Source: Acidimicrobiaceae bacterium
GTDB lineage: Bacteria > Actinomycetota > Acidimicrobiia > Acidimicrobiales > RAAP-2
Direction: 5' to 3'
DNA length: 36,298 nt
Assembly (NCBI GenBank): GCA_003138855.1
Contig: PLHF01000121.1
Location: 1-36,298 of the forward strand
Below, one piece after another: positions 1 to 36,298 of the stretch. Under the pieces are notes generated by a model. That model was given only the letters and a program-made list of their open reading frames with translations. It was not told where the DNA came from and did no database searches. The translations under genes and the position numbers were made by a program. Position 1 is the first letter of the stretch; every line of letters starts with the position of its first letter.

Positions 1-198
1 GGCGGCTACTGGCTGGTGGCGTCCGACGGCGGCATCTTCGCCTTCGGAGACGCCGGGTTCCACGGCAGCGCCGGGGCGCTGCCGCTCGACGCCCCGATCG
101 TGGGCATGGCCGCCGACGACTCGACCGGGGGCTACTGGCTGGTGGCGTCCGACGGCGGCATCTTCTCCTACGGCGCACCCTTCTTCGGAGCGGGCTGA
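1..198 (+). CDS. C-terminal end of a [10 protein letters not shown]-repeat surface protein (5' end outside window)
   Basis: The reading frame is open from base 1 and stops with TGA at 196-198, so only the last 65 residues are present. They contain two copies of the motif [12 protein letters not shown] with the partner blocks [10 protein letters not shown] and [10 protein letters not shown]. The repeat period is 126 bp (42 codons), the same as in the complete repeat/CHAP protein at 12492-13916. The protein ends directly in the repeat with no catalytic domain after it. The repeats look like beta-propeller or beta-sheet blades, which is inferred from the alternating Gly/aromatic pattern. Function is unknown; by analogy with the 12492 gene it is probably secreted. 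It is convergent with the aldehyde dehydrogenase, 42 bp away. Confidence 0.85.
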
Positions 199-240
199 CC
201 GTAGGGGTCCCGGTTGGCCCCGGCCCCCTCCGCTCCGGTC

Positions 241-1710
241 CTAGCCGGCCCAGATGATCGACTGCAGTTCCGAGTAGGCCTCGAGGCCGTAGTCGCCGCC
301 GTCCCGCCCGATCCCGCTCATCTTGAAGCCGCCGAAGGGCGCATCCATGTTGCGCTGGGCGGTGTTGATTCCGACGTGGCCGGCCCGGAGCAGCTTGGCC
401 ACCCGGAACGCCCGGGCGGTGTCCCCCGAGAAGACGTAGTCGTACAGGCCGAACTCCGAGTCGTTGGCGATGGCGATGCCCTCCTCCTCGTCGTCGAAGG
501 GGATGGCCACCACCACCGGGCCGAAGATCTCCTCGCGGGCTGCGGTCATGTCGTTGGTGCCGGTGATGAGGGTGGGCTCCACGTAGTACCCGGTGGGCAG
601 GTGATCGGGTCGGTTGCCGCCGAACACCACCTCGCCCTGTCGGCGGCCGGAGTCGATGTAGCCGAGCACCCGCTGCTGGTGGGCGGCGGAGATCAGTGGT
701 CCGACCATGGTCTCCCGCTCGGTCGGGTCCCCCACCTTGAGCCGGCCGGCGAAGGTGGAGAGCCCGTCGACCAGGGCATCGAAGATGCTCCGGTGCACCA
801 CGGCGCGCGTGGGGGCGGTGCAGATCTGTCCGGAGTGGAACGCCCAGGTCGAGCCGATGGCGGTGATGGCGGCCTTGATGTCGGCGTCCTCGAAGACCAC
901 CGCTGCGCCTTTGCCGCCCAGCTCCATCAGCAGCCGCTTCATGGTGGGCGCGCCGGCCGCTGCGATCCGCTGACCGACCGTGGTGGAACCGGTGAACGAC
1001 ACCATGTCGACGTCGGGGGAGGAGGTAAGGGCCGAGGCCGGTTCGGGCCCTTGGGCGCTGATCAGATTCACCACGCCGGGGGGGAAGCCGACGTCGTCGA
1101 GGACGCGGGCCAGTTCCACGACGGCCAGCGGGTCCTGGGGGGCGGGCTTGATGACCACCGTGTTTCCCATGGCCAGGGCCGGTGCCACCTTGCCGGCCAT
1201 GTTGGTCAGCGGGAAGTTGTAGCTGGCGATCGCCGCCACCACCCCCACCGGCTGCCGGTAGGCGAGGGCGCTGATCAGGCCACCGGGGGCCAGTGGGGTG
1301 GCCGCGGTGGCGATGGGGGGCAGCATCGACTCCTGGACGTGGCGGATGTCCCGCGAGTAGCGGTCGAACCGGTCGGCGCTGACGGGCACCTGCATGCGCG
1401 AGCCGACCGATGCGGTGGCCCCGGTCTCGGCGATGACCAGGGGGACCAACTCGTCGTTTTTGGAGCGTATGGCTGCCGCCGCGGCCTTGAGCAGGGCCAG
1501 GCGCTCCTCGGCGGGAGTGGCCGCCCACGCCGGGAAGGCCTCGCGGGCGGCGGCCGCAGCCGCTGCGGCATCGGCGACCGAGGCATCGGGGGCCTGGCCC
1601 ACAACCTGCTCGGTGGCCGGGTTGATGATGTCGTAGGTGCCGTTGCCGGCGTCGACCCACTTGCCGCCGATCAGCAGCTGCGTTTCGTCCCTGGTGACCT
1701 GACTGCCCAC
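241..1710 (-). CDS. NAD(P)-dependent aldehyde dehydrogenase
   Basis: This is a 489-residue aldehyde dehydrogenase of normal length for the superfamily, oxidising an aldehyde to the acid with NAD(P)+. Visible motifs are INPATEQVVG near residue 29, VIKPA with Lys188, the Rossmann-type FTGSTTVGQ near 239-247, MELGGKG with general-base Glu263, GQICTAPTR with nucleophile Cys297, and EEIFGPVV towards the C-terminus. The frame is open further upstream to 1800, but the GTG at 1710 is preferred because AAAGGGGAT precedes it and family homology starts just after it. A 15-bp palindrome at 1820-1834, shared with other catabolic promoters here, lies about 110 bp upstream. The substrate cannot be read from sequence; context suggests an aldehyde from steroid-like catabolism. 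Confidence 0.95.
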   Translation of the reverse strand: MGSQVTRDETQLLIGGKWVDAGNGTYDIINPATEQVVGQAPDASVADAAAAAAAAREAFPAWAATPAEERLALLKAAAAAIRSKNDELVPLVIAETGATASVGSRMQVPVSADRFDRYSRDIRHVQESMLPPIATAATPLAPGGLISALAYRQPVGVVAAIASYNFPLTNMAGKVAPALAMGNTVVIKPAPQDPLAVVELARVLDDVGFPPGVVNLISAQGPEPASALTSSPDVDMVSFTGSTTVGQRIAAAGAPTMKRLLMELGGKGAAVVFEDADIKAAITAIGSTWAFHSGQICTAPTRAVVHRSIFDALVDGLSTFAGRLKVGDPTERETMVGPLISAAHQQRVLGYIDSGRRQGEVVFGGNRPDHLPTGYYVEPTLITGTNDMTAAREEIFGPVVVAIPFDDEEEGIAIANDSEFGLYDYVFSGDTARAFRVAKLLRAGHVGINTAQRNMDAPFGGFKMSGIGRDGGDYGLEAYSELQSIIWAG

Positions 1711-1777
1711 GGTGGATCCCCTTTCACGGTGATCGATGTGTCCCGATGGAGCGCCGATGGCTGAGTGGTTCGCGCCC

Positions 1778-1796
1778 GTGCGGCAGGAGGCCGCAC
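1778..1796 (-). other. Hairpin in the leader of the aldehyde dehydrogenase gene
   Basis: GTGCGG and CCGCAC form a perfect 6-bp inverted repeat with a 7-nt spacer. On the transcribed (minus) strand the loop reads CCTCCTG, which resembles an anti-Shine-Dalgarno sequence. It lies 68-86 nt upstream of the GTG start. It could be a minor RNA structure or chance in GC-rich DNA; no regulatory role is shown. Confidence 0.25.
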
Positions 1797-1819
1797 CCAT
1801 CGGGCACGGCCGCTCGCAT

Positions 1820-1834
1820 GTGACGTTGCGTCAG
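1820..1834. promoter_or_regulatory. Candidate operator, copy 1 of 5 (GTGACG-TTG-CGTCAG)
   Basis: TGACG-TTG-CGTCA is a perfect 5-bp-arm palindrome. It fits the 15-bp pattern CTGACG-N3-CGTCAG with one outer mismatch. It sits in the intergenic space upstream of the aldehyde dehydrogenase. The same pattern occurs at 3687, 10026, 17001 and 26690. The form suits a TetR- or GntR-type dimer; the regulator is not in the window. Confidence 0.5.
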
Positions 1835-1872
1835 CAGTGTAGGTCCTGACCGTGGCGCCGGTGGGCGGGGAC

Positions 1873-3606
1873 TCAGGCCTGCGCCGGTGTGGGATCCACC
1901 GTCACGGTGTCGCGTCCCGACCGGAGCAGCGTCCCGGGAAGATTGCCGGTCGGCTTGCCGTCGGCCACGGTCTCGACCCCGTTGACCAGGACGCGGACCA
2001 CGCCCAGGGAGTCGGCGATGAGCCGGGGGCTGCCGCCTGGTAGGTCGTGGACCAGGGTGGCCGGTTCCGATCCGATGGTCTCGGGGTCGAAGACGAACAG
2101 GTCGGCGGACAGGCCCACGGCCACGCGGCCGCGATCGTGCAGGCCGAACAGCTCGGCGGGGGCCTCTGTCATCAGCTGGACGGCCCGCTCCAACGGCACC
2201 AGCTTCCGCTTGCGGAGGCAGTCGCCGAGGAACGAGGTCGGGTAGTTCGAGCCGCACATCCGATCGAGGTGGGCACCGGCGTCGGAGCCGCCCACCATGG
2301 CGCCGGGGTCGTTCCAGACCGCGACCCGCGCCTGCCACGAGGCGTCGTCGCCATCGGAGGCCTTTGGCCACAGCACCGTGCGCAGGTCGTCGGCGATGAC
2401 CAGGTCGAGCAGGGCGTCGAAGGGGGCCTTGCCCTGCTCCTCGGCGATCGATCCGACGTCGCGCCAGCTCAAACCTTCGTTTTCGGGGGCGAACGTGTCG
2501 CCGATGATGTAGTTGGCCCAGTGCGAGAGTCGGCGGAACACCCCGGCCTGGTCGGAGTGGGCCAACTCGTCGAGGTGGGAGCGGATACCCGGGTCGCGCA
2601 GCTGCTCGATCCGCTCGTCGACCGGCAGCCCCATGACGTCGCCCCATCCGGGGATGAGGAAGAGGGCGCAGTGGGTCCGGAAGCTCATGTTCATCGGCAC
2701 CAGCGTGGGCATGGTCAGCGCCACGATGCGGCCGCCGGCGCTGGCCGCCGCGGAGGAGGCCTCCAGCTGGCGCGCCGTCTTGGCCGGCGTCCGCGAGTCG
2801 ACGGTCAACAGATTCCAGTTGAGCGGTCGGCGGGCCGTGGTGGTCATGGCCACCATCAGGTCGATCTCCTGGTCGGAAAAGGTGTCGAGGCACCCGTCGG
2901 TGATGTACTCGAGGGTCGTGCCCGGGTGGTCGCGGACCACCTCGCAGAAGGCCAGCATCTCGCGGCGGTCGGCATGCCGGGAGGAGATCGGGTTGCCGTC
3001 CCCGTCGGAGTGGGTGCGTGACTGTGAAGAGGAGAACCCGAGCCCCCCGGCCTCGATCGATTCGGCCAGCAGCCGGGTCATCGCCGCCAGTTCGTCGTCG
3101 GACGCGACGTCGGAGGCCCGCTCGGATCCCATGACCCACCGGCGCAGCGCGCAGTGCCCCACCAGAAACCCGGCGTTCACCCCGAGGTTGCCCTCCAGTC
3201 GTTGGAGGTACTCGCCGAAACTCGTCCAGTCCCAGGCGATCCCGTTCTCGAGCGCGTCCAGGGGCATGCCCTCGACCTTGGCCATCATCCGCCGGATGTA
3301 GTCGTGGTCGGATGCCTTGATCGGGGCCAGGGTGAACCCGCAGTTCCCCCCGATCACGGTGGTCACACCGTGGAGGTTCGACGGGGAGGCAGTGGGGTCC
3401 CAGAAGAGCTGGGCATCGTAGTGGGTGTGCGGGTCGATGATCCCCGGGGCGACCACCAGGCCCTCGGCATCGAGCTCGGTGGCACCTCGCTCGTCCACCT
3501 CGCCGACCGCGACGATTCTCCCGTCACGGATGCCGACGTCGGCCCGACGGCCGGGAGCCCCGGTTCCGTCGACGACCAGGCCATTTCGGATCACGTACTC
3601 GAGCAT
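1873..3606 (-). CDS. D-aminoacylase-type (N-acyl-D-amino-acid deacylase) amidohydrolase
   Basis: This 577-residue protein belongs to the amidohydrolase superfamily, D-aminoacylase branch, which hydrolyses N-acyl or related amide bonds using zinc in a TIM barrel. It opens with the small beta-sandwich (VIRNGLVVDGTG), followed by the metal motif PHTHYD (His60, His62, Asp64), GGNCG with Cys89 at the position of the family's metal-ligand cysteine, VGHCALR, a late GGSDAGAHLDR, and the C-terminal DLFVFDPETI strand that closes the beta-sandwich. The ATG at 3606 follows AGGAAGG. It is monocistronic or read before the aldehyde dehydrogenase, 162 bp downstream. A candidate operator lies at 3687-3701. 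The real substrate is unclear, since many actinobacterial members have no known D-amino-acid role. Confidence 0.9.
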   Translation of the reverse strand: MLEYVIRNGLVVDGTGAPGRRADVGIRDGRIVAVGEVDERGATELDAEGLVVAPGIIDPHTHYDAQLFWDPTASPSNLHGVTTVIGGNCGFTLAPIKASDHDYIRRMMAKVEGMPLDALENGIAWDWTSFGEYLQRLEGNLGVNAGFLVGHCALRRWVMGSERASDVASDDELAAMTRLLAESIEAGGLGFSSSQSRTHSDGDGNPISSRHADRREMLAFCEVVRDHPGTTLEYITDGCLDTFSDQEIDLMVAMTTTARRPLNWNLLTVDSRTPAKTARQLEASSAAASAGGRIVALTMPTLVPMNMSFRTHCALFLIPGWGDVMGLPVDERIEQLRDPGIRSHLDELAHSDQAGVFRRLSHWANYIIGDTFAPENEGLSWRDVGSIAEEQGKAPFDALLDLVIADDLRTVLWPKASDGDDASWQARVAVWNDPGAMVGGSDAGAHLDRMCGSNYPTSFLGDCLRKRKLVPLERAVQLMTEAPAELFGLHDRGRVAVGLSADLFVFDPETIGSEPATLVHDLPGGSPRLIADSLGVVRVLVNGVETVADGKPTGNLPGTLLRSGRDTVTVDPTPAQA

Positions 3607-3686
3607 GGTGGTGTTCCCTTCCTGTGGTGATGGAAGCGTCCCCCCTCACCGGGAGCCGCGCCACCTTCGTCGGGTGCGGGCCAGAA

Positions 3687-3701
3687 CTGACTGACCGTCA
3701 G
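3687..3701. promoter_or_regulatory. Candidate operator, copy 2 of 5 (CTGACT-GAC-CGTCAG)
   Basis: This 15-bp near-palindrome has outer arms CTGA and TCAG and sits 81 bp upstream of the D-aminoacylase-type gene start. An inner, overlapping perfect palindrome CTGAC-C-GTCAG occupies 3691-3701. It matches the pattern found at four other promoters in the window. Confidence 0.55.
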
Positions 3702-3890
3702 ATTATGGCACTCCCACCGGTTCCGCGGGAGCGGCGATGAGTGGGCGTCGGGGAGGTCGGACGGTCGGTACGGATGCGAAGCGCGGCCCCGACGGCCCGG
3801 TCGGGCGGGACGGGAGGGTCACAGGGCAGTCGATGGTAATTTCTCGACATCCACCAACACTGGTTCCAGAACCACCTCCTGCCGGTCATC

Positions 3891-4709
3891 GTGCTGCTCC
3901 TCGGTGCCGGGTTGATCGTCCGCTTCGCCCACTGGGTGGGGGCGCGGCGGAGGCGTTGGGTCGACGCCCAGATCCGCCGACAGATCGAGTCGGGAGAGGT
4001 GGCCTCCGAGGGACTCAAGCGGTCCCGGGCCATCAGCGAGGCGGTCGAATGGGTGGCGGTGGCCCTCGCGTACTTCATCGCCGGCATCCTCGCGCTCGAC
4101 CGGCTGGGCATCCCGCTCACCACCCTGGTGGCCCCGGCCACCGTGGTCGGCATCGGGCTCGGCTTCGGGGCCCAGCAGATGGTGGGCGACCTGCTGGCCG
4201 GGTTCTTCCTCTTCGCCGAGCACCAGTTCGCCTTCGGCGACGTCATCCGGTTGTCCGTGCCCGGGCAGACGGTCGGAATCACCGGCACGGTCGAAGAGCT
4301 CACGCTCCGGGTCACCAAGCTGCGGACGGCCCAGGGCGAGCTGGTCGTGGTGCCCAACAGCGCGTTGCGTCAGGTCACCAACCTTTCGAAGGACTGGTCG
4401 CGGGCGGTCATCGACATCCCCGTTTCGGTGACCGAGGACCTGGAGCAGGTCACGACGTTGCTGAAGGACGTGGTCGGGGCCATGGCGGCGGACCCGCGGT
4501 GGAGCGACCTCCTGCTCGGGGCACCGGTGGTGGCCGGGGTGGAGACCATCGACGTGGGGTACGTGCAGCTCCGCTTGATCGCACGCACCCTCCCGGGACG
4601 CCAGTTCGAGGTGGCCCGGGAGATCCGAATGCGGGCGGCCACCGCACTTCGCACGGCGGGCATCACCTCGCCGTCGATGGGCGAGTCGGCCACCCAGGGG
4701 CAGCCGTGA
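3891..4709 (+). CDS. MscS-family small-conductance mechanosensitive channel
   Basis: MscS channels are inner-membrane heptamers that release solutes under hypo-osmotic shock. The 272 residues from GTG 3891 hold a hydrophobic segment at 1-12, a transmembrane helix near 52-70, and the TM3 pore region with GLGFGAQQMVGDLLAGFF near 89-106. The beta-domain follows (FGDVIRL, then VVVPNSALRQVTNLSKDW), and then the alpha/beta C-terminal domain. The start is doubtful. The frame is open back to a TAA at 3837, and residues encoded from 3840 continue the N-terminal helix, but no ATG, GTG or TTG lies between. ATG 3833 is one base out of frame. The stop overlaps the next gene as GTGA, so the two are translationally coupled. 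Confidence 0.88.
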   Translation: MLLLGAGLIVRFAHWVGARRRRWVDAQIRRQIESGEVASEGLKRSRAISEAVEWVAVALAYFIAGILALDRLGIPLTTLVAPATVVGIGLGFGAQQMVGDLLAGFFLFAEHQFAFGDVIRLSVPGQTVGITGTVEELTLRVTKLRTAQGELVVVPNSALRQVTNLSKDWSRAVIDIPVSVTEDLEQVTTLLKDVVGAMAADPRWSDLLLGAPVVAGVETIDVGYVQLRLIARTLPGRQFEVAREIRMRAATALRTAGITSPSMGESATQGQP

Positions 4710-5251
4710 GCGACCTCACCCTCGGTGAGGAGACCCCGGGTGACGACGATCCGGCATCGGGGGAGCAGTCGGTGGTCCACCGGGACGCCCCCGTCGAAAA
4801 AGTCGAGCCGACGCCCCGCAGCGCACTGGTGGGATTCATGGCGGTGCCGGTCCATCGGCTCGTGCCGATCCGCCGGTCCACCCTGCTGTTGGCCGCGGCG
4901 TTCCTGGGCTTCGGGGCCTGGTGCTACCTGTACCCACCCTCGTCCGTGGTGGTGGTTCCCCCGGGAGGGGCCGTGGTCATCCCGGGCGTCATCCCGCCGA
5001 CCACCACGACCACCACGACCACTCTTCCGCCGACCACCACGACCACTACCACCACGTCGCCCTCCGGGTCGTCGAGCACCTCGACCACGGCGCCCCGCTC
5101 GGCATCGTCGACCACCACCACCACCACCGCCACCACCACCACGGCGCCCGGCTCGGCATCGTCGACCACCACGACCAAGGCGCCCTCCGGCTTCACCACG
5201 ACCACCACGACCACCCCAGGCGGAACGGGCCAGACCACCACCACGCCCTGA
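4706..5251 (+). CDS. Single-pass membrane protein with Thr-rich extracellular tail
   Basis: The GTG at 4706 overlaps the TGA of the MscS gene (GTGA). The 181-residue product has an acidic cytoplasmic N-terminus of about 50 residues, a basic stretch, and one transmembrane helix near residues 60-78 (STLLLAAAFLGFGAWCYLY). A tail of about 100 residues follows, dominated by Thr with Pro, Ser and Ala and including runs of eight threonines. The topology suggests the tail lies outside the membrane; such tails are often O-glycosylated cell-wall spacers in actinobacteria (inference). The tail DNA is an ACC/ACG simple repeat, so length variation is likely. No family is recognised. Tight coupling to MscS suggests a partner or accessory role. 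Confidence 0.7.
   Translation: MSDLTLGEETPGDDDPASGEQSVVHRDAPVEKVEPTPRSALVGFMAVPVHRLVPIRRSTLLLAAAFLGFGAWCYLYPPSSVVVVPPGGAVVIPGVIPPTTTTTTTTLPPTTTTTTTTSPSGSSSTSTTAPRSASSTTTTTTATTTTAPGSASSTTTTKAPSGFTTTTTTTPGGTGQTTTTP
4990..5250. repeat. ACC/ACG-rich simple-repeat tract encoding poly-Thr
   Basis: This stretch is almost entirely CCACCACGACC-type trinucleotide repeats, encoding the Thr-rich tail on the plus strand. Open frames on the other strand here read as poly-Val or poly-Asp/His and are shadows of the repeat. Confidence 0.85.
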
Positions 5252-5299
5252 TCGAGTCGGGCCGGCCCCGCCCCGGGGTCGTCCGGGACAGCGGGCGCC

Positions 5300-5503
5300 T
5301 CAGGGCGTCGTCGACACCGGTGAGCTCGTCGTCGTGGTCGTCGTGGTCGTCGTGGCAGACGGGGGGCGGAGCCTGTTGATGGCACGGGTCTCGTTGCGGT
5401 AGCTGGGCTCGGCCTTGAGCAGGGTCACCGCGTCGCCCACCACCATCCCCACCACGACCACCACGGCAAGGGCGATCGCCACCAGGTATCGGGGGCGGCC
5501 CAC
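5300..5503 (-). CDS. Small membrane protein with Thr-rich tail, last gene of the operon
   Basis: The predicted 67-residue protein starts at GTG 5503, 2 bp after the stop of the luciferase-like gene. It has an N-terminal transmembrane helix (YLVAIALAVVVVVGMVVGDA) and then about 45 residues ending in nine consecutive threonines and SSPVSTTP. An in-frame ATG at 5560, inside the upstream gene, is an alternative start. No family is recognised. The hydrophobic segment, the position at the end of a tight operon and the resemblance of its tail to the convergent 4706 gene argue for a real gene. The weak ribosome-binding site and GC-rich repeat content argue for caution. Confidence 0.5.
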   Translation of the reverse strand: MGRPRYLVAIALAVVVVVGMVVGDAVTLLKAEPSYRNETRAINRLRPPSATTTTTTTTTSSPVSTTP

Positions 5504-5505
5504 GC

Positions 5506-6486
5506 TCAGGAGCCCACCAGTGGCGCCACGTCGCTTCCGAAGGCGGCGATCTGATCGCACAGCTCGCCCACGCTGCGGGACGGGAACCGGACCTGCACCT
5601 GCCCCACCCCGGCGTCGGCAAAGGTGCGCAGGTACTCGGCCAGCGCTTCAGGTGGCCCGGCCACCGTGCCCCGGGGCAGCTGGAGGCCCGAGGGAGGCGC
5701 GCCCACATGGAGGCACTCGGAGAGGCCGCCGATGTCGAGCGGCGCCCCGTCGCGGTAGTCGTCGCGCAGGCCCTTCAACTCGGCCAGGATCTCCACATTG
5801 GGCCCGAGCGACTGCGGGAGCCAGCCGTCGGCGTAGCGGGCGGCCCGGCGGAGCGCGGCCCGGGAGGAGCCGCCGGCCCAGATGGGGGGTCGGGGAGCCT
5901 GGGCCGGCCGGGGCTTGAGCCCGAGTCCGCCGGCCTTCCACCTCGGGCCGTCCAGCACGGGGAACTCCTCGGCCAGTCCCTTGGCCAGGCCGACGATGGC
6001 CTCGTCGGTGGCCGGTCCCCGGTGGTCGAAGTCGGGCCCCATCTGGTCGAACTCCTCGGCGACGTGGCCGGCCCCCACGCCGCAGATGACACGGCCACCC
6101 GACAGCACGTCGACCGTGGCGAACTCCTTGGCCGCCCGCAGAGGATGCCGCAGCGCGACCACGTAGATGTGGGACAGGAGCCGGATGCCGGTGGTGACCC
6201 CGGCCAGCCAGCCGAGGGTGGCGATGGTGTCGTACCAGGTGGTGCTCATGGCACCGGCCAGGCGGTCCGGGATGAAGGTGTGGTCGCAGACGCCGACGTA
6301 GAAGAAGCCGGCGGCCTCGCATGCCAGGGCGACCGCGGCCAGCTCGCCGGCCCCGGCCGCCTGCTCCCAGGGCTGGGCGTAGATGGTGGACTGCGACTGG
6401 ATCGGGAGCTGCATGCCGAACACCGTCCGGCCGGCGGGCAATACGGTGACCACGTCCGCCGGCGGGGGGATCGGGCGGTTGCTCAT
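5506..6486 (-). CDS. Luciferase-like (LLM class) F420-dependent oxidoreductase
   Basis: This 326-residue protein is a TIM-barrel member of the bacterial luciferase superfamily, in the branch that usually uses coenzyme F420. Recognisable pieces are FFYVGVCDHTFIPDRL, where the DH is typical of the family, TTGIRLLSHIYVVALRHP, AKEFATVDVLSGGRVICGVGAGH, and PPIWAGGSS followed by ALRRAARYADGWLP. The ATG at 6486 lies 4 bp after the upstream acyl-CoA dehydrogenase stop, so the genes are co-transcribed. A later ATG (before QLPIQSQS, about residue 25) is an alternative start. The reaction is not determinable; context suggests a redox step in the same catabolic pathway as its operon partners. Confidence 0.9.
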   Translation of the reverse strand: MSNRPIPPPADVVTVLPAGRTVFGMQLPIQSQSTIYAQPWEQAAGAGELAAVALACEAAGFFYVGVCDHTFIPDRLAGAMSTTWYDTIATLGWLAGVTTGIRLLSHIYVVALRHPLRAAKEFATVDVLSGGRVICGVGAGHVAEEFDQMGPDFDHRGPATDEAIVGLAKGLAEEFPVLDGPRWKAGGLGLKPRPAQAPRPPIWAGGSSRAALRRAARYADGWLPQSLGPNVEILAELKGLRDDYRDGAPLDIGGLSECLHVGAPPSGLQLPRGTVAGPPEALAEYLRTFADAGVGQVQVRFPSRSVGELCDQIAAFGSDVAPLVGS

Positions 6487-6490
6487 CGGA

Positions 6491-7507
6491 TCAGCGTACG
6501 CCCCGGCCCGACTCGGCCAGAGACTCGGCCAACGACTCGGCCAGGGCGCCCTCGGTCCCGAACTGGGTGGCCAGGACCCTGGCCCGCTTGTAGGCCAGGT
6601 GGGCCGGAACCTCCCAGGTGAAGCCCATGCCACCGTGGACCTGGATGCACGATCGCCCGTTGGCGACGGCGGCCTCGTCGGACAGCAGCTTGGCCCCTGC
6701 CACGGCCACCAGGGCGTCACCCACCTCGGGCTGGTCGACCGTGACGGCGGCGGCGTGGACGGCGCAGCGGGCCACTTCGGTGCGTACGGCCATGTCGGCG
6801 CACAGGTGCTTGATCGCCTGGAACCCCCCGATCGGGCGGCCGAACTGCCGCCGCTGTTTGGCGTACTCGACGGCCAGCTCCGTGGTCCACGCCGCCATCC
6901 CGATCTGGAGCGCAGCGGTGAGCACGGCGCCGTCCCGCCTCCACCAGGCGGCGATCTCCGGCCCGGCCACCGGGGTGCCCTCCGGCAGTCCTGGCACGAC
7001 CCACACCGGCGTGAGCGGGTCCATCGGCCGCTTCAACCGGGTGGCGTCCAGTGAGGCGGGGTCCACCGAGGCGACCCCGGCGTCCGACAGGAGCAACAGG
7101 ACGTCCAGGTCCCCCAGGTGCTCGATGATCACCGGGACCACGCCGGCCGCCTCAGGTCGGGCCGGGTCGGGACGTTCGACCAGGCCCACCACCACCGAGC
7201 CGTCGTCGGCCCCGTCGATCAACCCGGCGGCGAGGTGGGAGGCCACCAACGGGCCCGGCAGGAGGGCCCGACCCAGCTCCTCGAAGACCAGGGCGGCCTC
7301 GGCCAGCCCCATTCCCACGCCGCCGGCCTCTTCGGCCAGGCACAGGTTGAAGACGCCGGCGTCGCCGAGCTGCCGCCACCCCGCCCGGTCGACGACCCGC
7401 TCGGTCGATTCGGGCAGTCGCACCTGCTCGAGCGGGAACTGCCCGGCGCACAGGCGCCGCATCCCCTCGGCCAGCTCGGCCTGGAACTCGGTCAGTTCGA
7501 AGTCCAT
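6491..7507 (-). CDS. Acyl-CoA dehydrogenase, smaller subunit of a FadE-type pair
   Basis: This 338-residue acyl-CoA dehydrogenase is shorter than classic enzymes of about 380-410 residues. It keeps the N-terminal helical domain (ELTEFQAELAEGMRRL), the C-terminal helix motif YAKQRRQFGRPIGGFQAIKH, and the FAD-site motif IQVHGGMGFTWE. Its middle beta-domain is reduced and lacks the QGFSEPDAGSDLA block present in its neighbour. This is the pattern of the smaller partner in the alpha2beta2 acyl-CoA dehydrogenases of mycobacterial steroid catabolism (FadE26-FadE27 type). It starts 15 bp after the stop of the larger subunit and is followed after 4 bp by the luciferase-like gene. The heteromer is inferred from pairing and is not proven. 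Confidence 0.88.
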   Translation of the reverse strand: MDFELTEFQAELAEGMRRLCAGQFPLEQVRLPESTERVVDRAGWRQLGDAGVFNLCLAEEAGGVGMGLAEAALVFEELGRALLPGPLVASHLAAGLIDGADDGSVVVGLVERPDPARPEAAGVVPVIIEHLGDLDVLLLLSDAGVASVDPASLDATRLKRPMDPLTPVWVVPGLPEGTPVAGPEIAAWWRRDGAVLTAALQIGMAAWTTELAVEYAKQRRQFGRPIGGFQAIKHLCADMAVRTEVARCAVHAAAVTVDQPEVGDALVAVAGAKLLSDEAAVANGRSCIQVHGGMGFTWEVPAHLAYKRARVLATQFGTEGALAESLAESLAESGRGVR

Positions 7508-7522
7508 GTCCCGTCCCCGTCC

Positions 7523-8758
7523 CTACGTTCGCTGCCGGGCCGGCTCGCGCGCAGCGCCGGTAGTGGCCACCGGTTCCTTGGGGAGGCCGAGGATCCGCTC
7601 GCCGACGATGTTCCGCTGGATCTGCGAGGTGCCTGCGGCGATGGTCAGGGAGATCCCTCGGAGCCAGTCCTCCACCATGGTCTCGGCCGGCAGCGGGCCC
7701 TCGCCGTCGAGGCCCTCGATGTCGTCGGCGGCGAGCCCGGCCCGTCCGAGCAGCGCCAACGAGAACTCACCGAGCTTCTGCCTCGTCTCGGAGTAGGCCA
7801 GCTTGAAGAAGGTGCCGCCCACGCCGGGGATGCCGGTCCGGGCGGCCTGGGAGACGTTGCGCTTGGTGAGCGCCCACAGGGCGTCGAGCTCGGCACGGAG
7901 GTGGCCGGCCTGGCGTCGGACTCCGGGGTCCGACCACGCCCCGGTCCGCTGCGCCAGGGTCACCGCGCTCGACAGCAGCTCGATGGCCTCGAGCAGGTCG
8001 CCGACGAAAGCCGTCCCGCGCTCGAAGCTCAAGGTGACCATGGTCACCCTCCACCCGTCGTTCTCCTCCCCGACCCGGTTGGCCACCGGCACCCGAACCT
8101 CGTCGAGGAAGAGCTCGGCGAACTCCGTCGAACCGGCGATGGTGGTGAGCGGGCGGATCTCGACCCCCGGGGTGTCCATGGGCAGGATCAACCACGAGAT
8201 CCCGCGATGGCGGCTGTCGTCGGCCCCGGTCCGGACCAACAGCTCGCAGTAGTCGGCCACCTCGGCGTGGGAGGTCCAGATCTTCGAGCCGGTGACGACG
8301 TAGTCGTCGCCGGCTCGGACCCCCCGGGTGCGCATGGACGCCAGGTCGCTGCCGGCGTCCGGTTCGGAGAACCCCTGGCACCACACCTCGTCACCCTGGA
8401 GGATGGGGGCCAGGAATCGCCGCCGCTGCTCGGAGGTCCCCTCGGCGATGATGGTCGGGCCGGCGTGGAGCAGGCCCACGAAGTTGACGCCCACGTAGGG
8501 CGCCCGGGCCCGCTCGAGCTCCTCTTTGAAGATGAGCTCCTCGACAGGGGACGAGCCGCGACCGCCGCCTTCGACCGGCCAGTCGATGCCGGCGTAGCCG
8601 GCGTCGGACAGCAGGCGCTGCCAGTGGGTGTCGTAGGCTCGCCGCCCCGGCCAGTCGTGGGGCGACGGCTTGGGGGGCAGTCCGGGGAGGGTGGTCTCGA
8701 GCCAGCTGCGCAGCTCCCCTCGGAACGCCTGTTCCGCGTCGGTGTACCGCAGGTCCAC
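7523..8758 (-). CDS. Acyl-CoA dehydrogenase, larger subunit of a FadE-type pair
   Basis: This 411-residue FAD-dependent acyl-CoA dehydrogenase introduces an alpha-beta double bond into an acyl-CoA. Domains in order are the N-terminal helices, the beta-domain with WCQGFSEPDAGSDLA (127-140), IWTSHAEVADYC, then LSFERG with Glu246, and the C-terminal AAGTSQIQRNIVGERILGLPK. From memory, the mycobacterial alpha2beta2 steroid enzymes carry their catalytic Glu on the larger chain at about this position. The start MDLRYTDAEQAF is shared almost exactly with the paralogue at 15786-16952, which supports ATG 8758. It is the second gene of the operon led by the COG2159 amidohydrolase. The substrate is probably a bulky steroid-derived acyl-CoA (inference). 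Confidence 0.92.
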   Translation of the reverse strand: MDLRYTDAEQAFRGELRSWLETTLPGLPPKPSPHDWPGRRAYDTHWQRLLSDAGYAGIDWPVEGGGRGSSPVEELIFKEELERARAPYVGVNFVGLLHAGPTIIAEGTSEQRRRFLAPILQGDEVWCQGFSEPDAGSDLASMRTRGVRAGDDYVVTGSKIWTSHAEVADYCELLVRTGADDSRHRGISWLILPMDTPGVEIRPLTTIAGSTEFAELFLDEVRVPVANRVGEENDGWRVTMVTLSFERGTAFVGDLLEAIELLSSAVTLAQRTGAWSDPGVRRQAGHLRAELDALWALTKRNVSQAARTGIPGVGGTFFKLAYSETRQKLGEFSLALLGRAGLAADDIEGLDGEGPLPAETMVEDWLRGISLTIAAGTSQIQRNIVGERILGLPKEPVATTGAAREPARQRT

Positions 8759-8785
8759 GGGAGGGCGCTCTACGTCCGGGGGATG

Positions 8786-8810
8786 ACGTGACGTTCCTGC
8801 GGGGTCACGT
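8786..8810. other. Inverted repeat ACGTGAC-N11-GTCACGT at an intercistronic junction
   Basis: A perfect 7-bp inverted repeat spans the stop codon of the amidohydrolase (8805-8807) and the 46-bp gap before the acyl-CoA dehydrogenase. It could be an mRNA hairpin that tunes expression between operon genes, or a protein-binding site. No T-tract follows, so it is not a classic terminator. Confidence 0.35.
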
Positions 8811-10004
8811 GAAGTCGAGGCCGTAGAGCTTGATGGCGTTTCCCCGGAGGATCTTGTACCGCTCGTCGTCGGTGAGGTCCTTCATCTGCTTTTCGGCGAT
8901 CTGGCGGGTGTGGGGCCAGGTGGAGTCCGAGTGGGGGTAGTCCGACTCGTAGGTGATGTTGTCCACGCCGATCTCGTGGACCGACCGGAGGCCGTGGGCG
9001 TCGTCGAAGAAGCACCCGTAGATCTGCCGGTGGAAGTAGGTGGACGGCGGCTCGGGGACGATGTCCGCCACGCCGCCCCATCCCCGGTTCTCCTCCCAGA
9101 CCTTGTCGGCCCGCTCGAGGATGTAGGGGATCCACCCGATCTGCCCCTCGGCGTAGGCCAGCTTCAGCTCGGGGAAGCGGACCAGCACTCCCGAGAACAT
9201 GAAGTCGACCATGGAGAAGGTGGCGTTGGTGTGGGTCAGCGTCGACCCGACGGCCGGTGGCGCGTCCGCCGACGTGGACGGCATCTTCGAGGACGAGCCG
9301 ATGTGCATGTTGACCACCGTGCCCGTCTCGGCGCAGGCCCGGAAGAAGGGATCCCAGTAGTGACCCGGATCGTGCACCGAGGGCAGCCCGAGGAACGGCG
9401 GGATCTCGCTGAAGCACACGGCGCGCACGCCCCGTGTCGCGTTGCGCCGGACCTCCTCGGCGGCCAGCTCGGCGTCCCACAGTGGAACGATGATGAGCGG
9501 GATCAGCCTGCCCTTGGCCTCGGGCCCGCACCACTCCTCGACCATCCAGTCGTTGTAGGCCTTGACGCACAGCAGGCCGAGCTCCTTGTCCTTGGCCTCG
9601 GTGAAGGTCTGGCCGCAGAACCGAGGGAAGGTGGGGAAGCAGAGCGATGCCTCGAGGTGGTTGATGTCCATGTCCTCGAGGCGGAGGGGAACCAGGTACG
9701 AGCCCGGACGCATGTCCTCGTAGGTGATGCCGCGCATGGTGACCTCGTCGCGGGGCACGCCCACCGCGGAGTCGACCCTGAGCAGCGGACGCTTCAGGTC
9801 TTCGTAGTACCACCAGTCGGTGGGCACTCCCTCCGAGCCCGGCTTGACCGTGAGCTTGCCGCCGATGAACGTGATCTCGCCCATCGGTGCCCGGACCACC
9901 CGGGGGCCGGTCTCGTGGTACTTCTTCGGGAGGCGGTCCACCCAGACGTTGGCGGGCTCGACGACGTGGTCGTCGACGGAGATGATCATCGGCAGGTCGG
10001 CCAT
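8805..10004 (-). CDS. Metal-dependent amidohydrolase/decarboxylase, COG2159 family
   Basis: This 399-residue TIM-barrel amidohydrolase belongs to the family that includes ACMSD and gamma-resorcylate-type decarboxylases and many uncharacterised actinobacterial hydrolases. Visible markers are IISVDDHVVEP at the N-terminus, where DxH replaces HxH, NMHIGSSSKMPS with a likely metal-ligand His, and ESDYPHSDSTWPHT near the C-terminus with a likely metal-ligand Asp. ATG 10004 is chosen over the in-frame ATG at 10079. Conserved sequence begins at MADLPMIISVDDH, and a promoter at 10011-10040 would place the transcript start at or next to this ATG. It heads an operon with the acyl-CoA dehydrogenase pair. 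Whether it decarboxylates or hydrolyses its substrate is unknown. Confidence 0.88.
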   Translation of the reverse strand: MADLPMIISVDDHVVEPANVWVDRLPKKYHETGPRVVRAPMGEITFIGGKLTVKPGSEGVPTDWWYYEDLKRPLLRVDSAVGVPRDEVTMRGITYEDMRPGSYLVPLRLEDMDINHLEASLCFPTFPRFCGQTFTEAKDKELGLLCVKAYNDWMVEEWCGPEAKGRLIPLIIVPLWDAELAAEEVRRNATRGVRAVCFSEIPPFLGLPSVHDPGHYWDPFFRACAETGTVVNMHIGSSSKMPSTSADAPPAVGSTLTHTNATFSMVDFMFSGVLVRFPELKLAYAEGQIGWIPYILERADKVWEENRGWGGVADIVPEPPSTYFHRQIYGCFFDDAHGLRSVHEIGVDNITYESDYPHSDSTWPHTRQIAEKQMKDLTDDERYKILRGNAIKLYGLDFT

Positions 10005-10010
10005 GGGGCG

Positions 10011-10040
10011 AGTGTATCCCTCGTTCTGACGGTGTGTCAG
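10011..10040 (-). promoter_or_regulatory. Promoter of the amidohydrolase/acyl-CoA dehydrogenase operon, likely leaderless
   Basis: On the minus strand, CTGACA (10040-10035) matches the -35 consensus TTGACA at 5 of 6 positions. TACACT (10016-10011) fits -10, and the spacer is 18 bp. Only 6 nt separate the -10 from ATG 10004, so the mRNA would begin at or next to the start codon. The 15-bp operator at 10026-10040 overlaps the -35 box, the usual arrangement for repression. Confidence 0.55.
10026..10040. promoter_or_regulatory. Candidate operator, copy 3 of 5 (CTGACG-GTG-TGTCAG)
   Basis: This 15-bp near-palindrome with arms CTGAC and GTCAG overlaps the -35 region of the amidohydrolase operon promoter. 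It matches the shared pattern CTGACG-N3-CGTCAG with one inner mismatch. Confidence 0.6.
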
Positions 10041-10059
10041 GTGACGCGGGTTCCGCCGC

Positions 10060-10869
10060 TCACACCATGGCGACGCCACCGTTGGGTCGGATCACCTGGC
10101 CTGTCATGAAGCGGGAGGCGTCGGAGGCCAGGTAGAGGACGGCAGCGGCGATGTCCTCGGGCTCCCCGATCTTCCGCAAGGGGGTGAACCTGCGCATGGG
10201 CCCGATCACCGCCTCCTGCATCTCCTCGTCGACCGTTCCGTCGGGCCGTATGAAGTAGCGCCCGGTCATGCCGGTGAGCACGAACCCCGGGGCCACCGCG
10301 TTGACCCGCACCCCCAACTTCCCGATCTCCACGGCCAGCGATTTGGTCATCTGCACGACGCCGGCCTTGCAGATGGCGTAGCTCGCGATGTTGGGGCTGG
10401 GCGCGTCGGCGGCTGCCGACGAGGTGTTGATGATGCTGCCCCCCTCGGCCTGGGTGACCATGACCCGGCCTGCGGCCTGGCAGCCGAAGAACACACCCTT
10501 GAGGTTCACTGACAGGATCCGGTCGAGGTCCTCCTCGCCGGCTTCGAGGAACGGTCCCTCGACCATGATGCCGGCGATGTTGCACCAGATGTGGATGCCG
10601 CCCCGCTCGGCGGCGACCCGCTCGGCGAGGGCATCGACGCCGTCCCTGTCCGAGACGTCGAGGACCACCCCTTCGCCGGTGCCGCCGGCTGCCGCGATCT
10701 GCAGGGCGGTCGCCGCCGCGCCCTCCTCGTTGATGTCCGCACACACGACGGCAGCCCCGGCCCCGGCCAGCGCCAGGGCGCTCGCCCTCCCGATGCCACT
10801 GCCCGCCCCGGTGACCACGGCGACCTTGCCGTCGACACGGAACGATTCGATGAGCGTGGTGGCTTCCAT
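10060..10869 (-). CDS. Short-chain dehydrogenase/reductase (SDR)
   Basis: This classical SDR of 269 residues oxidises or reduces a hydroxyl/keto group with NAD(P)(H). It shows the cofactor motif TGAGSGIG at 20-27, Asp near 45 (ADIN, favouring NAD), CNIAG at 97-100 (normally NNAG), the catalytic serine in NTSS (150-151), and YAICK with Tyr164 and Lys168. The C-terminus has the usual LASDASRFMTGQVIRPNGG block. ATG 10869 is preceded by AGGAACCCGCC, a reasonable ribosome-binding site; in-frame sequence further upstream is not SDR-like. It lies 55 bp upstream of the amidohydrolase operon in the same direction, but that gap holds a separate promoter. The substrate is unknown, plausibly a hydroxyacyl-CoA or hydroxysteroid. 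Confidence 0.93.
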   Translation of the reverse strand: MEATTLIESFRVDGKVAVVTGAGSGIGRASALALAGAGAAVVCADINEEGAAATALQIAAAGGTGEGVVLDVSDRDGVDALAERVAAERGGIHIWCNIAGIMVEGPFLEAGEEDLDRILSVNLKGVFFGCQAAGRVMVTQAEGGSIINTSSAAADAPSPNIASYAICKAGVVQMTKSLAVEIGKLGVRVNAVAPGFVLTGMTGRYFIRPDGTVDEEMQEAVIGPMRRFTPLRKIGEPEDIAAAVLYLASDASRFMTGQVIRPNGGVAMV

Positions 10870-10999
10870 GGCGGGTTCCTGGCCTTTCCGATGTGACTCC
10901 GATGCGCACGGAGCGGTGCTGGCGGCCGCGTGTGGCGGGCGACGGGCCGGATGACCCGAACAGTAGGCCAGCGCGCCGATCGGCCGATGAGCGCGGGGA

Positions 11000-12151
11000 T
11001 CACGACGCGGAGGAGGTACCCGCCCAGCCCGCCCCCAGGGCGCTACCCACGCCGACGCCCTCGTCGTCGATCGGCGTGCCGGGCCCGGAGGCCCTGATGT
11101 CCCTGAAACCGGGGAGCTGGTCCTCCCCGACCGGCCGCATCGCCGCGGCGATGGCCCTTGTCGCCGCCGCGGCGATCCGCTTGTGGCCTTCGTCGCCGGG
11201 GTGGATCCCATCGGGGAGGTGCTCATCGCCGACGATTCCCTCGCCCGCCACCAGGGACAGCGCCGTGTCGCCGGACATGATCCGGCTGCGGGTCACCGAC
11301 TCGATGGTGTGCCGGATGTCGGTGAGTGAGGTGCCGAGTTTGTTGGGCACCTGCTCGGCATCGGGGCGGCGGACCGGGCTCATGACCACCAACGGCGTGG
11401 TCGGATGGCCCAGGCGGATCACGTCGAGGAACCCGTGGAGGTTGGCGGCGACCATGGCGGCACTGTGCGGGGTGCGGTTCCAGCAGCTTGCGCCATAGGC
11501 GACGGTGACGACCTCGGCCATCAGCCCGGCGATGTGCTCGGCCGAGGGGATCTCTCCGCAACCGGCGACGGCGTAGCCGAGGTTGACGAGGTCGAGGCCG
11601 GCCTTTCGGGCCGTGATGGCAGCCCAGGTGTGGGAGGGCCCGGAGGCGACCCATCCCTGGGTGCCGGAGTCGCCGTAGGCGATCCAGCGGGGCAGTGCCG
11701 GTGCCGGGGCGATCTCCCCCCTCACCGCGGTGAGCGACAGGATCAGTGGATGCATCCCCTCCGGGAGGTAGATGACCGCCGGCTTTTCGGGTGGGTCGGT
11801 GCCGAGGGACAGGCGGATCAGCCCGTCGCCGAGCACCGCCTCCTCTTCACACACCTTCCGGCCGTTGCGCCACACGGAGAAGACGATGCCCGCCCCGTCG
11901 CCCCGGTAGCCGAGGTCGCCCGACGTGGTGCGGTAGGCGATGTCGATGGCCCGGGCATCGCCTACCAGCTCGATGCGCACGCCTGCCGGCACGGTGGCCG
12001 CGTGCCACAGATCGGACGCGGTCCTGGCCGTGTCGGTGGGATCGGCTCGCGGGTAGGGAACCTCGCCTGCGGCCGGATAGGGGGCTCCCCGGACGAACGG
12101 CTCGGGTTGGCTCGGACGTGGGGTCACGGCGAGTGTCGCTTCATCCGGCAC
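11000..12151 (-). CDS. SGNH/GDSL-type hydrolase with N-terminal beta-sandwich domain
   Basis: This 383-residue two-domain esterase or lipase-like protein has an N-terminal half (about 40-150) resembling the jelly-roll module found before SGNH domains. The C-terminal SGNH fold has YGDSGTQG (nucleophile Ser162), AGCGE (block II), GASCWN with Asn225 in the block III position, and PDGIHPGDEGH with Asp314 and His317 of the triad. No signal peptide is evident, so it is probably cytoplasmic. GTG 12151 is chosen because homology-like sequence follows, while the longer in-frame version would read through the complex operator at 12167-12205. It is monocistronic. It may remove an acyl or acetyl group from a catabolic substrate (inference). 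Confidence 0.82.
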   Translation of the reverse strand: MPDEATLAVTPRPSQPEPFVRGAPYPAAGEVPYPRADPTDTARTASDLWHAATVPAGVRIELVGDARAIDIAYRTTSGDLGYRGDGAGIVFSVWRNGRKVCEEEAVLGDGLIRLSLGTDPPEKPAVIYLPEGMHPLILSLTAVRGEIAPAPALPRWIAYGDSGTQGWVASGPSHTWAAITARKAGLDLVNLGYAVAGCGEIPSAEHIAGLMAEVVTVAYGASCWNRTPHSAAMVAANLHGFLDVIRLGHPTTPLVVMSPVRRPDAEQVPNKLGTSLTDIRHTIESVTRSRIMSGDTALSLVAGEGIVGDEHLPDGIHPGDEGHKRIAAAATRAIAAAMRPVGEDQLPGFRDIRASGPGTPIDDEGVGVGSALGAGWAGTSSAS

Positions 12152-12166
12152 TCCAGTCAGGGGTTG

Positions 12167-12205
12167 AATACCACTCTCCGTAGTGGTGTGACCACAATAC
12201 CACTC
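12167..12205. promoter_or_regulatory. Composite operator upstream of the SGNH hydrolase gene
   Basis: AATACCACTC occurs twice as a direct repeat (12167-12176 and 12196-12205). Between and overlapping these lie ACCACT-N6-AGTGGT (12170-12187) and the perfect palindrome GTGGT-GTG-ACCAC (12183-12195). TGGT-N3-ACCA is the half-site arrangement of GntR/FadR-family regulators, from general family knowledge. The cluster lies 16-54 bp upstream of the GTG start and so probably overlaps the promoter. Confidence 0.6.
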
Positions 12206-12352
12206 ATCATGAGATTCGCCACCTGGATTCTCGGATGACCGGACCGTCCGGCGGGGTCGGCCGCGGCCTGGCCGAGCGGAGAGGTCCGCGAGCACGTCTT
12301 CCGGTCGACGCACGACAGAAGTCACAGTCGAACAGGGAGTTCGAGATTGTCA

Positions 12353-12365
12353 CGAGAAGTTCTCG
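12353..12365. promoter_or_regulatory. Palindrome CGAGAA-G-TTCTCG upstream of the repeat/CHAP gene
   Basis: This is a perfect 13-bp palindrome 127 bp upstream of the ATG of the secreted repeat protein, in the divergent intergenic region 12152-12491. It may be an operator or a short hairpin. Apart from this site and the composite operator at 12167-12205, I see nothing else convincing in that 340-bp gap. Confidence 0.35.
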
Positions 12366-12491
12366 CCATGGCCTTCCCCAAGCGCCACTTGAGTGCGTAC
12401 CATGGTCCGGCGTGCCGGTTCTCGGGGCGATCAGCACGTCCACTACATGACGGAGAGTGGTTTTCCAGCTGTGTTGGAGCGGAGGTTTCAG

Positions 12492-13916
12492 ATGACTCGA
12501 CGAACGGTGGGCCGGCCCGGCGTGCGCGCCCCGGTACTGCTGGCGCTGTTGGCGATGATCTCGCTCGGAGTGCTGGTGGCGCCGGGTGCGGCCCGTGCCG
12601 CCACCATCGGCCACAGCGTCGGCCCCCACGTCTACCAGGGCGGGGGGGTGATCGGGTTCGGTGACGCGGCCGACCCCGCGGGCCCTGCCGCGCTCCCTTC
12701 GGTGATGGTGGCCATGGCGGTCAACCCGGCGTCGACACCAACGGACGAGGGCTACTGGCTGGCAGGTGCAGACGGCAGCGTCTATCCGGTGGGCAATGCC
12801 GCGTCGTACGGATCGCTGACCTCGGTGCGCCTGCAGGCGCCGATTGTCGGGATGGCGTCGACTCCCGACGGCAAGGGCTACTGGCTGACTGCCATCGACG
12901 GAGGGATCTTCGCCTTCGGGGACGCAGCGTTCTACGGCTCGATGGGCGGGACCCCGCTCAACCAACCCGTCGTCGGGATGGCGCCGACTCCCGACGGCAA
13001 GGGCTACTGGCTGGTCGCCGCCGACGGCGGCATCTTCTCCTTCGGTGACGCCGCGTTCCACGGCTCGATGGGCGGGAGCCCCCTCAACGCGCCGGTGACC
13101 GGGATGGCGGCGACGGGCGACGGCAACGGGTACTGGCTGGTCGCGTCCGACGGCGGGATGTTCGCCTTCGGCGATGCGCCCTTCTACGGCTCGATGGGCG
13201 GGCAGCCGCTCAACGACCCGGTGGTGGCAATGGTGGCGACCCCGTCGGGCGGCGGCTACCTGCTGGTGGCCACGGACGGAGGCATCTTCCGGTTCGGCAG
13301 TGCCCCGTACTACGGCTCGCTGGGGGCGGGCTATGGCGGCAATCCGGCAGACGTCCCACCGGTGGCCGGCATCGCGTTCACCCCCGATGCACTCGGGTAC
13401 TGGCTGCTCGAACCCGACGGATGGTCCTACTCGTTCTCCAACCCGCCGGACCCCTCGCCCTCTGGCACGGCGGCGGCCATCGTGTCCATCGCCAACAGCC
13501 AGGTGAACAGCGACCCGGACCGCGGGTACTTCTGCAACCCCTACGGGCCCTGCGAGGCGTGGTGCGCACTGTTCGCCACCTGGGTGTGGCAACAGGCCGG
13601 CATCCCCATCCCCTCGTACCCCTTCACCGGCAACATCTACGACTGGGCCGCGGCCCACGGGCAGGTGCTTCCACCCACCGCCAGGCCGCTGCCGGGCGAT
13701 GCCGTCCTGTACGGGACCGGGCCGTCCTCCGCCTCCACGTCCCTCCATGTCGGGCTGGTCGTGCAGACCTGGCCGGATGGCGCCATCGTCACCGTCGAGG
13801 GGGATGCCGGGCCCGCACCGACCGGCTCACTGGCGGTGATCATCAACGGGCCCTACCTGCCCTCGCGATCGGCGATCTACAACGGGATGCCGATCTACGC
13901 CTTCGCCCAGCCCTGA
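12492..13916 (+). CDS. Secreted GYW-repeat protein with C-terminal CHAP/NlpC-like amidase domain
   Basis: This is a 474-residue exported protein. A signal peptide (TRR, hydrophobic core near 14-30, cleavage after AARA at about 36) is followed by six repeats of about 42 residues. Each carries GYWL, an acidic-Gly-Gly block and FGDAxFYGSMGG, with the GYW positions near 88, 129, 171, 213, 255 and 302. The last 150 residues resemble a CHAP cysteine amidase: CEAWCALFATWVWQQAGI with likely nucleophile Cys358, LHVGLVV with His419, and VEGDAG with Glu437. CHAP domains cut peptidoglycan amide bonds. The ATG at 12492 follows GGAGG at 7-bp spacing; the in-frame ATG at 12447 lacks this. It probably acts in cell-wall turnover. 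Confidence 0.9.
   Translation: MTRRTVGRPGVRAPVLLALLAMISLGVLVAPGAARAATIGHSVGPHVYQGGGVIGFGDAADPAGPAALPSVMVAMAVNPASTPTDEGYWLAGADGSVYPVGNAASYGSLTSVRLQAPIVGMASTPDGKGYWLTAIDGGIFAFGDAAFYGSMGGTPLNQPVVGMAPTPDGKGYWLVAADGGIFSFGDAAFHGSMGGSPLNAPVTGMAATGDGNGYWLVASDGGMFAFGDAPFYGSMGGQPLNDPVVAMVATPSGGGYLLVATDGGIFRFGSAPYYGSLGAGYGGNPADVPPVAGIAFTPDALGYWLLEPDGWSYSFSNPPDPSPSGTAAAIVSIANSQVNSDPDRGYFCNPYGPCEAWCALFATWVWQQAGIPIPSYPFTGNIYDWAAAHGQVLPPTARPLPGDAVLYGTGPSSASTSLHVGLVVQTWPDGAIVTVEGDAGPAPTGSLAVIINGPYLPSRSAIYNGMPIYAFAQP
12750..13410 (+). repeat. Tandem 126-bp (42-codon) coding repeats
   Basis: The repeats keep strong DNA identity. For example, the sequence encoding TPDGKGYWL recurs almost exactly 126 bp apart near 12861 and 12987. 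The same period is seen in the fragment at 1-198, showing that the two genes share a repeat family that probably expands and contracts by recombination. Confidence 0.8.
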
Positions 13917-13945
13917 TCCGACTGGACCGGGTGGGGTGATCGGGC

Positions 13946-14689
13946 ATGCGGGTGTTGATGCCGTTGCCGGATCGTGACTTCGACACCACCGAGGTAGCGG
14001 TGCCGTGGAAACTGCTCACGGAGTCGGGGCACACCGTCACGTTCGCCACCGAGGAGGGTGGCCGGGCGCCCGCATGTGACCCGCGCCTCTTGGACGGGGT
14101 GATCTTCGGCCGCCTTGGGGCCGAACCGGAGCCGATCGAGTTCTACCGCGCGCTGGCCGGATCACCCGAGTTCGTCGAACCGATCAGCTGGCGGTCCGCG
14201 GATGTCGGCGCCTTCGACGGGCTGCTGCTGCCCGGTGGGCACGCGCCGGGGATGCGCCAGTACCTCGGGTCAGCGGAGCTGCAGCGCCAGGTGGCAGCCT
14301 TCTGGTCCCTGGGCCGTCCGGTGGGTGCGATCTGCCACGGCGTGCTCGTGCTCGCCCGCAGCGAGGATCCCGAGACGGGACGAAGTGTCCTGGCGGACCG
14401 GCGGACGACCTGCCTGCCCAAGTACATGGAGCGGGGCGGGTACGTGGCGACGGCATGGCGGCTCGGGCGGTACTACCGCACCTATCCGGCCTACGTCGAG
14501 GACGAGGTCCGCGCCGCGCTCGATGACCCGGGCCGACTCGAGATCGGGCCCCGGACAGTGCGGCGGGGGACCCGCACCGATGACCGGCACGCCTTCGTCG
14601 TCGAGGACCGCAACTATGTGTCCGCCCGCTGGCCCGGGGACAGCTACCTGTTCGCCCGGCGGTTCGAGGCCCGCCTGGCCGAGGCCTGA
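13946..14689 (+). CDS. DJ-1/PfpI-family (class I glutamine amidotransferase-like) protein
   Basis: This 247-residue protein has a flavodoxin-like fold. It begins MRVLMPLPDRDFDTTEVAVPW, has LLLPGGHAPGMR near 93-104, and the nucleophile elbow GAICHG with Cys130 and His131. This matches the DJ-1/PfpI superfamily (proteases, chaperones, glyoxalase-like and Hsp31-like proteins). The mid-region is longer than in minimal PfpI, closer to Hsp31-like forms. ATG 13946 lies 29 bp after the CHAP gene. It is convergent with the acyl-CoA dehydrogenase pair, 23 bp apart. Function is unknown; it may detoxify reactive carbonyls or be an intracellular hydrolase. Confidence 0.85.
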   Translation: MRVLMPLPDRDFDTTEVAVPWKLLTESGHTVTFATEEGGRAPACDPRLLDGVIFGRLGAEPEPIEFYRALAGSPEFVEPISWRSADVGAFDGLLLPGGHAPGMRQYLGSAELQRQVAAFWSLGRPVGAICHGVLVLARSEDPETGRSVLADRRTTCLPKYMERGGYVATAWRLGRYYRTYPAYVEDEVRAALDDPGRLEIGPRTVRRGTRTDDRHAFVVEDRNYVSARWPGDSYLFARRFEARLAEA

Positions 14690-14694
14690 TCGCA

Positions 14695-14705
14695 GCCTCC
14701 GAGGC
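14695..14705. terminator. Short inverted repeat between convergent genes
   Basis: GCCTC-C-GAGGC lies in the 23-bp gap between the DJ-1-like gene and the acyl-CoA dehydrogenase small subunit. The stem is short and has no T-tract, so a terminator role is weakly supported. Confidence 0.2.
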
Positions 14706-14712
14706 GGCTCGC

Positions 14713-15768
14713 TCACGCGGGGGCCAGCAGGGAGCCGAGCACCCGCCGGCGGTGCTCGGCTGCCGAGCCCCACGCCTCGGACAGCGCCCAGGCCCGCTTG
14801 AGGAAGAGGTGCAGGTCGGACTCCCAGGTGTAGCCGATGGCGCCGTGGACCTGCAGCGACACCCGGGCCGCCTCCACGGCCGCGTCGGAGGCGCACGCCT
14901 TGGCCGCCGACGCGGACCTCGACGCATCCGGCGCACCCTGGTCGAGCGCCCATGCCGCGCCGTAGACCAGGGGACGCGCGAACTCCAGCTTCACCTTGGC
15001 GCCGGCCAACAGGTGCTTGACCGCCTGAAAGGCGCCGATCGGCCTGCCGAACTGCTTGCGCTCCTTGGCGTAGTCGGCAGCCATGACGACCATCCGGTCG
15101 GTCACCCCGAGCAGCTCGGCCGCGGTCGCCACCGCGGCCCGGTCCGAAGTGGCGAGGATGGTCGATGCGGCCCGCGACCCCGAGGCCAGCCGGGTGTCGG
15201 CGGTGGGCTCCCAGGTGACCGCACCCAGCCGCCGGGTCGGGTCGAGGGAGGTGATCGGCGTGACCTCGGCGGCGCCCGCTTCCAGGACGTGGACCTCCGG
15301 GCCGTCCTCCGGCCCCGGAGTGGTGAGCACCAACAGGTCGGCCCCGACGGCCCCGGCGATGGGTGCCGGGCACCCTGGCGGCGGGCCCACGGCGGCGGTG
15401 ATCGAACCGGCGGCGATCTCCTCCAGCCATGACCGCACGCGGGTGGCGCCAGCGGGCCCGGCGCCCTCGAGGTCGCCCAGCAGCGGTGCCGCCAGCGCGG
15501 ACGTGGCCATCAGCGGCTCGGGGAGTGCCACCCGGCCGGCCTCTTCGAGGAGCAGCACCAGGTCGAGGAGGCCGAGCCCCAGCCCGCCGTGGGCTTCGGG
15601 CACCGACAGGCCGACCACGCCGAGCTCGGCCAACGTGGCCCAGCGGGCCGTGCGTGCCGTGGGGGCGGCGAAGGCGGCGCGCAGGTCGTCGGTGGTGCAC
15701 TCCCTGGCCAGTACGCGGCGCACCGTGTCCCGGAACTCGATCTGCTGACCGGTGAATGCGAAGTGCAC
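14713..15768 (-). CDS. Acyl-CoA dehydrogenase, smaller subunit of the second FadE-type pair
   Basis: This 351-residue acyl-CoA dehydrogenase has a reduced middle domain. Markers are the N-terminal FAFTGQQIEFRDTVRR, YAKERKQFGRPIGAFQAVKH and VSLQVHGAIGYTWESDLHLF. It lacks the SEPDAGSD block. GTG 15768 is the natural start, since it begins the FAFTGQQ helix and lies 17 bp after the stop of the larger subunit; the frame is open much further upstream, but that region encodes the other gene. It parallels the 6491-7507 gene in length, motifs and position behind a larger partner. It most likely forms a heterotetramer with the 15786-16952 product. Confidence 0.88.
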   Translation of the reverse strand: MHFAFTGQQIEFRDTVRRVLARECTTDDLRAAFAAPTARTARWATLAELGVVGLSVPEAHGGLGLGLLDLVLLLEEAGRVALPEPLMATSALAAPLLGDLEGAGPAGATRVRSWLEEIAAGSITAAVGPPPGCPAPIAGAVGADLLVLTTPGPEDGPEVHVLEAGAAEVTPITSLDPTRRLGAVTWEPTADTRLASGSRAASTILATSDRAAVATAAELLGVTDRMVVMAADYAKERKQFGRPIGAFQAVKHLLAGAKVKLEFARPLVYGAAWALDQGAPDASRSASAAKACASDAAVEAARVSLQVHGAIGYTWESDLHLFLKRAWALSEAWGSAAEHRRRVLGSLLAPA

Positions 15769-15785
15769 CGCCGTCCCGCCGGTCC

Positions 15786-16952
15786 TCAGCCGCGGGGCAG
15801 CCCGAGCATGCGCTCGGCCACCACGTTGCGCTGGATCTCGTTGGTGCCGGCGTAGATGGGACCGGCCAGCGCGAAGAGGTACCCGTCGAGCCACGGCGCG
15901 TCCGCCCCCCCGTCGTGCAGCTCGGCTGCGGGGCCCAGCAGGGCCAGGGCCGCCCGGTGGATGGCGAGGTCCGTCTCCGACCAGTGGATCTTGTTGGCGC
16001 TGGCCTCGGATCCCACCGATCCCCCGTCCAGCACCCGGGTGGCGGTCCACAGCGTGTTGAGCCGGTAGGCCTCGGCATCGATCCAGGCCTGGGCCACGGC
16101 ATCGGCGGTGAGCACCGCCCGCTCCGGGTCGAGCGCGAGTCGTTCCGCATAGAGCGCCACCAGTCGGGTGGCGGCCTCGCTGTAGCGCGCCGGGCTGCGG
16201 AGGCTGAGGCCGCGTTCGGAACCGGCGGTGGCCATGGCCACGTTCCATCCCCGCCCCACGCCTCCGAGGACCTGGGAGTCGGGGACGAACACCTCTTCGA
16301 AGAAGAGCTCCGCGAATCCGGTCTCCCCGTCGATCTGGGGGATGGGCCGCACGGTGACCCCTGGGGAGTCCATCTCGACGAGGAAGTAGGTGAGTCCCCG
16401 ATGGCGCTCGGCCTCGGGGTCGGTGCGGAAGAGGCCGAAGCACCACTCGGCGAACGCCCCACGCGAGGCCCACGTCTTCTGCCCGGTCAACACCCAGCCG
16501 TCGTCGGAGTGCGCCCGCCGGGCCCGGCTGCGGATGCCGGCCAGGTCGCTACCGGCATCCGGTTCGGACCAGCCCTGGCACCAGATCTCCTCGCCCGAGG
16601 CCATCGGCGGGAGGAACCTGGCCTTCTGCTGGTCGGTCCCGAACTCGGACAGGGTGGGCGCCAACAGGAAGATCCCGTTCTGGCTGACCCGCAGGGGGGC
16701 CTGGGCGCGCCAGTACTCCTCCTCGAAGATCAACCACTCGAGGATGCCCACGCCCCGACCGCCATACTCCTCGGGCCACGACACCACCGACCACCGATCG
16801 GCGAACATGGTCCGCTCCCACGCCCGGTGGGCCTCGAAACCCTCGGCGGTGTCGAGGGACGGAAGAGCATGCGGCGCAGGTGCGTGGGCGGACAGCCACG
16901 TGCGCGCCTCCTCGCGGAACGCCTCCTGGGCGTCGGTGTAGCGCAGGTCCAT
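15786..16952 (-). CDS. Acyl-CoA dehydrogenase, larger subunit of the second FadE-type pair
   Basis: This is a 388-residue FAD acyl-CoA dehydrogenase. It contains WCQGWSEPDAGSDLAG, QKTWASRGAFAEWC, then AGSERGLSL, where the conserved Glu lines up with LSFERG of the 7523 paralogue, and the C-terminal AGTNEIQRNVVAERMLGLPRG. ATG 16952 (MDLRYTDAQEAF) is chosen because it matches the paralogue's start; in-frame ATGs at 16964 and 16976 are close alternatives with no clearer ribosome-binding site. It is the first gene of a two-gene operon, divergent from the FadA6-like thiolase with a shared control region at 16953-17053. It probably acts on a steroid-derived acyl-CoA. Confidence 0.9.
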   Translation of the reverse strand: MDLRYTDAQEAFREEARTWLSAHAPAPHALPSLDTAEGFEAHRAWERTMFADRWSVVSWPEEYGGRGVGILEWLIFEEEYWRAQAPLRVSQNGIFLLAPTLSEFGTDQQKARFLPPMASGEEIWCQGWSEPDAGSDLAGIRSRARRAHSDDGWVLTGQKTWASRGAFAEWCFGLFRTDPEAERHRGLTYFLVEMDSPGVTVRPIPQIDGETGFAELFFEEVFVPDSQVLGGVGRGWNVAMATAGSERGLSLRSPARYSEAATRLVALYAERLALDPERAVLTADAVAQAWIDAEAYRLNTLWTATRVLDGGSVGSEASANKIHWSETDLAIHRAALALLGPAAELHDGGADAPWLDGYLFALAGPIYAGTNEIQRNVVAERMLGLPRG

Positions 16953-16996
16953 CGGGGTGTCCATGGTCGGGTCCATCGGCTCGAGGGTGTCCGGGG

Positions 16997-17019
16997 AAAT
17001 CTGACACACCACCAGATTT
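16997..17019. promoter_or_regulatory. Candidate operator, copy 4 of 5, in divergent promoter region
   Basis: CTGACA-CAC-CACCAG at 17001-17015 matches the shared 15-bp operator with some mismatches on the right arm. It is embedded in a longer perfect inverted repeat, AAATCTG-N9-CAGATTT (16997-17019). It lies between the divergent acyl-CoA dehydrogenase pair and the thiolase, so one site could control both directions. Confidence 0.5.
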
Positions 17020-17041
17020 TCGGCAACCACGGCCCATCGGT

Positions 17042-17053
17042 CACAATGGCGGG
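17042..17053 (+). promoter_or_regulatory. Possible -10 element CACAAT just upstream of the thiolase ATG
   Basis: CACAAT (17042-17047) is followed by GGCGGG and then ATG 17054. The 6-nt gap would give a leaderless transcript. Alternatively GGCGGG is a poor ribosome-binding site. No good -35 is visible. Confidence 0.3.
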
Positions 17054-18259
17054 ATGCCCAACGCCGTGATCGTCGACGTGGTCCGCACCCCGGTGGGGAA
17101 GAAGAACGGCCGGTTGTCGGGCTGGCACGCCGTCGACCTGGCCGCTCAACCGCTCCGGTCGCTGATCGAACGGAACGACCTCGACCCGGCCCTGGTGGAG
17201 GACGTGATCTACGGGTGCACCATGACGGTGGGGGAGCAGGCGATGAACATCGGGCGCAACGCCGCCCTTGCCGCCGGCTTTCCCGACACCGTGCCCGGGA
17301 CGACGGTCGACCGGCAGTGCGGCTCGGCCCAGCAGGCGGTCCACTTCGCCGCCCAGGCGGTCATGTCGGGGGCGATGGACATTGTCATCGGCGGCGGCGT
17401 CGAAGCCATGAGCCGGGTTCCCATCGGGTCCACCACGGAGCCCGGTCCCGGCGAGGCATACGGCCCCACGGTGCAGGCCCGGTTCGACTTCATCCACCAG
17501 GGACTGTGCGCTGAGGAGATCGCCCATCGCTGGGGGATCGGCCGCGAGGAGATGGACCTGTTCGCCCTCCGCTCCCACGAGCGGGCAGCTACCGCCATCG
17601 CCGAGGGCCGGTTCGACAACGAGATCGTTCCGCTGGCCACCCGGCGTGCGCGCCTCGAGGACAGGGTGGCGGTGGCCGGCAGTGACCAGGGCGACCCTGC
17701 CGGCGAGGGCGTGCTGTCCTTCGACGAAGGAGTCAGGGCCGACTCCACTTACGAGAAGTTGGCGTCGTTGGCGCCGTGCTTCGTGGAGGACGGCCTGGTG
17801 ACGGCGGCCACCTCCTCGCAGATCTCCGACGGTGCGGCAGCCGTGCTGATCATGTCCGAGGAGCGGGCCGGGCAACTCGGCCTGCGACCCCGGGCCCGCT
17901 TCCACACCTTCGCGGTGGCGGCCAACGACCCGGTGATCATGCTCACCGCCCCGATCCCCGCCACCACGCGCGTGCTCGAGAAGTCGAAGCTCTCCCTCGA
18001 CGACATCGGTGCGGTCGAGATCAACGAGGCGTTCGCCTCGGTGGTGCTGGCGTGGGAGAAGGAGCACCATCCCGACATGGACAGGGTCAACGTCAACGGC
18101 GGCGCCATCGCCATCGGGCACCCCACCGGCGGGTCGGGAGCGCGGCTGATGGCCTCACTGCTCAACGAGATGGAGCGGACCGGGGCCCGCTACGGGCTCC
18201 AGACCATGTGCGAGGGCGGGGGCCAGGCCAACGCCACCATCATCGAACGGCTGGGGTAG
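17054..18259 (+). CDS. fadA6: Acetyl-CoA acetyltransferase (thiolase), FadA6-like
   Basis: This 401-residue thiolase cleaves a 3-ketoacyl-CoA with CoA. It has VDRQCGSAQQA with acyl-accepting Cys89, EINEAFASVVLAW, GGAIAIGHPTGGSGA with the catalytic His, and YGLQTMCEGGGQANATIIERL with the second catalytic Cys. The VPGTTVDRQCGS, PIPATTRVLEKS and TMCEGGGQAN segments recall mycobacterial FadA6 (Rv3556c) of the KstR2 regulon, which thiolyses a product of ring C/D opening. This assignment is from remembered sequence, not alignment. It is divergent from the second acyl-CoA dehydrogenase pair and convergent with the PAS/GGDEF/EAL gene. Presence in the same window as EchA20/IpdABC supports the assignment. 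Confidence 0.88.
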   Translation: MPNAVIVDVVRTPVGKKNGRLSGWHAVDLAAQPLRSLIERNDLDPALVEDVIYGCTMTVGEQAMNIGRNAALAAGFPDTVPGTTVDRQCGSAQQAVHFAAQAVMSGAMDIVIGGGVEAMSRVPIGSTTEPGPGEAYGPTVQARFDFIHQGLCAEEIAHRWGIGREEMDLFALRSHERAATAIAEGRFDNEIVPLATRRARLEDRVAVAGSDQGDPAGEGVLSFDEGVRADSTYEKLASLAPCFVEDGLVTAATSSQISDGAAAVLIMSEERAGQLGLRPRARFHTFAVAANDPVIMLTAPIPATTRVLEKSKLSLDDIGAVEINEAFASVVLAWEKEHHPDMDRVNVNGGAIAIGHPTGGSGARLMASLLNEMERTGARYGLQTMCEGGGQANATIIERLG

Positions 18260-18269
18260 GGCGCCCGGG

Positions 18270-18283
18270 CTCGGCGCGCCGAG
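18270..18283. terminator. Palindrome between convergent genes, possible bidirectional terminator
   Basis: CTCGGCGCGCCGAG is a perfect 14-bp palindrome, able to form a 5-bp stem with a CGCG loop, in the 31-bp gap between the thiolase and the PAS/GGDEF/EAL gene. It has no T-tract on either side. Confidence 0.35.
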
Positions 18284-18290
18284 GGGATCC

Positions 18291-21200
18291 CTACTCGGTG
18301 TCCGACTGCGGGCTCGTAGCCGCCCGCTTCTTGAAGTCGACGCGGTCCGCACGGGTCGGGCGTGACATCAGGTACCCCTGGTAGAGGTCGCAGCCGAGCT
18401 CGGCGACCCGCTGCAGTTGGATCGGCGTCTCGACACCCTCGGCCAGCACGACGAGGTCGAGGGCCTTGGAGAGCTGCACGATGGCGGCGACGATCGCCTC
18501 GTCGGTCTCGAGGATGCCCAGGCCGTCCACGAAGGACTTGTCGATCTTGAGGATCTTGACGGGCAGGTTCTTGAGCCGGGCGAGGGACGACGTGCCGGTG
18601 CCGAAGTCGTCGATGGCCAATCCGACGCCCATCTCGTGGATACCGCCGAGCGTGGCGATGGTTGCCGACGTCTCGCTCATCAGCATGCTCTCGGTGACTT
18701 CGAGCACGAGGGCCTCGGGCGGGAGACCCGAGTCGGCCAGCGCCGCGGCGATGGTGTCCAGCAGGTCGGCGTCGTTCAGCTGGTGGGCGGAGAGGTTGAC
18801 GGTGACGTAGGCATTCTCCGCACCGGGCAGCTCCCGCCGCCACTTGGCCATGGTCTGGCAGGCCTCGCGCAGGACCCAACGGCCGAGCGAGAAGATGAGG
18901 TCGGTCTCCTCGGCGAAGGGGATGAACTCCATCGGGCCCAGCAGGCCACGGGACGGGTGGTGCCAACGGACCAGTGCCTCCATCGCCACGATGCGGTCGT
19001 CGGCCACCGAGGCGATCGGCTGGTAGTGGACGGCCAACTCGTCGTGGTCGATCGAATGGCGAAGATCGTCGTAGATCTCGAGTCGGGCCACCGACTTGGC
19101 CCGGAGCGACTCGTCGAACACCTCGACCCTCGAGCGCCCCTTGTTCTTGGCCTGGAACATGGCCACGTCGGCCTGCTGCAGGATGTCCTGGGCGGTCTGC
19201 CGTCCCCGCATCACGAAGGAGACGCCTACGCTGCAGGTGACCACCACACTCCGCCCGGTGGAGAGTTGGACGGGCTCGGCCAGCAGCCTCGAGTACTCGG
19301 TGGCCAGGCTGACGGCCACATGGACGTCGTGGATGTTGCGGCACAGCACGACGAACTCGTCTCCCGAGAACCGGCTGACGACATCGCCGCCCCGCACTGC
19401 CGACTTGAACCGTTGGGCCAGGGCGAGCAGCACCTCGTCTCCGCTGGCGTGGCCGAACGAGTCGTTGACCAGCTTGAAGCGGTCGAGGTCGATGAAGAGC
19501 ACCGCCAGATTGGTCTCCCGCTGCATCGAGATGAGCAGTTCCCGTTCGAGCTCGTCGCTGAACAGCGACCGATTTCCCAGCCCGGTCAGCGAGTCGTGGT
19601 AGGCGAGCCAACTGAGCTGGGCCTCGGCCGCTTTGCGGTCGGTGACGTCGGTGAAGGAGCAGACCACCATGGGGGAGTCGTCCTGGCCGGAGCCGGACAG
19701 GAGCCGCGAGCTGAGCGACAGCCACTGCCGCCGCCCGTTGCCGTCGGAGACCCCGATGATCACGTCGTCCAGCGACTCGTTGGTGGCCAGCGTCTGCTCG
19801 TGGGGGAACATGTCGGCGGACAGCGGCTGCCCGTCCGCATCGATGGCGATCGACGACCCCGTGAAGATCTGGTGGCCGCTACCGGATTCGAGGCGATCGC
19901 CGAGGATCCGGGTGGCGGCCTCGTTCAGCGCGCAGATGTTCCCCGACTCGTCGAAGAGCACGATCCCTTCGCTCAGCGAGGCCACGACCGCCTCGTACCG
20001 CTCTTCGGCCGCCCGGCGGCCGGCCTCGGCCTGGCGGGCGTCGGTGAGCTCGGTGCACACGACGACCCAGCCGGAGGGCTGGGTGTCGTCGTCGATCAGG
20101 GGGTCGATCGAGACGAGGACGTCGACCTCGGAGCCGTCCTTGCGGTGGTGGGTCCGCTGGCCCCGCTCGAGGACGGCGGCGCTGTCGGTCCGGTTGGCGG
20201 TGACAACGGCCCCGATGGACAGGCCGGTTACCTCGTCCTCGCTCCAGCCGTAGATGGCCTGGGCGGCCTCGTTCCAGCTCTCGATCCTCCCGTCGGCGTC
20301 GATACCGATGATGGCGTCGGAGACGTGGGCCACCAGGCTGGCCCGGTAGCGGTTGGCCGCTTCGGCGGCGCGCCGCTCGGAGATGTCACGGGCGATGACC
20401 TGGTAAGCGGGCTCGCCGTTCCAGCTGGTGCGGACGCTGGTGACCTCCATGACGGTGATGCTGCCGTCGAACGACATGATCCGTGCCTCGCCGTGCTCGA
20501 AGAACTGGCCGTCCTCCGTGAGCTGGGCGAGCCGACCCGCCATGTCGGGGACGTCGTTGGGGTGCACGATGTCGGTGACGGGCATGCCGTAGTGCTCGGC
20601 GAACGCCTGGGCGTAGTCCTTGTCCTCCGCTCCCGAGAACATCAGCTTCACCGCGGCGCGGTTTCCGTACACCAGCCGCCCGTTCTGGTGGACGCACACC
20701 ACATCGGGGGAGACCTCGGTCAGCAGCCGGTAGCGCTCCACCAGGTCGCCGAGCTCGCCCTCGAACTTCTGCTGGGCGGTGACGTCGATCACCACGCCGG
20801 TGTAGAGGTGCTGCATCCGGCCGGTGGTGTCCCCGGGCCGGCCGCTCGGGACGGCCAGCGGCGAGGCCCGGACCACCACCAGGTGGTCGGTCCCGTCGGG
20901 GCAGGTCACCACCATGTGGAGGTCGAACTCGGCACAGGGCGTCCCGGCGCGGATGGCAGCCAGGATGGGTGCCAGGATGGACTCGCCGACCTCGGTGACG
21001 TTCCCGAACCCCAACCGGGCGAGGGACGGCTCACGGGGCCCGCCGGCCTCCGCGGAGCGGATACCGTCCGTCATGCCCATGAGTGATCCGCGGTGCACGC
21101 TGAAGCCGCGTGTGCCGGGTGCGAAGCCGAAGAACTCCTCGATCGGGTACGACCAGTAGACCGCATCGTATTGGCTGTCGTACACCCAGGTGACGGTCTG

Positions 21201-21332
21201 GAGCCCCTCACTGGTGAGGTCGACCTCCTGGGACAGCTCGAAGGCGTGGTCGCCGAAGACCGAATCGCCACGCTCGACCCGATCGAACGAGACCGCGTGC
21301 CTTCGACCGCCGTAGCTGCTTGCCGTGGCCAT
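18291..21332 (-). CDS. PAS-PAS-PAS-GGDEF-EAL cyclic-di-GMP signalling protein
   Basis: This is a 1013-residue soluble protein. The N-terminal ~190 residues look like a divergent PAS module, followed by PAS domains near 200-320, 330-432 and 445-565. The GGDEF domain is at about 575-740 and the EAL domain at 755-1000. The cyclase motif reads SGDEF (656-660) with an RGGD inhibitory-site motif (647-650). The EAL domain keeps EALVR (785-789), EVTES, DDFGTGTSS, LKIDKSF, EGVET and QGYLMSRP, so phosphodiesterase activity is likely. No transmembrane segment is seen. ATG 21332 is preferred over an in-frame ATG at 21383, because a sigma-28-like promoter lies between them. It is monocistronic. Confidence 0.93.
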   Translation of the reverse strand: MATASSYGGRRHAVSFDRVERGDSVFGDHAFELSQEVDLTSEGLQTVTWVYDSQYDAVYWSYPIEEFFGFAPGTRGFSVHRGSLMGMTDGIRSAEAGGPREPSLARLGFGNVTEVGESILAPILAAIRAGTPCAEFDLHMVVTCPDGTDHLVVVRASPLAVPSGRPGDTTGRMQHLYTGVVIDVTAQQKFEGELGDLVERYRLLTEVSPDVVCVHQNGRLVYGNRAAVKLMFSGAEDKDYAQAFAEHYGMPVTDIVHPNDVPDMAGRLAQLTEDGQFFEHGEARIMSFDGSITVMEVTSVRTSWNGEPAYQVIARDISERRAAEAANRYRASLVAHVSDAIIGIDADGRIESWNEAAQAIYGWSEDEVTGLSIGAVVTANRTDSAAVLERGQRTHHRKDGSEVDVLVSIDPLIDDDTQPSGWVVVCTELTDARQAEAGRRAAEERYEAVVASLSEGIVLFDESGNICALNEAATRILGDRLESGSGHQIFTGSSIAIDADGQPLSADMFPHEQTLATNESLDDVIIGVSDGNGRRQWLSLSSRLLSGSGQDDSPMVVCSFTDVTDRKAAEAQLSWLAYHDSLTGLGNRSLFSDELERELLISMQRETNLAVLFIDLDRFKLVNDSFGHASGDEVLLALAQRFKSAVRGGDVVSRFSGDEFVVLCRNIHDVHVAVSLATEYSRLLAEPVQLSTGRSVVVTCSVGVSFVMRGRQTAQDILQQADVAMFQAKNKGRSRVEVFDESLRAKSVARLEIYDDLRHSIDHDELAVHYQPIASVADDRIVAMEALVRWHHPSRGLLGPMEFIPFAEETDLIFSLGRWVLREACQTMAKWRRELPGAENAYVTVNLSAHQLNDADLLDTIAAALADSGLPPEALVLEVTESMLMSETSATIATLGGIHEMGVGLAIDDFGTGTSSLARLKNLPVKILKIDKSFVDGLGILETDEAIVAAIVQLSKALDLVVLAEGVETPIQLQRVAELGCDLYQGYLMSRPTRADRVDFKKRAATSPQSDTE

Positions 21333-21341
21333 AGGCCCTAG

Positions 21342-21370
21342 ACATCGGCCAATAAGCTGCCGGGCTTTAG
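21342..21370 (-). promoter_or_regulatory. Sigma-28/WhiG (FliA)-like promoter of the PAS/GGDEF/EAL gene
   Basis: On the minus strand, CTAAAG (21370-21365), a 15-bp spacer and GCCGATGT (21349-21342) match the FliA/WhiG type consensus TAAA-N15-GCCGATAA (from memory). The -10 ends 9 nt before ATG 21332, so the transcript would have almost no leader. A parallel element precedes the other EAL gene at 27670-27698. Confidence 0.6.
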
Positions 21371-21394
21371 CGCCGGACTGCAACGGGCCCTGGC

Positions 21395-22612
21395 TCAGTT
21401 TTCAGGCTCTCCGAGGACGATCACCGAGTTGTAGCCGCCCATGCCGATGGACGACTTCACCATCAGACCGGGCAGGCGTGGCGTGAGCCCGTCGAGCAGC
21501 CGCGGATGGCCCGGGGCCACCTGGGGCGGCGACGGGATGAACCCGGTCTGGAAGGCGTAGACCGTGGCCAGGATCTCCACGGCGGATGCCGCAGCCTGGC
21601 AGTGCCCGACCAGTGGCTTGATCGAGAAGATGCCGCGTGCCTGGGGGAACAGCTCGTCGAGCACCCGGGCTTCGGCCGCATCGCACTGGGCGGTGCCCGG
21701 ACCGTGGGCGTTCAGGTAGGCCACCTCCGACGGGTCGGCGCCCGATGCGGCCAGCGCCTCGCGGAAGCAGCGGAACACCTCGTGCAGGTCGGGCGCCATC
21801 GCCACCGCGTTGTACCCGTCCATGGTCATCGCACCGCCGAGGACCGAGGCATAGGCACCGCGGTCGTTGTTCGAGAGGACCATGGCCACGGCCGCCTCGC
21901 CCCCGACAAAGCCCCGGCTGCCCTCCTGGAAGGGCCGGCAGGCCTCGAACGGTGGGGAGTCGATCACAGCCACGCCCACGTCGGCGAAGCCACGGAGGTT
22001 CTCGGCCAGCCCGGACAGGTCGGTGGCGACCAGGATCACGTCGGAGGCGATGCCGGAGTCGAGCCACGACTTGGCGGTGATCACCCCGGCGTTGCCGGAG
22101 GCACACATGGCCGACACCGACATGGCGGGGCCGTGGAAGTCGTTCTCCTTCATGAGCATGCAGATGACCGTGGAGGGCATCATGTTGACCCACTGGCGGG
22201 CGCGCACACGTTTGGCTGTCGACCGGTGGAACTCGCTCCACATCTCCACGTCCCCGAGGACCAGGCTGTGGATCACCCCGACCACGGGGCCCGGCTTCCA
22301 TCCCCGTTCGAGGGCGTCGGTGATCGCCTCACGGGCGGCGAAGCGGAGCGCCTGCATGAAGCGGCTCGGGCCGTCACGGCGGTCGCCTTCCGCGGAGATG
22401 GTGGAGATGTAGGCAAAGCCGCCGTCGACGAAGCCCTCAGGGACCTCGGTGCGCCTCACGGCGCTCTCCCCGAGCAGGAAGCCGTCCCACATGTGCTTGG
22501 TGCCCCATCCGTAACCGGTAACCGCCCCAACGCCGGTGATGCTCATGGGCGTATCGCGGCCGGACTTAGGGGTTGGTGAGTCAGATGACGATGACCGGAC
22601 TGCGTCAGACAT
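21395..22612 (-). CDS. Beta-ketoacyl synthase (FabF/KAS-like), stand-alone
   Basis: This 405-residue condensing enzyme has the thiolase fold. It shows the nucleophile motif SAMCASGNAG with Cys170, NAHGPGTAQCD with His303, and IKPLVGHCQAA with Lys332 and His337, which is the Cys-His-His triad of FabF-type synthases, plus the C-terminal SSIGMGGYNSVIVL. The ATG at 22612 is supported by GAGGAGGT three bases upstream; the ATG at 22546 is the alternative. No acyl carrier protein, FabD or FabG lies beside it, so it is not part of a normal fatty-acid cluster. It could serve polyketide, pigment or specialised lipid synthesis. The active site looks intact. Confidence 0.9.
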   Translation of the reverse strand: MSDAVRSSSSDSPTPKSGRDTPMSITGVGAVTGYGWGTKHMWDGFLLGESAVRRTEVPEGFVDGGFAYISTISAEGDRRDGPSRFMQALRFAAREAITDALERGWKPGPVVGVIHSLVLGDVEMWSEFHRSTAKRVRARQWVNMMPSTVICMLMKENDFHGPAMSVSAMCASGNAGVITAKSWLDSGIASDVILVATDLSGLAENLRGFADVGVAVIDSPPFEACRPFQEGSRGFVGGEAAVAMVLSNNDRGAYASVLGGAMTMDGYNAVAMAPDLHEVFRCFREALAASGADPSEVAYLNAHGPGTAQCDAAEARVLDELFPQARGIFSIKPLVGHCQAAASAVEILATVYAFQTGFIPSPPQVAPGHPRLLDGLTPRLPGLMVKSSIGMGGYNSVIVLGEPEN

Positions 22613-22803
22613 CAGACCTCCTCGAGGTCACGTTGCCCGGGAATTCCCCCACCTCTTGGGCAGGTAATCAGCAATTCCGGGCTTAGGTTGGCAGGCTCTT
22701 TGGCTGTAATTCTTGGCAGTTGCTTTGTGATGCTTATTGGCTTGTCTGGTCCTGACCGCTTGTCGAGCGGGTCACCAGTATCGCTCACTCCCATGCCGGG
22801 CAC
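22612..22803 (-). CDS. Possible 63-residue leader ORF overlapping the beta-ketoacyl synthase start
   Basis: A short frame, MPGMGVSDTGDPLDKRSG and onward, ends with TGA overlapping the synthase ATG (TGATG). Such an overlap allows translational coupling. The predicted protein has no recognised family and a rather random composition, in the AT-richer gap 22613-22919. The stop overlap may be chance, because the GAGGAGGT ribosome-binding site itself encodes the last residues. Confidence 0.2.
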   Translation of the reverse strand: MPGMGVSDTGDPLDKRSGPDKPISITKQLPRITAKEPANLSPELLITCPRGGGIPGQRDLEEV

Positions 22804-22919
22804 AATGGCGGAGTAGATTTTTTCAATCGGCGATTTTCATTGACAGCCGGCAGGACACATCATTGACGTTGGAAGGACGTCGGCAACCGGTCGGGCGAGG
22901 CTCCGGGTGGCCGGCGCCC
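22613..22919. other. Intergenic stretch, AT-richer than its surroundings
   Basis: This 307-bp gap separates the beta-ketoacyl synthase from the end of ipdC. It contains the palindrome GACCTC-CTC-GAGGTC at the synthase ribosome-binding site and two CATTGAC direct repeats near 22839 and 22862. The possible 63-residue ORF is described separately. No RNA gene or convincing terminator is recognised. It presumably holds the synthase promoter, but I cannot place it with confidence. Confidence 0.4.
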
Positions 22920-24044
22920 TCAGGCCTCTGCCGCCGTCCCGAACCGATCGAGCACTCCCGTCGCCTCGCCGATGATCCGTTCGATCAACTGAGCGACGGT
23001 GGGGAGCTCGCCGATCTCCCCCACGACCTGACCGGTCGGCAGAACGCCCGCGTCGGTGCGGCCGTCGACGAGCGCGGCCTTGGTCATCATCGGCGCATTG
23101 GCGGCCATCATCACCTGTGGCCACGAGAGGTCGTTGCCCCGCTTCATGGCCCGCCCCTCCTTGACCAGGGCGACCAGCGTCGTGTCCGACTGGCGGCGGA
23201 AGGCGTGGGCATTGGCCAGCGCCCGGGGCATGTTGCGCAGCCAGCTCGACCTCTCGAGGTGGTCGATCAGCTCGGTGCGGATGACCCGTTGGGGAGCGCC
23301 ATCGACCGCAGTGGAGACCACCGTGCCGGTGACGGGCGTCTGGAGGTAGACCTGCTTCACCTCGTCGGGGACGCGACTCTCCTGGGTGAGGAGGAAACGA
23401 GTGCCCATGGCGATCCCCACGGCCCCGTAGGCCAACGCAGCCACCAGCCCCCGTCCGTCGAAGAACCCCCCGGCGGCCACCACGGCAACCGTGTCGCCCA
23501 CTGCGTCGACGACGCCCGGCGTGAGCAGCGAGGTGGGCACCGAGCCGGTGTGCCCGCCGCCCTCGCCCCCTTGGGCGATGACCGCATCGACGCCCCACCC
23601 GGCCACCTTCTCTGCATGGCGCCGGGCCCCGATGGTCGGCATCACCACCAGGCCGGCGTCACGGCACCGGGCGATGAGATCGGGGTTCGGGGCCTGGGCG
23701 AAGCTGGCCACCTTCACCCCGTTGTCGATCATCAGTGCCACCCGGTCCCCGATGTCGGCGACGTCGGTCCGCAGGTTGACGCCGAACGGGCGGTCGGTGC
23801 GCGAGCGCACCTCCGCGATGGCGGTGGCCAGCTCGGGACAGGTCATGGTGGCCGAGGCCAGGATGCCCAGTCCGCCGGCTTCGGCGGTGGCGGCAACCAG
23901 GCGCGGACCGGCCACCCACCCCATGCCGGTCTGGACGATCGGATAGCGGACGCCGACCAGATCACAGAAGCGGGTCTGCAGGGCGGGGTGCGCCCTCGGC
24001 GCGTGGGCCGACCCCGGCAGACCGCCCGGACGGCACGCGCTCAT
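22920..24044 (-). CDS. ipdC: Nitronate monooxygenase-family flavoprotein, IpdC-like
   Basis: This 374-residue FMN-binding TIM-barrel protein belongs to the 2-nitropropane dioxygenase/FabK family. It shows IVQTGMGWVAGPRLVAA, GGLGILASATMT, FGVNLRTD, and IAQGGEGGGHTGS with His165 in the family's catalytic-His position, then GGFFDGRGLVAALAYGAVG for phosphate binding. In Mycobacterium and Rhodococcus the homologue next to ipdAB (IpdC, Rv3553) is an oxidoreductase acting on a HIP-derived CoA thioester. Here it is the fourth gene of the echA20-ipdA-ipdB-ipdC order. The ATG at 24044 overlaps the ipdB TGA (ATGA). The assignment rests on family plus exact gene order. Confidence 0.9.
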   Translation of the reverse strand: MSACRPGGLPGSAHAPRAHPALQTRFCDLVGVRYPIVQTGMGWVAGPRLVAATAEAGGLGILASATMTCPELATAIAEVRSRTDRPFGVNLRTDVADIGDRVALMIDNGVKVASFAQAPNPDLIARCRDAGLVVMPTIGARRHAEKVAGWGVDAVIAQGGEGGGHTGSVPTSLLTPGVVDAVGDTVAVVAAGGFFDGRGLVAALAYGAVGIAMGTRFLLTQESRVPDEVKQVYLQTPVTGTVVSTAVDGAPQRVIRTELIDHLERSSWLRNMPRALANAHAFRRQSDTTLVALVKEGRAMKRGNDLSWPQVMMAANAPMMTKAALVDGRTDAGVLPTGQVVGEIGELPTVAQLIERIIGEATGVLDRFGTAAEA

Positions 24045-24826
24045 CCCCGCACCTCCCGGTTGCGGAGGCCCCGGGGGTCGAGCATGTTGCGGATCAGCTC
24101 CAACTCGGCCGGGGTCGGCGTGCGGGTGTGCGGTATGTCGGGGGGCACCACCAACTCGAACGCGGTGGCCTCCACGACGTCGTCGACCGTGACTTCGGGA
24201 TGGACGGAACGGATGCGCATCACCCGGTCGGGTGTATCGAAGTCGAACACGCCGAGGTTGGAGACGACGTGGCGGATCTCGTGGTAGCGGCCGGCCGCCG
24301 GGCCCGCCGCTGCCGCCCGGGCGTAGCCCACACCCGACACCACGTCGACCTGTTCGACGAACGACCGGGTCGAATGGTTCGGCACCCAGTAGCTGGTCGA
24401 ATGGTTGACGGTGTTGCCGGGGGCGCCCCGCACGCCCACCAGTTGGACCTTGGGACGTGCCCAGTCACCGATGGCGCTGATGTTCTGATTGCCCGTGCGG
24501 TCGATCTGGGAGGCCATCATGATGAGGTTCCGGCGACCCGACCACACGACGTCGAACACCTTCCGGTAGGGCATGTGCGACTCGAGGACCAGGGTTGACG
24601 GAGGTGCGCCGAGGGCAGGGGTGCCGTGCACCAGCGCGGCGTCCCCGTCGGTGAGCACCAGGTCGGGGGCGAACGTCATCCGGGCCAGTCGGGCCCCCAG
24701 GGCCGGAGCCGTGCCGAATGCACTGGCCATCACTTCGCCGTCCCCCCGGAACACCTCCGCACAGGCAATGGCGCAGAACTCCGCCCGGCTGACGCCGGGG
24801 GAGTCGGGAGCTGCCGGTGCCCCCAT
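24041..24826 (-). CDS. ipdB: CoA-transferase-family hydrolase, beta subunit, IpdB-like
   Basis: This 261-residue protein resembles the beta subunit of class I CoA-transferases. It contains EVFRGDGEVMASAFGTAP, LVLTDGDAALVHG, RRNLIMMASQIDRTGNQNIS, VQLVGVRGAPGNTVNHSTSYWV and a Val-His-Pro-rich end. In steroid degraders IpdA-IpdB opens the last ring of COCHEA-CoA by C-C bond hydrolysis instead of transferring CoA. The protein lacks an obvious catalytic Glu of the EN(G/A) type seen in true transferases. ATG 24826 overlaps the ipdA stop as TAATG, and the stop overlaps ipdC as ATGA. This tight coupling fits a stoichiometric heteromer. Confidence 0.92.
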   Translation of the reverse strand: MGAPAAPDSPGVSRAEFCAIACAEVFRGDGEVMASAFGTAPALGARLARMTFAPDLVLTDGDAALVHGTPALGAPPSTLVLESHMPYRKVFDVVWSGRRNLIMMASQIDRTGNQNISAIGDWARPKVQLVGVRGAPGNTVNHSTSYWVPNHSTRSFVEQVDVVSGVGYARAAAAGPAAGRYHEIRHVVSNLGVFDFDTPDRVMRIRSVHPEVTVDDVVEATAFELVVPPDIPHTRTPTPAELELIRNMLDPRGLRNREVRG

Positions 24827-25713
24827 TACTTCGCACCTCCCATGGGCGACGCGGCGAACTCTGCCGCCGCCGCCCGGGTGGCGGCCTGGTAGCCGGCTTC
24901 GTCCACAGCCAGGTACCGCTCCTCGAAGCCGGCCCACCCGTCGGGGTCGGAGGCCGCCGCCACATAGGCCCGTTGGAACTCCTCGTCGCGCGCGTAGTCC
25001 GGGACGCAGGCGGTGAAGTGGGCCCCGCCCGCCGTCTCCACCACACCGTCGGTCAACAGCCGGCTGATGCACATGGTCTGCAGGGGGCCCTCCGAAGCGA
25101 ACTGCTCGGTGTCGATGATCCGTTCGGTGGTGACGAAGCGGCGGTCGGCAGCCCCCAGGAACAGCTCGTCGAAGAAGGGATCGGGCCCGAGTATCTGGCC
25201 GGAGCCCGAGGAGTCGGCCCGGTTGACGTGGACGACTGCGGCGTCGAGATGCAGCGCCGGCATCGCCACCAACTCCTCGGCGTCCTCGTAGGGGGAGGTG
25301 ACGGTCCGCAACGACGGGTTGACCCGCATGACGTCGGACCCGAGGCCGGCCCTGGTGGGCAGGAACGGCACCCGCTGGGACGCAGCGAGCAGGCCGAGGT
25401 AGAACATGCCCTCGTCGATCTCCATGGCCTCGACCGCACCCGTCTGGCGGGCCACTTTGAAGTGGGGGTCGGTGGGGATGGAGTCGAGGGTGACGAAGCC
25501 GAAGACCACCTTGGCCACCTTGCCGGCTGCGCACAGCAGACCGACGTCCGGCCCCCCGTAGGACACCACGGTCAGGTCGCTCAGATCGGACCGGAGGATG
25601 GCACGGACAGCGGCCATCGGCTTGCGCCGCGATCCCCAGCCACCGATGCCGATGGTCATCCCGCTGTGCAATTCGCCCGTCAGGTCCTCGAGCGACAGCC
25701 GTTTGTCAGCCAT
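24826..25713 (-). CDS. ipdA: CoA-transferase-family hydrolase, alpha subunit, IpdA-like
   Basis: This 295-residue alpha subunit of the CoA-transferase fold has MTIGIGGWGSRRKPMAAVRA (the phosphate-loop-like region, 19-38), SYGGPDVGLLCAAGKV, FGFVTLDSI, an acidic EAMEIDEGMFYLGLLAA block (95-111), and FLPTRAGLGSDV. These are the features of IpdA (Rv3551) rather than of acetoacetate CoA-transferases. An acidic residue around Glu98-Glu101 is a candidate for the active-site Glu described for IpdAB; the exact equivalence needs alignment. ATG 25713 has only a weak GGTGGCGG ahead of it, but a 12-codon ORF with a better ribosome-binding site overlaps it. It lies 116 bp after echA20. Confidence 0.92.
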   Translation of the reverse strand: MADKRLSLEDLTGELHSGMTIGIGGWGSRRKPMAAVRAILRSDLSDLTVVSYGGPDVGLLCAAGKVAKVVFGFVTLDSIPTDPHFKVARQTGAVEAMEIDEGMFYLGLLAASQRVPFLPTRAGLGSDVMRVNPSLRTVTSPYEDAEELVAMPALHLDAAVVHVNRADSSGSGQILGPDPFFDELFLGAADRRFVTTERIIDTEQFASEGPLQTMCISRLLTDGVVETAGGAHFTACVPDYARDEEFQRAYVAAASDPDGWAGFEERYLAVDEAGYQAATRAAAAEFAASPMGGAK

Positions 25714-25744
25714 GAGCCGCCACCGCCAGGTGTGCGATGTCCAT
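25706..25744 (-). CDS. Possible 12-residue upstream ORF overlapping the ipdA start
   Basis: ATG 25744 begins a 12-codon frame, MDIAHLAVAAHG, whose TGA overlaps the ipdA start as ATGGCTGA. GAGGAGCGG precedes it, a better ribosome-binding site than that of ipdA itself. It could pass ribosomes to ipdA by re-initiation. It may also be chance. Confidence 0.3.
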   Translation of the reverse strand: MDIAHLAVAAHG

Positions 25745-25777
25745 TGTCGTTCCGCTCCTCTGGTCCCTCTGCCTCTT

Positions 25778-25805
25778 GCCCGGTCGGCCCTGTGCCCGGT
25801 CGGCC
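25778..25805. repeat. Direct repeat GCCCGGTCGGCC in the echA20-ipdA gap
   Basis: GCCCGGTCGGCC occurs at 25778-25789 and again at 25794-25805, a 16-bp period. It lies in the untranslated stretch between echA20 and ipdA. It may be a small slippage duplication or part of an RNA structure. Confidence 0.45.
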
Positions 25806-25829
25806 ACGCGTGCCGACCGGTGACGTGGC

Positions 25830-26588
25830 CTACCTCGTGGTGTCTGCGTCCCGCTTCTCGACGAATGCGGCCCGCTGCTCGTCGGCCACTCCTGCCACGT
25901 GGAGCTCGTAGGTGAACCCCTGCTCGAGCCGGTAGCTGCCCTTCACGTCGACCGGGTCGATCCCGTTGAGCGACTCCTTCGCCCGCCGGATGATGGTGGG
26001 GCTCTTGGTGGCGATGTCCGCCGCCACCCCGTAGGCAGCGTCGACCAGCTGGTCGCGCGGGACGACGCGTAGCACCGAGCCGTAGTGGTGGAGCTCGGCC
26101 GCCGTGGCCGGCTGTGCTGTGTAGACCATCGAGCGCATCCGCTGCTGGGGGACCAGACGCGACAGATGGGTGGCCGCGCCGAGCGCACCGCGGTCGACCT
26201 CGGGAAGCCCGAACGTTGCGTCCTCGGACGCCACGACGATGTCGGCGTTGCCGGCGATGCCCACTCCACCCCCGAGGCAGAACCCGTGCACGGCGGCGAT
26301 GACGGGAACCTCGCACTCGTAGACGGCTGCGAATGCCGCGTAGCAGCCCCGGTTGGCGCCGATCAGGGCCTGGTCGCCTTCGGCCTGGATCTCCTTGATG
26401 TCCACGCCGGCGCAGAACCCGCGCCCTTCGGCCCGGACGATCACCACCCGGTTGTCCGGGACCCGTCCGGCCGCGACGACCGCGTCGGCGAGTGCGAACC
26501 AGCCGGCGACGTCCAGGGCGTTGACGGGCGGATGGTCGATGACCACCTCGGCGATGCCTGGCAGCTTCTGGAGGGACGATATGGGCAT
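25830..26588 (-). CDS. echA20: Enoyl-CoA hydratase/isomerase-family ring hydrolase, EchA20-like
   Basis: This 252-residue crotonase-fold protein shows VNALDVAGWFALADAV, RAEGRGFCAGVDIKEI with the first oxyanion-hole residues near 60-61, and ANRGCYAAFAAVYECEVP. HGFCLGGGVGIAGNAD (second oxyanion site near 107) and ATFGLPEVDRGALGAATHLS follow, with EQGFTYELHVAGVADEQRAAF at the C-terminus. The last two blocks and the ANRGC segment closely recall mycobacterial EchA20 (Rv3550), which hydrolyses ring D of a HIP-derived CoA thioester. This resemblance is from memory. ATG 26588 has GGAG six bases upstream. It leads the echA20-ipdABC operon and is divergent from an SDR; a shared operator copy lies at 26690-26704. 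Confidence 0.93.
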   Translation of the reverse strand: MPISSLQKLPGIAEVVIDHPPVNALDVAGWFALADAVVAAGRVPDNRVVIVRAEGRGFCAGVDIKEIQAEGDQALIGANRGCYAAFAAVYECEVPVIAAVHGFCLGGGVGIAGNADIVVASEDATFGLPEVDRGALGAATHLSRLVPQQRMRSMVYTAQPATAAELHHYGSVLRVVPRDQLVDAAYGVAADIATKSPTIIRRAKESLNGIDPVDVKGSYRLEQGFTYELHVAGVADEQRAAFVEKRDADTTR

Positions 26589-26689
26589 GACCGGCTCCGG
26601 GGGGTTCGGAGGCGTGGGCCCGGGACCGTCTGCCGCCCGGGAGTCCCCGGGGATCGCGGATGGGTACGCGGGCACGCGCTCAGCGTGAT

Positions 26690-26704
26690 CTGATACAGCG
26701 TCAG
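26690..26704. promoter_or_regulatory. Candidate operator, copy 5 of 5 (CTGATA-CAG-CGTCAG)
   Basis: This 15-bp element has CTGA and TCAG arms with a good right arm, CGTCAG. It sits between divergent echA20 (start 26588) and the SDR (start 26736). It fits the shared pattern CTGACG-N3-CGTCAG with two inner mismatches on the left arm. It may control both transcripts. Confidence 0.5.
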
Positions 26705-26735
26705 GACAGTACCAGTCGAGGACAGGGGGAACGCT

Positions 26736-27581
26736 GTGGCCGCATCCGAGGGCATTGGCCGAACCGGCGTGTTCGACGGCCGCGGCCGCGTGGTGGTGGT
26801 GACCGGGGGGGCCCGGGGCATCGGTCGCGGGATCGCGGAGGGCTTCCTGGCCACCGGCGCCGAGGTCGTGGTGTGCGGCCGGACCGACGTTCCCGAGGAG
26901 GGACTGCCGGCGGCGACCGATCCGAACGGGGGATCGCGGCGGGCGGTCTTCGTTGCCGCCGACCTCCGCGACGCCGAACAGGCTGCGTCGGTGATCGCGG
27001 CAGCTATGGACCGTTTCGGACGGGTCGACACCCTGATCAACAACGCCGGCGGCTCGCCGCAGGCCGAGGCAGCGGTGGCCTCTCCGCGGTTTTCCGCCTC
27101 GATCGTGGCCCTCAACCTGCTGGCACCCCTCTACTGTGCCCAGGCGGCCAATGCGGTCATGCAGGCCCAGGACGACGGTGGGACGATCGTCAACATCGCC
27201 TCGGTGAGCGGGCTTCGGCCTTCGCCGGGAACCGCCGCCTACGGGGCGGCCAAGGCGGGGCTGATCAACCTGACCCAGTCGCTGGCCATCGAATGGGCCC
27301 CCAAGGTCCGGGTGAACTGCCTGAGTGCCGGTCTGGTCGCCACCGAGGCAGCGGACGATCACTACGGGGGGCCCGATGGGATGGCCGAGGTGGCCGCCAC
27401 CGTGCCCCTCGGGCGGTTCGGCACGCCGGCGGACATGGCCGGCCTCTGCCTCTTTCTGGCGTCGCCGCTGGCCGGGTACGTGACAGGGGCCAACCTGGTG
27501 GCCCACGGTGGAGGGGAGCGGCCGGCCTTCCTGACCGCAGTCGAGCGGGCAACCGGGGGATCTCCCCGCTGGCAGCGGTGA
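26736..27581 (+). CDS. Short-chain dehydrogenase/reductase next to the HIP-degradation operon
   Basis: This 281-residue classical SDR has TGGARGIG (23-30), NNAG (102-105), NIASVSG with the catalytic Ser near 156-158, Tyr169 and Lys173 (AAYGAAK), and a C-terminal LFLASPLAGYVTGANLVAHGG. The GTG at 26736 has AGGGGGAA five bases upstream. In M. tuberculosis an SDR gene (Rv3549c) is likewise divergent from echA20, so gene order is conserved, although I cannot confirm one-to-one orthology. It likely oxidises a hydroxyl intermediate formed during ring C/D catabolism (inference). A candidate operator lies 32 bp upstream. Confidence 0.92.
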   Translation: MAASEGIGRTGVFDGRGRVVVVTGGARGIGRGIAEGFLATGAEVVVCGRTDVPEEGLPAATDPNGGSRRAVFVAADLRDAEQAASVIAAAMDRFGRVDTLINNAGGSPQAEAAVASPRFSASIVALNLLAPLYCAQAANAVMQAQDDGGTIVNIASVSGLRPSPGTAAYGAAKAGLINLTQSLAIEWAPKVRVNCLSAGLVATEAADDHYGGPDGMAEVAATVPLGRFGTPADMAGLCLFLASPLAGYVTGANLVAHGGGERPAFLTAVERATGGSPRWQR

Positions 27582-27584
27582 GCT

Positions 27585-27601
27585 CCGCCTGCCCGTGGCG
27601 G
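27585..27601 (+). terminator. Weak hairpin after the SDR gene
   Basis: CCGCC-TGCCCGT-GGCGG forms a 5-bp stem 3 bp after the SDR stop. There is no T-tract, so it is only a possible terminator. Confidence 0.25.
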
Positions 27602-27669
27602 GTCGGCGCGCCTCCGCACCCGAGGGCGGCCGTCCGGGGCCCGTTCCGGCCGGTCGGGAGGCAAAATGC

Positions 27670-27698
27670 CTCAAGTGGGCACCCGGGGCGTCCGATAT
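27670..27698 (+). promoter_or_regulatory. Sigma-28/WhiG (FliA)-like promoter of the EAL gene
   Basis: CTCAAG (27670-27675), a 15-bp spacer and TCCGATAT (27691-27698) match the actinobacterial FliA/WhiG pattern. They lie 78 bp upstream of the EAL start. The -35 overlaps the small hairpin GAGGC-AAAAT-GCCTC (27658-27672). The same spacing occurs upstream of the PAS/GGDEF/EAL gene. Confidence 0.65.
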
Positions 27699-27776
27699 TT
27701 CCGGTGTGATCCGTGAGATGCGAACCGTTCCCGAGCGGGGCGGTAGTTCCCCTGTCGACCCGGGGGTGGTCGGGCC

Positions 27777-28862
27777 GTGGTGACCGACACCGAGTCGACG
27801 TTCGCGCTGTTGGGCGCGCCCTATCTCGAGTACCTCCCGGTGATCGACCTCTCCTCCGGTCGCCTGCTGGGAATGGAGGCACTGGTCCGGTGGCTGCATC
27901 CCTCCCGAGGGCTCATCTCACCCGATCAGCTGATTCCGGATGCCGAGGCCAGTGGTGACATCGTGCCGCTCACCCGGTGGGTGCTGATGGAGGCGTGCGA
28001 GCAGGCCCACCGGTGGTCACCGAGCATCCAGCTGGGGGTCAACTGCACCGTCGAGGGCCTGCGCCGGGGTGAGGTGTCCAAGGCAGTCGCCGCCGCGCTC
28101 GAGGAGACGGGATTCCGAAGCGGGCAACTGACCCTCGAGGTGACCGAGGACGCCATCGTGGACTCCTCGGCAGCTGCCGACCTGAGCGCGCTGTCGCAGA
28201 TGGGCGTGCAGCTCTCGGTGGACGATGTCGGCACCAACTGGTCCTCGTTCGAGCCGTTCAAGAACCACTCGATCGGCACCGTGAAGATCGACGGCTCCTT
28301 CATCGCCGGGCTCGAGCCGGTACAGGGCATCAACCGCCTGGTGGTCGAGACGGTGATCCACATGGCGCACTCACTGGGCATGTCGGCCATCGTCGAGTGC
28401 GTGGAGACGTTGGGCCAGGTACAGATCGTGCGCGCCTTCGACGCGGACGCCGCGCAAGGGTTCTTCTTCGCCCCGCCGATGTCGAGCGACGCCGCCGCCG
28501 CCTTCGCCGCCGGTCCGGAGATCCCGCAGTTCTCCCGGACCGAGGTCCGGACGCTGGTTGCGCCTTCGGACCACTCGATCGGCCTCGGCATCAGGCTCGA
28601 GACGACGCTTGCCAGTTCGGTGGAGGACGAAGCCACCGACGTCGGTTCCGACGAGGTCGTGGTTGACGCGTGGACCGGGGCCATCGGTGGCGACACTGCC
28701 TTCGGTGGTGCGTCAAGGGAAGATGGATGCGCACCAGGGGTGACGAACGGGAGCCCCGCTCCGACGCCCCCGGTTCGGGCGGCAGCCGCCGTGCCCGAAG
28801 ACCCGTCGCTGGGCCAAGCGCCCTTCTCGGAGCCCGCCGAGGGCGGCGAGCAGAAGGCCTGA
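27777..28862 (+). CDS. Stand-alone EAL-domain protein with unknown C-terminal extension
   Basis: This 361-residue protein has its EAL domain at about 10-245. EALVR (34-38) is intact, but other motifs are altered: VNCTV for the usual NLS site, EVTED, SVDDVGTNWSSF for DDFGTGYSSL, VKIDGSF with the Lys kept, and VECVET for EGVET. Metal-ligand acids appear mostly retained, so it may be an active cyclic-di-GMP phosphodiesterase or a degenerate binding receptor. The last ~115 residues are Pro/Ala/Glu-rich with no recognised fold. GTG 27777 and GTG 27780 are equally possible starts after GGGGGTGG. There is no membrane segment, so it acts in the cytoplasm. Confidence 0.85.
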   Translation: MVTDTESTFALLGAPYLEYLPVIDLSSGRLLGMEALVRWLHPSRGLISPDQLIPDAEASGDIVPLTRWVLMEACEQAHRWSPSIQLGVNCTVEGLRRGEVSKAVAAALEETGFRSGQLTLEVTEDAIVDSSAAADLSALSQMGVQLSVDDVGTNWSSFEPFKNHSIGTVKIDGSFIAGLEPVQGINRLVVETVIHMAHSLGMSAIVECVETLGQVQIVRAFDADAAQGFFFAPPMSSDAAAAFAAGPEIPQFSRTEVRTLVAPSDHSIGLGIRLETTLASSVEDEATDVGSDEVVVDAWTGAIGGDTAFGGASREDGCAPGVTNGSPAPTPPVRAAAAVPEDPSLGQAPFSEPAEGGEQKA

Positions 28863-28910
28863 CGACCGCCGCATTTCGGGCCGGAGTGGTCGCATACCGC
28901 AATTTGGCGA

Positions 28911-28916
28911 TATACC
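28911..28916 (+). promoter_or_regulatory. Candidate -10 element of the transhydrogenase operon, leaderless
   Basis: TATACC is followed by 7 nt and then GTG 28924, with no ribosome-binding site in between. The spacing suits a leaderless mRNA starting at the GTG. No good -35 is visible 17-18 bp upstream. Confidence 0.4.
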
Positions 28917-28923
28917 TCTGGCC

Positions 28924-30161
<1,238 letters not shown>

Positions 30162-30165
<4 letters not shown>

Positions 30166-30512
30166 GCACCGGAGTACTTGAGTTTCTGACGGTCTTCGTG
30201 CTGGCGGCATTCGTCGGCAACGAGGTCATCAGCCGGGTGCCGAGCATCCTGCACACCCCGCTCATGTCCGGAAGCAATGCCATCCACGGCATCATCCTGG
30301 TCGGCACCATCTTGATCATGGGCGAGGCCCGGGGGACCGTGCAGATCACGCTGGCGTTCTTCGCGGTCATCCTGGCCACCCTCAACATCGTGGGCGGCTT
30401 CGTGGTCACCGACCGCATGCTCGAGATGTTCAAGGCCAAACCGGCTGCGCGTGCGGCGAAGCCCGACGGCGATGACGGCTCCGGGGATGCGGCACCGGGT
30501 GGTGCCAAGTGA
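30162..30512 (+). CDS. pntAB: NAD(P) transhydrogenase, membrane alpha-2 subunit
   Basis: This 116-residue membrane subunit has about three transmembrane helices: FLTVFVLAAFVGNEVIS, the segment around NAIHGIILVGTILIM, and ITLAFFAVILATLNIVGGFVV. SNAIHGIILVG is a conserved PntAB motif. The short charged tail is not conserved. It completes the proton channel together with PntB. ATG 30162 overlaps the pntAA stop, and its TGA overlaps the pntB GTG as GTGA, so all three genes are translationally coupled. Confidence 0.94.
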
Positions 30513-31909
30513 CCCTGAACACCTGGATCGATCTGGTCTACCTGGTCGCCGCCATCGGGTTCATCCTGGCCCTCAAGGGGCTCAGCTCGCCCAAGCACGC
30601 CCGCAACGGCAACCTCCTCGCCGCCGCGGCCGCGGCCGTCGCCGTCGGTTTCACCTTCGCCTACCCGGAGGTGCGGGCCCACACGCTGAACCTGGTGCTG
30701 ACGCTGGTGGCCATGGTCGTGGGCGCGACCATTGCCGTGCCGGCGGCCCGCCTGATCAAGATGACGGCGATTCCGCAGATGGTGGCCATCTTCAACGGCG
30801 TGGGCGGCGGCGCCGCCGCTCTCGTCTCGATCGTGGTGTTCCTCATCGAGGCCCCGGGCAAGCCGGCCGTCTACCGGATCGCCGAGGTCCTGTTCGGCGT
30901 CCTGGTCGGCTGCGTGTCCTTCGCCGGCAGTGCCATCGCCTTCGCCAAGCTCCAGGAGCTGATGACCGGCCGGCCGGTCACCTACCCGGCGCAGCAGGTG
31001 ATCAACGGCGTGGTCGCCGTGATCATCGTCGGGCTGGCCATCGGCACGCTGGTCACCGGAAGCGTGCCGCTGCTGGTGGCGACGGCGGTCCTGTCCCTCG
31101 TGCTCGGGGTCATCTTCGTGCTCCCGATCGGTGGGGCCGACGTGCCGGTGCTCATCTCGCTCCTCAACTCGTTCACCGGCCTGGCGGTGGCCGCATCGGG
31201 GTTCACCCTCGACAACAACCTGTTGATCATCGCCGGCACGTTGGTCGGCGCCTCGGGCATCCTGCTCACCCGGATGATGAGCAAGGCCATGGGGCGCTCG
31301 CTGGCCAACGTGCTGTTCAGCGCGTTCGGCTCGGTGGTGACGGCCACCGGCGGAGCCGACGGCTCGGGCGAGACCCGCACGGTCAAGTCCGGCACACCCG
31401 AGGACATCGGTGTGCTGCTGGCCTACGCCCGCAAGGTGGCGATCATCCCGGGGTACGGCCTGGCCGTCGCCCAGGCGCAGCACACCCTCCGGGAGCTGGC
31501 CGACCTGCTGATGGAGCGCGGGGTCGAGGTCTTCTACGCCATCCACCCGGTGGCCGGTCGCATGCCGGGTCACATGAACGTGCTGTTGGCCGAGGCCAAT
31601 GTGCCCTACGACGAACTGAAGGAGATGGACGAGGCCAACCCGGAGATGGCCACCACTGACGTGGCGTTGGTGGTCGGGGCCAACGACACGGTGAACCCGG
31701 CGGCCAAGAACGCTCCGGGCAGTCCCATCTACGGGATGCCGATCATCAACGCGGACCAGGCGGCCAACATCGTCTTCCTCAAGCGCTCGATGCGACCCGG
31801 CTTTGCCGGCATCGACAACGAGCTGCTCTTCGATGACAAGACCACGCTGCTGTTCGGGGACGCCAAGGACACCCTGACCAAGTTGGTCTCGGCGGTCAAG
31901 AACGCATAG
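30509..31909 (+). CDS. pntB: NAD(P) transhydrogenase, beta subunit
   Basis: This 466-residue subunit carries about eight or nine membrane helices in its first 270 residues, then the NADP(H)-binding dIII domain. In the latter are IIPGYGLAVAQAQHTLRELA, YAIHPVAGRMPGHMNVLLAEA, ALVVGANDTVNPAAK and MPIINADQAANIVFLKRSM, all hallmark PntB motifs. GTG 30509 is set by the overlap with pntAB. The enzyme uses the proton gradient to make NADPH, or runs in reverse to balance NADH from beta-oxidation (inference). A perfect hairpin begins at the last base of the stop codon. Confidence 0.95.
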   Translation: MTLNTWIDLVYLVAAIGFILALKGLSSPKHARNGNLLAAAAAAVAVGFTFAYPEVRAHTLNLVLTLVAMVVGATIAVPAARLIKMTAIPQMVAIFNGVGGGAAALVSIVVFLIEAPGKPAVYRIAEVLFGVLVGCVSFAGSAIAFAKLQELMTGRPVTYPAQQVINGVVAVIIVGLAIGTLVTGSVPLLVATAVLSLVLGVIFVLPIGGADVPVLISLLNSFTGLAVAASGFTLDNNLLIIAGTLVGASGILLTRMMSKAMGRSLANVLFSAFGSVVTATGGADGSGETRTVKSGTPEDIGVLLAYARKVAIIPGYGLAVAQAQHTLRELADLLMERGVEVFYAIHPVAGRMPGHMNVLLAEANVPYDELKEMDEANPEMATTDVALVVGANDTVNPAAKNAPGSPIYGMPIINADQAANIVFLKRSMRPGFAGIDNELLFDDKTTLLFGDAKDTLTKLVSAVKNA

Positions 31910-31925
31910 GGGCGCCCGGCGCCCC
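31909..31925 (+). terminator. GC-rich hairpin at the end of the pnt operon
   Basis: GGGGCGC-CCG-GCGCCCC is a perfect 7-bp stem with a 3-nt loop, starting at the last base of the pntB stop. There is no T-tract, so it is a terminator or 3'-end-stabilising hairpin typical of high-GC genomes. Confidence 0.5.
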
Positions 31926-31996
31926 GGGGCTGGCCGCCGGCCTCGCGGGTGGATCAGCCTCGGTCATGGTGTCCACCTCTGACGGACAACTCGAAT

Positions 31997-32090
31997 GCGA
32001 TCGTCCCTGCTCATGAGCGATCGTCCCTACTTGTCGGAGAGCAGCCACTATGCATGGGACCCCTTGCATTTGACTTGTTGAGCCCATGCA
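31997..32090. repeat. Direct and inverted repeats in the pntB / PIN-TRAM gap
   Basis: GCGATCGTCCCT occurs at 31997-32008 and 32017-32028, a 20-bp period. TGCATGGG (32051-32058) and CCCATGCA (32083-32090) form a perfect inverted repeat with a 24-bp spacer. Both lie in the 204-bp convergent gap, which has lower GC than its surroundings. No gene is seen there. Confidence 0.55.
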
Positions 32091-32113
32091 GCTTCCCCGG
32101 TCGAGGGGTCCGG

Positions 32114-33184
32114 TCAACGTCCGGCACCCTCCAGGTCGGCGGAACGATCGGCGCCGAGTCTGGCGAAGACCATCACCCCCTGGCTGGTGGGCCGGGTGGA
32201 GAGGACGTTGACGCTCACTATCCCCTGGCCGATGAGGTGGATGGCATCGTTGACCACGACCATGTCACCGTCGGGCAGGTACCCGACCGCTTGGCGGGCC
32301 TGGCGGCCCTCCTTGACCAATTCGATGGCCAACCGTTCGCCGGGGGGGTGGTCGGGGGAGAGCTCGTGGGCCACGTTGCGGAGGTCGACCACCGGGAGCT
32401 CCCACACGGCGGCCTCGTCGACCACGACGGTCGAGCAGGTGCCGATCCTCAGGCCGGTTCGACGCGCCAACGTGAGCAGCTTGGTGGTCGGATCGTCGAC
32501 CTCCGGCAGCTCGTCGGGGGCGACGTGGACCGGCACCGCCATCTCCCGCAGCGCCTCGAGCGACTCGAGGCCACGACGGGCACGGCGCGAACCGACCGGA
32601 TCCGGTGATTGGGCCACGGAACGGACATGGTCGACGACGAACTGGGGGATCACCAGGCCACTCGGCAGAAGGCCCGAGCGCCCGAGCACCAGAAGGTACC
32701 GGTCCATGACGGCGGAACCGTCGACGAGGAGGGCGTGTGCTCGGGGGGAGTCCGGTGTCGGGGCCAGAATCCTCGACAGCCCGGCTGCGGCAACGATCTG
32801 GCGACCCTTGACCGATCCGAGCCGCCAGCCGAACGTGGCCAGCACCCACGAGACGACCGCTGTGATCAGAAGGGCGTAACCGGACCGGAAGAGCACCAGA
32901 AGGGGGAGGCCGATCACCAGGCCGAGCAGGGTTCCCGTGGTCGTCATGATCGACGAGGCGAAGATCTCGCCGGGCGGGGTGTTCCGGAACTGGAAGACGG
33001 CCCGTTGGAGGCCCTTGTCGATCAGACGCCCCCCCACACCTCCGAGGACATAGCTCACGGCAGCCCCGATGAGCAGCCCGACCACGGGTGCGTAGGACCT
33101 GTTGTCGACGCTGCGTCCGACCTCGAGGCCGAACACCGAGCCGGCGAGGACGAAGAGCAGCCGGAACCCTTCGACGAAGATCAT
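32114..33184 (-). CDS. Membrane PIN-TRAM domain protein (YacL-type)
   Basis: This 356-residue protein has four hydrophobic segments near 5-22, 31-50, 78-98 and 102-118. A PIN nuclease-like domain follows from about 150, with LLVDGSAVMD giving Asp155 and Asp161. The C-terminal TRAM RNA-binding domain is near 285-345, with AVGYLPDGDMVVVNDA. This is the architecture of Bacillus YacL and its actinobacterial relatives, whose cellular role is unknown; RNA cleavage at the membrane is a reasonable guess. ATG 33184 has GGAAG upstream. In many actinobacteria this gene sits near ispD/radA/carD, none of which is present here, so the neighbourhood is unusual. Confidence 0.9.
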   Translation of the reverse strand: MIFVEGFRLLFVLAGSVFGLEVGRSVDNRSYAPVVGLLIGAAVSYVLGGVGGRLIDKGLQRAVFQFRNTPPGEIFASSIMTTTGTLLGLVIGLPLLVLFRSGYALLITAVVSWVLATFGWRLGSVKGRQIVAAAGLSRILAPTPDSPRAHALLVDGSAVMDRYLLVLGRSGLLPSGLVIPQFVVDHVRSVAQSPDPVGSRRARRGLESLEALREMAVPVHVAPDELPEVDDPTTKLLTLARRTGLRIGTCSTVVVDEAAVWELPVVDLRNVAHELSPDHPPGERLAIELVKEGRQARQAVGYLPDGDMVVVNDAIHLIGQGIVSVNVLSTRPTSQGVMVFARLGADRSADLEGAGR

Positions 33185-33520
33185 GTTGCTTCCGGCCCGT
33201 CAGCTGCCAGACAGCTTCGGTTTGGGTGCTTCTCCATGTTGACCACTTCGGTTGCGCCACGGAACGACTGGGCGTATAGCAATTGTCGGAATCGCGGAGC
33301 AGAACTTGAGGGTGGTGACCGATGAGACGCCCACCGATGGGGTCCGCGTGGCGTCGGGCGGCGCCGGAACCGGCGCCCGCAAGACCGATTGCTCCACGGG
33401 ATGATGCTCACGCCCGGTCGGTCGGGGCCGGCTTGGCCCGCGTGCACCACGGGTGGTAGCCTCGTGATTGGGCGGGGAGCGAACGCTGTTCTCGTCCGTC
33501 TACTTCGCTGACGACGAACC
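33185..33520. other. Divergent intergenic region, 336 bp
   Basis: It separates the PIN-TRAM gene from the GH18-like gene and must hold both promoters. On the plus strand, TTGCGC (33252-33257), 17 bp and TATAGC (33275-33280) form a fair promoter candidate with a ~230-nt leader for the GH18-like gene. GGCGCCGGAACCGGCGCC near 33361-33378 is a strong hairpin in that leader. No gene or RNA family is recognised. Confidence 0.4.
33361..33378. other. Strong hairpin upstream of the GH18-like gene
   Basis: GGCGCCGG-AA-CCGGCGCC gives an 8-bp perfect stem with a 2-nt loop. It is about 140 bp upstream of the GH18-like ATG and may be in its mRNA leader, or may end a short upstream transcript. No T-tract follows. 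Confidence 0.4.
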
Positions 33521-35785
33521 ATGAGAAACCTCCGCCGTTCCCCCCGTAGCCCGTCGCCTCGTGCCGAGGTCTGCCTCCGAGGCGTCGTCCCACTGGACCT
33601 GTCAGCACTCGGCGAGGACGTGTCCGGTGGGGTCCAAGTGGCACCCGACAGCCTGGTGCCGTCCGCCCTGCATGACATAGAGGTCCACGACCAGGGATTG
33701 CTTATCGCACCGTCCGTCTGCGCCGGGCGCGAGATTCCCTCGCTCGTGCCGTGGTCGGAGTTGCGCGGCGTCTCGGCGGACCGTTGGACAGCACTGCCCG
33801 ACGGAACCGACGGTCAGGTGCTCGAGTTCGAAGGCGTCGACGGGGGATGGGTCGGCGCAGGCTCCGTGCAGGCGTTCGTGGTCCCGGCGCTGGAGGTCGG
33901 GCCGTTCCTGTCGGCCTTCGCCGCCGGGCGGCAGGCAGACCACGGCGCCGCCAGCGGGGACCCAGTGGTCCTCGCTTCTGCCGCACGGAGCCGGTACGCC
34001 GCGGTGAGGGAGTGGGTGAGGGCCTGGTACCCCGTCGACGGCGGTCCACGCCATGGCCAGGACCGCCGTCGGATCGGCCCGGTGGTGGTGGGTCTGCTCG
34101 CCGTCCTGCTGGTGGTCGGCAGCTCCAGCGCCTCGTTCGTGGCGCCCGCGGGCGGAGCACTGGATCATCCGCCCGTGTCCCATCCGCCCGAACAGGGCAA
34201 CGTCGTGCAGGCGTCAGCACACCCCTCGGCCAACCTCCCGGTGGCCACGTCTCCCTCCGCCCCGGCTCCGCCGTCCCTGGCCGGTTCGCCACCCCTCCAG
34301 TCCCACGAGATCTTCGGCTACGCCCCGTACTGGACCCTGCCGCAGTCGTCCGGATTCGATGTCAAGGACCTCACCACCCTGGCGTACTTCAGTGTCGACG
34401 CCAATGCAGACGGCACGATCGACCAGAGCGGACCAGGATGGAACGGATACCAGAGCCAGGACCTGGTCAACCTGGTGACCCGGTCCCATGCCGCCGGGGA
34501 CCGGGTGGTGCTGACCGTGACCTGCTTCAGCCAGAGCTCCCTTGACGCCATCACCTCGGATCCGAACGCGCCGGCCCGCCTGTCCGCGGCGTTGATCTCC
34601 CTGGTGTCGGCCAAAAACCTCGATGGGGTCAACTTCGATTTCGAGGGCCAGGGGAGCGCCGACCGAAACGGCCTCACCTCGCTGATCACCCAGGTGTCGC
34701 AGGCCCTGAAGGCCGCCAATCCCCACTGGCAGGTGACCATGGCCACCTACGCCAGTGCGGCGGGGGACAGCGGCGGCTTCTACAACGTGGCCGCCCTGGC
34801 GCCGGCTGTCGACGGGTTCTTCGTGATGGGCTACGACATGAACAACCGGGCGGTCCCGAGTGCGACTGCGCCGCTGTTGGGCGGATCATTCAACGACACC
34901 GAGGCACTCCAGCAGTTCGCGGCGGCGGTGCCCCCGTCGAAGATCATCCTCGGCGTCCCCTACTACGGGTACGACTGGCCGACGACCGGTGGGACGAAGG
35001 CGGCGCAGGCGACCGGCGGTGAGTCGCCGCTCAGCGACGGGGTGATCGCCGCATCGGGCGATCCCACCTACTGGGACCCGACCACACAGACGGCGTGGAC
35101 CTCGTATCAGGTGGGGACCCAGTGGCACGAGACGTTCTTCGACGACCCGACCGCATTGGCCCTGAAGGCACAGCTGGCTGCCAGCTTCCACATCGCCGGC
35201 CTCGGGATCTGGGCGTTGGGGATGGACGGCAACAACCCGGCCATGTTGGCTGCTCTCCTGGGCAACGCCCCCGCGGCCAAGGACTACCAGAGCGGGCCCA
35301 CCACCGGTCCGTCCACGGGGCCGCCCGGCACCGGCTTCAGGACGGTCTCGACCTGGCAGGGCACCTCGGTCTCCTTGACGCCGATCGCCACGCCGACGCC
35401 CGGGGGCACTGCGCAGTACCTGGGCAGGCTCGACCCCATCGGTACCACGGACCCCGCCCTGGCCTGCCTCCAGAACGGCCCTCCCCTCGACGTCTGGTCG
35501 TTCAGCACCATGCCCGGCATCGACATCGCGGTGGCAACCCAGCCGCCGGATTGCGCCGCTGCGGTCTGGTCGTTCCCGACCCCTGCCGCATCCGTGCCGG
35601 GGGGGCCGGGAGCTTCCGCGACCACCACCACGACGACCACCACGACAGCCCCGCCACCGTCCACGAGCACCACGACAGCCCCGCCGCCGACCACCACGAC
35701 GTCCACCACCACCTCGACCAGCACCACGACGTCCACCACCACCTCGACCAGCACCACGACCACAGTGGCCCCCGGGGGGCCCTAG
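33521..35785 (+). CDS. Membrane-anchored GH18-like (YaaH/chitinase-fold) protein with Thr-rich tail
   Basis: This is a 754-residue protein. Residues 1-180 form a cytoplasmic region with several beta-strands and no recognised family. One transmembrane helix lies near 186-206, and a Pro/Ser linker reaches about 260. A glycoside hydrolase 18-like TIM barrel spans 262-600 (EIFGYAPYW, LDGVNFDFEG with Asp368, Asp373 and catalytic-type Glu375, VMGYDMN, GIWALGMDG). The DxxDxDxE motif has Asn371 for the middle Asp. The tail of about 55 residues is mostly Thr with Ser and Pro. Relatives cut or bind GlcNAc polymers such as peptidoglycan. ATG 33521 has no clear ribosome-binding site. It probably acts at the cell wall. 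Confidence 0.85.
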   Translation: MRNLRRSPRSPSPRAEVCLRGVVPLDLSALGEDVSGGVQVAPDSLVPSALHDIEVHDQGLLIAPSVCAGREIPSLVPWSELRGVSADRWTALPDGTDGQVLEFEGVDGGWVGAGSVQAFVVPALEVGPFLSAFAAGRQADHGAASGDPVVLASAARSRYAAVREWVRAWYPVDGGPRHGQDRRRIGPVVVGLLAVLLVVGSSSASFVAPAGGALDHPPVSHPPEQGNVVQASAHPSANLPVATSPSAPAPPSLAGSPPLQSHEIFGYAPYWTLPQSSGFDVKDLTTLAYFSVDANADGTIDQSGPGWNGYQSQDLVNLVTRSHAAGDRVVLTVTCFSQSSLDAITSDPNAPARLSAALISLVSAKNLDGVNFDFEGQGSADRNGLTSLITQVSQALKAANPHWQVTMATYASAAGDSGGFYNVAALAPAVDGFFVMGYDMNNRAVPSATAPLLGGSFNDTEALQQFAAAVPPSKIILGVPYYGYDWPTTGGTKAAQATGGESPLSDGVIAASGDPTYWDPTTQTAWTSYQVGTQWHETFFDDPTALALKAQLAASFHIAGLGIWALGMDGNNPAMLAALLGNAPAAKDYQSGPTTGPSTGPPGTGFRTVSTWQGTSVSLTPIATPTPGGTAQYLGRLDPIGTTDPALACLQNGPPLDVWSFSTMPGIDIAVATQPPDCAAAVWSFPTPAASVPGGPGASATTTTTTTTTAPPPSTSTTTAPPPTTTTSTTTSTSTTTSTTTSTSTTTTVAPGGP
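35641..35760 (+). repeat. 30-bp tandem repeats in the Thr-rich tail
   Basis: The 30-bp unit beginning GTCCACCACCACCTCGACCA is duplicated perfectly at 35701-35730 and 35731-35760. A related unit starting CACGACAGCCCCGCC recurs at 35641 and 35671, again 30 bp apart. The pattern indicates recent slippage duplication, so tail length probably varies between strains. Confidence 0.85.
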
Positions 35786-35855
35786 CCCGACTGCGTGGCC
35801 GGCGCCCCTACGGGGAATCGACCTTGCCAGAGGCGGCTAATCTCGTCTGGTACCC

Positions 35856-35928
35856 GGGGGTGTAGCTCAGCTGGTAGAGCGCTACGTTCGCAATGTAGAG
35901 GCCGACGGTTCGAGTCCGTTCACCTCCA
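35856..35928 (+). tRNA. tRNA-Ala (anticodon CGC)
   Basis: A full cloverleaf folds from the sequence. The acceptor stem GGGGGTG pairs with CACCTCC and contains the alanine identity pair G3-U70 (T at 35925). The D-stem is GCTC/GAGC, the anticodon stem CTACG/TGTAG with loop TTCGCAA (anticodon CGC, reading GCG), the variable loop AGGCC, and the T-arm GACGG-TTCGAGT-CCGTT. The discriminator is A at 35928. The next bases are CCG, so the full CCA end is not encoded. Confidence 0.95.
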
Positions 35929-35935
35929 CCGACCG

Positions 35936-35960
35936 GGACGGTGCGCGAACCGCATCGTCC
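35936..35960 (+). terminator. Hairpin downstream of tRNA-Ala
   Basis: GGACGGTGCG-CGAAC-CGCATCGTCC forms a 10-bp stem (one G-U pair) with a 5-nt loop, 7 nt after the mature tRNA end. No T-tract follows, but its position fits a tRNA terminator or processing signal. Confidence 0.5.
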
Positions 35961-36298
35961 TGCTGGTGGTCCCCACCGACGGGAATACGGAAGACCGGGT
36001 GGATGGCCTGTCGGCTGTCCACCCGGACTTCGTGAATCAGGGCTTGGAGCAGTGACTTGACCAAAGCGCTTGATCCGCCGGCCACAGCCTGAAGGGTCCG
36101 AAAACTCCGATGTACGGTCGGCGGCGGGGGAATCGGCACGCATGCGCGGAAGCGATGACCGAGCAGCCGTAGTCGACCCAGAGAAACCATGTAGTCGCCA
36201 GGCAACGTTCCTACGTGTCTGATCCTCAAACTCGCGTTGTAGGCGACCGATGCACACGTCGAAGCCGCCGTGGGGGACCGGTGATCAGGCGGCCCACT
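35961..36298. other. No recognisable gene after the tRNA
   Basis: The last ~340 bp contain no reading frame that looks like a protein of a known family and no duplicate of the tRNA 3' end. Composition is less codon-biased than the rest. It could be intergenic DNA or the edge of an element inserted downstream of the tRNA; the window ends too soon to tell. Confidence 0.4.

What the first reader, a model, noticed from the sequence alone, without database searches (positions are those of the whole stretch)
1820..26704. A shared 15-bp palindrome upstream of five catabolic transcription units
Sites fitting CTGACG-N3-CGTCAG occur at 1820-1834, 3687-3701, 10026-10040, 17001-17015 and 26690-26704. Every one lies in an intergenic region next to a catabolic gene start: aldehyde dehydrogenase, D-aminoacylase-type hydrolase, amidohydrolase/acyl-CoA dehydrogenase operon, the divergent acyl-CoA dehydrogenase/thiolase pair, and divergent echA20/SDR. 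The spacing of CTGA and (T/C)CAG is constant at 7 bases. It does not look like the KstR or KstR2 operators as I remember them, and no regulator gene is in the window, so it may define an undescribed steroid-type regulon in this lineage.
Basis: partly seen in the sequence, partly recalled or inferred. Interest (0 to 1): 0.75.

Follow-up and report, generated by a model that had tools for sequence, protein, structure and literature searches.

The report
Operator of an unstudied catabolic repressor
Five short mirrored DNA sequences next to steroid- and acyl-CoA-breakdown genes appear to be landing sites for one little-studied TetR-type repressor, whose gene probably lies about 3 kb beyond the left edge of the window; the same repressor and site recur in relatives and in Streptomyces.

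Summary
The five palindromes are real. Flanking bases extend it to a 19-bp operator, ATCTGACG-N3-CGTCAGAT. The exact core is strongly over-represented in 61 related genomes (131 vs 10 control) and lies almost wholly between genes in the stretches examined (32 of 34 sites intergenic or at a start). All five sites recur upstream of orthologous genes (amidohydrolase 29 of 33; aldehyde dehydrogenase only 5 of 18), against 3 of 120 control regions. Three of five abut a -10-like hexamer, a repressor geometry.

The likely regulator is a TetR protein with a TetR_C_38 domain ("P0002") on contig C98; synteny puts it about 3 kb beyond the window's left edge. Genomes with P0002 average nine times more exact sites. 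The pairing recurs near P0002 homologues in 37 of 50 Streptomyces loci. A genome that kept the neighbouring KstR-like TetR but has no detected P0002 lacks the sites at three promoters.

Targets include FadD3-, EchA20- and IpdAB-like genes of steroid ring C/D catabolism, but the regulon is wider. The operator differs from KstR2's. Eight paper searches found no description. Binding, ligand and sign of regulation are inferred.

The parts
1818..1836 (.). Operator upstream of the aldehyde dehydrogenase gene (241-1710 or -1800, minus)
   Evidence: 3 mismatches to the 19-mer; orthologous site in 5 of 18 upstream regions (16 after removing duplicate records); TACACT hexamer abuts it on the gene's strand
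3685..3703 (.). Operator upstream of the Amidohydro_3 gene (1873-3606, minus)
   Evidence: 2 mismatches; orthologous site in 11 of 12 (9 of 10 without duplicates); TAATCT hexamer overlaps its edge
10024..10042 (.). Operator upstream of the Amidohydro_2 gene (8805-10004, minus) heading a run of genes with acyl-CoA dehydrogenases
   Evidence: 3 mismatches; orthologous site in 29 of 33, including 3 of 3 Actinomadura loci; a TACACT hexamer lies 3' of it
16999..17017 (.). Operator between divergent acyl-CoA dehydrogenase (15786-16976, minus) and thiolase (17054-18259, plus)
   Evidence: 3 mismatches; upstream of thiolase orthologues in 7 of 11 and of acyl-CoA dehydrogenase orthologues in 3 of 6
26688..26706 (.). 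Operator between divergent EchA20-type hydratase (25830-26588, minus) and SDR (26736-27581, plus)
   Evidence: 4 mismatches to the 19-mer; site at <=4 mismatches in 23 of 29 EchA20 and 22 of 28 SDR upstream regions, 16 and 15 at <=3; TACTGT hexamer abuts it
241..1710 (-). Aldehyde dehydrogenase, predicted target
   Evidence: PF00171; no NCBIfam model shown at 1e-80 reaches its cut-off
1873..3606 (-). Amidohydro_3 / D-aminoacylase-like hydrolase, predicted target
   Evidence: PF07969
8805..10004 (-). Amidohydro_2 hydrolase, predicted target
   Evidence: PF04909
15786..16976 (-). Acyl-CoA dehydrogenase, predicted target
   Evidence: PF02770/PF02771/PF00441 on the longer frame 15786-17030
17054..18259 (+). 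Thiolase, predicted target
   Evidence: PF00108/PF02803; TIGR01930 over cut-off, steroid thiolase PRK07850 422 bits under its cut-off 515
22920..26588 (-). EchA20 - IpdA-like - IpdB-like - IpdC-like run of genes, predicted target unit
   Evidence: PRK07938 411 bits over cut-off 260 for EchA20; CoA_trans and NMO domains by Pfam for the rest
26736..27581 (+). SDR oxidoreductase (PRK07856), predicted target
   Evidence: 359 bits over cut-off 255

Best explanation
The five palindromes are operators of one TetR-family regulator, called P0002 here: 278 aa, contig C98:2669-3505 minus strand, with a TetR_N DNA-binding domain and a TetR_C_38 (PF19352) ligand domain. A dimer would bind ATCTGACG-N3-CGTCAGAT, a site that often abuts the -10 hexamer and so should block transcription start. 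An acyl-CoA or related pathway intermediate would release it and switch on the aldehyde dehydrogenase, the two amidohydrolases, the acyl-CoA dehydrogenase/thiolase pair and the EchA20-IpdABC/SDR genes, together with a FadD3-type ligase and other CoA-ester genes elsewhere in the genome. Shown by computation: site conservation, intergenic placement, target classes, co-occurrence and proximity with P0002, promoter geometry. Inferred: physical binding, repression rather than activation, an acyl-CoA ligand.
For: Exact core 131 sites vs 10 control in 61 genomes. In 20 stretches of three order members 32 of 34 sites (<=2 mm) are intergenic or at a start although about 90% of DNA is coding; 160 kb of control stretches hold none. 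Orthologous promoters keep the five sites to differing degrees; control regions 3 of 120. Target families against 49 control genes. P0002 over 100 bits in 33 genomes, mean 3.64 exact sites; 28 others, mean 0.39 (p 1.8e-8). A site lies close upstream of P0002 in 9 of 30 loci, 1 mismatch in G055, and 6 bp upstream in G060 (coordinates). Sites lie near P0002 homologues in 37 of 50 Streptomyces and 2 of 3 Actinomadura loci; reversed and 20 scrambled palindromes give 0 there. All 35 of 53 such loci in which the divergent acyl-CoA dehydrogenase/thiolase pair was detected carry the site between them. The KstR-like P0001 has no homologue in those 53 loci. G023 keeps the KstR-like protein and catabolic genes but has no detected P0002 and no site at three promoters. 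Recognition-helix segment SPATFYQYF nearly constant in 12 homologues. A -10-like TAnnnT abuts or overlaps 3 of 5 window sites, and 16 of 34, 4 of 15 and 31 of 65 others, vs 3-6% expected. Own genome: 19-mer 20 vs 4 control (partly circular).
Against: No binding or expression data. A site is close to P0002's own gene in only 9 of 30 loci; G001, G005, G006, G008, G009 and others have none. The aldehyde dehydrogenase site is kept in only 5 of 18 regions. The KstR-like P0001 co-occurs with P0002 in 32 genomes, so co-occurrence hardly separates them. Non-Streptomyces, mostly acidimicrobial loci near P0002 hold a <=2-mismatch site in only 9 of 27. Three genomes with P0002 (G006, G037, G048) have no exact core and nine without it have one or two. 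At 3 mismatches the reversed control underestimates background (G042, G047). Sites in this genome are more degenerate than in other families. Some good sites precede genes outside CoA-ester catabolism.
Confidence: 0.85

Rival explanations
1. The same sites are the operator of the KstR-like TetR (P0001, C98:3626-4228) beside P0002, with P0002 a bystander or partner.
For: P0001 matches the KstR model (160 bits, cut-off 280) and solved KstR. Genomes with P0001 average 3.48 exact sites vs 0.57 without (p 1.8e-7). A site lies upstream of P0001 in 7 of 30 loci, mostly the same intergenic region as P0002.
Against: G023 has P0001 but not the sites. G052 has a P0002 homologue, no detected P0001, and 6 exact sites vs 2 control. 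In G055 and G033 the site is at P0002 and not at P0001. No P0001 homologue in the 53 Streptomyces/Actinomadura loci where sites abound. Its recognition helix is nearly that of KstR, whose operator (recalled) is unlike these sites.
Confidence: 0.08
2. The sites belong to another, unexamined regulator (one of about 30 further TetR genes, or another family), and P0002 is itself only a target or a linked gene.
For: 32 TetR_N matches in the genome. In G055 a site also precedes a second TetR gene. Not every P0002 gene has a site.
Against: The tie to P0002 holds in several families and in Streptomyces with different neighbours. I tested only P0001 and P0002 for co-occurrence, so others are not excluded.
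Confidence: 0.06
3. Chance palindromes of GC-rich DNA picked by eye.
For: The core pattern at <=2-3 mismatches is at chance in window and genome; the flanks were read from hits in the same genome.
Against: Exact-core excess in other genomes, intergenic placement, orthologous conservation vs 3 of 120 controls, and Streptomyces loci vs scrambled palindromes.
Confidence: 0.01

Closest known systems
KstR2 regulon (mycobacteria, rhodococci; HIP catabolism)
   Same: TetR-type regulator with a palindrome in intergenic regions of divergent catabolic genes; overlapping target functions: FadD3, EchA20, IpdAB, IpdC, IpdF (PMC3068626 and PMC5380842, passages seen).
   Different: Operator AnCAAGnnCTTGnT (PMC3068626) vs ATCTGACGN3CGTCAGAT; no KstR2-type site at <=1 mismatch in the window. 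P0002 carries TetR_C_38. The regulon here is wider and occurs in Streptomyces beside an acyl-CoA dehydrogenase/thiolase pair.
KstR regulon (cholesterol catabolism)
   Same: A KstR-like TetR is encoded next to P0002; overlap in kinds of target (acyl-CoA dehydrogenases, ligases, ChsH2-type proteins; KstR target list recalled).
   Different: KstR operator TnnAACnnGTTnnA (recalled) has one 1-mismatch hit in the window, inside a gene.
EthR and FasR
   Same: Closest solved folds: EthR TM 0.84 by target length at 21% identity, FasR up to 0.76; EthR also best by profile (E 2.3e-10).
   Different: About 20% identity; EthR's motif is described as larger, multi-copy and not a simple palindrome (PMC4482099, section 11 read).
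FadR/DesT-type acyl-CoA-responsive TetR regulators
   Same: Would work alike: palindromic operator at lipid-gene promoters, acyl-CoA ligand; FadR, DesT and FasR structures with acyl-CoA are among the fold matches.
   Different: 15-20% identity; operators differ (recalled); P0002's ligand is unknown.

Membership tests
KstR2 regulon | Operator AnCAAGnnCTTGnT at target promoters | tested here: not met
   No hit at <=1 mismatch in the window; 17 at 2 mismatches (4 expected), none at the five promoters, 15 of the 17 wholly inside called genes. Other contigs were not scanned for it.
KstR2 regulon | Target set of HIP catabolism (FadD3, EchA20, IpdAB, IpdC, IpdF) | tested here: met
   EchA20-type PRK07938 411>260 and SDR PRK07856 359>255; FadD3 family 728>657 with a site on C29. 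IpdAB/IpdC-like only by Pfam domain and gene order; that PRK07856 is IpdF is recalled.
KstR2 regulon | Regulator is a KstR2 orthologue | tested here: inconclusive
   P0002 has TetR_C_38 and its best solved relatives are EthR; no KstR2 protein was compared directly, and a KstR2 orthologue was not sought in this genome.
KstR | KstR equivalog model over cut-off | tested here: not met
   Neighbour P0001 160 bits vs cut-off 280; P0002 matches no KstR model
TetR-family transcriptional regulator | N-terminal TetR_N domain with C-terminal ligand domain | tested here: met
   P0002: PF00440 27.2>24 and PF19352 119.5>23.9 bits; all-helical model of its 90%-identical relative, pLDDT 84
TetR-family transcriptional regulator | Binds a palindromic operator as a dimer, relieved by a ligand | not testable with these tools
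   Operator inferred from sequence; no binding data

The most novel reading that the evidence does not exclude
P0002 founds a widely spread actinobacterial class of CoA-ester catabolism repressors (TetR_C_38) whose operator has stayed almost unchanged between Acidimicrobiia, Actinomadura and Streptomyces. In Acidimicrobiales it has taken over the steroid ring C/D genes that KstR2 controls in mycobacteria, so one pathway is run through unrelated operators in two lineages.
Probability: 0.55. Interest if true: 0.65.

Novelty: new member of a known kind. Interest (0 to 1): 0.55.

Why it matters
It gives a testable regulator-operator pair for mostly uncultured soil actinobacteria whose steroid and CoA-ester catabolism I found linked to no regulator in the papers searched. 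It can be tested at once in Streptomyces, where the homologue and, in many species, a nearby divergent target pair are present. If true, HIP-type catabolism is wired to different repressors in different actinobacteria, and the motif becomes a tool for finding unannotated catabolic genes.

Tried and rejected
Core pattern at <=2 mismatches as a genome scan: at chance. It was replaced by the 19-mer, whose flanks were chosen from hits in the same genome, so one search is partly circular. The 3-mismatch counts in relatives were dropped as evidence because G042 and G047 exceed the control almost wholly through 3-mismatch hits. KstR-like P0001 as regulator: considered first, demoted (see rivals). KstR and KstR2 operators: not found at the promoters. 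The first -10 background test was unfair to the fixed operator letters and was replaced by grafted flanks. Pfam scan of a wrong reading frame downstream of 3737 gave nothing and that gene is left unnamed. Paper searches found no description of this operator or of TetR_C_38; listings are capped (10-15 shown of up to 20,788), the library holds open-licence papers only, and the one letter match is an unrelated adenovirus paper. PMC4482099 lists 11 new mycobacterial TetR motifs only as logos, not held as text, so they could not be compared. Gene calls come from a home-made caller trained on the window, so some starts are wrong.
Full report
OBSERVATION. Taken alone the pattern is unremarkable: at <=3 mismatches the window has 28 matches against 37.3 expected, and at <=2 mismatches the whole genome has 240 against 293 for the pattern read backwards. 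The best hits in non-coding DNA often have AT before and AT after the core. The extended 19-mer ATCTGACG-N3-CGTCAGAT at <=3 mismatches has 20 places against 4 for the reversed control. By my gene of the 20 are intergenic, 3 lie within 65 bp of a called start and 3 are coding. Because the 19-mer was derived from this genome, I treat that count as a lead and rest the case on other genomes. The window's fifth site (26690) has 4 mismatches to the 19-mer and is not among the 20.

RELATIVES. In 61 genomes (own plus 60 relatives) the exact core occurs 131 times against 10 for the control. In 20 stretches of three order members, chosen from the site lists, there are 34 sites at <=2 mismatches: 31 intergenic, 1 at a gene start, 2 in called coding DNA. 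About 90% of control DNA is coding, and 20 control stretches of 8 kb hold no such site. Target genes with a start within about 260 bp (49) include 6 acyl-CoA dehydrogenases, 5 ChsH2-type OB-fold proteins, 4 AMP-binding ligases, 4 SDRs, 4 luciferase-like monooxygenases, 3 family III CoA transferases, 3 Amidohydro_2, 2 enoyl-CoA hydratases and 1 CoA transferase; single members match families with no clear tie to CoA esters (TrkH, CNNM, Pirin), and only 25 of 42 families were shown. Of 49 control genes (from 134 called), 3 are SDRs and none of the other families named here is among the 25 of 76 shown. NCBIfam at 1e-100 named two FadD3-family ligases, one PRK07938 (EchA20-type) and one PRK07856 SDR among the targets. 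In the own genome a FadD3-family ligase (728 bits, cut-off 657) on contig C29 also carries a site.

FOOTPRINTS. For each window gene with a site I compared upstream regions of orthologues of at least 50% identity in the loci at hand. Sites at <=3 mismatches: Amidohydro_2 29 of 33, Amidohydro_3 11 of 12, thiolase 7 of 11, acyl-CoA dehydrogenase 3 of 6, aldehyde dehydrogenase 5 of 18. At <=4 mismatches EchA20 has 23 of 29 and SDR 22 of 28 (16 and 15 at <=3). Without them Amidohydro_3 is 9 of 10, aldehyde dehydrogenase 5 of 16, EchA20 22 of 28, SDR 21 of 27. Nine control genes from the same clusters gave 3 of 120 regions at <=4 mismatches. The Amidohydro_2 site is also present in 3 of 3 Actinomadura loci.

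REGULATOR. One own-genome site lies between two divergent TetR genes on contig C98: a KstR-like protein P0001 and P0002, which carries TetR_N and TetR_C_38. P0002 homologues over 100 bits occur in 33 of 61 genomes, which average 3.64 exact sites; the 28 without average 0.39 (p 1.8e-8). For P0001 (over 140 bits, also 33 genomes) the figures are 3.48, 0.57 and 1.8e-7; the two sets share 32 genomes. What separates them: G023 has P0001, EchA20, SDR and Amidohydro_2 orthologues, no detected P0002, and no site at those promoters, although it has one exact core elsewhere. G052 has a P0002 homologue, no detected P0001, and 6 exact sites against 2 control. G055 and G033 have the site at P0002 but not at P0001. 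A site at <=4 mismatches is close upstream of P0002 in 9 of 30 loci and of P0001 in 7 of 30, so autoregulation is not universal.

BEYOND THE ORDER. P0002 homologues were found in 20 of 296 genomes sampled from the phylum, own included; only the best 8 candidates per genome were scored. Sites at <=2 mismatches lie within the fetched flanks in 37 of 50 Streptomyces, 2 of 3 Actinomadura and 9 of 27 other, mostly acidimicrobial loci. The reversed control gave 0 in all three groups; 20 scrambled palindromes gave 0 except one with a single locus in the third group. In the Streptomyces-type locus examined the site lies between a divergent acyl-CoA dehydrogenase and a thiolase-like gene. Of the 53 Streptomyces and Actinomadura loci, 35 hold that pair by my search and all 35 have the site between them. 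No P0001 homologue is in those 53 loci; it is in 17 of the 80. The Streptomyces loci are related and not independent.

WHERE THE REGULATOR SITS. Four related records (L231, L232, L234, L236) carry the KstR-like gene, P0002, one further gene, in L231 and L232 a repeat-rich gene, then aldehyde dehydrogenase and Amidohydro_3; in L236 other genes stand between the first two. Matches of L231 and L232 run to position 1 of own contig C98 and on from the start of the window. So C98 (reversed) and C109 are probably neighbours, the break falls in a repeat-rich gene, and the regulator lies about 3 kb beyond the window's left edge. This is inferred from synteny, not from an assembled join.

MECHANISM. In three of five window promoters a -10-like hexamer touches the operator. 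The same holds for 16 of 34, 4 of 15 and 31 of 65 other sites against 3-6% expected from grafted flanks. A dimer there would block initiation, hence repression (inferred). The predicted fold of the 90%-identical relative in L231 (pLDDT 84) is closest to EthR; FasR, DesT and FadR follow among others, and the listed FasR, DesT and FadR entries include acyl-CoA complexes, which makes an acyl-CoA ligand plausible but unproven.

COMPARISON. KstR2 controls the corresponding genes in mycobacteria through AnCAAGnnCTTGnT (PMC3068626, passages seen; pathway in PMC5380842, passages seen). The window has no such site at <=1 mismatch; 17 hits at 2 mismatches exceed the 4 expected, but 15 lie wholly inside called genes and none is at the five promoters. 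So the system works like KstR2 but is not KstR2 by operator. Whether a KstR2 orthologue exists in this genome was not tested. No paper shown in eight searches describes this operator or a TetR_C_38 regulator.

Noticed in passing
window 1-198 and 12492-13916: Repeat-rich coding sequence with many [16 protein letters not shown]-like units (read by eye); a gene of this kind spans the likely gap between contigs C98 and C109 and may have caused the assembly break.
   Followed up: partly
window 35856-35930: tRNA-Ala (CGC) gene at the right end.
   Followed up: no
window 18291-21332: Long minus-strand open reading frame (about 1014 aa), not scanned against any library.
   Followed up: no
own genome C5:94296-94314 (L002) and C45:97871-97889 (L009): Sites upstream of a proteasomal-ATPase-like gene and between an exonuclease and a dUTPase/wax-ester-synthase pair: possible targets outside CoA-ester catabolism that do not fit the regulon simply.
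   Followed up: no
G055:C35:39534-39552: A site also precedes a second, different TetR gene, hinting at a regulator cascade.
   Followed up: partly
L324 (G033) and L325 (G044): Two genomes filed in different families give the same EchA20/SDR promoter results, which suggests bin contamination.
   Followed up: no
L171, L187, L223, L210, L212: P0002 homologues outside the own family sit near isochorismatase-domain, luciferase-like and AMP-ligase genes.
   Followed up: partly
window, 17 places: KstR2-like pattern at 2 mismatches is in excess (17 vs 4 expected by dinucleotide shuffles), nearly all inside genes; probably codon structure, which such shuffles do not keep.
   Followed up: partly
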